Below, one piece after another: positions 1-64,000 of a stretch of DNA of 64,000 bases. Position 1 is the first letter of the stretch, and every line of letters begins with the position of its first letter. The notes under the pieces were generated by a model that saw nothing but the letters and a program-made list of their open reading frames with translations, did not search any database and was not told the origin of the DNA. Both the position numbers and the translations under genes were made by a program. Origin of the DNA: Chondrosia reniformis (lineage: Eukaryota > Porifera > Demospongiae > Chondrillida > Chondrillidae); NCBI GenBank assembly GCA_947172415.1, contig OX359190.1:6014001-6078000 (forward strand), read 5' to 3'.

Positions 1-226
1 TGTGTGATATATAAATAGGACTATCATTTACATCATATATTGGGTGACCCACGTGACCGATGGTGTTACGGTGGACATCATCTGGATACAAAGTACGAGG
101 ATACCCTGGTTCAATACCAGGCTGGGATACCTGAAAAAAGAAAATATATACATCTTTTATATGTTCTATATATCTTATATCTTATTTATATATAGTATAT
201 ATATTACATGTAAATTATATATCTTA
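1..226 (+). repeat. 257-bp tandem repeat unit, left part (array continues at 1359)
   Basis: This is the first visible unit of the tandem array that fills 1359-3455. It has the same order of parts: GTGTGTGATATATAAATAGGA, then CATTTACATCATATATTGGG, a tRNA-like core ending in the CCTGG/CCAGG arm, and a TA-rich tail. The unit is cut by the fold-back element at 227. The missing rest of its tail (ATATATTGCATATATATGTAAGG) resumes at 1359, so the two pieces were once contiguous. Short reading frames across it are by-products of the repeat and recur in every unit. Confidence 0.85.
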
Positions 227-594
227 TTAAATAAAAACATTCAAAAATGAAGTTAAAAGTAGGGATGGCACTATAACAGTGATTGGCACATCTAGAAAAA
301 GTAACGAAACAAGAAAGTGATCATATGGTAAGGCTAACATTGCAGAAGTGGCATACTGAAACTTAACTATACACATCACTTCTATGTTTGGGCGCATCAT
401 GGATATACTAGAAGTAGGGATCGATGCGCCCAAACATAGAAGTGATGTGTATAGTTAAGTTTCACTATGCCACTTCTGCAATGTTAGCCTTACCATATGA
501 TCACTTTCTTGTTTCGTTACTTTTTCTAGATGTGCCAATCACTGTTATAGTGCCATCCCTACTTTTAACTTCATTTTTGAATGTTTTTATTTAA
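227..594. repeat. 368-bp terminal hairpin of fold-back copy 1
   Basis: The left arm (from TTAAATAAAAACATTC) and right arm (ending GAATGTTTTTATTTAA) are complementary over roughly 170 nt each with few mismatches. A transcript of either strand would fold into a long double-stranded RNA. Confidence 0.9.
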
Positions 595-1358
595 CTTGTA
601 TTGCTCCTTTTTTCTTGTTAATATTTGTTTTGAAAGTTTTCTTGGCGAAAACTCGAAATAAAGTAGCAGAATAGACGATATAATAGAGAGCTCTAAATTA
701 AAAAATGGCGTCCGAAAAGATCCCAAATTTGATAAGATGTTTTCTACCGTTCTTTAACATTCAGTTTAGGATATTAAAGGGTCCATAATCGTTAAGAATA
801 CGACTGTATATAGGCCCTGCAAAGCGACTAAGAAATTCAATCGCGGGTAACGGCAGTACCACAAATATTACTCATTCGGGTTACTTATTTTATATACAGA
901 GAATTTGAAACCTAATTAAAAAATGGCATTCAAAGAGGCCCTAAATTGGGCACTTTCAAAAGTAACACGCTTCGGTTGGAGCGCGTTGAAATCTAGGGTA
1001 GCCTATTCCCTTGTTCGGAAACATTCATGACGATTTAGTATTTGTATGTACCTGCGTAAGTTCGCATGTTAGCGCTAGCTCATTTGAAAAAAGAAGAAGA
1101 AGAAGAAGAAGAAGAAGAAGAAAAAATGAGGAATTGCAGAATTTGGCCTATTTCGGTTTAACCACTTTGCAAAGGTTGTAGAGCATCGTAACATGTTTTG
1201 GCGTTTAGAAAAGCATGCAAAAACGACTGCAAACACACGAATGCAACCGAAAATCTGAACGTTGTTGATTTATGAGGTGTTAATTGATAATACATTGAAT
1301 AGGGCGGACATGTTTTTTTTCGGCCATCCCTACTTATAGAGTACAACCGTACTCTATG
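227..1358 (+). mobile_element. Fold-back element, copy 1 (diverged member)
   Basis: The element starts with a very long inverted repeat: 227-399 is the near-perfect reverse complement of 422-594, with a short centre around 400-421. A non-coding body of about 740 bp follows, holding a GAA-rich tract at about 1090-1127. It ends in a 22-nt palindrome at 1337-1358 (9-bp arms, 4-nt loop, ATAGAGTAC/GTACTCTAT). The motif AGGGATGGCA in the hairpin reappears inverted near the palindrome as GGCCATCCCT. The same plan is seen at 23155, 48584 and 56584, but this copy is only distantly similar in sequence. It interrupts a 257-bp tandem unit. No protein is encoded, so it would need enzymes from elsewhere. 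The superfamily is not recognised. Confidence 0.8.
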
Positions 1359-3455
1359 ATATATTGCATATATATGTAAGGTCTAAAGTGTGTGATATAT
1401 AAACAGAACTTCATTTACAACATATATTTGGAGGCCCACGTGACTGATGATCTGATGGATGACATCATCTGGATACAGCATACGAGGATGCCCTGGTTCA
1501 ATACCTGGCTGGGTCACCTGAAAAGAAAAAATATACATATTATGTATGTTCTATATATCTTATATCTTATATATATATATAGTATATATCTTATTTGAAT
1601 ATTATATATGTTATATATTGCATATATAGGTAGGGTCAAAAGTGTGTGTTATATAAATAGGACTTCATTTACAACATGTATTGGGAGACCCACGTGACCA
1701 ATGATCTTATGGATGTCTTCATCTGGATACAGGGTAGGAGGATGCCCTTGTTCGATACCAGGCTGGGTCACTTGAAGAAAGAAAACGTATACATCTTATA
1801 TATGTTCTATATATCTTATATCTTATATATATATAGGATAAATGTAAGGTCAAAGTGCGTGATATATAAATAGGACTATCATTTACATCATATATTGGGT
1901 GACCCACATGACTGATGGTGTTATGGTGGACATCATTTGGATACAAAGTACGAGGATGCCCTGGTTCAATACCAGGCTGGGATACCTGAAAAAAGAAAAT
2001 ATATACATCTTTTATATGTTCTATATATCTTATATCTTATATATATATATATAGTATATATATTACATGTAAATTATATAACTGTATCCAGATGAAGACA
2101 TCCGTAAGGTCAAAAGTGTGTGATATATAAATAGGACTATCATTTACATCATATATTGGGTGACCCACGTGACCGATGGTGTTACGGTTGACATCATCTG
2201 GAGACAGTATACGAGGATATCCTGGTTCCATACCAGGCTTGGAAACCTGAAAAAGGAAAACGTATACATCTTATATATGCTCGATATATCTTATATCTTA
2301 CATATATATAGTATATATATTACGTGTAAATTATATATCTTATATATTGCATATAAATGTAAGGTCAAAAGTGTGTGATATATAAATAGGAATATCATTT
2401 ACATCATATATTGGGTGACCCACGTGACCGATGGTGTTACGGTTGACATCATCTGGAGACAGTATAAGAGGATGCCCTGGTTCAATACCAGGCTTGGAAA
2501 CCTGAAAAAGGAAAACGTACACATCTTATATATGCTCTATATATCTTATATCTTATATATATATATAGTATATATATTACATGTAAATTATATATCTTAT
2601 ATATTGCATATATATGTAAGGTCAAAAGTGTGTGATATATAAATAGGACTATCATTTAAATCATATATTGGGTGACCCTCGTGGCCGATGGTGTTACGGT
2701 TGACATCATCTGGAAACAGTATAAGAGGATGCCCTGGTTCAATACTAGGCTTGGAAACCTGAAAAAGAAAAAATATACATCTTATATATGTTCTATATAT
2801 CTTATATCTTATATATACATAGTATATATCTTATATATGGTATATATCTTATATATTGCATATATATTTAAGGTCAAAAGTGTGTGATATATAAATAGGA
2901 CTTCATTTACATCATATATTGGGTCACTCATGTGACCGATGGTGTTACGTTTCACATCAACTGTATACAGCGTACTTGGATGCCTTGGTTCAGTACCAGG
3001 CTGGGACACCTGAAAAAAGAAAAAAGTGTACATCCTATATATGTTCTATATATTTATATCTCATATATATAGTATATATCTTGTATATATATATAGTATA
3101 TATCTATTATATTACATATAAATGTAGGGTCAAAAGTGTGTGATATATAAATAGGACTATCATTTACATCATATATTGGGTGACCCACGTGACCGATGGT
3201 GTTACGGTTGACATCATCTGGATACAGTTTACGAGGATGCCCTGGTTCAATACCAGGCTGGGACACCTGAAAAAAAAAGTACATCTTATATATGTTCTAT
3301 ATATTTATATCTTATTTATATGTAGTATATATCTTATTTGAATATTATATATCTAATACATTGCATATATAGGTAAGGTCAAAAGTGTGTATTATATAAA
3401 TAGGACTTCATTTACAACATATATTGGGAGAACCCACGTGACCAATGATCTTGTG
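1359..3455 (+). repeat. Tandem array of ~257-bp unit with tRNA-like core
   Basis: The marker GTGTGTGATATATAAATAGG (with small variants) starts units near 1388, 1642, 1854, 2114, 2371, 2629, 2880, 3137 and 3385; most spacings are 248-260 bp and one is 212. Each unit has a conserved ~90-nt core with tRNA-like features, then CTGAAAAAAGAAAA and a (TATATCT)n-like tail that varies in length. The units look like a satellite built from a tRNA-derived SINE-like sequence. The array ends inside a unit at about 3455, where the 13-bp satellite begins. No real gene is present. Confidence 0.85.
3179..3267 (+). other. tRNA-like module (representative of each 257-bp unit)
   Basis: The 3' half holds a 5-bp stem with a 7-nt loop, CCTGG-TTCAATA-CCAGG (3241-3257), which is a T-arm. 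Its GGTTCAATACC resembles a polymerase III B box, and the unit at about 1750 has the closer TTGTTCGATACC. The ends GGTGACCCA (3179-3187) and TGGGACACC (3259-3267) pair in an acceptor-like stem with one A-A mismatch; in the unit at about 1510 the 3' strand reads TGGGTCACC and pairs fully. CGTG...TACG could be a D-stem around a GG-containing loop. The middle does not give a normal anticodon arm, so this is a tRNA relic or SINE head, not a functional tRNA. Confidence 0.6.
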
Positions 3456-3821
3456 GATGCTAGGACTTTATATGTCCTAGCTGTTTGTCATTGTTGTATG
3501 GACTAGTTGAATTTACTAGTTGTATGTACTAGTTTTATGTACTAATTGTTTGTACTAGTTGTATTCACTAGTTTTAGGTACTATACCTAGTTATATTTAG
3601 TAGTTGTGGTTACTAGCTGTATGTAAAAGTTGTATGTAATAGTTGTATGTACTAATTGTTTGTTCTATTTGTATGTACTAGTTGTATGTACTAGTTATGT
3701 ACCAGTTGTATGTACTAGTTGTATGTATATACTAGTCATAAATAAAAGCTATCCACTAGTTGTATATACAAGTTGTACGTTCTAGTATTATGAACTCGTT
3801 CTATGAACTAGTTATATGTAA
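3456..3821 (+). repeat. 13-bp satellite, forward orientation
   Basis: This is a degenerate array of ACTAGTTGTATGT and its variants, beginning directly after the last 257-bp unit and ending at a PLE fragment. It contains the block TCCTAGTTATATTTAGTAGTTGT..GTATGTAAAAGTTGTATG, which recurs at about 6460, 10970, 12960, 17540 and 54270. No gene is seen. Confidence 0.9.
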
Positions 3822-3920
3822 TAGAATAAGGATTCCTTATAACTGCGTCGAAATTATCTTTGGGATGGTACATCCTTCGACTTTTGAGCGTTTAAAAACA
3901 CAGTTGGTTTTTCGATTCTT

Positions 3921-3960
3921 GGTCAAACGTTTCGACCCTGGGGGTCTTCCTCAGTGACTG
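3921..3960 (-). ncRNA. Hammerhead-ribozyme-like core in classic PLE terminal region
   Basis: On the minus strand, CTGAGGA (fits CUGANGA) is followed by one extra A, a 5-bp stem GACCC/GGGTC, then GAAAC-GTT-TGA. The flanking TCA before the core and TGA after GTT can form the start of stem I. Stem III would be just A-U and C-G with no loop (ACGU), so a monomer cannot fold normally, but two copies could pair through the self-complementary ACGU. PLE terminal repeats are known to carry hammerheads; activity of this one is unproven. Confidence 0.5.
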
Positions 3961-3983
3961 ATGGTTGAGTGGAAGAATTGCCT

Positions 3984-4445
3984 CTATTTATAGAGGATTT
4001 TTCCTGCCATTTCACTTCCTGTCATGTGACCCTCAGCAGGATGAGAAAAACAGGAAGTATGAATATTAAATTGTCTCCAGGCTTGATGTAACAAAATGCC
4101 TTGATCTAAATTCATTCTCACCTGACTCTTCTGGATCCTGATGGCTTCTTTGACCCTTCTCCTTTGCCAGTGGGTTTCCCTGTCTGTAATCTTGGCCTTG
4201 TCCCAAGCAATTGAGTGGCCAGTCTTGAGGGAGTGAACAGCTATACCGTTGTTCACATCCCCCATCCTGACTGCTCGCTTGTGTTCTGCCTACCTCACTT
4301 TCAGGGTCCTTCCAGTTTCACCACTGTAGACTGCAGAACACTCAGAGCAAGGAATTAGGTAAACTACACCCTTGATATCCATAGGTGGTTGTGGCTGTTT
4401 TGGGTTGGATAAAACGGTTCTCAGTGATCTCTGCTTGGGGAAAAT
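3984..4445 (-). pseudogene. PLE GIY-YIG endonuclease domain, fragment
   Basis: Reading on the minus strand, the frame runs through GVVYLIPCSEC and VYSGETGRTLKVR, which is the GIY-YIG signature with the catalytic Arg, and then AEHKRAVRMGDVNNGIAVH. After that come KITDRETHWQRRRVKEAIRI, where the E is the usual GIY-YIG metal-binding Glu, and a short tail ending at a stop near 3984. One in-frame TAG lies at 4290-4292, just after KVR. The nuclease would nick the target to prime reverse transcription. No start codon or RT remains, so this is a dead 3' fragment. Confidence 0.8.
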
Positions 4446-4462
4446 GGTCTGGATACACATTT

Positions 4463-7400
4463 TTGTAAGTACTATTTGTTTGTACTAGTTGTGTGTACTA
4501 GTTGTATGTATATACTAATTCTAAATACTAGTTATGAACTAGTTGTGTGTATATACTAGCTTGTTGTTTATGTCGTAGTTGTATATGCTAGTTTTATGTA
4601 CTCGTACTTTTTACAAGTTGTATGTACTAGTTGTATGCACATACTAATTGTATGTAGTGGCTTCCTGTTTATGTAGTGGTTGTATATACTAGTTGAATGT
4701 ACTAGCTGCATATACTAGTTGTATGTAATCGATACTATTTGTATGTACCAATCAAATGTAGTATCAATATGTACTAGTTGTATGTACTAGTTTTGTGAAC
4801 TAGTTGTAGGTTCTAGTACAAGTTATACTAGGAACTAGGAAGGAACCGCTTCTATATACTACTTGTTTGGTTGTTTGAACTAGTTTTATGTACTAATCCT
4901 TTGTACTAGTTTTATCTACTAGTTGTAGGTTCAAGTCCTAGTTATATTAGGTACTAGGGAGGTGCTAGTTGTATGTACTAGATACTAATTGTATGTACTA
5001 CTTGTATGTACCAGTTGTGTGTAATTGTCCTAGTTGTATGTACTATTTATATGTACTATTTATATGTTTATGTACTAGGTATTGGCGCTGTTTGTATGTG
5101 CTAATTGTATGTACTTGTTGTATGTACTAATACTAGTTATACGTACTAGTTGTAGGTGCTAGTTGTATGTACAAGTTGTATGTGGTAGTTGCATGTACTA
5201 ATTGTATGTACTAGTTGGATTTACTAGTTGTATGTACTAGTTGTATGTACTAGAAATAAACCAGTTGTATGTACAAGATGTATGCACTAGTTGTTTGTAC
5301 TAGCTATATACTAGTTTTATGAAGTAGTTGCATGTACTAGTTGTATATACAAGTTGTTTGTAATAGTCGCATGTACTAATTATATGTACTAGTTAATAGT
5401 TGTGTGAACTAGTTGTACTTACTAAATTTATTTATTAGTTGTATGTACTCTTTGTATGTATATACTAGTTTTATGTACTAGTTAAATGTACTAGTGTTAT
5501 ATATATACTAGGTGTATGGACTAGTTTCTAGTTGTATGTATTATGTACCCATTCTATGTACTAGTTGTATGTACTATTTGTGTGTACTGTTAGGATGTAC
5601 TAGTTGTATGCACCAATTGCATGTACTAGTTGTATGCACAAGTTTTATGAAGTAGTTCCTTTTTTTACTAGTTGTAGGTACTAGTTATATATAGCAGATG
5701 GATGTACTATTTGTATCTACTATTTGTATGTACTATGTTCATGTACTATTTATAAGTACCAGTTATATGTATGTAGTGGCTATATGTTTGTGCATTAGTT
5801 ATATATACTAGTTGCATGCACTAGTTGTATGTACTATTTATAATTACAAGGTATATGTGTATTTACTAGTTATAGGTAGTTGGTGTATGTATTAGTTATA
5901 TATCCTAATTGTTTGGCCTAGTTGTATGTACTAGTTGTATGTACTAATTGTAAACACTAGTTGTTTGTATATAATAGTTGTATGAACAAGTTAAATGTCC
6001 TAGTTATATATACTATGTGGATGCACTATTCATATGTACTAGTTATATATTTATATACTAATTATATATAGTAAGTGGGTAGGTCCTGGTGTTATGTACT
6101 CGTTCTATGTACTAGTAGTTGTATGCACTACCTCTATGTACTATGTTTATGAACTATTTTTATGTACTAGTATATTTTTCTGTATTAGTTATATATGATA
6201 GATTGTGTATTAGTTATATGTACTAATTACAAGTACTAGTTAGTTATATGTAGTAGGTGTATGTACTAGTTATATGTCCTAGCTGTTTGTCGTAGTTGTA
6301 TAGACTACTTGAATGTTCTATTTGTATGTACTAATTGTATGTACTAGTTGTGGGTCCTATTTGGTATGTACTAGTTGTATGTACTAGATGCATGTACTAT
6401 ATAGTTGTATGTTCTAATTGTATATACTACTTGTATTCACTAGTTTTATGTACTAGTCCTAGTTATATTTAGTAGTTCTAGGAACTAGCTGTATGTAAAA
6501 GTTGTATGTAATAGTTGTATGTAGTAATTGTTTGTTCTATTTGTGTGTACTAGTTGTATGTACTAGTTATGTCCCAGTTGTATGTACTACTTGTATGTAT
6601 ATACTAGTTTTAAATAATAGCTATGCATTAGTTGTATATACAAGTTGTATGTTCTAGTATTATGTACTCGTTCTATGAACTAGTTGTTTGTGCTAGTTTA
6701 TAGCTAATTGTATGAATTATGTGTATGTACTATTTATAAGTGCCAGTTATATGTTTATTCATTGTTTATATTTTTGTGTACTAGTTATATGTAGCAGTTT
6801 TATGCACTAGCTGTATGTACTAGTTGTATGAACTATTCATAATTACAAGGTATTTGTGTATTTACTAGTAATATGTAGTAGATGTATGTCCTAGTTATAT
6901 GTCCTAGTTGTTTGTCCTAGTTGTATGGACTAATTGAATGTACTAGTTGTATGTACTAATTGTATGTGCTAGGTGTGTACTATTTGGTATGTACTCGTTT
7001 TATGTACTATTTGTAAGTACTAGTTATGTACCAGTTGTACTTAATAGTTGTATGTATTTACTAGTTGTTACTATTAGCTATGTAATAGATGTATATTCAA
7101 GTTGTATGTTCTCTATAGTATTGTGTACTCGTTCTATGAACTAGTAGTATTTACTAGTTTCCAGTTCTTTGTACTAGTTGTATGGACTAGTTGTAAGTAT
7201 TATGTGTATGTACCAATGATAGATTCTTGTACTACTTATACTATGAACTTGGTGGGTTCTATTTGTATGTACCAGATACTTGTTGCATGTACTAGTTGTA
7301 TGAACTAGTTTTATGAACTAGTTGTATGTACTGTTTATATGTACTAGTTATATGTACCAGTTATATGTACTAGTTTTATGTACTAGTAATATGTACTAGT

Positions 7401-8860
7401 TATATTTACTAGCAGTACGTACTATTTGTGTGTACTAATTGTATGCACTAGTTGTATGTACTAGTTGTAGGTTCTAGTAGTAGTTAAACTAGGTACTCGG
7501 TAGGTACTATATAGTTATATGTACTAGAAACTACTTGTATGTACTTGTTATATAAAGTAGTTTTATGACCTAGTTGTATATACCAGTTGAATGTACCAGT
7601 GGGATGTCCTAGCTGATTGTACTATTTACTAGTTTTATGTACAAGTTGTGTGTAGTAGTTCAATGTACTGGGAGTATGTTTTCGTCACTATTTACAAATT
7701 GTATATACTAGGTGTATGTAGTAGTTTTAGGTTCTCATTGTTTAAACTAGTTCTATGTACTAATTGTATGTACTAGTTATGTACTAGTCAAATGAACTAG
7801 TTGTATGTACCAGTTGTATGTACTATGTGTATTTAGCAGTTGTTGATCTTGTACTAGTTGTATGTACTAGATACTTGCTTCATGTACTAGTTGTATAAAC
7901 TAGTTTTATGAACTAGTTGTGTGTACTCTTTATATGTACTAGTTTTATGTACTAGTTGTATGTACTAGTTATATTTACTAGCTGTATGCACTATTTGTTT
8001 GTACTAATTGTATGCACTAGTTGTATGTAATAGTTGTATATATTTACTCAATACTATTTGTATATACTAGTCGAATGTAGTAGTTATTTGTACTAGTTGA
8101 ATGTATAAGAAGTGTGTAATTGTTGTATGTCCTAGTTATATGAACTGGTTGTATGTACAATTTGTATGTACTAGTTGTATGTACTAGTTGTATGTACTAG
8201 ATGTTTTAACTAGTTTTTTGGTTCTAGTACAAGTTATACTAGGTACTAGGAATGAACTAGTTCTATGAACTACTTGTTTGTTTGTGTGAACTAGTTTTCT
8301 GTACTAGTTGTATGTATTATATTTGTGTACTAGTTATATGTGTATGTACTAGTCATATGTACAGTTTTGTGTAATTGTTGCATGTACTAGTTGTATGTAC
8401 TCTTTAAATGTACTAGTTGTATGTATTAGTTGTATGTACTACATATATGTACTCGTTACATTTGTATGTGTGTATGTATATACTAGTTGTTTGTACTAGT
8501 TATATATACTAGTTGTACGTACTATTTATATGTTCTATATATATGTGTATGTACTAGGTATATGTACTACTTGTATGTACTAGCTGTATTAGCTGGCTGT
8601 ATTTACTAATTCTATGTACCAGTTGTATGTACTAGTTGTATGTACTAGATATGAACCAGCTCTATGCACAAGATGAGTGCACTAGTTCTTTGTACTAGCT
8701 ATATACTAGTTTTATGAACTAGTTTTATGTACTAGTTGTATGTACTAGTTGTATGTAGTTGTCGCATGTACTAGTTATATGTACTAGTTACTAGTTGTAT
8801 GAACCATTTGTACCCATTAATTTTATGTACTCGTTGTATATACTAGTTATATGTTACAGG
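4463..8860 (+). repeat. 13-bp satellite, forward orientation
   Basis: This stretch is about 4.4 kb of ACTAGTTGTATGT variants with no gene. Recognisable higher-order pieces include CGATACTATTTGTATG..ACCAATCAAATG (about 4729), TCCTAGTTATATTAGGTACTAGGGAGG (about 4935) and GTATGTACTCGTTCTATG (about 6662). An uninterrupted copy of the site that holds the R4-like LINE elsewhere lies near 7640-7680 (GTACAAGTTGTGTGTAGTAG). Short open frames here, such as near 6950 and 7100, are translations of the repeat (YVLVV..TSC) and are not genes. Confidence 0.9.
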
Positions 8861-8898
8861 AGTCTTTTCTTTCTTCTTTTCCCTTCTTTCATCTTCTT

Positions 8899-8957
8899 CT
8901 CCACTGGGTCAGACAGCCGTTTCTGGGAATTCCACCCTTCATCAGTGATCCTGGGAG
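8899..8957 (-). ncRNA. Hammerhead-like motif, PLE copy A
   Basis: Minus strand, type I layout. The strand CTCC-CAGGA-TCA is followed by the core CTGATGA, an A, stem II GGG/CCC with a 7-nt loop, an A, then GAAAC, loop GGCT, GTC and the closing strand TGA-CCCAGT-GGAG. Stem I pairs as TCA/TGA and CTCC/GGAG around an internal loop. Stem III is two base pairs (A-U, C-G), as in PLE hammerheads. Cleavage would fall after GTC, between 8912 and 8911. The first stem II pair is an A-A mismatch, which may weaken it. Confidence 0.7.
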
Positions 8958-9259
8958 TCTTTGTCTTCTTCTTTATCTTGAATCCTTGGCTCACTATGCT
9001 AGGGGGCTTATATACACTATTATGGCGCCAAAAGTTAAATAAGGTGTTAACTAAGACACATGATGAAATTTAATTTTATGAAAGGAATGTAGGTCCAATT
9101 AACTTTTATGAATTAATTATAAATCTATTAGTATTCTTGCTTGTACAGGTAAAACAGACTCAGCATAACTATAGACACAAGTAGGACATATTACATAAGT
9201 CTACCCTTAGGTCTTCTAGTAGTAACATTTCTTTGGAGGTGGGGTAACACAATATGGGG

Positions 9260-9581
9260 TTACACAAGACAGTCCTTAAGCATACTAGCTACTTTTTGCT
9301 TATACTTGATTCTAACTAGAGGCTGCCGGGATAGGAAGGTTTTAAAGGTTGATTTTAGCTTAAAGTATTTGTAACCCTGCTTAATAAGCCTACTGCATAA
9401 CTGCAAACTTTTAGCCTGAAAACTGGAGAAGTCACTACATATTCTGGAATACCTAATTAGTAGTGAAATAAAGACACCATAGGCTGGGGTATTAGAAGAT
9501 TACTATCTAAATGGGGGAAATTTCCTATATCAAAGTTAAAGTCCTCTCGCTTATCATATACTTTTGTGATAAATTGATTGT
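9260..9581 (-). pseudogene. Reverse transcriptase C-terminal fragment, PLE copy A
   Basis: The homologous stretch in copy B encodes the last ~107 residues of the RT protein (SRICSDFSSFQAKGLQLCSR... FKTFLSRQPLVRIKYKQKV...). The same stop codon is present at 9260-9262. The catalytic domain is missing, so the fragment is inactive. Small frame disruptions relative to copy B may exist near 9490-9505. Confidence 0.75.
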
Positions 9582-12500
9582 TTTTATGTACTAGTTGTAT
9601 GTATATACCAGTTGTATGTACTAGTTGAATGTATTAATTTTATATATATACTAGTTGTATGTATTAGTTTCTAGTTGAATTTACTAGTTTTATTTACTAG
9701 TTGAATGTACTATATTTTTATGCATTAGTTATATGTAGTAATTGTTTGTACTATTTAAATGTACTAGTTGAAAGTACTAGTTGAATGTACTAGTGGTATG
9801 TACTAGAACTAGCTTAATTTACTAGATTTAGGTATTAGTTGTATGTATTAGTTGTATGTAGTAGTTACTAGTTGTATGAACCAATTGTGCGAACTAATTG
9901 TAAAAACTAGTTGTTCGTCATAGTTGTATGTACTAGTTGAATGTACTAGTTATATGTACTAGTTACTAGTTGTATGAACTAGTCGTATGTAATAGTTGTA
10001 TGTACTAGTTGCAATATGTACTAGTTAATAGTTGTGTGAACTAGTTGTACGACCTAATTGTAAATACTAGTTGTATGAACTAGTTGTTTGTATATAATAG
10101 TTGGGTGAACTAATTAAATGTACTAGTTTTATATATATACCAGTTGTATGTACAAGTTTCTAGTTGCATGTACTAATTTTATGTACTAGTTATATATACA
10201 ATATGGATGCACTATTTATATGTACTAGTTATATATTTATGTACTAATAATATGTAGTAGGTGTGAACTAGTTATAGGTCTTAATTTTAATGTACTCGTT
10301 CTATGTACTAGTAGTTGTATGAACTACTAATATGTACTATGTTAATGTACTATTTATATGTACTAGTTATATTTTCATGTATTAGTTATATTTGGTAGAT
10401 GTGTAAACTAGTTATATGTAATAGTTGCAAGTACTAGTTGTATGTACCAGTTGTATGTACTAGTTGTATATGCTAATTGTATATACTATTTATAATTATT
10501 AGGTAAAAGTGTATGTACTAGTTATATGTAGTAGGTGTATGTACTATTTATATATCCTAGTTGTTTTTCCTAGTTGTGTGTAGTAGTTATGTACTAGTTG
10601 AATATACAAGTTGTATGTTCTAGTATTATGTACTCATTCTGTGAGCTAGTTGTATATACTAGTTTCTAGTTTTATGTACTAGTTGTATGTGCTAGTTTTA
10701 TGTACTAGTTGTATTTACTAATTGTATGTACTATTTAAAATTTAAGGTATATGTATTTACTAGTTATATGTAGGAGGTGTATGTACTAATTATATGTCCT
10801 ACCTATTTGTCGTAGTTGTATGGACTAGTTGAATGTTCTATTTGTATGCACTAATTGTATGTATTAGTTTTTGGGTACTATTTAGTATGTACTAGTTGTA
10901 TGTACTAGTTGCATGTACTAGTTTTAAGTACTTATTGTAAGAACTAATTTTATTCACTAGTTTTATGTGCTAGTCCTAGTAATATTTAGTTGTAGTAGGT
11001 ACTAGCTGTATGTAAAAGTTGTATGTAATAGTTGTATGTACTAATTGTTGGTTCTATTTGCATGTACTTGTTGTAGGTTCAAGTCCCAGTTGCATTAGGT
11101 ACTAGGGAGGTGCTAGTTGTAAGTACTAGATACTAAGTGTATGTACTAGTTGTATGTACTAATCGCATGCCCTAATTATATTTAATATATAGTTACTAAT
11201 TTATGAACTAGTTATACCTACGAATTTTATGTACTACTTGTATGTACTAGTTGTATGTACTACTTGTATGTCCTAATTGTATGTACACTTACTCTGTACT
11301 AGTTGTATGTTTATGCTAGTTGTATGTATTAACTTTGTACTAGTTGTATGTACTAGTTGGAGGTTCAAGTCCTAGTTATATTAGGTACTAGGGAGGTGCT
11401 AGTTGTATGTACTAGATACTAATTGTATGTACCAGTTGTATGTACCAGTTGTGTGTAATTGCCTTAGTTCGATGTACTATTTATATGTACTATATATATG
11501 TTTATGTACTAGGTATATATCCTATTTGTATGTACTAGCGGTAAGTGCTGTTTGTATGTGCTAATTGTAGGTACTTGTTGTATGTACTAGAAATGAACCA
11601 GTTGTATGTACAAGATGTATGCACAAGTTGTTTGTACTAGCTATATACTAGTTTTATGAAGTTATTGTATGTACTAGTTGTATGTAATAGTCGCATGTAC
11701 TAGTCATATGTACTAGTTACTAGTTGTGTGAACCAGTTGTACCTACTAATTTTATGTACTAGTTGTATGTACTCATTGCTTGTTTAAACTTGTTTTAGGT
11801 ACTCGTTAAATGTATTAGTGTTATATATATACTAGTTGTATGGATTAGTTTCTAGTTGTATGTACTAATTTTAAGTACCCATTCTATGTACTAGTTGTAT
11901 GTACTATTTACAATTACAAGGTATATGTTTATCTACTAGTTATATGTAGTTGGTATATGTACTGGTTATATATCCTAGTTGTTTGTCCTAGTTGTATGCA
12001 CTAGTTGAATGTACTAGTTATATGTACTAGTTACTAGTTGTATGAACTAGTTGTACTTACTAATTGTAAATACTAGTTGTATGAACTTAATTGTATGTAC
12101 TGGTTTTATGAACTAGTTGTATGTACTAGTTGTATGTACTAGGTGTATGTACCGGTTATATGTACTAGTTAATAGTTGTGTGAACTAGTTTTACGACCTA
12201 ATTTTAAATACTAGTTGTATGAACTATTTGTTTGTTTGTATATAATAATTGAATGAACTAGTTAAATGTACTAGTTATATTTAATATATGGATGCACTAT
12301 TCATATGTACCAGTTATATATTTATATACTATTTATATGTACTAGTTATATATTTCTGTATTAGTTATATGTGGTAGATGTGTGTACTAGTTATATGTAC
12401 TAGTTGCAAGTACTAGTTGTATGTAGTAGTTGTATGGACTATATTTACTAGTGGTAGGTTCTAGTTATATGTACTAGTTGCAAGTACTAGTTGTAGGTTC

Positions 12501-13995
12501 TGGTTGTATGTTCTAGTTGTATGTATATACTAGTTGTATGGACTAGCTATGTACAGGTTATATCTTCTAGTTGTATGTACTAATTGTATGTACATGTGGT
12601 AGGTTCTTTTACTAGTTATACTAGGTGCTAGGAAGGTACTAGTTTTATGTAGTAGATACTAGTTGTATGTACTAGTTGTATGAACTACATGTATGTACTA
12701 TTTATAATTATTAGGTTAAAGTGTATGTCCTAGTTAAATGTAGTAGGTGTATCTACTATTTATATATCCTAGTTGTTTTTCCTAGTTGTGTGTAGCAGTT
12801 ATGTACTAGTTGAATATACAAGTTGTACGTTCTAGTATTATGTACTCATTATGTGAACTAGTTGTATATACTAGTTTCTAGTTGTATGTAGTAGTTGTAT
12901 GTACTCGTTGTATATACTAATTGTTTGTACTAGTTGTACTCACTAGTTTTATGTACTAGTCCTAGTTATATTTAGTAGTTGTAGGTACTACCTGTAGAGA
13001 AGTTGTATGTAATAGTTGTATGTACTAATTGTTTGTTCTATTTGTATATACAAGTTGTATATACTAGTTATGTACCAGTTGTATGCACTACTTGTATGTA
13101 TTTACTAGTTATAAATAATAGCTATGAACCACTTGTACACCTTCTATGAACTAGTTTTATGTACTAGTTGATAGTTGTATGTACTAGTTCAATGTACTAG
13201 TTGTATCTACTCGTAACTAATTGTTATTATTAGTTGTATGTACTAGCTTTATGTACTAGTCGTATGTACTAGTTTTATGTACTAATTACTTGTTGTATGA
13301 ACTAGTTGGACCTATATACTAGTTGTCTGTACTAGTTGTATGTACTAGTTAAATGTACTAATTATATATATATACTAGTTGTATGTACCGGTTGCCAGTT
13401 GGATTTACTAGTTTTATTTACTAGTTGTATGTACTATAACTAGCTTAATTTACTAGTTTTAGGTGCTAGTTGTATGTATTAGTTGTATGTAGTAGTTGCA
13501 TGTGCTAATGGTATGTACAAGTTCAGTGTACTAGTTGTGTGTACTAGCTATGTACTAGTTGTATGTTCTAGTTGTATGAACTAGATACTAATTGTATGTA
13601 TATACTATTTGTATGTACTAGCTATGTACTGGTTGTATGTTCTAGTTGTATGTACTAGTTGTATGTACAAGGGGTAGGTTCTTGTCCTAGTTATACTAGG
13701 TTCTAGGAAGGTACTAGTTGTATATAGTAGATAATAGTTGTATGTCCTAGTTGTAGGCACTAGTTGTTTGTACTATTTATAATTATTAGGTAAAAGTGTA
13801 TGTACTAGTTATATGTAGTAGGGGTATGTACTATTTATATATCCTAGTTGTTTTTCCTAGTTGTGTGTAGCAGTTATATACTAGTTGAATATACAAGTTG
13901 TACTTTCTACAATTATGTACTCATTCAGTGAGCTAGTTCTATATACTAGTTTCTAGTTGTATTTACTTACTTGTGTGTACTAGTTTAATGTACTA
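9582..13995 (+). repeat. 13-bp satellite, forward orientation
   Basis: This is about 4.4 kb of the 13-bp satellite lying between PLE copies A and B. It repeats blocks seen elsewhere, such as TTCTTTTACTAGTTATACTAGG (about 12605), AATTATTAGGTAAAAGTG (about 10493 and 13782) and TATGTACTCATTCTGTGAGC (about 10626). No gene is seen. Confidence 0.9.
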
Positions 13996-14142
13996 GTTGT
14001 ATGAAAAATCAAAGATACCATTTTCCTACATGCTATATGACTATTCTGTAAAAAGAGCCTATAGGGGAACTAAACCTAAAGAGAGCTTTAGATGAAGATA
14101 CAGTAGTCGTTTCTTCCTTCTTTTCCCTTCTTTCATCTTCTT

Positions 14143-14201
14143 CTCCACTGGGTCAGACAGTCGTTTCTGGGAATTCCACCCTTCATCAGTGATCCTGGGA
14201 G
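14143..14201 (-). ncRNA. Hammerhead-like motif, PLE copy B
   Basis: It has the same 59-nt fold as copy A: CTCC..TCA, CTGATGA, GGG/CCC stem II, GAAAC, loop GACT, GTC, TGA..GGAG. It differs from copy A in the stem III loop (GACT against GGCT), a change that leaves pairing intact. It lies about 320 nt downstream of the RT stop, in the 3' untranslated region. Confidence 0.7.
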
Positions 14202-14519
14202 TCTTTGTCTTTTTCTTTATCTTGATCTTCTGTGAATCCTTGGCTCTCTATGCTAAATCTAGGGGCCTTATATACACTATTTTGGCGCCAAAAGTTAAAT
14301 AAGGTGTTAACTAAGACACATGATGAAATTTAATTTTATGAAAGAAATGTAGGTCCAATTAACCTTTATGAATTCATTATAAATCTATTAGTATTCTTGC
14401 TTGTACAGGTAAAACAGACTCAGCATAACTATAGACACAAGTAGGACATATTACGTAAGTCTACCCTTAGGTCTTCTAGTAGTTACATTTCTTTGGAGGT
14501 GGGGTAACACAATATGGGG

Positions 14520-16130
14520 TTACACAAGACAGTCCTTAAGCATACTAGCTACTTTTTGCTTATACTTGATTCTAACTAGAGGCTGCCGGGATAGGAAGGT
14601 TTTAAAGGTTGATTTTAGCTTAAAGTATTTGTAACCCTGCTTAATAAGCCTACTGCATAACTGCAAACCTTTAGCCTGAAAACTGGAGAAGTCACTACAT
14701 ATTCTAGAATACCTAATTAGTAGTGAAATAAAGACACCATAGGCTGGGGTATTAGGAATATTACTATCTAAATGGGGGAAATTTACTATATCAAAGTTAA
14801 AGTCCTCTCGCTTATCATATACTTTAGTGATAAATTGATTGTTAGTAATGGTTATATCTAAGTCTAAAAAGGGGGATTTTTTAGGGCTGGTATTTGTCTT
14901 TTTAAGAATAAGTTCTTTGGGGTAAATATCACTAATTGACAGTTCAAAATCCTTGTTGTTAATACATAAAAGGTCATCAATATACCTATAAGTATTGGAA
15001 AGTTTAATAGCTAGGGTGATGTTATCCTTAAGTAGTCCTTTCATAAACTCATACTCATAGGCAAACAGAAAAAGATTAGCAACTACAGGGGCACAATCAG
15101 TACCCATAGGGATACCTACACATTGCTTAAATACAGAACCGTCTACACATACATAAATGTTGTCAATAAGGTAATTAAAGAGCTCTACTAAATGAACAGC
15201 TGTGACTGCTTTATTGGAGACATTGTTAGACCAAAAGGCTTTATCCTGACAGACTTCTATATATTGGGACTTTCTACAGGTATAGGCACTATAAATTAGG
15301 TTAGTAATCTTATCTTTAAGTAGGTTATGGGGGATCGCTGTATATAATGTAGAAAAATCAAAACTAGCTAGCTGGGCTTTTCTAGTGGGTATAGACCTAA
15401 GACTATCTAAGACTTCTAGTGAGTTTTCTACTATCCAAAAGGCATTAACACCAGTATTCCTATATATACCTAGGCAGTATTCTCTAAAATGTGTGAGAGG
15501 TAGTCTGAGTGCCCAATTTAGAATTCTAGAAAGGGGTTTGGTAGTACATTTGTGAGAGGCGGCTATGAATCTGTAGCTGTAAGGGTTCTTATGTAGCTTA
15601 GGCATCCAGTAAAAAGAGGGAAGGTTACACCAGTCTGGTTTAGGTTCTAAGTTCTCTAGTTTTAAGAAATCTATGTGTTTCCTAATTAACTGTTGGGGTT
15701 CTACTGTACATTTAGCATACGTGGAGGTGCTGCCTAGTTCTTCATTAATAATTTGTCTATAGTAGGACTTACATATAAAAATTATATTATTAGAGGCCTT
15801 ATCGGCAGGGGCTATAACATACTTATCATGTAGGTCTGCTAAGAATTTCTTAATTTTAGGGCAAGTAAGGGTCTTCTTGGCTACTGAGGATTTGGTATAC
15901 GATTTAGACAGCTTAGAGATCCTATCATTAATTTTCTTAAGTACAGCATTTTCCCACTCACTAAATACAGAAGTAGATACATTTTCTCTACGGGCCCAGG
16001 TAATCTTATATTTTCTAAGACCTTCCTTACACATTTTTAAAGCAGTTACCCAATTAAAGTTATTAGGTTCTCTAAATTTTGGTCCTTTCTTAAGAAGTTT
16101 TCTAAGTTTTGGGTTACTAACAATACGCTG
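14520..16130 (-). pseudogene. Penelope-like reverse transcriptase
   Basis: The open frame has 504 residues from the first Met at 16034, and the frame extends upstream to about 16130 with SNPKLRKLLKKGPKFREPNN. Visible landmarks, numbered from that Met, are PADKASNNIIFI (77-88), the PLE-typical PKLHKNPYSYRFI (145-157), motif A ASFDFSTLYTAIPH (223-236), motif B GIPMGTDCAPVVANLF (307-322) and motif C YRYIDDLLCI (349-358) with both catalytic Asp. The thumb and C-terminal region follow. This is the polymerase that copies the element RNA at a nicked target. The catalytic residues are intact. It is called a pseudogene only because the joint to the GIY-YIG region is out of frame and the 5' end is lost. 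Confidence 0.85.
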
Positions 16131-16281
16131 TTAAAACATGGTCTATGGGCTTGTAAATGAAGGGGGACTTGTGACACTCACATGGTTCTGATTTTCTAAA
16201 AACATCTGACTTAGAGGTTTGTGAAAAGTTAAAGATTTCAGGTCCTATTGGTTGGGTATACTTATATACTACACATGGGGG

Positions 16282-17130
16282 CTATTTGTTTTGTATAAAG
16301 GGTGGGACAGTTTCTAACACTAACTTTTGGTTTAAGATACCTGGGAGGCCTATTTTTTCTACACCTTTATTATGAAACACGATTTTAAGAAACCCTTCTG
16401 GACTTGTTGTTTTCATTGGGTGTTTGGGAAGGCTGGCTGAAGCGCGTGCTTTAATAATGTCTTTAATCATCAGCATAAGTCTAAGCGGAAAAGCTGTTTC
16501 TGGGGTATCGATGAGACATTGTACCGAGTTTAACAAACAATGAAGGTGTCGAGCTTGTAATGCAAAAGTATTGCGTTTAAGTTTGGCTAGAAAGCCCACG
16601 TTCTTGTAAAGTGGTAGTCGTTCTTTGAGCCATTCAGGGTCGTAGGCAGCGTTAGTACTACTGCCTGTCGATTTTAGATTGGAGCGCCGATGCCGTCTTT
16701 TATGTGATAAGCGATTAAAAAGGTTCCATACGATGATTTCTTTTTTAAGTTTTGAAATATTGCCAACGCCTTTAATGTTATCGTTAGGTCCATATGGGTT
16801 AATAGAGCTGAGTTCCTTGTACCAGAACGCTTCTCTCAGTAGTCTGAGGCTAGTAGAATTAGGTGTCTCAGGTATCTCTTCTATGGGCATAATCAAGGCA
16901 TCATCAAAACTATGGTTATCAGAATTAAAGTGATTGTAAAGATACAGTGGCTTAAAACCTTTGGTACTAGTCCTATGGTTGTTCATTCTACTCCTAAACA
17001 TCTGAGAGGTTTCTCCTACATACTGTACATCACATTGTTTACAAGTAATAAGATACACAACATTCCTACTCTGGCATCCTAGGGGACCACAAGGGCTACG
17101 GACTTGATAGGTCCTGCCAGTAGCTGAACT
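16282..17130 (-). pseudogene. N-terminal GIY-YIG endonuclease region of Naiad-type PLE
   Basis: The open frame reaches 17136 without a Met and starts TFKSSATGRTYQVRSP. It has CGPLGC, then NVVYLITCKQC, a four-Cys zinc-finger-like arrangement, then QYVGETSQMFRSRMNNHR (the GIY-YIG core with catalytic Arg), and SLRLLREAFWYKEL with the expected Glu followed by NPYGPNDNIKG. The rest, about 150 residues, is basic and helical. Zinc-linked GIY-YIG at the N terminus is typical of Naiad elements. The frame ends at 16282; the next conserved segment (SPFIYKPIDHVLT, about 16135-16175) lies in a different frame. No in-frame UGA suggesting selenocysteine is seen in the part read here. Confidence 0.8.
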
Positions 17131-17136
17131 CTTAAA

Positions 17137-19010
17137 AGTACTATTTATAATTACAAGATATGTGTATTTACTAGTTATATGTAATAGGTGTATGTACTAG
17201 TTATATGTCCTAGCTGTTTGTCGTAGTTGTATGGACTAGTTGAATGTTCTATTTGTATGTACTAATTGTATGTACTAGTGTGCGGACTATTTGGTATGTA
17301 CTAGTTGTATGTACTAGTTGAATGTACCAGTTGTATGTACTAATTGTATGTACTAGTTGTTTTCACTAGTTGTGGGTACTATTTGGTTTGTCCTAGTTGC
17401 ATGTACTAGTTGTATGTACAAATTGTATGTACTAGTTGTGGGTACTATTTGGTATGTACTAGTTGTATTTACTAGTAGCATGTACTAGTTGTATGTACTA
17501 ATTGTATGTACAGGTTGTATTCACTAGTTTTACGTTCTATTCCTAGTTATATTTAGTATATAGTCGTAATGAACTAGCTGTATGTAAAAGTTGTATGTGA
17601 TAGTTGTATGTACTAATTGTTTGTTCTATTTGTATGTACTAGTTGTATGTACTAGTTATGTACCAGTTGTATGTACTAGTTGTATGCATATACTAGTTAT
17701 AAATAAGAGCTATCCACTAGTTGTAGTATTATGTACTCGTTCCATTAGCTAGTTGTATGTACTAGTTGTATGTACTATTTGTATGTACTATGTGTATGTA
17801 CTAGTTATAAATGCCAGTTATATGCGTATTTACTGGTTATATGTTTGTGTACTAGTTGTAAGTACTAATTGTATACAATAGCTGTATGTAATAATTGTAG
17901 GTACTATTCATAAATACTAGGTATATGTGTATTTTTTAGTTATATGTAGTAGATGTATGTACTAGTTATATGTCCTAGTTTGTTTGTCCTAGTTGTATGG
18001 ACTAGTTGAATGTACCAGTGGTATGTACTAATTGTATGTGCTAGGTGTGTGTACTATTTGGTATGTACTAGTTATATGTACTATTTGTATATACTAGTAA
18101 TGTACCAGTTGTACTTAATAGTTGTATGTATTTACTAGTTGTTAATATTAGCTATGTACTAGATGTAAATTCAAGTTGTATGTTCTATATAGTATTACAT
18201 ACTCGTTCAATGAACTAGTAGTAACTATTAGTTTCTAGTTGTAAGTACTAGTTGTATGTACTATGTGTAGGTACCAGTTGTTGATTCTTGTACTAGTTAT
18301 ACTAAGTACTAGGTAGGTTCTATTTATATGTACTAGATTCTTCGTGTATGTCCTAGTTGTATGAACTAGTTTTATGAACTAGTTGTATGTACTGTTTATA
18401 TGTACTAGTTATATATACCAGTTATATATAATAGTTTTATGTACTAGTAGTGTGTACTAATTATATTTACAAGCTGTGTGTACCATTTGTGTTTACTAAT
18501 ATGTATGTTTTCATTACTATTTGTATGTACTAGTTATATGTGCTAATTATATCTACTAATTGTATGTACAAGTGCATGTACTAGTTGCATGTACATGTTG
18601 AGTGTACTAGTTCAATGTACTAGTTGTATGTACTCGTTACTAGTTGTTAGTAGTAGCTGTATGTACTTGTTTTATGTACTGGTTCCAGTTATATGTACTA
18701 GATGAAGGTAATAGTTGTATTTATTAGTTGCAAGTAAGATTCGTATGTCCTATTTGCATGTACTGGTTGTATGTACTAGTTAATAGTTGTATAGTCTAGT
18801 TGAATGTACTAGTTGTATGTACTATTTGTATGAACTAATTGTATGTACAAATTGTATATACTAGGTGTATGTAGTAGTTGTATGTTCTAATTGTTTGTAC
18901 TAGTTCTATGTACTAATTGTATGTTCTGGTTATGAACTAGTTATATGAATTAGTTTTAAGTACTAGTTGTATGTACTGTTTATATGTACTGGTTATATGT
19001 ACCAGTTATA
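17137..19010 (+). repeat. 13-bp satellite, forward orientation
   Basis: This is about 1.9 kb of satellite between PLE copy B and the RTE-like LINE. Its last 62 bp (18949-19010) are repeated exactly on the other side of the LINE at 21911-21972. No gene is seen. Confidence 0.9.
18949..19010 (+). repeat. 62-bp direct repeat flanking LINE, left copy
   Basis: ATTAGTTTTAAGTACTAG... to ACCAGTTATA is identical, base for base, to 21911-21972. It is satellite sequence, and it fixes both ends of the LINE. It is best read as an unusually long target-site duplication; a pre-existing tandem satellite duplication is the alternative. Confidence 0.85.
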
Positions 19011-19072
19011 ATTATTATTAAACTGGTAACTGCAACAGTAAAAGACAAAGTGTGTTGGAATTAAAGTTGCAA

Positions 19073-21230
19073 TCAGTCTTTTCCCATAGATCTCCAAGTA
19101 GCCTTGTCGTTGGCTAAAGCTCTCAGAGTTTCGATGTCATCGGCACATTTGAGAGCTAGCTGGTGGTGCTTTAGATCGGTTCTGATAGTATCGAGAAGGT
19201 TTGTCTGGTGGCGACCACGTCTGCTCTTGTGTATCTGTGAGCCCACAACTGCAAAGTGTAGAGCAAGTTGAGCTGGTGTATCCTGAGGCATGCGTAGTAC
19301 GTGTCCTAACATACCCCATCTGCGATCCTGTACCATGACAGACAAAGGCTGTGTATTGCAACGGGCATAGAGTTGGTTGTTGCTGATGGTGTTTGGCCAG
19401 CGTATGCCAAGTATGGATCGCAGGTGATATCTGTGACATTTGTCCAGTTGGTGGAGACTAGTTTTCGGGACAGCCCAGCTGTCACAGTTGTACAGCATGA
19501 TCGGAACGATGATTGTGTGGTATGTCAATAATCTCTTCTCTAGTGTAAGGAGTGGTCTTCTCATCCACATAGCCCACAATGAGTTAAATGCCACAGTGCC
19601 TACGTGACAGCGACGGGTGAGTTCTGCTTTACTGCATAGTAATGAGCCAAGTGATTTGGATTTTCGCCAAGATTCTTGGCCACTAGGGTAGTCTAGGTGA
19701 ACGTGTACAGATTCAGTTTTTGATTCATTGACTATCAAATTCCACTCCTCGAGTGTGTCACGGATGACAGGTAGTAGGGCTGTCAGAAGAGGCTGTTCTT
19801 CGTTGGCAAAATCTACATCATCAGCGTACTCCCATTCAAGAGGCATTCTGCTGTTAGAGATAGGAGGGTTCAGCCAAGAGATGTTTGATCTAACTTCTCG
19901 CAAGGCCGCTTCTAGGTAACAGGTGAACAAGACGGGGGATAGAGAGTCTCCTTGGGGTGAGCCCATAGTGGTTTCAAACGACGCCGAGTGTGTGTTTTTC
20001 ACTCTTACTGTGAGTTGTGTGTTGGCAAGTAATGCTTGAGTGAGACGAAGTTCATCTTCATTGCAACCAGCGGTGTTGAGGATTTTGAGGATTTGATGGT
20101 GTCGAATGCACGTGACATGTCTATTCCCATTTTGTGAAACTCCCATTGTCGGCATTGTACAACGGCTATTAGCATTCTTTGTGTCCAGACAATGTCTGAA
20201 CAACTGCGACCTTGCTGGAAGCCTGCTTGTGTAGTGTTGGTGAACCTGTTGACTTTCTTTTGTATACGATGTAGGGTTATGAGTGAGATGACTTTTCTGG
20301 TGCAATTGAGGAGAACAATTGGGCGAAGGCTGGTAAGAGGACCAACGGGTTTCTTTGGTTTCGGTAGGGCAATGAGTGTTCCCTTGCCTAAGCAATCTAG
20401 TGTTATGTGCTGTTCGAACATCATGTTGATCACGTTGGACAGGTATACTGAAATTGATTCAGAGGCATATTTCAGTAGTTCATTGTCAATGTTGTCGGGG
20501 CTGGGTGAGCGACCTGTTGTCAGGGCTTGCAGTGCTTCTTTGGTTTCTGAGGCTGTAATTGGGGTGTTTAAGGGGCGTGGATGTCCGGTATAAGGCTCAA
20601 GATGTTCATGATTAGGGTCTGAAAACAGTTGTTGAAACCAGCATCGAATTGCGTCTGCTTTTCCTTGGTTAGAGCCAATGCATTTGCCATCTGTTGTGTG
20701 TACTAATAGTGGAGGGATTCGTCTGGCTGATTTGATGGATTTCACTGCTTTGAACATTTTCCTGCTGTCGTCAGTTGAATTGATGTCTTTGACGAGTTGA
20801 TCTACACGTTCGCATGCGACTGTGCGTAGTCTGCAGTTAATTTGTTTGAAGATACCTGTCCTTTGCCTATGTAAAGTTCTTTGGAAAGAGGTGTCTGTAG
20901 AAGCTTCAATTTGCAGTCGTAGTTGTTTTTGTTGTTGTGATAATTTGGCAAAAATGCTATCTGGCGTATAGGATGGTCCTCTGTATGGTTTAGCAATTCC
21001 TACCGTGGCTCTAGCTGATTGGCCAACACAGGGCATCAACTGTGATAGGGCTTTGTTTGGGTCTTGTGTTGGTGCCAGCTTTTCAATACGCTTTGAGAGA
21101 TCGTCATTATATGCTTTTTGTACTGTAGTGTCGTTACGTAGCTGTTGGATGTTAAACTTGGTTTTGGACTTGCAAGAAGGTTATTTCCATACTAGTGGGA
21201 TGAAGTTGAACTGTAATCGAGCCACTACAA
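19073..21230 (-). pseudogene. LINE reverse transcriptase and C-terminal region
   Basis: The upstream frame (to 20005) has ALTTGRSPSPDNIDNELLK, LIALPKPKKP, LRPIVLLNCTRKVISLI, TQAGFQQGRSCSDIVW and motif A KMGIDMSRAFDTI. The frame then shifts near 20090 and continues with SFETTMGSPQGDSLSPVLF (motif B) and WEYADDVDF (motif C, YADD). Next come the thumb region and the C-terminal block KRLLTYHTIIVPIMLYNCDSW, CHRYHLRSILGIRWPN and RRWGMLGHVLRMPQ. The catalytic Asp residues are present but split across two frames. The protein would copy the LINE RNA by target-primed reverse transcription. Confidence 0.85.
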
Positions 21231-21238
21231 TCTTGTGG

Positions 21239-21814
21239 TCAGATGACAGTGTTGCACCACCATAGGATCCCCAGACCTATTTCTTCATCCTCAGGTGTTA
21301 GGGTGCCCAATTTTGAGTTGAAATCTCCACATACATACACTTGGAATCGAGATGGTGTAGTTACTGCATTTGATAATTCAGCATAGAAACTATCAAGGAG
21401 TGATGGGTCCTCACTGGCTTTTTGCAAGGTTGGTCCATAGGCATTAACCAATCGGCAGAGTATAGGTTTGCCTTTAGAACTAGGGATAGATACTTCAATG
21501 GCTGCTACACGGTCTCTGATATACCACCAGGAATGTACGTGAGGTATTAGCCGAGGACTGATGACGAATCCCAGGCCGCGATGTTTGGCTGTCTTCTGTT
21601 GTAATAGAACAAGTTTGTGACCGGTGGCGAGAGTAACTTCATCATAGTTGGCGATTTTCGTTTCTTGAATGCACACTAGGTCCAGATTGTAGGCTTCGCA
21701 ATCCCTGCCGAGCTGTTCTTTCTTCTCTTTCGCGGAAAGACCACGAACGTTCCATGTTCCGAAGGAGAATAGGGTGTCTTTGCGTTTCTTTGTAGTTTTC
21801 TTCAACGATACCAT
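21239..21814 (-). pseudogene. LINE apurinic-like (EEP) endonuclease, internally deleted
   Basis: The 191-residue frame starts at an ATG at 21814. It shows FSFGTWNVRGLSAKEK (N-terminal Asn motif), LVCIQETKI (catalytic Glu), GLGFVIS, a tyrosine/tryptophan-rich stretch, NAYGPTL and VYVCGDFNSKLG (catalytic Asp and Asn). Directly after PEDEEIGLG the sequence jumps to the SSDHKIVV end of the domain (other frame, about 21225-21245). Roughly 80-100 residues normally between GDFN and SDH are therefore missing. The nuclease would nick DNA to start integration; this copy cannot. Confidence 0.85.
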
Positions 21815-21910
21815 AGCTTAAGAGGGAAAAGGTAGACGAATGGAGGATGGAATCTCCATTAGAGTCCGAAAAAAAGGACACTTAGACGGTTGTCAGCCCG
21901 TCCACCATTG

Positions 21911-21972
21911 ATTAGTTTTAAGTACTAGTTGTATGTACTGTTTATATGTACTGGTTATATGTACCAGTTATA
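21911..21972 (+). repeat. 62-bp direct repeat flanking LINE, right copy
   Basis: It is identical over all 62 bases to 18949-19010 and marks the 5' end of the LINE. Confidence 0.85.
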
Positions 21973-23154
21973 TATACTATGTTTTATGTACTAGTAGTAT
22001 GTACTAGTTATATTTACTAGCTCTATGTACTATTTGTGTGCACTAATTGTATGCACTAGTTGTATGTACTAGCTGTGTGTACTCAATACTATTTGTATGT
22101 ACTAGTCGAATGTAGTAGTCATTTCTACAAGTTGTATGTATAAGTAGTGAGTAATTGTTGTATGTACTAGTTATATGTACTAGTTGTATGTACTATTTGT
22201 AAGTAGTAGGTGTATGTACTAGTTATATATCCTAGTTGTTTGTACTAGTTGTATGTACTATTTGTGTGAACTGTTAGGATGTACTAGTTGTATGTACTAA
22301 TTGCATGTACTAGTTGTATGAACTTGTTTTATGAACTTGTTCTATTTATATTTACTTGTTTTAGGTAATAGTTATATGTAGCAGATGTATGTACTATTTG
22401 TATCTACTGTTTATATGTACTATGTGTATGTACTATTTATAAGTACCAGTGATATCTATGTAGTAGTTATATGTTTTTGAACGAGTTATATATACTAGTT
22501 TTATGCACTAGCTGTATGTACTAGTTGTATGTACTATTTATAATTACAATTTATTATAATTTATAAGGTATATGTGTATTTACTAGTTATATGTAGTTGG
22601 TGTATGTACTAGTTATATATACTAGGTGTTTGTCCTAGTTGTATGTACTAGTTGAATGTACTAGTTATATGTACTAGTTACTAGTTGAATGAACTAATTG
22701 TACTTACTAATTGTAAATGCTAGTTATATGAACTAGTTGTATGTACTAGTTTTATGAACTTGTTGTATGTACTAGTTGTAAGTACTAGTTGCATATACTG
22801 GTTATATGTACTAGTTAATAGTTATGTGAACTAGTTGTACAACCAAATTGTAAATACTAGTTGTATGAACTAGTTGTTTGTATTTAATAGTTGTATGAAC
22901 TAGGTAAATGAACTAGTTTTATGTATATATTAGTTGTATGTACTAGTTTCTAGTTGCATGTACTAGTTTTATGTACTCGTTCTATATACTAGTAGTTGTG
23001 TGAACTACTTGTATCTACTATGTTTATGTTCTATTCATATGTACTAGTTATATTTTTATGTATTAGTTATATGTGGTTTATGTGTGTACTAGTTATATGT
23101 ACTAATTGCAAGTACTTGTTGTAAATACTAGTTTAATTGACTAGTACTAGTTAT
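21911..23154 (+). repeat. 13-bp satellite, forward orientation
   Basis: This is about 1.24 kb of satellite. It begins with the right copy of the 62-bp repeat (21911-21972). The block at about 22200-22870 resembles 25900-26590 and 59040-59710 in order of variants. No gene is seen. Confidence 0.9.
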
Positions 23155-23915
23155 CAGAGAGTACGGTAGTACTCTCTATGTAGGGATGGTACGGGTTGTT
23201 TCGTTTTCCCCATACATTGGTATAGGAGCGAAATTCCGAATTAGGCTGAAAATCGCCGAAACGAGACTATGTAGAGTTAAATATAGAACAGCAATGCTAT
23301 AAATTGGCCTTGAAGGCAAGCGACCGTGTATCGTTGGCAAATGAACCAACTTTGAAATCTCCCATTTTCGTTTTCTTCTTCTTCATCTTCTTCTTCTTTT
23401 TCATCTTCTTCGCCCGCTGTAACTAAAAAACGAAATAAGCCTTCGGACTACTTCTTAATCGAAATTACTCTAAATTTTCCGAGCTGTATTCTTTTGTAGA
23501 AGCGAGAGCGATAACGCTATTATTGAGTATGACAGTTTTCATGGCTCCAGAGTCAAGACCCCAATAAAATCGCCATTTTAATGACGTCATAATCAGTCGA
23601 AGATTGCGAAACCAAAGTGGTTTAAAATGCAACGAATTCCTAGCTTATGCTCCATAAAAAGTACAGAAACTAGAGAACAATAAAACGTTTCTACAAAAAT
23701 AGTGAAGATGTAGGGATGGCACAAAAAGCATAGAAACAAGAAAGGGATGTTACACAGTGAAGCATTAGCTATGCATGAATCCTACAAGCAAGGGTGGGTT
23801 ATGATTCATGCATATATAGCTAATGCTTCACTGTGTAACATCCCTTTCTTGTTTCTATGCTTTTTGTGCCTTCCCTACATCTTCACTATTTTTGTAGAAA
23901 ATTTTTATTGTTCTC
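23155..23915 (-). mobile_element. Fold-back element, copy 2 (inverted relative to copies 1, 3, 4)
   Basis: The palindrome end is at the left (23156-23177, AGAGAGTAC/GTACTCTCT). Next is a non-coding body with a TTC-rich tract (about 23370-23410), then the 243-nt hairpin 23673-23915. The body is clearly the reverse complement of the bodies at 48826-49340 and 56827-57310 (shared GCGAGAGCGATAACGCTATT and ATGACGTCAT). TTAT flanks both ends (4 bp). It encodes no protein. CTATGTAGGGATGGTAC near the palindrome and GATGTAGGGATGGCAC in the hairpin form short inverted ends. Confidence 0.85.
23673..23915. repeat. 243-nt terminal hairpin of fold-back copy 2
   Basis: The arms of about 110 nt are almost perfectly complementary, from GAGAACAATAAAACG to TTTTATTGTTCTC. 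At the variable site the left arm has AAGCATAGAAAC and the right arm GTTTCTATGCTT, so pairing is kept. Confidence 0.9.
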
Positions 23916-26900
23916 TTATTTATTAGTTGTATGTACTAGTTATGTGCCAGTTGTATGTACTAGTTGTGTGTATATACTAGTTATAAATAATAGTTATGCA
24001 CTAGTTGTATATACAAGTTGTACGTTCTAGTATTATGTATTTGTTCTATGAACAAGTTGTACGTACTAGTTTCTAGTTGTATGTACTAGTTGTATGTATT
24101 AATTGTATGTACTATGTGTATGTACTATTTATAAGTGCCAGTTATATGTGTATTTACTGGTGATATGTTTGTGCACTAGGTATATGTACTAGTTGTATGC
24201 ACTCGCTGTATGTACAAGTTGGGGGTACTATTCATAATTACTATGTATATGTGTATTTAGTAGTTATATGTAGTAGATGTATATACTAGTTATATATCCT
24301 TTTTGTTTGTCCTAGTTGTATGGACTAGTTGAATGTTCTAGTTGTATGTACTAATTGTATGTGCTAGGTGCGTACTATTTGGTATGTACTAGTTGTATGT
24401 ACTAGCTGTATGTACTAGTTGTATGTATTATGTGTATGTACCAGTTGTTAATTCTTGTACTAGTTATACTATGTACTAGTTAGGTTCTATTTGTATGTAC
24501 TAGATACTTGTTGCATGTCCTAGTTGTATCAACAAGTTTTATGAACTAGTTGTATGTACTGTTTATATGTACTAGTTATATGTACCAGTTATATATACTA
24601 GTTTTATGTACACGTGGTATGTACTAGTTATCTTTACTAGCTGTATGTACTATTTGTGTGTACTAATTGTATGCAATAGTTGTAGGTTCTAGTACTAGTT
24701 AAACTAGGTACTAAATAGGTACTATATAGTTCTATTTACTAGAAACTACTTGTATGTACTTGTTAGATAAAGTAGTTCTATGACCTAGTTAAATATACTA
24801 GGTGTATGTCCTAGTTGTATGTACCAGGTGTATGTCCTAGCTGATTGTACTATTTACTAGTTTTATGTACAAGTTGTGTGTAGTAGTTCAAGGTACTAGT
24901 TTTATGTTTCCGTTACTAGTTGTAGGTACTTGTTATATGAACTAATTTTATTTGCTAATTGTATATACACGTTGAATGTACTAGTTGCATGTACATGTTG
25001 AGCGTACTTGTTCAATGTACAAGTTGTATGTATTCATTATTAGTTGTTAGTAGTAGGTGTATGTACTAGTTTCTAGTTGTATTTACTAGTTTTATGTACT
25101 AGCTGTATGTACTATGTCGATGCATTATATATTTGAACTAGTTATATTTTTATGTTTTAGTTATATGTAGTAGGTGTGTGTACTAGGTATATGTTCTAGT
25201 TGAAAGTACTAGTTTTATGTACTAGTTGTATGTACTACAACTAGCTATATTTACTAGTTTTTGGTCCTAGTTGTTTGTATTAGTTGTACGTAGTAGATAG
25301 TTGTATGTACTAGTTCTACGCACTATTTGTATGTGTGTGTACTAGTTAAATGTACTAGTTGTATGCGCTAGCTGTATGTACTAGTTGTATGTACTAGTTG
25401 TATGTACTACTTTATTGTACTGGTTACAATTGTATGAACTGGGTGTATGTACTAGCTGTTTTTACTAGTTGTATGAAGTATTTTTATGTACTATATATAT
25501 GTGTATGTACTAGGTATATGTACTACTTGTATGTACTAGCTGTATCAGCTGGTTGATATATTGAGATATGAACCAGTTGTATGTGTGCCCTAGTTCTTTG
25601 TACTTGCTAAATACTAGTTTTATGAACTAGTTGTATGTACAAGTTGTATATACTAGTTTTATGTACTAGTTGCATGTACTAGTTATATGTACTAGTTACT
25701 AGTTGTGTGAACTAGTTGTACCTACTAATTTTATGTACTAGGTGTGTGTACACTTTGTATGTATATACTAGTTTTATGTACTAGTTAAATGTAGTAGTGT
25801 TATATATATAAACACTAGTTGTATGGACTAGTTTTATGTACCCCTTCTATGTACTAGTTGTATGTACTATTTATAATTACTAGGTATATGTGTATTTACT
25901 AGTTGTATGTAGTAGGTGTATGTACTACTTATATGTCCTAGTCGTTTGTACTAGTTGTATGTTCTAGTTGAATGTACTAGTTGTAAGTACTAGTTGTATA
26001 TTCAATATGTGTGTACTGTTAGTATGTACTTGTTGTATGTACTAATTGCATTTACTAGTTGTATGCACTAGTTTTATGAAGTAGTTCTCTCTATATTTTC
26101 AAGTTGTAGGTACTAGTTATATGTAGCAGATGTATGTACTATTTGTATGTACTATGTGTTCATACTTTTTATAAGTACCAGTTATATGTATGTAGTAGTT
26201 ATATGTTTGTGAACTAGTTATATATTCTAGTAGTATGCACTAGCTGTATGTACTAGTTGTGTGTACTCTTTATAATTACAAGGTATATGTGTATTTACTA
26301 GCTATATGTAGTTGGATGTATGTACTAGTTATATATCCTAGTTGTTTGTCCTAGTTGTAGGTACTAGTTGAATGTACTAGTTTTACATACTAGTTACTAG
26401 TTGTATCAACTAGTTGTACCTACTAATTGTAAATACTAGTTGTATGAACTAGTTGGATGTACTAGTTTTATGAACTAGTTGGATGTACTAGTTTTATGAA
26501 CTAGTTGTATGTACTAGTTGTAAGTACTAGTTGCATGTATTGGTTATATGTACTAGTTAATAGTTGTGTGAACTAGTTGTACGACCTAATTGTAAATACT
26601 AGTTGTATGAACTAGTTAAATGTACTAGTTTTATGGTATATATTAGTTGCATGTACCAGTTTCTAGTTGCATGTATTACTTTTATGTACTAGTTATATAT
26701 ACTATGTGGATCCACTATTAATATGTACTAGTTTTAAAATTATGTACTAATTATATGTCATAGGTGTGTGGTAGTTATAGGTACTAGTTATATATACTAT
26801 GTGGATGCACTATTAATATGTACTAGTTTTACTAATTATATGTCATAGGTGTGTGGTAGTTATAGGTCCTAGTTTTATGTACTCGTTGTATGTACTAGTA

Positions 26901-27110
26901 GTTGTATGAACTACTTGTATGTACTATGTTTATGTACTATTTATATGTACTAGTTATATTTTTATGTATTAGTTATATGTGGTAGATGTGTTTACTAGTT
27001 ATATGTACTAATTGTAAGTAATAGTTGTATATACTAGTTGTCTGGACGAGTTATATTTACTAGTTGTGGGTACTAGTTGTATGTACTAGGTGTATGTATA
27101 TACTAATTTT
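23916..27110 (+). repeat. 13-bp satellite, forward orientation
   Basis: This is about 3.2 kb of satellite. The block at 23935-24310 reads, in reverse complement, very like 27717-28080 on the other side of the orientation switch. A short duplication is visible at about 26700-26870 (GTGGATCCACTATTAATATG and GTGGATGCACTATTAATATG). No gene is seen. Confidence 0.9.
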
Positions 27111-27716
27111 TATTATTTTTTAATTTTTAATTTTAATTTTTTATTTTTATTTTATTTTTATTTCTCTCTCAATAATAATTAACCAATTTTTTTACAACAA
27201 ATAAGAAAAATGTTGGAGAAACTAATCTGTGAAAATTAAAATACAATATTAACATAAAGTTAACGTGTAAATGCAATCAATGAATAAATTTGTACACATA
27301 AATAACTAATAATTATTACATTGAAAAGTACAATGTACGTACGTACTGAAATGTTTCAGTTAAAGGGACAAAAACAGCTCAAGTCATATTGTTTAAAAGT
27401 TACATGCCTAATCGTCTAAGGACCAACCTTGCCCTCAGAGGTGGCAAGGGGGATGTCACTGGCGAAACCACATGGTCTTTTGGATCTGGAGCCTCTGATG
27501 GCCATGATCGCTGATCTGATCAATGCGAATGAGGTCCTACATCGAAGCCACCCCATCACTTGGGAGTAGTGCAGTTTTCTTTTCTTTGCAATGGCATCAG
27601 CCACCCTTCTGAAAAATACAGTGCACTCTCTTGCCATACCCCCTGTTGTTGTCAAGACTAGGGGGTTGAACACTCCTCATTCCAATTCCCTCACTCTTTC
27701 GCCATACAAACAACAA
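27111..27716 (-). mobile_element. 5'-truncated retroelement fragment at satellite orientation switch
   Basis: On the minus strand this holds a coding remnant (27416-27707), then about 250 bp of AT-rich untranslated sequence, ending at low coordinates in an A/T-rich tail (27111-27165) of the sort left by retroposition. It separates forward satellite from reverse satellite. The family is not certain. Confidence 0.55.
27416..27707 (-). pseudogene. C-terminal fragment of a retroelement-like protein
   Basis: The readable part, about 85 residues, has FNPLVLTTTGGMARECTVF, then RKLHYSQVMGWLRCRTSFAL, IRSAIMAIRGSRS and a stop at 27416. From memory, a module of the form F-x-PLV-x-x-T-x-GGM followed by a W-(I/L)-R-C-(R/K)-x-SF-x-x-(I/L)-RS segment ends many transposon-encoded proteins in cnidarian and mollusc genomes. 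I cannot name the enzyme. It is a broken remnant with no start or catalytic domain. Confidence 0.5.
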
Positions 27717-30700
27717 GGACATATAACTAGTATATGCATCTACTACATATAACTACTAAATACACATATACCTAGTAATTATGAATAGTACATACAACTA
27801 GTACATACAGCGAGTGCATACAACTGGTACATATAACTAGTACACAACCATATAACCAGTAAATACACATATAACTGGCATTTATAAATAGTACATACAC
27901 ATAGTACATACAATTAATACATACAACTAGTACATACAACTATAAACTAGTACACACAACTATTTCATAGAACGAGTACATAATACTAGAACGTACAACT
28001 TGTATATACAACTAGCGCTTAGCTATTATTTAGAACTAGTACAGACATACAACTAGTACATACAACTGGTACATAACTAGTACATACAACTAGTAAATAC
28101 AAATAAAACAAACAATTACTACATACAACTTTTACAAACAACCTTTACATACAGCTAGTATCTACAACTACTAAATATAACTAGGACTAGTACATAAAAC
28201 TAGTGAATACAACCAGTACATACAATTAGTACATCAAAATAGTACATTCAACTAGTCCATGCAACTACGACAAACAGCTAGGATATATAACTAGTACATA
28301 CAACTACTACATATAACTAGTAAACACACATACCTTGTAATTATAAATAGTACATACAACTAGTACATACAACTAGTACATAAAACTAAAAACTAGTATA
28401 TATAACCAGCTCCCAGAATGAGTACATAATACTAGAATGTACAACTTGTATATTCAACTAGTACATAACTACTACAAACAACTAGGACATATAAATAAGT
28501 ACATACACCTACTACATATAACTTGTACATACAGTTTTTCCAAATAATTATAAATAGTACATAAAACTAGGATATACAACTAGTCCATACAACTAGAATC
28601 TACTACATACAACTAGTACCTTCCTAGCACCTAGTATAAGTAGTTCAAGAACCTACCACTTGTACATACAACTAGTACACACAACTAGTACCTACAACTA
28701 GTACTTGCAACTAGTACATATAACTAGTACCTACAACTAGTAAATATAACTAGTACTAGTCCATACAACTAGGACATACAACTAGTACACACAACTAGTA
28801 AATATAACTAGTACACAAATCTACCACATATAACCAATACATGAAATATAACTAGTACAGTTAAATAGTATAATAAACTAGAAACTAGTACATACAACTA
28901 ATATATACATAAAACTTGTACGTTTAACTAGTTCATACAACTATTATATGCAAACAACTAGTTCATACAACTAGTATTTAAAATTAGGTCGTACAACTAG
29001 TTCACACAACTATTAACTAGTACATATAACCAGTACATGCAACTAGTACATGCACCTAGTACATGCAACTAGTACATGCACCTAGTACATACAACTAGTT
29101 CATAAACTAGTACATCCAACTAGTTCATACAACTAGTATTTACAATTAGTGAGTACAACTAGTTCATACAACTAGTAATTAGTACATATAACTAGTACAT
29201 TCAACTAGTACATACAACTAGGCCAAATAACTATGATATATAACTAGTACACACACCAAATACATATAACTAGTACATACAAATATACCTAGTAATTATA
29301 ATACAACTAGTACATAGAACGGAAACATAAAACTAGTACATACAACTAGAAACTAGTCCATACAACTAGAAACTAGTCCATACAACTAGCATATATATAA
29401 CACTAGTACATTTAACTAGTACATAAAACTAGTATATACATACAAAGAGTACATACTACTAGTCCATAAAATTAGAAGGTTCAACTAATTCACACAACTA
29501 GTTGCTTGTACATTTAACTACTACTTGCGACTATGATATACAATTTGTACATACAACTAGGACATACAACTACTTCATATAACTAGTATATAGCTAGTAC
29601 ATACAACTAGTACATACAACTAGTACATACAACTAGTTCTTACAATTACTACTCCAAGTAGTACATAGAACTAGTTCTTACAATTACTACTCCAAGTAGT
29701 ACATAGAACTAGTTCAAACAACTAGTACATACAACCAGGACATACAACCAGTACATACAACTAGTATATACAACTAATGCATACCACTAGGACATACAAC
29801 TAGTACATTCCAGTAGACCATACAATTAGTAACTAGTACATACAACTAATGCATATAACTAGTCGCTAGAACATTCATTTTTATAGTACACACAATTACA
29901 TACAATTAGTACATATAACAAGTGCGTACAACTAGTACGTTCAACTAGTACATAACTATTACATAGAATTAATACATACAACTGGAACACACAACTAGCA
30001 CATAAGCAATAAATAGAACTTGTACATATAACTAGGACTACAACTAGTACATATAACCAGTACATACACATATAACTAGTATATATAACTAGTACATAAA
30101 ACTAGACTACATGCAGCTAGTACATACAACCAGTAACTAGTACATACAACCAGTAACTATTACATACAACTAGTAACTAGTACATACAACTAATTCATAC
30201 ATCTAATACATAAAACTACTACACACAACTAGTACATTAAATTTGTACATATAACTAGTACACAAATATACCACATATAACCACTACATGAAAATATAAC
30301 TAGTACAGTTAAATAGTATAATAAACTAGAAACTAGTACATACAACTAATATATACATAAAACTTGTACGTTTAACTAGTTCATACAACTAGTATTTAAA
30401 ATTAGGTCGTACAACTAGTTCACACAACTATTAACTAGTACATATAACCAGTACATGCAACTAGTACATGCAACTAGTACATACAACTAGTTCATAAACT
30501 AGTACATCCAACTAGTTCATACAACTAGTATTTACAATTAGTATGCACAACTAGTTCATACAACTAGTAATCAGTACTTATAACTAGTACATTCAACTAG
30601 TACATACAACTAGGCCAAATAACTAGGATATATAACTAGTACATACACCAAATACATATAACTAGTACATACACATATACCTAGTAATTATAGATAGTAC

Positions 30701-31087
30701 ATACAACTAGTACATAGAACGAGTACATAAAACTAGTACATACAACTGGAAACTAGTCCATACGACTAGTATATATATAATACTAGTACATTTAACTAGT
30801 GCATAAAACTAGTATATACATACAAAGAGTACATTTAACTAGTGCATAAAACTAGTATATACATACAAAGAGTACATTCAACTAGTACATAAAATTAGTT
30901 GGTACAACCAGTTCACACAACTAGTAACTATTACATTTTACTACTACATGTGACTATGACATACAACTAGTACATACAACTAGTACATACAACTACTTCA
31001 TAAAACTACTATATAGCTCTTACAAAGAACTAGTGCATATATCTTGTACAAACAACTGGTTCATATCTAGTACATACAACTAGTACA
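27717..31087 (-). repeat. 13-bp satellite, reverse orientation
   Basis: The consensus now reads ACATACAACTAGT on the plus strand. Two long similar segments, about 28811-29460 and 30258-30840, lie roughly 1.45 kb apart and share rare variants such as TAGTACAGTTAAATAGTATA. A ~47-bp local duplication sits at about 30790-30885. No gene is seen. Confidence 0.9.
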
Positions 31088-31393
31088 TAACACCTTATTT
31101 AACTTTTGGCACCAAAATAGTGAATATAAGGCCCATAGAGAGCCAAGGATTCACAGAAGATCAAGATAAAGAAAAAGACAAAGACGCCCAGGATCACTGA
31201 TGAAGGGTGGAATTCCCAAAAAAGGCTGTCTGACCCAGTGGAGAAGATGAAAGAAGAGAAAGGAGGGGAGAAGGAAGAAGAGAATCCAGTATATTCATCT
31301 AAAGCTCTCTTTAGGTTTAGTTCCCCTATAGGCTCTTTTTACAGAATAGTCATATAGCATGTAGGAAAATGGTATGTTAGATTTTTCAAACAT
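31088..31393 (+). mobile_element. Naiad-type PLE, copy C (3' terminal piece, inverted)
   Basis: It matches the reverse complement of 13996-14310: CACCTTATTTAACTTTTGGC, the ribozyme-like motif, a purine-rich run, then CTTTAGGTTTAGTTCCCC and the tail ending GGAAAATGGTATG..ATTTTTC. It holds only untranslated sequence. It lies in reverse-oriented satellite and is itself reversed relative to copies A and B. Copies B and C share the same outer end, so this is the true 3' end of the element. Confidence 0.85.
31185..31243 (+). ncRNA. Decayed hammerhead-like motif, PLE copy C
   Basis: It aligns with the 59-nt motifs of copies A and B. CTGATGA and GGCTGTC are kept, but the GAAAC core reads AAAAA (31219-31223) and the outer stem CTCC reads CGCC. 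The invariant G of the core is lost, so cleavage is not expected. Confidence 0.7.
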
Positions 31394-32608
31394 TTAGTAC
31401 ATAAAACTAGTTCAAACAAACAAACAAGTAGTACTAGAACGAGCTCATTCCTAGTTCCTAGTATAACTTGTACCAGAACCTACAAGTAGTTCAAAAAACT
31501 AGTACATACAACTAGTACATAACACCTAGTACATACAACTAGTATAAACATACAACTAGTACACAGAACGTGGGCATACAATTAGCACATACAACTTATC
31601 CTTTCAACTAGTATATATAACAAATACAAACACTTACTACATATAAGTAATACATAAAAATATAACTAGTTTAAATAAATAGTGCATCCATATTGTACAT
31701 ATAACTAGTACATAAAACTAGTAAATACAACTAGAAACTAGTACGTACAACTAGTATATATATAAAATTAGTACAGTTAACTAGTACATACAAATGGTAT
31801 ATACATACAACTAGCACATACAACTAGTACATAAAATTAATAGGCACAACTAGTTCATACAACTAGTAACTAGTACATATAACTAGTACATACAACAATT
31901 ACACACTACTTATACATTCAACTAGTACAAATAACTACTCCATTCGAATAGAACATACAAATAGTATTGAGTACATACAACTAGTACATACAACTAGTAA
32001 ATATAACTAGTACATACTAATTGTACATAAAATTAGTACACATAACTGGTACATATAACTAGTACATATAAACAGTACACACAAATAGTTCATAAAACTA
32101 GTTCATACAACTAGTACATGCAACAAGTATCTAGTACATACAACCAGAACCTACCTAGTACATTTTATAAGTAGTACAAGAATCAACAACTGGTACATAC
32201 ACAGAGTACATACAATGAGTACTAAAACTAGTGCAAACAACTAGAAACTAGTAACTGGTAGATACCTAGTACATACAATTAGTACATAGACCTATTTCAA
32301 ACAATTAGAACATACAACTATTACCTACACCTAGTATATACAATTTGCACATACAAGTAATACATACAAATGGTACATAAAACTAGTACATATAATTGGA
32401 ACTAGTACATGAAACTAGTACACACAACTACTGCTAACAACTAGTAACGAGTACATACAAATAGTACATTGAACTAGTACGCACAACATGTACATGCAAC
32501 TAGTACATGCAACTTGTACATACAATTAGTAGATAAAATTAGTACATATAACTAGTACATACAAATAGTAATGAAAACATAAAACTAGTACATTGAACTA
32601 CTACACAC
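31394..32608 (-). repeat. 13-bp satellite, reverse orientation
   Basis: This is about 1.2 kb of satellite ending CATTGAACTACTACACAC at the R4-like LINE junction. The same sequence uninterrupted is seen near 51760-51790 and, in reverse complement, near 7640-7680. No gene is seen. Confidence 0.9.
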
Positions 32609-32877
32609 TTTAGAAACAAAAGCCTTAGTGGAGAACCTTGTTACTTCTTGCCTTAATTTACTAAGGCAAGGAGTATCTGGCTTGGACAACCCTCAGTCAG
32701 TTATGTTTTCCTTTCTTTGGGTTTTTAGCCAGAAGCCTCGGCTTTGCCTCCTTCCGGCAGCAGCAGACAGGTGCACGTCGGGCCAAAGTTGACCGTCATA
32801 ATAGGAGGGAGTACCTCCATACACAAATCCACCACTACTTTCCAGAGGTCGACAGGCAAGGACTGGGACAGGACTAC

Positions 32878-33354
32878 TTATCGTCCAGGCCCCAATCCCT
32901 CAACAGATAGATGTCGCCTCAATATCCTCACAGCCGAACAGAGAACAGTTCCCTGCATTGCTCTCATCACTTCTACTGCACTTTTTGACAGCTTTGGAAT
33001 TCCACTTAGGTCTTCCAGGAGCGTGTCCACAGTCCCCAAAGCACCAATTATCATCGGGACTACCTTAATTCGGTAGCCCCTAAATTGTTTCCTCGTATCA
33101 GCCGCCAGCTTCTGGTACTTTTGGAACTTCTCTTGCCATCTTCCACTAATATTGCTGTCAGTAGGAACTGACATCTCAATAATGAAGATGGACTTACATA
33201 GCCGATCCTCAACCACTAAGTCTGGCCTTCTTTCTGTCATTTCATCATCTGTAGGGATACTAGGATCCCACAAGATTTTGACAGCCCTATTCTCACAGGC
33301 TGGTTTTGCTTCTAGTTTGTACCAGGGCTCTTCCTGCTTGAATCCATATTCTTT
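32878..33354 (-). pseudogene. Restriction-like (PD-(D/E)XK) endonuclease of R4-like LINE
   Basis: After the in-frame TAG at 33355-33357 the same frame continues KEYGFKQEEPWYKLE, CENRAVKILWDPSIPTD, then RRPDLVVEDRL...IFIIEMSVPTD. The Asp of RPD and the Glu of IIEM are the PD...E metal site. EKFQKYQKLAAD follows, and the frame ends in RRHLSVEGLGPGR. In this LINE group the nuclease cuts the target site and gives site preference. The catalytic residues seen are intact, but the domain is cut off from the RT by the stop. Confidence 0.8.
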
Positions 33355-35245
33355 CTACAGTCTCCACAACACTATCAGTATTGCCCGGTCATGTCTCTCT
33401 TTGTAGAGAGAAAAGCCCTTGGGCTCACACATGTTTAGTATGTGTTCGACCGTTTCCATAGCCTTGCCACATTCTCTGCACATTAGGAGTCTAGAATTCT
33501 TCAGAATCCTATTTTGGTACCACCTAGTGTGCAGCACATCATCTTGGGCTTCGAGAATCAGAGCCTCAGTTTGAGATCTGAGTCTCCCCTCAGAAAGCCA
33601 CACATAAGACTCCCTATTTGTGACTTGTCTGTGGTATGAGCCCTGGTGAGACTTTTCGGCTAGGTTACTTTTTAACCTTTCAGTCTGAGCCTCCCGGAGC
33701 CCACGTGCCACTCTCCTCCATTCTCTTACACTATATTGTGAGGGATCTGTCTTCAGCCACATTTCTGGTTCTAGTTCTATTCCGTGGCTTTTCAGTATCA
33801 ATCTGGCTTCTTTCAAGACAGTCCTCCTCTGCTTTGAGCACTCCAGCCGCTTTTGGTGTTTAACCACAACAGCTATGAGTGGATCATTGGCAGAATGGAG
33901 GTATCTTGCCAGATTCACAACAGCCCTGTCGTGATCCAAAGGAAAACTACAGAGCCCTCTACCACCTTGAGAGTGAGGCAAATTCATTCTTTCAATGGCA
34001 GAGTTATAGTGATGACACTGGTACTTTCTCATGATCTTTCTCACCATTCGGTCCAGTTTTGGAAGCTCACTTTGAGTCCACTTCAAAACTGGGTAAGAGT
34101 ATCTCAATAGAGAGGCACACAACATCTTAGAGGCTTCTGCAGCATTCTTACCATTGAGGTGAGAGCCCCACACTTTGTGGAGTCTCCTCCTCAATTCGTT
34201 GATCAAGCAAGCTTTGACCTTGCTGTCATCTACCTCAAACAGTTGTTCTAGCCCTAGGTACTTATAGGTAGTACCTTTTTCAAGGCTCCTTATGGATTCT
34301 TCACTGTGTTCAGGGTTGTCTGGGCCAGCCAGAGCTTTCCCTTTTTGCATGTGAGCTGTTCCACACTTTCTCACTCCAAACCTCATTCCAATGGCATTTG
34401 AGGTTTTCTCCACACATTCCATGGCTTCCCTGAGTTTATCAGGCCCTCCAGCATATATCTTAAGGTCATCCATGTACAGCAAGTGTGACATGGTGTTCCT
34501 TTCCCATTATGCCAGAGGGTATATCCCTTGGTTCTGTTAAGAACTTGGGATATGGGAGCTATGGCCAGACAAAAGAGGAATGGCGATAGGGAGTCTCCTG
34601 GGAAGAGTCCCCTGTTATATTTAACAGGGGTGCTCCTAACCACCTTCCCCGCGGTCCTCAACTGAAGCACAGTAGCCCAGTGTTTGGAAAAGAGCTCTAT
34701 AGACCTCCGGATCCAACCTGGGCACTTGATGGTTTTTAGCACCTTCATCACCCACTTGTGAGGGACACTGTCATATGCCTTCTCATAATCGATCCATGCC
34801 ACACTAAGTGGCTTGCCCATAATTTTGGCATCTAGACCGATTGATTGATCCAGCAATAGACAGTCCACACAGCCCCACCTCCCTTTCCTCATGGCTCGTT
34901 GAGCCATAGGTAAAAGATCATTAGTGTAGGTGTAAGTGAGTAATTCTGATGCAATGTATGCTGTGACAGCCTTGTACATTGTGTTGAGACACGCAATAGG
35001 TTGGTAGTTGGCCGCACTTTTCGGGTAACCTTTTTTGGGGATGAGTAGAGTGCGACCCCTTCTAAGCCAGTCTGGGACTGACAGATCTCCGTTCACCATC
35101 CTCCGTAGTACATCTGCCAAGGCAGACTGTGCAGAGGGGAGTGCTTTCCACCAAAAAGTGTGGATGCCATCCGGCCCAGGGTCTGACCAGCTTTTTACCT
35201 TTTTCAAGGCTTTCCTCAGTTTCGTCTCATCAATGGACCTTCACA
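33355..35245 (-). pseudogene. R4-like LINE reverse transcriptase and CCHC knuckle
   Basis: Segments seen in order are WSDPGPDGIHTFWWK, GRTLLIPKKGYPKSAANYQP, IACLNTMYKAVTAYIASELL, MRKGRWGCVDCLLLDQ, motif A SVAWIDYEKAYDSVPHKW, and motif B RGLFPGDSLSPFLFCLAI. After a frameshift near 34490 come motif C LLYMDDLKIYAGG and TYKYLGLEQ. The C-terminal part has a knuckle CRECGKAMETVEHILNMC (C-x2-C-x8-H-x4-C) and LYKERHDRAILIVLWRL. Motif B has Pro where family members normally have Gln (FPGD for FQGD), a change at a conserved site. Catalytic Asp residues are present. Confidence 0.85.
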
Positions 35246-36859
35246 GGAGGTTCTACCCACCCTCTTTTTGGTTTCCTTTAGCCATTCTTTCACCCCTGGG
35301 TCGTCTTTGTTTACCTTACCAACAGTACCTACAATCTTTGTCCAAAAGTCTCTTACTACCTCAATTGAGGGAGCTTCATTGGAGGTTGGAACATTGCCAT
35401 TCATCCGGAACTTCCTTTGGGTATTCCAAAGGTGGTTTTCTTCATGGAATTTCCTGCATTCAGCCGATCTTCGCTCTTGTAGGGTCCAGACCCTGAGTTT
35501 CCCCAGTGTCCGTTCCTGAGCTCTGATCAGCACATTCAGGTTTAATGAATGGAACTCCCTCCTAAGCTTTCTTCGGAGTACTTTCTGGCATTTGGTCATA
35601 GGATTATTACTCTGTTGACACGCTATTTCCACATCCAACCAGGCAAGCAGTATTCTAAACCTAAGGCCCTTGGTCTTCCTGTCACTTATGTGACCTTCCT
35701 GTGTCTTGCTTCCCTTCTGATTATCTGATTTCCTTCCCTGGTTGCATGGCTGCGATTCGTAGGTTGTTGTTCCCCTCACAGCCATAGCAACAGAGTAGAA
35801 AAGGCAGTTCAGGTGCCAGGCTGACCTAGGGCCTTCCTGCCACTCTTTCTCCACCCAATCATTGGCCTCCTGAAGCAGTGCCGCATCAACATGGTTGAAC
35901 CGCACCGCCCCAGAGGGTTTTCTGTCAGAGAAATCTCCAGGTTTCTTTCGGAGACAGGCATCTTTTGCTTTGCCTAAAAGTTGCATCAGTTGATCATTGC
36001 CACTTGTCCTGGGACTAGGATGATCATTTGTAGGAGTTTCAACAGGGGCTGCAGGCAGCTCACCATTTTGTTCAGTCACAGCCTGAACTTGGTGAAGCTC
36101 CCCCTGCCCCTGGGCTCCCACACCTTCCTCCACAGTCTCAGTTAGGGTGGCTAAACCACAAGAGTCCGGTTCCACAAGGTTTAGTCTCGAGAGACCTTGA
36201 CCTCTTTGGATTCTACTAATTCTCGTAGTTAGCGCTACCTTTGTGGTTTTATTGTCTGGCATTTTAGCATTCCAAGCCTGGTACAACCGCTCGGCATACC
36301 CCTTTTCCATGGGCTTACTTTCTCGGTAGAGCTCCATGAGGATATTATCCCTCTGAAGGTTCCAGATCACCCCTTGGATCCTTTTCCTTCTAGAGGCCCC
36401 TTGCGATGCATCATTAACCAAATCTAAATCTCGGCTACCCATTACTTGCAGTACTACGTCTCCTACCAAGTTCCTTTTGGTTTGGAAGGCAAGGGTTTGA
36501 CCGGTCTGAGGCAAATGTGGGTATTTGCTCAGCCATTCCCGCTCTAAACACTTCTGATAGCCACCTCTTTTGGGTTCAGATCGCTCATAACAATCAATTA
36601 GTGCCCTAACCATTTCCTCGGTCCATAGGGCTGGTTGGCCCATCATGGGGACCAACGAAAGGCTATTACATTCAGGTACATCTACCTGTGAGGCACCAGT
36701 GGAATCACCTATTGTGGTTGACCCAGGGTTTTCTTCACCACTGGTGCACCTAGGCCACAGCCATGTCATTCTCATGGTGCAACGTAACCAAGTGAAGCTG
36801 CCAGACCGGGGGTTAGCCCATGCTGACAGGGAGGCTGATTTAGCCACAGGATGCCACAT
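35216..36859 (-). pseudogene. R4-like LINE N-terminal region with duplicated SANT-like modules
   Basis: This 547-residue open frame lies upstream of the RT and is joined to it through a frameshift near 35210-35245. Residues about 80-132 (ALWTEEMVRALIDCYERS, then RGGYQKCLEREWLSKYPHL) and about 169-215 (NILMELYRESKPMEKGY, then AERLYQAWNAKMPDNKTT) are two copies of one helical pattern: Y-x-x-S-x-P-x-x-x-GY-x-x-x-L-x-x-x-W-x-x-x-x-P. This looks Myb/SANT-like and may bind DNA or RNA. A Gln/Pro-rich linker, a Trp-containing segment and a basic stretch with many Arg follow. The true start of translation is unclear; the Met at 36859 is simply the first in frame. Confidence 0.65.
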
Positions 36860-36950
36860 GAGGGGCTAAGCACCCTGCTCTGTTGGGGGGTTGAACTGGA
36901 CAATACCCATCCTCTTGTCAGCTCGGAGCCATAGCCTCCAATTCCCACAA

Positions 36951-38082
36951 CAACTAGCACAAAACCTTTAAATACAACTAGTATATACAACTAGGACTAC
37001 AACTAGTACATATAACCAGTACATACACATATAACTAGTAGATAAAATAAAGTAAATAGTACAATCAGCTAGGAGATACAACTGGTACATACACTTGGTA
37101 TATACAACTGGGTACACGCAAGTAGTTTCTAGTACATATAACTGTATAGTACTTACCTAGTACCTAGTTTAACTACTACTAGAACCTACAACTAGAACAT
37201 ACAATACAATTAGTACACAAATCATACATACAGCTAGTTCATAAAACTAGTTCATACAACTAAAAATGCAACAAGTATCTAGTACATACTAAATAGTTCA
37301 TAGTATAACTAGTACAAGAATCAACAACTGGTACATACACATACTACATACAATTAGGACTTACAACCAGTACATACAATTAGAAACTAGTAAATACTAC
37401 TTCACAAACATAAACTACTACATACATAAACCTGGTACTTATAAATTATACATACACATAGTATATACAATTAGTAGATACAAATAGTGCATACATCTGC
37501 TACATATAACTAGGACCTACAACTAGTAAATATAAATAGAACTACTTCATAAAACTAGTGCATACAACTAGTACATGCAATTAGTACATACAACTAGTAC
37601 ATCCTAACAGTATACACAAATAGTACATACAACTAGTACATTCAACTAGAACATACAACTAGTAATAACAATTAGGACATATAACTAGTACATACAGGTA
37701 TACCTAGTAATTATAAATAGTACATACAACAAGTACATAGAACGGGTACATAAAACTAGTACATACAACAAGAAACTAGTCCATACAACTAGTATATATA
37801 TAACACTAGTACATTTAACTAGTACATAAAACTAGTATATAAAAAAAGAGTACATACAACTAGTATATAAAATTAGTAGGCACAACTAGTTCACACAAAT
37901 AGTAACTAGTACATATAACTAGTACATGCGACTATGACTTACAACTAGTATATACAAATAGGACATATAACTAGTCCACAAACCTACTACATATAACTAG
38001 TACATATTCGTATACCTAGTAAATGTAAATGGTATATACAACTAGTATAAACACACAACTAGTACACAGAACGTGTACATAC
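36951..38082 (-). repeat. 13-bp satellite, reverse orientation
   Basis: This is about 1.1 kb of satellite between the R4-like LINE and the Gypsy remnant. The TACAATCAGCTAGGA segment near 37060 matches 51805, in line with the same higher-order block. No gene is seen. Confidence 0.9.
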
Positions 38083-38444
38083 TGTGAAGTCTTAGCACTA
38101 TTGACTAACTAAACTACGACCTAATAGATTATGTATGATCTTAGAGTGTATGTGACCGTTCTATGTATTCTGTGTGTCCTAGTTTATCCATTCCCATCTT
38201 TCTGATTTAGTTGTAATTTAGCTTATTCACTTTTGTCCTAAGTTTTGTAGTTTCCACACTTTCTTTCACTTTAGCTAGTCATGATTCTGTAAAGGTCATT
38301 CCTACTTAGTTTGCTATAAATATGAGTTTTGTAATTGAGATGAGAGAGATTTCAAGGAACTAAATTGTGAATTTGCGACACAACGGAGCGCTCTACTATT
38401 GTAACTCGACAGTTGTTCGTGTGCAACCGAGTAGAACCTTCACA
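38083..38444 (+). repeat. 5' LTR of the Gypsy remnant
   Basis: This 362-bp LTR begins TGTGAAG and ends CTTCACA, a 7-bp inverted pair with the usual TG...CA ends. It contains a TATA-like TATAAA at 38315-38320. The sequence just downstream (TGGTGGCAGAAGAGGG, 38447-38462) is in primer-binding-site position and has the form common in Gypsy elements. No second LTR is in the window. Confidence 0.75.
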
Positions 38445-38534
38445 TTTGGTGGCAGAAGAGGGATTAGCCGTTGCAGGAGTAGAACGGGAATCCTTGTCTT
38501 TGTTGTATGACTACAAGGAACATATCAGAGGACT

Positions 38535-39501
38535 TTGAGTCAAGAAGGGACTGAGGAGACTTCCACTATAGCAGACCTCATGAAGATGATGATTGAGGAC
38601 CGGAAAAAGCGTGAAGAGGAGATTGCAAATGAGAGGGAGAGGCATGACCGAGAAGCGGAAGCCAGGGTACAGGAGATGGCCCGGCAGATGGAAGTAATGA
38701 GAAGTCTGGTGAAAGAGAGCCAGAAAGAACCTGAGGAAAGTGTGGCTCGGGTTGGAAGTGAGCAGGCCGTGAAGCTGACCAAGCTTACTGAGAGTGACGA
38801 TGTGGAGGCTTACTTGACCACGTTTGAGAGGATGATGGAGGCGTACCGTAGATATGGCGAAGTGGGCGTACCTCCTGGCTCCACAGTTGACAGGCAAGGC
38901 GCAGCAGGCCTATGCAGCAATGGCCATGCAAGAGGCAGGGGAGTATGAGAACCAAAAGGAAGCCATCCTCAAGTGCTACAACATCAGTGAGGAGAGTTAC
39001 AGGATGAAGTTCAGAGCTGTCTCCCGCAGGGCAGAGGAATCTTACAGTAAAATGGCCACTAGGATGATAGATTTGCTTCACAAATGGACCCATGGCTGTG
39101 AGAGACTTGCTGATGCTCTGGAGCTGTTTGCCATGGAACAGCTGCTGAACTCCGTACCCGTAGGGGTAAGGATATGGCTTAGTGAGCGGAAACCCAAGAC
39201 AGTAGCGGAAGCTGGCAGGCTAGCAAATGACTATGCCAAGGCCAGGAATTTAAAGGATTATAGAAGCAGGAGCCAGGAGCCGAGCCATGATGGACCCAAG
39301 GGATCACCTCTCATTTCCAGCAAGAGATGCCACTCCTGTGGACGAATGGGGCATCTGGCCAAAGACTGCAGGCAGGGGGAGCTGCCAAAGGCCAACAAAG
39401 GAGGCCGGGAGGCATTAGGCAACCAGGGAGAGAAGGATGGGCCCCGGTGCTACAGCTGCCAGCAGAAGGGGCACTTTGCCAATCAATGTCCCTCCATATA
39501 A
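38535..39501 (+). pseudogene. Gypsy gag remnant
   Basis: This would be the structural protein of the element. The N-terminal part is a charged coiled coil rich in Glu, Lys and Arg. The middle resembles the SCAN-like capsid fold of Gypsy gags (for example QLTGKAQQAYAAM). The C-terminal part has two CCHC knuckles, CHSCGRMGHLAKDC and CYSCQQKGHFANQC, which bind RNA. The remnant is broken and is treated as a fossil. Confidence 0.8.
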
Positions 39502-41526
39502 CTAGTATATATGAATAGTACATACACATAGTTCATACAACTAGAAACTAGAACATACAACTAGTATATATATAAAACTACTACTTTTAACTAGTACACA
39601 CAACTGGTATATATATACAACTAGTACGTACAACTATACATATAAGCAGTATATAAAATTCGTAGGTAGAACTAGTTCATAAAATTAGTAACTAGTAAAT
39701 ATAATTAGTACATGCAACTAGTACATACAACTAGTACATACAACTATTGCATGCAACTAGTACATACAACTAGGACATATAACTAGTACATACACCTACT
39801 ACATATAACTATTACATACACATATACCTAGTAAATGTAAATAGTTCTTACAACTGGTTCATACATCTAGTGCATACAACTAGTACGTACAACTAGTACA
39901 TACAAGTAGTATCTAGTACATACAACTAGAACATACAACTAGTACAAAGTTGGTACATACAACTAGTATTTGCATACAACTAGTACACAGAACTTGTACA
40001 TATAATTAGTACTTGCAACTACTACATACAACCAATACATACAACTAGTACATAAAACTAGTACAAACACCTACTACATATAACAAATACATAAAAATAT
40101 AACTAGTTCAAATAAATAGTGCATCCACATAGTACATACAACTAGTACTTAAAACTAGTAAATACAACTAGAAACTAGTATATACAACAAATATATATAT
40201 AAAATATAGTACAATTAACTAGTACATACGACTGGAAAATATATACAACTAATACATACAACTGGTACGTTAAATTACTAGGTACAACTAGTTCATACAA
40301 CTAGTAACTAGTACATATAACTAGTACATACAACTAGTACATACAACCAGTTCATAAAACTGGTATATAGCTAATACAAAGAACTAGTGCATACATCTTG
40401 TTCATACAACTGGTTCATATCTGGTATATACAATTAGTATATAAAACTAGTACATAGAATTAGTAAATTCAACCAGTTAATACAGATAGTACATACAAGT
40501 AGTACGTATACTGAGTACATATACATGTATATAGTACATTTAAATATTACGTACAACTAGTATATATAACTAGTACAAACACCTAGTACATACACCCAGT
40601 ACATACATATGTAACGAGTACATATAAGTAGTACATACAATTAGTACATACAACTACTACATATAACAAGTACATCCAACTAATAAATAACAATTACACA
40701 AAACTGGTACATAAAACTAGTACATACACCTAGTTCATATAACTGTTACATAAAACTAGTGTCTAGTATATACAACTAGTGTCTAGTATATACAACTAGT
40801 GTCTAGTATATACAACTAGTCCCTCCCTAGTACCTAGTATAATTAGGACTAGAACCTACAACTAGTATATACTACTAGTACATAGAACTAGTACGTGCAA
40901 CTAGTACATACAAAGAGTACATACAACTAGTTCATAAAACTAGGACATACTACTAGTTCATACAACTAGTATTTACATTTAGTATGTACAACAAGTTCAT
41001 ACAACTAGTAACTAGTACATATAACTAGTATATTCAACTAGTACAAATAACTACTACGTTCGATTAATACATACAAATAGTATTGAGTACATACAACTAG
41101 TAAACACAACCAGTACCTAAAACTAGTAAATACAACTAGAAACCAGTACATACAACTAGTATATTTATAAAATTAGTACATTTAACTAGTACATGCAACT
41201 GGTATAAACATATAACTAGTATATACAACTAGTACATAAAATTAATAGGTACAACTGGTAACTAGTACATATAACTAGTATATGCGACAAGTACATACAA
41301 CTAGTACATACAACTAGTACATAAAACTAGTTCATAAAACTAGTATATAGCTAGTACAAAGAACTAGTGCACTCATCTTGTACATACAGCTGGTTCATAT
41401 CTAGTACATACAACTAGTACATACAACTGGTACATAGAAGTAGTAACTACAGCCAGCTAATACAGCTAGTACATACAAGTAGTACATATACCTAGTACAT
41501 ACACATATATAAAGTACATATAAATA
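39502..41526 (-). repeat. 13-bp satellite, reverse orientation
   Basis: This is about 2.0 kb of satellite. A perfect local repeat of a 20-bp unit (TGTCTAGTATATACAACTAG) occurs three times at about 40759-40819. The segment TACATTTAAATATTACGTACAAC (about 40543) is an uninterrupted form of the TA site used by the TIR element at 41527. No gene is seen. Confidence 0.9.
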
Positions 41527-42785
41527 CACTGGTCCTTATGACTGTTCCTTAGGGATAGGCTGCCTTATAGCGATCAACACGTAACAAGCGCTAATTAATA
41601 AAGAATTTTCGTTTTCAATCGTTAAGAGTGAATGCGTCATTTAGTGTTATCGGTTACACACCGAAGGAATTTAAAATCGTCCATTGTTAAATTGGTTATA
41701 GCATCCTTTGGCTTAATTGATTTACATATCGTATATAATCATCTCGCTTCGTATCATTGTCTTATAATCGTCTCACTTCGTATCCTATTAATGTTTTATT
41801 TAATCGTCTCACTTCGTACGTATTGTATTATACAATTAATGTAAAGTTATAAAATGATTCACTTCTCTAGCTATCGTCGAATACTTACTTTTTACATACC
41901 TTTTGTTAATGAATAATTCGTATGCAGCAACTCTTGCAAAGCCGCAGTTGAACTTCAGAGCAATCTGATTATCGACTGATATCCCTCTTGCCTTTTTGGG
42001 GGGCATAATCTTCTCTGTTGTAGACGAAAATTCGAAAATTGGCGATCCTTAGTGTGAACAACACCTTACGGCGATCCTCGATCACCTGCGTCAACGTTTA
42101 GTATACCTGTATATAATATCCCAGTTACACAACTTAGGATTTGCGCAATATTAACATCCGGCTATAAAATTTCACCGTTTGCGTTTCAAATGTGTAAATC
42201 ATCCCATGAATATACTTATTTGCTAATGAATATGATTTAAATGTTGAGAAATGGCGTCTATTGCAGAAGTGAAGGAAAAATGCCTATGCTCTTAAGTTAG
42301 AAGATCCTCATAGTCATGTAGTCAGCTTCAATGGATTCAGTGAGTGTCATTTAGTAAAAATTAAGAAGTCCGTTGGCATCTGAGCTTTATTTCCCAAGAT
42401 ATGAAAGATTAAATAGCATTTACTAATCTATTAAAAGTGTTTTTCACAGTTTTCTTCTCAACGGATGGGGGAATCGAAACAGACTTCTTAATTTTGTTAG
42501 CATACACTCTAACCTTTTCAATGAAGTATAGAACGTAGTTTTAGCTTTTTCCTAGACTAAGCGCATAGTGTCTGAGAGTTTTAAAATCGGCCCTTTTTAA
42601 CACGTTATATCTTTGACATTGGTTGTTCAATCTCGCTCAAATTTTCGATTTCGCTGATATATAAATAAGCGCTTCGATGTATACCAGTTTAAGGTAGCAA
42701 ATCGTTTCTGTAAGAAAGAAACTTGCTCTTAAAAGTGTTTATAAAAAAACGTAAAAACACGCAGAACAGTCATATGGCGCCTGTG
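41527..42785. mobile_element. TIR DNA transposon, non-autonomous, TA target duplication
   Basis: This 1,259-bp stretch of unique sequence has imperfect inverted ends: CACTGGTCCTTATGACTGTTC at 41527-41547 and, on the other strand from 42785, CACAGGCGCCATATGACTGTTC. The dinucleotide TA flanks both ends (41525-41526 and 42786-42787), and related satellite near 40543 and 50185 has a single TA at that place. ATCRTCTCRCTTCGTA occurs three times between about 41738 and 41818 and could be internal binding repeats. No transposase is encoded; the 70-codon frame at 41632 shows no domain. TA duplication suggests Tc1/mariner or similar, but the family is not proven. Confidence 0.7.
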
Positions 42786-45700
42786 TAGTACGTTCAACTA
42801 CTATATATAACTAGTGCAAACAACTAGTGAATACACCCAGTACATACATACATAACGAGTACACATAAGCAGTACATACAACTAGTACATACAATTAGTA
42901 CATATAAATAGTACATACAACTAGTACATACAACAATTACACAAAACTGGTACATACAACTAGTACATACAACTAGTGTCTAGAATATATAATTGGTACC
43001 TCAATAGTACCTAGTATAATTAGGACTAGAACACACAACTAGTATATACTACTAGTGCATGCAACTAGTACATGCAACTAGTACATATAACTAGTACATA
43101 TAAATATTATGTATGACAAGTAAAAACACATATAACTAGTACATAAATATAATACATACAACTAGTTCACACAAACAAACAAGTAGTACATAGAACTAGT
43201 TCATTCCTAGTACCTAGGATAACTTGTACTAGAACCTAAAACTAGTTCACACATCTAGTACATAGAACTAGGACATACAATTAAGCAATAGTATATACAA
43301 CTAGTACATATAAACGGTACACACAACTAGTTCATAAAACTAGTACATGCAACATGTATATAGTACATACAAATAGAACCTACCTAGTACATCGTATAAC
43401 TAGTACAAGAATCAACAACTGGTACATACCCATAGTACATACAACTAGTACTTACAATTTGTACATACAACTAGAAACTAGTAAACACTACAAGTTCATA
43501 GAACAAGTAAATAATACTATATAGAACATACAACTTGAATATACATCTAGTACATAGTTATTATTAAAAACTAGTATATACATACAACTATTAAGTACAA
43601 CTGGTACATAACTAGTACATACAAATAGTATATACAACTGGTACATACAACTAGTACATACCAAATAGTACACACACCTAGCACATACAATTATACATAC
43701 AACTAGTTCATAGAACGAGTACATACAACTAGTACATATAATAATAACCTAGTACATACAACTAGTTAATAGAACGAGTACATAATACTAGAACGTACAA
43801 CTTGTATATAAAACTAGTACATAACTACTACACACAACTAGGAAAAACAACTAGGACTTATAAATAGTACATACACACACTACATATAACTAGTACATAC
43901 ACTATTACCAAATAATTATAAATATTATATACAACTAGTACATACAACTAGTACATACAACTAATAACTACAACTAGTAAATATAACTAGTACTAGTCCA
44001 TACAACTAGTATATACAACTAGTACTTGCAACTAGTACATATAACTAGCACACACATCTACCACATATAACTAATACATAAAAATATAAGTAGTACATAT
44101 AAATAGTATATAAACATAGTACATAAAAGTAGTTCATACAACTACTAGTACATAGAACGAGTACATATAACGATTACATAAAGCTAGTACATGCAACTAG
44201 GAACTAGTACATACAACTAGTATATACAAAAAAACTAGTACATTTAACTAGTTCATACAACTATTATATACAAACAACTAGTTCATACAACTGGTATTTA
44301 CAATTAGGTCCTACAACTAGTTCACTCAACTATTAACTAGTACATATAATCAGTACATGCAACTAGTACATACAACTAGTACATACAACTAGTACATGCA
44401 ACTAGTATATAAAATTAGTAGGAACAACTAGTTCACACAACTAGTAACTAGTACATATAACTAGTTCACAAACATATGATTACTACATACATATAACTGG
44501 TACTTATAAATAGTACATGCACTTAGTACATGCAAATAGTAGATACAAATATTACATACATCTGCTACATATAACTAGTACCTAAAACTAGTAAATATAA
44601 ATAGAACTACTTCATAAAACTAGTCCGCATACAATTAGTAGAGGCAATTAGTACATACAACTAGTACATCCTAACAGTACACACAAATAGTACATACAAG
44701 TAGTACATACAAATAGTACATTCAACTAGAACATATAATTAGTCCAAACAACTAGGTCATATAACTAGTACATGCACCTACTACATACAACTAGTACATA
44801 CACATATACCTAGTATTTATAAATAGTACATACAACTAGTACATAGAACGGGTACATAAAACTAGTACATACAACTAGAAACTAGTCTATACAACTAGTA
44901 TATATATAACTCTAGTACATTTAACTAGTACATAAAACTAGTATATATATACATACAAAGAGTACATACAACTAGCACATAAAATTAATTTACACAACTA
45001 GTAACTAGTACATATAACTATTACATGCGACTATGACACACAACTAGTACATATAAGTACTTCATAAAACTAGTATATAGCTAGTACAAACAACTAGTGC
45101 ATACATCTTGTACATACAACTGGTTCAAATCTAGTATATACAACAAGAACATTCAACTAGTACATCCAACTAGTACATACAATTAGAACATACAACTACC
45201 ACATACAACTTCTACATACAACTAGCACCTACAACTAGTAACTATAACTAGTATTAGTACATATAACAAGTGCATACAATTAGTACATAAAACCAGCACA
45301 TACAGTTAGTACATAAAAGTAGGACATATACCTAGTACATAAACATATAAATAGTACATATAAATAGTACATACAACTAGTACAATTACACTCAACTGGT
45401 ACATACAACTAGTACATACAATTAGTCTTTAGTACATATGACTAGCACCTCCCTAGTACCTAATATAACTAGGAGTTCAACCTACAACTAGTACATACGA
45501 CTAGAACATACAATTAGTACATAAAATAGTTTAAACAAACAAACAAGTAGTAAATAGAGCGGGTTCCTTTCTAGTTCCTAGTATAACTTGTACTAGAACC
45601 TACAACTAGTTCAAAAAACTAGTACATACCACTAGTACATACAATTACCCACTAGTACATTCAACTAGTATATACAATCACTACATAAACAGGAAACCAG

Positions 45701-48583
45701 TACATACAACTAGTACATAGCTACTACATACAACTAGTATATATATACAACTAGGGCATACAACTAATACATACAATTAGTACATGCAACTACTACATAC
45801 AACTACTACATACAGCCAGTACCTACAACTAATACATTAAAGTAGTACTAACAACTAGTACATACAACTAATGCCTACTTAGTACCTAATTTAACTAGAA
45901 CTAGAATTACAACTAGTACATACAGCTAGTGCATACACGTAGAACACAAAACTTGTACATAAAACTGTCACATACAACTACTACATATAACCGGTATATA
46001 CACATATAACTAGTATATAAAAATAGTACATACACCTAGTACATACAACTAGTACACACAACTAGAAAGTAGTACATACACCTAGTTCATAGAACGACTG
46101 CATAAAACTAGAACATACAACTTATATATACAACTAGTTCATAGCAACTACATACAACTAGTATATACATACAACTAGGACGTACAACTGGTGCATAACT
46201 AGTATATACAACTTGTACATAACTAGTGCATACAACTTGTAAATAGTACGAGTATATAAAAGTACCATATACAACTGCTACATAAACAACAAACTAGTAT
46301 ATACATACAACAAGTCCATACAACTAGTACAACCAATTAGTGCATACAACTACTACATCCAACTACTACATGCAACCAGTACCTACATCTAGTAAATATA
46401 ACCAGTACTAGTAAATAGAACTAGTACATACAACTAGTACGTTAAAGTAGTACTAACAACTTGTACATACAACTAATTCCTACTTAGTGCCTAATATAAC
46501 TAGTACTAAAACCTACAATTAGTACATACAACTGGAACATACAACTACTATATACAACGAGTACGTACACATATACCTAGAAAATATAAAGAGTACATAC
46601 AACTAGTACAACAGCAAGTGCTTACAACTAGTACATATAACTAGTACACAAATATATAACTAGTTCATACAAATCGTAAATACAACTAGAACATACAACT
46701 AGTACGTACAACTAGTACATGCAATAAGTGCATACAACTAGTACATCCTAACAGTACACACAAATAGAAAATACAATTAGTACATTTAACTAGTACAAAT
46801 AGTACATTTAACTAGTACATAAAACTAGTATATACATACAAAGAGTACATACAACTAGTACAAAAAATTAGTAGGTACAACTGGTTCATACACCTTGTAA
46901 CTAGTACATTAAACTAGTACATACGACTATGACATACAACTAATACATACAACTAGTACATACAACACCTTCATAAAACTAGTATAAAGCTAGTACAAAC
47001 AACTAGCGCATACATCTTTTTCATACAACTTGTTCATATCTAGTACATACAACTAGTACATCCAACTAGTACATACAATCAGTTCATACAACTACCACAT
47101 GCAACTTGTACATACAACTAGCACCTACAACTAGTTAATATAACTAGTATATATTAGTACATACAACAAGTGCATACAATTAGTACATACAACCAGCACA
47201 TCCAGCCAGTACATAAAAGTAGGACATATCCCTAGTACATAAACATATAAATAGTACATATAAATAGTACATATAAATAGTACATACAACTAGTACAATT
47301 ACACACAACTGGTACATACAAGTAGTACATACAATTGGTATCCAGTACATACAATTAGCACCTCCCTAGTACCTAATATAACTAGGACTTGAACCTACAA
47401 CTAGTTCAAAACTAGTACATACAACTAGTATATACAATTAATCACTAGTACATACAACTAATACACACAACTTGTACATATAATTACTACATTCTATTGG
47501 TACATACAAATAGTATCGAGTACATACAACTAGTATATATAGCTAGTACATTCAACTAGTATATACAACTACTACATAAACAGGAAACTAGTACATACAA
47601 CTAGTACATAGCTACTACATACAACGAGGAAATTTATACATAAAACTAGTGCATGCAACTAAAACATACTATTAGTACATAAAACTACTACATCCAACTA
47701 CTACATACAACCAGTACCTACAACTAGTAAATATAACTAGTACTAGTACATAGAACTAGTACATACAACTAATACTTTAAAGTAGTATTAACAACTAGTA
47801 CATACAACTAATGCCTACTTAGTACCTAATATAACTAGTACTAGAACCTACAACTTGTACATACAGCTAGCGCATACACGTAGTATAGGCAACTTGTACA
47901 TACAACTGTTACATACAACTACTACATATAACCAGTACATACACAAATAACTAGTATATAAAAAAAGTACATACCCCTAGTACATTCAACATACAAAACG
48001 GACATACAAATAGTGTATACAATTAGAAACTAGTACATACAACTAATTCATAGAAAGAGTACATAATACTTGAACATACAACTAGTACATTCAACTCGTA
48101 CATACAACCAGCACAAACAACTAGGACATATAACTAGTACATATAACTACTACATATAACGAGTATGTACACATATATCTAGAAAATATAAATAGCACAT
48201 ACAACTAGTACATACAGCTTGTGCATAAAACTAGAATATATAACTAGTAGATAAAAATAGTAAATACAACTAGAACATACAACTAGTGCGTACAACTAGT
48301 GCATGCAAATAGTATATGCAACTAGTATCTAGTACATACAACTAGAATATACAAGTGGTACAAAACTAGTTCATACAACTAGTACACAGAACGTGTACAT
48401 ACAATTAGCACATACAACTAGTACTTTCAACTAGTACATGTAACAGGTACACACACCTTCTACATATAACTAATACATATGGATATAACTAGTATATCTG
48501 AATAATACATACACATAGTACATGCAACTAGTATATATATAAAACTAGTACATTTAACTAGTACATACAACTGGTATATACAA
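42786..48583 (-). repeat. 13-bp satellite, reverse orientation
   Basis: This is the longest uninterrupted satellite stretch, about 5.8 kb. Two similar blocks are visible: about 44720-45440 and 46790-47350 share GTACATTTAACTAGTACATA, ACTATGACAYACAACTA and CACCTCCCTAGTACCTAATA in the same order. Another pair is about 45690-46080 and 47560-47990. No gene is seen; short frames are repeat translations. Confidence 0.9.
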
Positions 48584-48825
48584 GAGAATAATAAACATTT
48601 TCTACAAAAATAGTGAAGAGTGAAGGGATGGCACAAAAAACACAAAAACAAGAAAGGGATGTTACACAGTGAAGCATTAGCTATATTCATGAATCATACA
48701 ACACCTTTGCTTGTAGGATTCATGCATAGCTAATGCTTCACTGTGTAACATCCCTTTCTTGTTTCTGTGCTTTTTGTGCCATCCCTGCATCTTCACTATT
48801 TTTGTAGAAAATTTTTATGATTCTC
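48584..48825. repeat. 242-nt terminal hairpin of fold-back copy 3
   Basis: The arms run from GAGAATAATAAACATTTT to AAAATTTTTATGATTCTC. At the variable site the left arm has CACAAAAACAAG and the right arm CTTGTTTCTGTG: the copy-specific C/G is paired, with one mismatch in this segment and a second just outside it. Confidence 0.85.
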
Positions 48826-49364
48826 TAGTTTCTGTACTTTTTATGGAGCATAAGCTAGAAATTTTAAACCCATTTTGGTTACGCAATCGTAGATTGAATA
48901 TGACATCATTAAAATGGCGAATTTATTGAGGCCTTGACTCTGTGGCTATAAGAATCATCATACTCAATAATAGCGTTATCGCTCTCGCTTCTACAAAAGA
49001 ATACAGCTCAGAAAATTTAGAGTATTTTCGCTTAAGTAGTAGTCCGAAGGATTATTTCGTTTTTTAGCTGCGGCGGGCAAAGAAGATGAAGAAGAAGATG
49101 AAGAAGAAGATGAAGAAGAAGATGAAGAAGAAGATGAAGAAGAAGAAAACGAAAATGGGAAATTTCAAAGTTCGTTCATTTGACAGCGGAACACGGTTGC
49201 TTCCCTTAAAGGCCAGTTTATGGCATGGCTGGTCTATGTTTAACTATACATAGCCTTTTTTGGCGATTTTCAACCTATTTCGGATTTTCGCTCATATACA
49301 AATATATAGGTAAAACAAAACAACCGGTACAATCCCTACATAGAGAGTACTACCGTTCACTCTG
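48584..49364 (+). mobile_element. Fold-back element, copy 3
   Basis: It consists of a hairpin at 48584-48825, a body with the longest purine tract of the family ((GAAGAT)n-like, about 49083-49147), and the degraded palindrome end at about 49342-49363. A perfect 6-bp direct repeat ATACAA flanks it (48578-48583 and 49365-49370). It encodes no protein. It lies in the same orientation as copy 4 and opposite to copy 2. Confidence 0.85.
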
Positions 49365-52300
49365 ATACAACTAGTACATAAAACTAGTACATACAAGTAG
49401 TACATAAAATTCGTAGGTACAACTAGTTCATAAAATTATTAACTAGTAAATATAATTAGTACATGCGACTAGTACATTCAACTAGTATATACAACTAGTG
49501 AATGCAACTAGTACATACAACTAGGATATATAACTAGTACATACACCTACTAACAAATAACTAGTACATGCACCTATACCTAGTTAATGTAAATATTACA
49601 TACATCTAGTACCTAAAGCTAGTGCATACAACTAATACAAATAACTAGTACACACACATATGAATGGTACATACCAAATAGTACACACACTAGCACATAC
49701 TACTATATAGTACGTACAACTAGTATATACAACTAATAAATATAGCGAGTTCTAATACATACAGGTAATACATACAACTAGCACTTTCAACTAGTACACA
49801 TAACTAGTAAATACAACTAGAAACTACTATATACAACTTGTATATATATAAAATTAGTACATTTAACTAGTACATACAATTGGTATATACATACAACTTA
49901 TACATACAACTAGTACATAAAATTAATAGGTACAACTAGTTCATACAACTAGTAACTAGTACATACAACTAGTACATGCGACTAGTACATACAACTAATA
50001 CAAACAACTATTGCATACAACTAGTTCATAAAACTAGTATATAGCTAGTAAAAAGAACTAGTGCATACATCTTGTACATACAACTGGTTCATATCCAGTA
50101 CATACAACTAGTATACACAACAGCTAATACAGCTAGTACATACAAGTAGTACATATACCTAGTACATACACATATATATAGTACATATATATAGTACGTA
50201 TAACTAGTATATATAAATAGTTCAAACAACTAGTGCATACACCCAGTAAATGCAAATGTAACAAGTACATATAAGTAGTACATACTATTAGTACATACAA
50301 CTAGTACATATATATAGTACATACAACTAGTACATACAACAATTTCACAAAACTATGACATGCACTAGTACATATAACTAGTACATATAACTAGTACATA
50401 CAACTAGTGTCTAGTATATACAACTAGTACCTCCCTAGTACCTAGTATAATTAGGACTAGAACCTACAACTAGTAAATACTACTAGTACATGCAACTAGT
50501 ATGTGCAACTAGTACATATAACTAGTACATTTAACTATTACATATGACTAGTACATACACATATATGTAGTACATAAATTTAGTACATACAACTAGTAGA
50601 GTAAACTGGTTCACACAACCAACAAGGAATTCATAGAACTAGTACATTCCTAGTACCTAGTATAACTTGTACTAGAACTTAAAACTAGTTCAAACTTCTA
50701 TTACATACATTTAGTACATACAATTAGGCAATAGTGCATACAACTGGTACATACAACTAGTACATACAAATAGTACATACAACTAGTACATATAACTACT
50801 ACATATGACTAGTACATACACATATATGTAGTACATAAATTTAGTGCATACAACTAGTACAGTAAACTGGTTCACACAACCAACAAGGAATTCATAGAAC
50901 TAGTACATTCCTAGTACCTAGTATAACTTGTACTAGAACTTAAAACTAATTCAAACTTCTGGTACATACATTTAGTACATACAATTAGGCAATAGTGCAT
51001 ACAACTAGTACATACAACTAGTACATACAAATAGTACATACAACTAGTACATATAACTACTACATTCAACTAGTACAAACAAATAGTATTGAGTACATAC
51101 AACTAGTACATACAACTAGTGCATACAATTAGTATTGAGTACATACAACTAGTACTAACAACTAGAACATACAACTAGAAACTAGTAACTACTAAATACC
51201 TAGCATATACAATTAGTACATAGAACTAGTTCAAGCAATTACAACATACACCTACTACATACACCTAGTACATACAACTAGAACATACAAAGAGTACCCA
51301 GAGCTACTACTTAAAACTAGTTCATATAACTAGTACGTAACTAGTACATAAAATTAGTACATAGAACTAGTTCAAACAATTAGAACATACAACTACTACA
51401 TACACCTAGTATATCCAATTTGTACATACAATTAGTACATACAACTAGTACATACAACTAGACTATACAACTATTAACCAGTACATACAACTAGTACATG
51501 CAAATAGGATATACGAATCGTACTTGCAACTAATAAATACAACTAGTACCCACAACTAGTACATATAACTGAAACTAGAACATAAAACTAGTACATACAA
51601 CTTCTACTAACAACTAGAAACAAGTACATACAGCTAGTACATTAAACTAGTACGCACAACATGTACATGCAACTAGTATGAGCAACTTGTATATACAATT
51701 AGTAGATATAATTAGTACTTATAACTACTACATACAAATAGTAACCAAAACATACAACTAGTACATTGAACTACTCCACACAACTTGTACATAAAACTAG
51801 TAAATAGTACAATCAGCTAGGACATATAACTGGTATATACAACTAGGACATACAACTGGTATATACAACTAGGTCATATAACTACTTTATATAACAAGTA
51901 CATACAAGTAGTTTCTAGTACATATCACTATATAGTACTTACCTAGTACCTAGCTTAACTAGTTCTAGAACCTACAACTAGTACATACAACTAGTGCATA
52001 CAATTAGTACACAAAAATAGTACATACAGCTATAAAATATAACTAGTATATACTACTAGTACATAAACTAGTTCATACAACTATTACATGCAACAAGTAT
52101 CTAGTACATACAAATAGAACCTAACTAGTACATAGTATAACTGGTACAAGAATCAGCAACTGGTACATACACATAGTCCATACAACTACTATTTACAACT
52201 AGTACATAGAACTAGAAACTAGTAAACACTACTAATTCATAGAACGAGTACATAATACTATACAGAACATACAACTTGAATATACATCTAGTACATAGCT

Positions 52301-52680
52301 AATATTAGCAAATAGTATATAATAACAACTATTACGTACAACTGGTACATAACCAGTACCTAAAAATAGTACATACTGCTAGTACATACCTAATAGTACA
52401 CACATATAGCACATACAATTAGTACATAAGACTAGTACATTCAACTATATAGTCCATACAACTACGACAAACAGCTTTGACATATAACTAGTACATAAAC
52501 CCACTACATATAACTAATAAATACACATTCCTTGTAATTATAAATAGTATATACAACTAGTACACACAACTAGTACATAAAATTAGTACATACAACTAGT
52601 ACATACAACTAGAAACTAATATATACAACTAGCTCACAGAATGAGTACAAAATACTAAAACGTACAACTTGTATATACAA
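49365..52680 (-). repeat. 13-bp satellite, reverse orientation
   Basis: This is about 3.3 kb of satellite. A direct duplication with a 261-bp offset starts at about 50541 and 50802 (CATATGACTAGTACATACAC... to AATTAGGCAATAGTGCATAC). The uninterrupted counterpart of the R4 insertion site is near 51765-51790. No gene is seen. Confidence 0.9.
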
Positions 52681-53017
52681 TCTGTCATCATCATTAAACT
52701 CTGGGTATTACCCCAGCCCACTCATGTCCCCTGAGGAGCGCAATGAGCTGATGGGCGGAACCGAAGTTCGCTTGACGGGAACCAGAGTCTCCCCTTAGCC
52801 ACTCAAAAAGATGGTCGAGCCATAGACAGCTGTTTCGTCCTTATTAGGACTCATCACTATGGCATACGATGGACGTTTGAGTGGCTAGTCTGCTAATAAG
52901 TACTCCCAGAAGCAATAAAGCTTGTGGTTTCCTTATCAGCAGATAAGGGGTACAGCCAAGAGTGTGGCTGACCACTAATATGGAAAAATAGGGGAACTTT
53001 AAGATATTAGTGTGTGA
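52681..53017 (-). mobile_element. Short non-coding element with hammerhead-like ribozyme
   Basis: This 337-bp segment is unlike the satellite. Read on the minus strand it starts near TCACACACTAATATC and ends ..AATGATGATGACAGA, an ATG-repeat tail. It contains a hammerhead-like fold (52796-52887) and a second inverted pair, TCTGCTAATAAG / CTTATCAGCAGA (about 52888-52926). There is no reading frame of note. It may be a PLE terminal repeat, a retrozyme or a ribozyme-bearing SINE; the sequence alone does not decide. Confidence 0.7.
52796..52887 (-). ncRNA. Hammerhead-like ribozyme with extended stem I
   Basis: On the minus strand: GCCATA, then GTGATGA (canonical CTGATGA with C3 changed to G), stem II GTCC/GGAC with loop TAATAA, GAAAC, loop AGCT, GTC, then TATGGC. 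Stem I is six perfect base pairs (GCCATA/TATGGC). It is extended farther out by a 12-bp stem, TAGCCACTCAAA / TTTGAGTGGCTA (52796-52807 with 52876-52887). Stem III is two pairs (A-U, C-G). Cleavage would follow GTC at about 52825. The C3 change breaks the known C3-G8 contact, so this copy is probably inactive or slow. Confidence 0.8.
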
Positions 53018-53891
53018 GTACACAAATCTACCACATATAACTAATAATTAAAAATATAACTAGTACATATAAATAGTACATTAACATAGTACATGCAAGT
53101 AGTTCATACAACTCCTAGTACATAGAACGTGTACATAAAACTAGGGCCTATAACTAGTACACACTTATTACATATAATTAGTACATAAATATTTAACTAG
53201 TACATATGAATAGTGCATCCATATAGTATAGTACATGCAACTAGAAACTAGTACATACAACTAAGATATACACAAAACTAGCACATGTAATTAGTTCATA
53301 CAACTATTATATACAATTAGGTCGTACAATTAGTTCACACAACTATTAACTAGTATATATAACCATTACATGCAACTAGTACATACAACTAGTACATGCA
53401 ACTAGTTCATAAACTAGTACATACAACTAGTTCATACAACTAGTATTTACAATTAGTACGTACAATTAGTTCATACAACTAGTAACTTGTACATATAACT
53501 ACTACATTCAACTAGGACACACAAATACGACAAACAACTAGGATATATAACCAGTACATACACCAGCTACATATAACTAGTAAATACACATATACCTTGT
53601 AAATATAAATAGTACATACAACTAGTACATACAGTTACTGCATACAATTAGAATATATAACTACTTCACAAACATATAAGTTATACATACATATAACTAG
53701 TACTTATAAATAGTACATATGACTAGTACATACATATATAACTAGTACATAAATTTAGTATATACAACTAGTACAGAAAACTAGTTCACACAAACAAACA
53801 AGTAGTTCATAGAACCAGTACATTTCTAGTACCTAGTATAACTTGTACTAGAACCTAAAACTAGTTCAAACATCTAGAACATACAACTAGT
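53018..53891 (-). repeat. 13-bp satellite, reverse orientation (last part)
   Basis: This is about 0.9 kb of reverse satellite. It ends at CATACAACTAGTCC, after which the orientation flips to forward with no inserted sequence. No gene is seen. Confidence 0.9.
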
Positions 53892-56179
53892 CCTTATTTA
53901 TAATTATTAGGTAAATGTGTATGTACTAGTTATATGTAGTAGGTGTATGTACTATTTATATGTCCTAGTTGTTTTTCCTAGTTGTGTGTAGTAGTTTCAT
54001 GTACTAGTTGTATGTACTAGTTGCATGTACTATTTATAATTACAAGGTATGTGTACTTACTAGTTATATGCAGTAGGTGTATGTACTAGTTATATGTCCT
54101 AGCCTTTTGTCGTAGATGTATGGACTAGTTGAATGTACTAGTTTTATGTACTAATAGTATGTACTAGTTGTGGGTACAATTTGATTTGAACTGGTTTTGT
54201 GTACTAGTTGCATGTACTAGTTGTATGTACTAGTTGTGGGTACTGGTTGTATTCACTAGTTTTATGTACTAGTCCTAGTTATATTTAGTAGTTGTAGTGT
54301 ACAAGCTGTATGTAAAAGTTTTATGTAATAGTTGTATTTACTAATTGTTTGTTCTATTGGTATGTAATAGTTGTATGTACTAGTTATGTACCAGTTGTAT
54401 GTACTAGTTAAATGTATATACTAGTTGTTAATATTAGCTATGTACTAGATGTATATTCAGGTTGTATGTTCAATATAGTATTATATACTTGTTCTATGAA
54501 CTACTAGTATTAACTAATTTCTAGTTGTATGTACTAGTTGTAAGTACTAGTTGTATGTACTATGTGTATGGACCAGTTGTTGATTCTTGTACTAGTTATA
54601 CTATTTACTAGGTAGGTTCTAGTTGTATGTACTAGATACTTGCTGCATGTACTAGTTGTATGTACTAGATACTTGTTGCATGTTCTAGTTGTATGAACTA
54701 GTTTTATGAACTAATTGTGTGTACTGTTTATATGTACTAGTTATATGTACCAGTTATATGTACTAGTTTTATGTACTAGTAGTATGTACTAGTTATATTT
54801 ACTAGCTGTATGTACTATATGTGTGTACTAATTGTATGCACTAGTTGTATGTAGTAGTTGTATGTACTATTGCCTAATTGTAAGTACTAGTTGTGTGTAC
54901 TAGATGTTTGAACTAGTTTTAGGTTCTCGTACAAGTTATATTAGGTGCTAGGAATGAACTAGTTCTATGAACTACTTGTTTGTTTGTGTGAACTAGTTTT
55001 CTGTACTAGTTGTATATACTAAAGTTAAGTGGTAGTTATATGTGTATGTACTAGTCATATGTAATAGTTATATGTACTAGTCATATGTAATAGTTATATG
55101 TACTAGTTATATGTACTAGTTGCATGTACTTGTTGTATGTACTGGTAGTATATACTAGTTGTAAATTCTAGTCCTAATAATACTAGGTACTAGGGAGGTA
55201 CTAGTTGTATATACTAGACACTAGTTGTAGGTACAAGTTGTATGTACTAGTTATATATCCTAGTTGTATGTACCAGGTTTGTGTAATTGTTGTATGTATT
55301 AGTTGTGTGTACTACTTATATGTACTAGTTGTATGTACTAGTTGTATGTACTAGTTGTATGTACTGCTTATATGTATTTGTATGTACTGGGTGTATGTAC
55401 TAGTTGTTTGTACTAGTTATATGTACTAGTTGTACGTACTATTTATATGTACTATATATATGTGTATGTACTAGGTATATGTACTACTTGTATGTACTAG
55501 CTGTATTAGCTGGTTGTATTTACTACTAATTGTATGTACTAGTTGTATTTACTAGTTGTAAGTAGTAGATATGAACCAGTTGTATGTACAAGATGTATGC
55601 ACTAGTTCTTTATTCTAGCTATATACTAGTTTTATGAACTAGTTTAATGTACTAGTTGTATGTACTAGTTGTATGTACAAATCGCAAGAACTAGTTATAT
55701 GTACTAGTTTCTAGTTGTATGAAATAGTTGTACTATTAATTTTAGGAACCAGGGGTATATTAGTTGTATGTATATGCCAGATGTATGTACTAATTTTATA
55801 TATATCCTAGTTGTATGTACTGGTTTCTAGTTGTATTTACTAGTTTTTGGTATTAGTTGCATGTACTGTTTGGATGCACTATTTATTTGGAACTAGATAT
55901 ATTTTTATGCATTTGTTATATGTAGTAGGTGTGTGTACTAGTTATATGTACTAGTTGAAAGTACTAGTTGTATGTACTAGAACTAGCTATATTTACTAGT
56001 TTTAGGTACTCGTTGTATGTTTCAGTTGTATACAATAATTGCATGTGCTAATTGTATTTACACGTTCTGTGTACTAGTTGCATGTATATACTAGTTGTAT
56101 GTACTAACTATGTACTAGTTGTATGTTCTAGTTGTATGTACTAGATACTCGTTGTATTTACTTTTTGCATGTCCTTTTT
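53892..56179 (+). repeat. 13-bp satellite, forward orientation (after second switch)
   Basis: This is about 2.3 kb of satellite. Blocks here recur about 6.3 kb downstream: 54420-54860 resembles 60735-61150, and 54940-55230 resembles 61320-61600. This indicates a long higher-order unit. No gene is seen. Confidence 0.9.
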
Positions 56180-56527
56180 GGGCGCCATAGTCGCCCCTAT
56201 ATTGTTTTCAGAAATTATGTTAACGTATGGCTTCCTGTTCGTAGTCTTGTATATATATCTTTCAAAAATGGCGGACGTGCGCTAGCTTTCGTTTTCTAGC
56301 TTAAAATTAGCTTTCTCTTCCTTAGCATAGAACATTGAACGAACGAAATGGACTTAAAAACCACCCTTGCTAATACTATGCAACGTAAAGCTTGCGCAAA
56401 AACGTTTTCTACGAGATATGGCCTTGAAAAATTGACGGCCAACAAGAGTCAATCGGAAATCAGTTAACCGGATATCTATTAGAACCAGCCAAGTAGTATG
56501 AGTTTACTTAGGGGCGCCTGGCGCCCC
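56180..56527. mobile_element. GGGGCGCC-ended short TIR element (MITE-like)
   Basis: This is 348 bp of unique sequence. The left end GGGCGCCATAGTCGCCCCT and the right end AGGGGCGCCTGGCGCCCC are inverted with respect to each other over about 18 bp, and each end is itself GC-rich and partly palindromic. The inside is non-coding and includes AAAATGGCGGACGTGCGC. The first ~85 bp are nearly the same as 63740-63820. No clear target duplication is found. Confidence 0.7.
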
Positions 56528-56583
56528 ACAAGTTTTTTAAACTCGAACTACTTGTTTTATGTGTGTGAACTAGTTATATACTA
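56528..56583 (+). repeat. Short satellite remnant between two insertions
   Basis: These 56 bp start ACAAGTTTTTTAAACTCG and continue in satellite-like sequence ending ATACTA. The ATACTA at 56578-56583 is the left copy of the target duplication of fold-back copy 4. Confidence 0.7.
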
Positions 56584-56826
56584 GAGAACAATAAAAATTT
56601 TCTACAAAAATAGTGAAGATGTAGGGATGGCACAAAAAGCAGAGAAACAAGAAAGGGATGTTACACAGTGAAGCATTAGCTATATATACATGAATCATAC
56701 AACACCCTTGCTTGTAGGATTCATGCATAGCTAATGCTTCACTGTGTAACATCCCTTTCTTGTTTCTCTGCTTTTTGTGCCATCCCTACATCTTCACTAT
56801 TTTTGTAGAAAATGTTTATTGTTCTC
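56584..56826. repeat. 243-nt terminal hairpin of fold-back copy 4
   Basis: The arms are complementary over about 110 nt, from GAGAACAATAAAAATTTT to AAAATGTTTATTGTTCTC. The copy-specific site is AAGCAGAGAAAC on the left and GTTTCTCTGCTT on the right, fully paired. Short frames across it are translations of the hairpin. Confidence 0.9.
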
Positions 56827-57336
56827 CAGTTTCTGTACTTTTTATGGAGCATAAGCTAGGAGTTCATGTATTTTAAACCCTTTGGTTTTGCAATGTTCGA
56901 CTGAATATGACGTCATTAAAATGGCGAATTTATTGAGGTCTTGACTCTGGGGCCATGAAAACTGTCATACTCAATAATAGCGTTATCGCTCTCGCTTCTA
57001 CAAAAGAATACAGCTCGGAAAATTTAGAGTATTTTCGCTTAAGAAGTAGTCCGAAGGCTTATTTCGTATTTTAGTTTCAGCGGGCAAAGAAGATGAAGAA
57101 GAAGATGAAGAAGAAGAAAACGAAAATGGGAGATTTCAAAGTTCGTTCATTTGCCAACGATACACGGTCGCTTGCCTTCAAGGCCAATTTATAGCATAGC
57201 TGTTCTATATTTAACTCTACATAGTCTCGTTTCGGCGATTTTCAGCCTAATTCGGAATTTCGCTCCTATACCAATGTATGGGGAAAACGAAACAACCAGT
57301 ACCATCCCTACATAGAGAGTACTACCGTACTCTCTG
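56584..57336 (+). mobile_element. Fold-back element, copy 4
   Basis: It consists of a hairpin at 56584-56826, a body with a shorter GAAGAT tract (about 57087-57118), and a perfect 22-nt palindrome end (57314-57335, AGAGAGTAC/GTACTCTCT). A perfect 6-bp direct repeat ATACTA flanks it (56578-56583 and 57337-57342). It is the best-preserved copy and encodes no protein. Confidence 0.9.
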
Positions 57337-60300
57337 ATACTAGTTGTATGCGCTAGCTGTATGTACTAGTTGTATGTACTATTTACATTTACTAGGTATA
57401 GGTGTATGAACTAGTTATATGTAGTAGGTATATGTACTAGGTATAATGTCCTAGTTGCATGTACTAGTTGCATTCACTAGTTGTATGTACTGGTTGTATA
57501 CATTAGTCGCATTTACTAATCATATTTACTAGTTACTAATTTATGAACTAGTTGTACCTACGAATTTTATGTACTACTTGTATGTACTAGTTGTATGTAC
57601 TAATTGTATGTATAAACCAGTTGTATGTACTAGTTAAATGTACTAGTTTCTAGTTGAATGTGCTATGTTTATGTACTATTCATATATACTAGTTATATAT
57701 TTATATATTAGTTATATGTAGTTTGTGTGTGTACTTGTTATATGTACTAGTTGAAAGTACTAGTTGTATGTGCTAATTGTATGTACTATTTGTAGGTTCT
57801 AGAACTAGTTATAGAAGGTACTAAGTAGGAATTAATTGGTTGTAATAGTTGTAAGTACCACATTTACGAAGTAGAACTAGTTTCTAGTTGTGCGTACTAG
57901 TTGTATGTACTAGTTTTATGTACGTTTTGTATGTACTTGTTGTATGTCCTAGGTGTATGTACTATTTTTATATGCTAGTTATATGTGTATATACTGGTTA
58001 TATGTAGTAGTTGTATGTAACAGTTGTAAGTACAAGTTGCCTATACTACGTGTATGCGCTAGCTGTATGTACTAGTTGTAGGTTCTAGTACTAGTTATAT
58101 TAGGTACTAAGTAGGCATTAGTTGTATATACTAGTTGTTAGTACCACATTTACGTATTAATTGTATGTACTAGTTCTATGTACTAGTACTAGTTATATTT
58201 ACTAGTTGTAGGTACTGGTTGTATGTAGTAGTTTGATGTAGTAGTTTTATGTACTAATTGTATGTATTAGTTGTATACACTAGTTGTATGTGTACACTAA
58301 TTGTATGTAGTAGCTATGTACTAGTTGTATGTACTAGTTTATTGTTCAAGTAGTAGTTGTATATACTAGTTGAATGTACTAGCTGTATATACTAGTTGTT
58401 TGTACTCGATACTATTTGTATGTACCAATCAAATGTAGTATTTATATGTACTAGTTGTATGTATTAGTTGTATGTACTCGATACTATTTGTATGTACCAA
58501 TCAAATGTAGTATTTATATGTACTAGTTGTATGTATTAGTTGTATGTACTCGATACTATTTGTATGTACCAATCAAATGTAGTATTTATATGTACTAGTT
58601 GTATGTATTAGTTGTATGTACTCGATACTATTTGTATATACCAATCACATGTAGTATTTATATGTACTAATTGTATGTATTAGTTGAATGTACTAGTGAC
58701 TAATTGTTTGTACTAGTTGTATGTACTAGTTTTTGAAGTAAGTGTAGGTTCTAGTAAAAGTTATACTAGGAACTAGGAAGGAACTCGTTATATATATTAC
58801 TTTTGTGTTTGTTTGAACTAGTTTTATGTACTAATTCTATGTACTAGTTGTATGTCACAGTCGCATTTACTAGCTATATGTACTAGTTATTAGATGTGTG
58901 AACAAGTTGTACCTACTAATTTTATATACTAGTTGTATGTACTCTTTGTAGGTATATACTAGTTTTATGTACTAATTAAATGTACTAGTGTTATATAGAC
59001 ACTAGTTCTATGGATTAGTTTCTAGTTGTATGTACTAGTTGTATGTAGTAGGTGTATGTACTAGTTATAGGTCCTAGTTGTTTGTACTAGTTGTATGTTC
59101 TAGTTGAATGTACTAGTTGTATGTACTAGTTGTATGTACTATTTGTGTGTACTGTTAGGATGTACTAGTTCTATGTACTAGTTGCATGTACTAGTTGTAG
59201 GCACTAGTTTTATGAAGTAGTTCTATTTATATTTACTAGTTGTAGGTACTAGTTATGTGTAGCAGATGTATGTACTATTTGTATCTACTATTTGTATGTA
59301 CTATGTGTATGAACTATTTACAAGTACCAGTTATATGTATGTAGTAGTTATATGTTTGTGAACTAGTTATATATACTAGTTGAATGCACTAGCTGTATGC
59401 TCTAGTTGTATGTACTATTTATAATTACAATGTATATGTTTATTTACTAGTTATATGTAGTTGGTATATGTACTGGTTATATATCCTAGTTGTTTGTCCT
59501 AGTTGTATGTACAAGTTGAATGTACTAGTTTTATGTACTAGTAACTAGTTGTATGAACTAGTTGGATGTACTAGTTATGTGAACTAGTTGTATGTACTAG
59601 TTGTATGTACTAGTTGCATGTACTGGTTATATGTACTAGTTAATAGTTGTGTGAACTAGTTGTACAACCTAATTGTAAATACTAGTTGTATGAACTAGTT
59701 GTTTGTATATAATAGTTGTATGAACTAATTACATGTGCTAGTTTTGTGTATATATTAGTTGTACGTACTAGTTTCTAGTTGCATGTACTATACTATATGG
59801 ATGCCCTATTCATATGTACTAGTTATATATTTATGTACTAATTATATGTAATAGGTGTGTATTAGTTATAGGTTCTAGTTTTATGTACTCGTTCTATGTA
59901 CTAGTAGTTGTATGAACTACTTGTATGTACTATGTTAATGTACTATTTATATGTACTAGTTATATTTTTATGTATTAGTTATATGTGGTAGATGTGTGTA
60001 CTAGTTATATGTACTAGTTGCAAGTACTAGTTGTATGGACTAGCTATGTACTAGTTGCAAGGACTAGTTGTATGTACTAGTTGTTAGGACTAGTACTAGT
60101 TATATTTACTTGTTGTAGATACTAGTTTTATGTACTAGTTGTATGTAAATACTAGTTGTATGAACTAGCTATGTACTGCTTGTATATTCTAGTTGTATGT
60201 ACTAGTTGTATATACAAGAGGTAGGTTCTTGTACTAGTTATACTAGGTTGCATGTTGTAGATACGTGTTGTATGTACTAATTGTATGTCCTATTTATTAT

Positions 60301-62800
60301 TATTAGGTAAACGTGTATGTTCTAGTTATATGTGGGAGGTGTATGTACTATTTGTATGTCCTAGTTGTTTTTATTAGGTGTGTGTAGTAGTTATTTACTA
60401 GTTGAATATTCAAGTTGGATGTTCTATTATTATGTACTCATTCTGTGAGCTAGTTGTATATACTACTTTCTAGTTGTATGTACTAGCTGTATGTACTATT
60501 TATAATTACAAGGTATGTGTATTTACTAGTTATATGTAGTAGGTGTATGTATTAGTTATATGTCCTAGCTGTTTGTTGTAGTTGTGTGGACTAGATGAAT
60601 GTACTAATTGTATTTACTAGTTGTGGGTACTATTTGGTATGTACAAGTTGTATGTACTAGTTGCATGTACTATTTGTATGTACTATTTGTATGTACTAGT
60701 TATGTACCAGTTGAACGTAATAGTTGTATGTATATACTAGTTGTTAATATTAGCTATATACTAGATATATATTCAAGTTGCATTCTCTATAAAGCATTAT
60801 ATACTCGTTCTAATAACTAGTTGTATTTACTAGTTTCCAGTTGTATATCCTATTTGTAAGTACTTGTTGTATGTACTATGTGTATTTACCAGTTGTTGAT
60901 TCTTGTATCAGTTATGTTATGTACTAGGTAGGTTCTATTTGTATGTACTAGATACTTGTTGCATGTACTAGTTGTATGAACTAGTTTTATGAACTAGTTG
61001 TATGTACTGTTTATATGTACTAGTTATATGTACCAGTTATATGTATATAGTTTTATGTACTAGTAGTATGTACTAGTTATATTTAGCAGCTGTATTTACT
61101 ATTTGTGTGTACTAATTGTATGCACTAGTTGTATTTACTAGTTGGTCAATACCATTTGTATGCCTATACTAGTCGAATGTAGTAGTTATTTGTACTAGTT
61201 GAATGTATAAGTAGTGTGTGATTGTTGTATGTACTTGTTATATGTACTAGTTGTATGTACTATTGCCTAATTGTATGTACCAGCTGTATGTACTAGATGT
61301 TTGAACTAGTATTAGGTTCTAGTACAAGTTATACTAGGTACTAGGAATGAACTAGTTCTATGAACTACTTGATTCTTTGTGTCAACTAGTTTTCTGTACT
61401 AGTTGTATATACTAAATTAATGTAGTAGTCATATGTATATGTACTAGTCATATGTAATAGTTGTATCTACTAGTTGTATGTACTAGTGGTATATACTAGT
61501 TGTAGGGTCTAGTCCTAATTATGCTAGGTACTAAGGAGGTACTAGTTGTATATACTAGACACTAGTTGTATGTACTGGTTGTATGTACTAATTATATGTA
61601 CTAGTTGTATGTACCAGTTTTGTGTTATTGCTGTATGTACTAATTGTGTGTACTATTTATATGTACAAGATGTATGCACTAGTTCTTTGTATCAGCTATA
61701 TACTAGTTTTATTAACTAGTTTAATGTACTAGTTGTATGTAGTAGTTGTATGTATACACCAGATGTATGTACTAGTTAAATGTACTAATTTTATAGTAGT
61801 GTGTACTAGTTTCTACTTGTATTTACTAGTTTTATATACTAGTTTTATGTACTCTGTGGATGCACTACTTATTTGAACTAGTAATATTTTTATGTATTAG
61901 TTTTATGTAGTAGGTGTGTGTACTAGTTTTATGTACTATTGAAATTACTAGTTGTATGTACTAGTTGTATGAAGGAGAACTAGCTATATTTACTAGTTTT
62001 AGGTACTAGTTGTATGTATTAGTTATATGTAGTAGTTGCATGTGCTAATTGTATACACAAGTTCTGTGTACTAGTTGTATGTATATACTAGTTGTATGTA
62101 CCAGCTATGTACTAGTTGTATGTTCTAGTTGTATCTACTAGATACTAGTTATATGTACTAGTTGTATGCGCTAGCTGTATGTACTAGTTGTATGTACTAT
62201 TTAGATTTACTAGGTATACGTGTATGTACTAGTTATATGTAGTAGGTTTATGTACTAGTTATATGTCCTAGTTGTATGTACTAGTTGAATGCACTAGTTG
62301 TATGTATTAGTTGTATGTACTAGTCACATGTACTAATTATATTTACTAGTTACTAATTTATGATCTAGTTGTACCTACGAATTTACATGTACTGGTTTTA
62401 TGTACTAGTTAATAGTTGTGTGAACTAGTAGTACGACCTAATTGTAAATACTAGTTGTAAATACTAGTTGTGTGAACTAGTTGTTTGTATATAATAGTTG
62501 TATATACTAGATACTTGTTGAATGTACTAGTTGTATGAACTAGTTTTATGAACTAGTTGTATGTACTGTTTATATGTACCAGTTATATGTACCAGTTATA
62601 TGTACTAGTTTTAATGTACTAGTTGTATGTATATAACAGTTATATTAACTAGCTGTATGTCCTATTTGTGTGTACTAATTGTATGCACTAGTTGTATTTA
62701 CTAGTTGTATGTACTCAATACTATTTGTATGTACTAGTCGACTGTAGTAGTTATTTGTACTAGTTGAATGTATGAATAGTGTGTAATTGTTGTATGTACT
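57337..62800 (+). repeat. 13-bp satellite, forward orientation
   Basis: This is about 5.5 kb of satellite up to the assembly gap. It holds a 72-bp tandem repeat at 58405-58692. At about 62040-62370 it carries the uninterrupted counterpart of the region that holds two insertions at 56180-57336. No gene is seen. Confidence 0.9.
58405..58692 (+). repeat. 72-bp tandem repeat, four copies
   Basis: CTCGATACTATTTGTATG is seen at 58405, 58477, 58549 and 58621, exactly 72 bp apart, and each is followed by ACCAATCAAATGTAGTATTT (one copy has CAC for AAA). The copies are nearly identical, so the amplification is recent. A single related block is at about 4729. Confidence 0.9.
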
Positions 62801-63000
62801 NNNNNNNNNNNNNNNNNNNNNNNNNNNNNNNNNNNNNNNNNNNNNNNNNNNNNNNNNNNNNNNNNNNNNNNNNNNNNNNNNNNNNNNNNNNNNNNNNNNN
62901 NNNNNNNNNNNNNNNNNNNNNNNNNNNNNNNNNNNNNNNNNNNNNNNNNNNNNNNNNNNNNNNNNNNNNNNNNNNNNNNNNNNNNNNNNNNNNNNNNNNN
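62801..63000. other. Assembly gap (200 N)
   Basis: Exactly 200 unknown bases, a standard placeholder size, lie inside satellite. The true gap length is unknown. Confidence 0.99.
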
Positions 63001-63739
63001 AGTTATATATAGTAGGTTATGTACTATTTGTATGTACTAACTATATGTACTAGTTGTATGTACCATTGCCTAATTGTATGTACTAGATGTTTGAACAAGT
63101 TTTAGGTTCTAGTACAAGTTATACTAGGTACGAGGAATGAACTAGTTCTATAAATTACTTGATTGTTTGTGTGAACTAATTTTCTGTACTAGTTGTATGT
63201 ACTATATTTATGTACTAATTATATGTGTATGTACTAGTCATATTTAATAGTTATATGTACTAGTTGCATGTTCTAGTTGCATGTACTAGTAGTATATACT
63301 AGTCATACGCACTATATATATGTACTATATATATGTGTAAGAACTAGGGATATGTACTACTCTTATGTACTAGCTGTATTAACTGGTTGTATATACTAAT
63401 TCTATGTACTAGTTGTATGTACTAGTTGTATGTACTAGATATGAACCATTTGTATGTACAAGATGTATGCACTAGTTCTCTGGACTAGCTATATACAAAT
63501 TTTATGAACTAGTTGTATATACTAGTCGCATGTACTAGTTATATGTACTAGTTACTAGTTGTATGAACTAGTTGTACCTATTAATTTTATGTACTAGTTG
63601 TATGTACTAGTTGAATGTATATACCAGTTGTATGTATATACCATTTGTATGTACTAGTTTCTAGTTGTAGTTACTAGTTTTTTGTACTAGTTGTGTGGAC
63701 TATGTGGATGCACTATTTATTTGAATTAGTTACTTTTTT
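63001..63739 (+). repeat. 13-bp satellite, forward orientation
   Basis: This satellite resembles 54940-55740 and 61320-61740 in order of variants (ACTAGGAATGAACTAGTTCT, then ATGAACCA..TGTATGTACAAG). It ends at the GGGGCGCC element. No gene is seen. Confidence 0.9.
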
Positions 63740-64000
63740 GGGGCGCCGCTGTCTCCCCTATATTATTTTCAGAAATTATGTTAACGTATGGTTTCCTGTT
63801 CGTAGTCTTGTATACATATATATATATATACAGTACAAGTTGCAACATACTAAGGTAATCAAATATAAATAAATAAATAATATAATATAATATAATATAA
63901 ATAATATGACTCCAGGAAAGGACCTAGCAACAGAATGGGCATAGTATCATAAGGTTTAGGGTATAAAACTTATTTTTAATTAAGGGATTTTTTATTTAGG
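63740..64000 (+). mobile_element. Second GGGGCGCC-ended element, runs off window
   Basis: The first ~85 bp (GGGGCGCCGCTGTCTCCCC, then ATTTTCAGAAATTATG and CTTGTATA) match the start of 56180-56527. From about 63820 it differs: a TA run, AATAAATAAATAATATAATA-type simple repeat (about 63870-63905), then unique AT-rich sequence with ATGACTCCAGGAAAGG. No gene can be called. The far end is outside the window. Confidence 0.6.

Follow-up and report, generated by a model that had tools for sequence, protein, structure and literature searches.

The two arms of the long 3' hairpin of a small non-coding element, present in four copies in the 64-kb window (the whole stretch of DNA analysed; blastn with copy 2 as query), have changed together. 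When copy 1 was compared with the consensus of copies 2 to 4, 57 of the 79 ungapped columns were the same, 22 carried a paired change and none a one-arm difference, and a 24-nt length difference between copy 1 and the other three copies was present in both arms. Paired arm changes in the hairpins of mobile elements invite an explanation by selection on the fold; here, the combination of paired substitutions with a paired length difference points to copying, and we lean towards the view that one arm was copied from the other in source lineages, with unpaired decay following insertion.

Layout and insertion sites of the four copies

Copies 2, 3 and 4 are insertions of one non-coding element of ~750 to 780 bp, and copy 1 is a diverged relative (Table 1). 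The 3' side of every copy is a long hairpin, which measures ~245 nt with ~101-nt arms in copies 2 to 4, where a right-arm-only bulge near the loop is common to all three. The family consists of small, non-coding and presumably non-autonomous mobile elements in a host genome that looks eukaryotic. All nine pairs of the small 5' stem are present in copies 1, 2 and 4, and seven of nine in copy 3, where two changes are uncompensated; a G-C pair of copies 2 and 4 corresponds to T-A in copy 1, a paired change that we counted in favour of arm copying. The sequence common to the two ends of the element is only a short repeat of the GTAGGGATGG type, both long arms being at the 3' end. With one mismatch or fewer, GTAGGGATGG matched 13 times in the window against 1.39 expected, and all 13 matches lie inside the four copies. 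In particular, ATGTAGGGATGG occurs as a subterminal inverted repeat on both sides of copy 4 and AAGTAGGGATGGC on both sides of copy 1, while one mismatch is found at the 3' site of copy 2 and one at each of the three sites of copy 3.

Table 1. Coordinates of the element copies and of their hairpins in the window
Feature	Position	Strand	Basis
Copy 1, a diverged relative sharing the layout	227..1358	-	5' end in common (blastn 1324-1360), trinucleotide repeat, 3' hairpin
Copy 1 hairpin left arm, 172 nt	423..594	-	171/172 identical to right arm
Copy 1 hairpin right arm, 172 nt	227..398	-	Arm comparison
Copy 2	23155..23916	+	blastn and MAFFT alignment
Copy 2 hairpin left arm; column 61 = T at 23731	23672..23772	+	Arm alignment
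Copy 2 hairpin right arm; partner A at 23857	23816..23916	+	Arm alignment
Copy 3; left arm 48726-48826, right arm 48583-48684	48583..49364	-	Alignment
Copy 4; left arm 56727-56827, right arm 56583-56683	56583..57336	-	Alignment
Hairpins of copies 2/3/4	23672-23916 / 48583-48826 / 56583-56827	+ / - / -	Arm alignment
5'-terminal small hairpin of copy 2, 9-bp stem, GGTA loop	23156..23177	+	Stem pairing in four copies
5' subterminal GTAGGGATGG of copy 2	23180..23189	+	Motif count in window

Comparison by eye of copy 1 with three unoccupied tandem units (2333, 2590 and 2842) identified the target CTTATATATTGC and a 2-bp AT repeat. The flanking direct repeats, which would be target duplications of constant length in a TIR transposon or MITE, measure 4, 6 and 6 to 7 bp in copies 2, 3 and 4, and random joins in the surrounding satellite gave a repeat of at least 6 bp in 9.8% of 50,000 trials; set against this rate, the 4 to 7 bp of three copies and the 2 bp of copy 1 led us to drop target duplications as a class marker. 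Segmental duplication of element-bearing satellite was likewise rejected, as the sequence around copies 2, 3 and 4 shows no alignment like that of the element, and an assembly artefact is unlikely, given four copies at separate places with arms that are different and partly decayed. Rfam at the gathering threshold returned no RNA family match in the 64-kb window, exact-pattern scans of viral or genome contigs for the hairpin, the 5' end and the 13-bp satellite returned 0 each, and among the matches listed by a literature text search for GTAGGGATGG the titles looked unrelated. Nothing pertinent was listed by a literature search on double-hairpin elements.

Paired and unpaired differences in the arms

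Among copies 2 to 4, 12 of the 102 arm columns are variable, and 2 of these 12 are paired across all three copies. At column 61 each of the four copies has its own base, the same in both arms: T (copy 2), C (copy 3), G (copy 4) and A (copy 1). The sequence-only reading had drawn attention to this three-base paired site, which stands, but the pattern around it is thinner than was claimed, the other variable columns except column 7 being unpaired, and the partners, placed about 200 nt apart in that reading, are separated by 126 nt in copy 2 (23731 and 23857). Column 7, which reads T on both arms in copy 3 but C on both in the other two copies, had been missed, and copy 1 lies outside the range that was covered. 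As for the unpaired columns, both arms of copy 3 have changed to unmatched bases at column 41, one variant occupies opposite arms of copies 3 and 4 at column 14, and the remaining eight each vary in one arm of one copy; in the right arm of copy 3, two one-arm changes, at columns 58 and 63, flank the paired column 61. Eight of the 11 unpaired cells are non-pairing (one being a 1-nt insertion) and three are G-U, and across the 102 columns no unpaired difference is found in the same arm of two copies.

Arm differences had been expected to be fewer within copies than between them, and this holds by a modest margin in copies 2 to 4: the two arms differ at 3, 6 and 2 positions within copies 2, 3 and 4 (mean, 3.7), while the same arm differs between copies at 6, 5 and 6 positions on the left and 8, 2 and 7 on the right (mean, 5.7). 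The arms of copy 3 are 5.9 to 6.9% diverged, compared to 12.5 to 13.1% for the body, so that the arms are slower than the body in copy 3 only; between copies 2 and 4, the arms differ by 5.0% and 2.0% and the body by 3.6%, with no arm slowing.

The two paired columns gave a permutation p of 0.002 under free placement and of 0.005 with changes limited to the first 64 columns, but the p value rose to 0.12 under a hot-site null in which the 12 variable columns alone are mutable. Four columns are variable in both arms, which exceeds free placement (p 0.0009), and two of the four are unmatched; the arms thus appear to contain some hot sites. Chance alone is only moderately unlikely for copies 2 to 4, not being rejected under the hot-site null. 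Copy 1 is decisive in making this thin signal a strong one. Its arms differ from each other by one base, and the first 105 of 172 arm bases could be aligned with the first 85 of ~101 of the consensus; with independent arms, ~2 matching coincidences would be expected (d*d/n/3) against the 22 seen, and for copy 1 chance alone is rejected by the 22 paired versus 0 single-arm differences. Transversions account for 15 of the 22 paired changes, a share close to that of the body (26/57 between copies 2 and 3; 10/16 between copies 2 and 4), and hence nothing indicates that they passed through G-U. The inner arm sequences of copy 1 and of copies 2 to 4 are weakly similar, with a score reached by 1.2% of 2000 shuffles.

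Possible origins of the matched arms

The likely route to matched arms is either a template switch inside the hairpin while DNA is being synthesized (quasipalindrome correction) or conversion between the inverted arms. Correction would act in source lineages that are still transposing, where an additional constraint on the arms may also exist; the arms of an inserted, silent copy would decay independently, leaving unpaired, copy-specific differences. In the available text of two reports, template switching restores or creates matched stems by copying from the opposite arm (PMC8794818, PMC3820800). Of the three mechanisms put forward by the sequence-only reading, copying between arms fits best and is favoured because of the paired 24-nt length difference and the 15 transversions among the 22 paired substitutions, and decay after insertion fits because no unpaired difference recurs in the same arm of two copies; on balance we regard this account as somewhat probable. 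However, four copies offer few events, the paired columns of copies 2 to 4 are few and compatible with the hot-site null, and columns that vary in both arms, unmatched ones included, are in excess. Also against it, the bulge shared by the right arms of copies 2 to 4 was left uncorrected, the 5' stem of copy 3 retains its two uncompensated changes, and slower arms than body are seen in copy 3 alone. Nor was any tract boundary seen.

The hairpin of copy 1 could date from a single formation, without recurrent correction. If copy 1 and copies 2 to 4 each made their hairpin once, by inverted duplication of the 3' end, and correction never followed, the two paired columns would be hot sites, in keeping with the hot-site p value and with the excess of columns variable in both arms; the nearly perfect arms of copy 1, like those of a young palindrome, and the weak similarity of the inner arms would also be explained. 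Yet the hairpin lies at the same end in both families and the outer arms can be aligned, which suggests that the hairpin itself was inherited, and a different base in each of copies 2 to 4 at the same paired site requires at least 4 independent hits there, so that we consider this origin unlikely.

Selection on the fold alone, whether of an RNA or of a single-stranded DNA hairpin, would let the arms mutate independently and favour compensating second changes. The lower divergence of the copy 3 arms relative to the copy 3 body, the G-U cells and the co-variation of the short 5' stem between copy 1 and copies 2 and 4 agree with it, and compensatory mutations have been proposed for the 3' stem of DINE-1 by its authors, in the available part of that report (PMC2374699). 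It fits less well than copying between arms and is rather improbable: most of the unpaired cells are non-pairing, the transversions would each require a mismatched intermediate, a length difference matched in both arms is hard to reach through two independent events, and copies 2 and 4 show no arm slowing relative to the body.

A snapped-back strand for each copy, also part of the sequence-only reading, is compatible with the outer arms. The element would move as a single strand, its 3' end folding back on the inner stem and copying the left arm outward by self-primed extension, so that every insertion would start with matched outer arms; we hold such movement to be very doubtful. The lack of same-arm unpaired differences common to two copies in the 102 outer columns agrees with remaking of the right arm at every transposition, as does the position of the shared bulge, which adjoins the loop inside the hairpin, where priming would spare it. 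Because this right-arm-only bulge is shared, the whole hairpin of copies 2 to 4 was probably not remade each time. Moreover, the data would look the same under ordinary correction in the source lineage, there is little power to see shared mismatches with three copies, and we see no reason for copying to stop at the element's own end; the process is thus highly improbable. The suggestion that any of the mechanisms would reveal the making of the element is too strong, since template switching at replication or arm conversion requires nothing special of transposition. Under copying in source lineages, paired (source) and unpaired (post-insertion) changes could act as a clock within a single copy; were the right arm remade at each transposition, differences between left and right arms would date the insertion.

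Comparison with known elements and processes

Our element resembles DINE-1/HINE, the non-autonomous Helentrons, in its inverted subterminal repeats, short inverted repeat near the 5' end, internal simple repeat, 3' stem-loop and non-coding nature, and, in the available text of the two reports, the 3' stem sequence of DINE-1 varies among species yet stays paired (PMC2374699, PMC4067079). According to the same text, subterminal inverted repeats, identical and at least 11 bp long (12 to 15 in HINE, 13 in DINE-1), characterize these elements, and they are found here in copies 1 and 4. Different from DINE-1/HINE, where the 3' stem arms measure 5 to 11, those of our element measure 101 to 172 nt, and the long hairpin contains the 3' subterminal repeat itself instead of lying downstream of it; between this repeat and the 3' end, where DINE-1/HINE have a stem-loop of 5 to 11 bp, a candidate stem of 3 to 4 bp was seen by eye. 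The repeats of mite HINE are described at 2 to 4 nt from the 5' end and 38 to 60 nt from the 3' end, as opposed to ~23 and ~32 to 38 nt here, and the reported insertion site is TT, whereas no TT occurs at the copy 1 junction and three copies have flanking repeats of 4 to 7 bp. The canonical Helitron 3' end CTRR is absent in copies 1 to 3, which end in TTTAA, CTCTTA and CTCTTG; the CTAG of copy 4 would fit, the exact ends being uncertain.

In the available portion of the Galileo report, the terminal repeats of GalileoN-1 and -2 share >99% identity inside one copy but diverge by ~7% from copy to copy, and those of GalileoN-4 and -5 show the reverse pattern, ascribed to ectopic recombination (PMC2775673); our element shares with Galileo the long inverted repeats and with GalileoN-1 and -2 the within- and between-copy pattern. 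Similarly, the accessible text on Tetris has its TIR-220 repeats clustering by copy in two of three complete copies (PMC4079207). Unlike Galileo, whose arms are described at both element ends, our element has both long arms at the 3' end, and it differs from Foldback elements of the Galileo type in that neither a transposase nor a 7-bp target duplication is shown. Quasipalindrome correction by template switching is alike in yielding stems matched from the opposite arm, but it is a mutational process and not an element family, shown in the available text in RNA genes and in a short-armed yeast reporter (PMC8794818, PMC3820800). Published work on RNA stems already contains the principle, and that on DINE-1 and Galileo the pattern; the element adds an example and not a new principle, its four copies being a clear case of arms changing together, a behaviour already known from similar elements.

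The element, its insertion sites and its surroundings

All results on the hairpin arms rest on four insertions of a small non-coding, presumably non-autonomous mobile element (copies 1 to 4), namely those matched by blastn with copy 2 within the window. At their 5' end, copies 2 to 4 carry a small hairpin with a stem of 9 bp and a loop of 4 nt, and after it GTAGGGATGG; a CTT-rich simple repeat lies mid-element, and a hairpin of about 245 nt follows, whose outer edge is the 3' end of the element. With the initial 37 bases and the simple repeat left out, the bodies of copies 2 and 4 diverge by 3.6%, and that of copy 3 diverges from both by 12.5 to 13.1%. Allowing at most one mismatch, GTAGGGATGG occurs at 13 sites in the window, every one of them inside the four copies (1.39 expected). 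All nine pairs of the small 5' stem are formed in copies 1, 2 and 4 and seven of nine in copy 3, and one pair has both of its bases changed between copy 1 and copies 2 and 4.

The 3' hairpin of copy 1 has arms of 172 nt and a loop of 24 nt; the predicted RNA folding energies of copies 1, 2, 3 and 4 are -302.0, -178.3, -167.1 and -187.0 kcal/mol, respectively. A near-copy of GTAGGGATGG, GTAGGGATCG, was noticed in the copy 1 loop (window 399-423) at 414-423, and it is perhaps a trace of the hairpin's making. The Rfam search of the window gave no match, and the tRNA search of the window found none.

Features of the window (positions in the window)
Feature	Positions	Strand	Remarks
Copy 1	227-1358	-	Layout as in copies 2-4; matching 5' end; aligned at the 5' end and the hairpin arms
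Copy 2	23155-23916	+	Full-length alignment with copies 3 and 4
Copy 3	48583-49364	-	Full-length alignment with copies 2 and 4
Copy 4	56583-57336	-	Full-length alignment with copies 2 and 3
RT-like frame and GIY-YIG frame	14520-17196	-	Pfam; RVT_1 below cut-off
Broken non-LTR retroelement	19073-21817	-	Pfam; separate frames for endonuclease (PF03372) and reverse transcriptase (PF00078)
Reverse transcriptase PF00078, broken frames	33355-36865	-	Above cut-off 34386-35240, below 33358-34506
Gag-like fragment	38836-39501	+	SCAN and CCHC zinc-knuckle matches; abrupt end in satellite

Repeats of 4 bp, 6 bp and 6-7 bp flank copies 2, 3 and 4, respectively, and hint at target duplication, a weak sign in satellite. 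Copy 1 is inserted in a tandem array (window 1360-3460) with an A+T-rich unit of about 250 bp, so that adjacent units supply its unoccupied site; against three such units, just a 2-bp repeat was found.

The DNA of the window appears to be eukaryotic. Of its 256 bins of 250 bases, 161 score as a degenerate 13-bp minisatellite (TATGTACTAGTTG-like), which occurs in both orientations. It forms long strand-switching blocks with long inverted matches between them, the longest among those listed for 20000-60000 being 493 nt at 84%. Retroelement pieces are interspersed in it, including the RVT_1-like and GIY-YIG pair, which we take to recall Penelope-like elements; the minus-strand frame at 35219-36865 has no match in Pfam.

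Paired and unpaired changes in the hairpin arms

The sequence-only reading had described the arm changes of copies 2 to 4 as copy-specific and paired, that is, matched by the complement in the opposite arm, with three different bases at one site, each with its partner. The latter was confirmed at column 61 of the arm alignment, where both arms agree on T in copy 2, C in copy 3 and G in copy 4. As a general description, the claim holds for this column and for column 7 (both copy 3 arms T, the remaining arms C), but not for the other 10 of the 12 variable columns among the 102 aligned over six arms. Eight of these are single-arm changes in a single copy; at column 14 one variant recurs in opposite arms, the right one in copy 3 and the left one in copy 4; at column 41 both arms of copy 3 are altered, with unmatched bases. 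Left and right arms differ at 3, 6 and 2 positions within copies 2, 3 and 4, and same-arm differences between copies number 6, 5 and 6 (left) and 8, 2 and 7 (right). Unpaired differences common to the same arm of two copies number zero in the 102 columns, a count of little power with three copies.

When right-arm changes were placed at random, at least two matching columns arose in 0.2% of 200,000 trials under free placement, in 0.5% with placement limited to the first 64 columns and in 12% with mutation limited to the 12 variable columns. Four columns vary in both arms, in excess over free placement (p 0.0009, 100,000 shuffles), and since two of the four are unmatched, some sites may be hot. 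The inner stem by the loop, beyond the 102 columns, has a right-arm bulge in all three copies, AT in copy 3 and ATAT in the other two, and further single-arm changes in copies 3 and 4; its inclusion would reduce the paired share.

The observation of arm pairing is strengthened by copy 1, which lies outside the range of the sequence-only reading and whose own arms mismatch at 1 of 172 positions. Its outer arm is alignable with those of copies 2 and 4. Eight pairs of arms were compared, each against 2000 letter shuffles; in seven of them no shuffle attained the true score, and in the remaining one a single shuffle did. The inner arms of the two families show weak similarity (score reached by 1.2% of shuffles). 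Aligning the copy 1 arm (first 105 of its 172 bases) to the arms of copies 2 to 4 (first 85 of about 101), and taking the majority base of the six arms as reference, we obtained 79 ungapped columns, of which 57 are the same, 22 are changed in both copy 1 arms and none is changed in one arm; about two matching coincidences would be expected were the arms changing independently. Both arms likewise share a length difference of 24 nt, along with smaller gaps. Copy 1 has A at column 61, which thus shows four bases over the four copies, each paired, the overall result being more certain than single columns in an alignment with such large gaps.

Probable arm copying and the alternative of selection on the fold

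The most likely mechanism, with moderate support, is that one arm served as template for the other; this would account for the substitutions and the length difference together. Such copying could be recurrent, through a template switch at the hairpin or arm-to-arm conversion, or could alternatively have occurred once per family at the hairpin's origin. Because both families have alignable hairpins at the same end, and because copies 2 to 4, with their common older right-arm bulge, show two paired columns, we favour recurrent correction over one-off copying, as we infer from four copies. After insertion the arms would decay independently, which fits the unshared unpaired differences. Against copying in the source lineage followed by such decay we count the arms of copies 2 and 4, which show no slowing, the excess of unmatched columns variable in both arms and the uncompensated 5' stem changes of copy 3.

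Selection on the fold through compensating mutation would be expected to produce transitions via G-U and few mismatches. Transversions, instead, make up 15 of the 22 paired changes, a share much like that in the body, where they account for 26 of the 57 differences of copy 3 from copy 2 and for 10 of the 16 of copy 4 from copy 2. Of the 11 unpaired cells in copies 2 to 4, 8 are non-pairing (one a 1-nt insertion) and the other three are G-U; moreover, the identical 24-nt difference in both arms has no easy route by selection alone. Arm divergence of copy 3 from the others (5.9 to 6.9%) is about half that of the body, whereas between copies 2 and 4 it is 5.0% and 2.0% against 3.6% in the body, i.e., without slowing, and constraint on the arms is uncertain. 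That a hairpin arm is remade by snap-back copying at each round of transposition appears very improbable.

Comparison with known systems

The element resembles DINE-1/HINE elements, as described in PMC4067079, in its subterminal inverted repeats, 5' inverted repeat, internal simple repeat and 3' hairpin. However, 5'-end spacing, hairpin size and position, and the copy 1 target site do not fit, and for these reasons we do not assign it to DINE-1/HINE. For the 3' stem-loop of DINE-1, whose sequence varies among species, the authors of one account suggest upkeep by compensatory mutations (PMC2374699).

The kind of phenomenon is already known. Template switching is described as making or mending matched stems in RNA genes (PMC8794818) and likewise in yeast quasipalindromes (PMC3820800). 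In the account of Galileo in PMC2775673, the terminal repeats of GalileoN-1 and -2 show >99% identity within a copy and about 7% difference between copies, whereas GalileoN-4 and -5 show the reverse pattern, attributed there to ectopic recombination.
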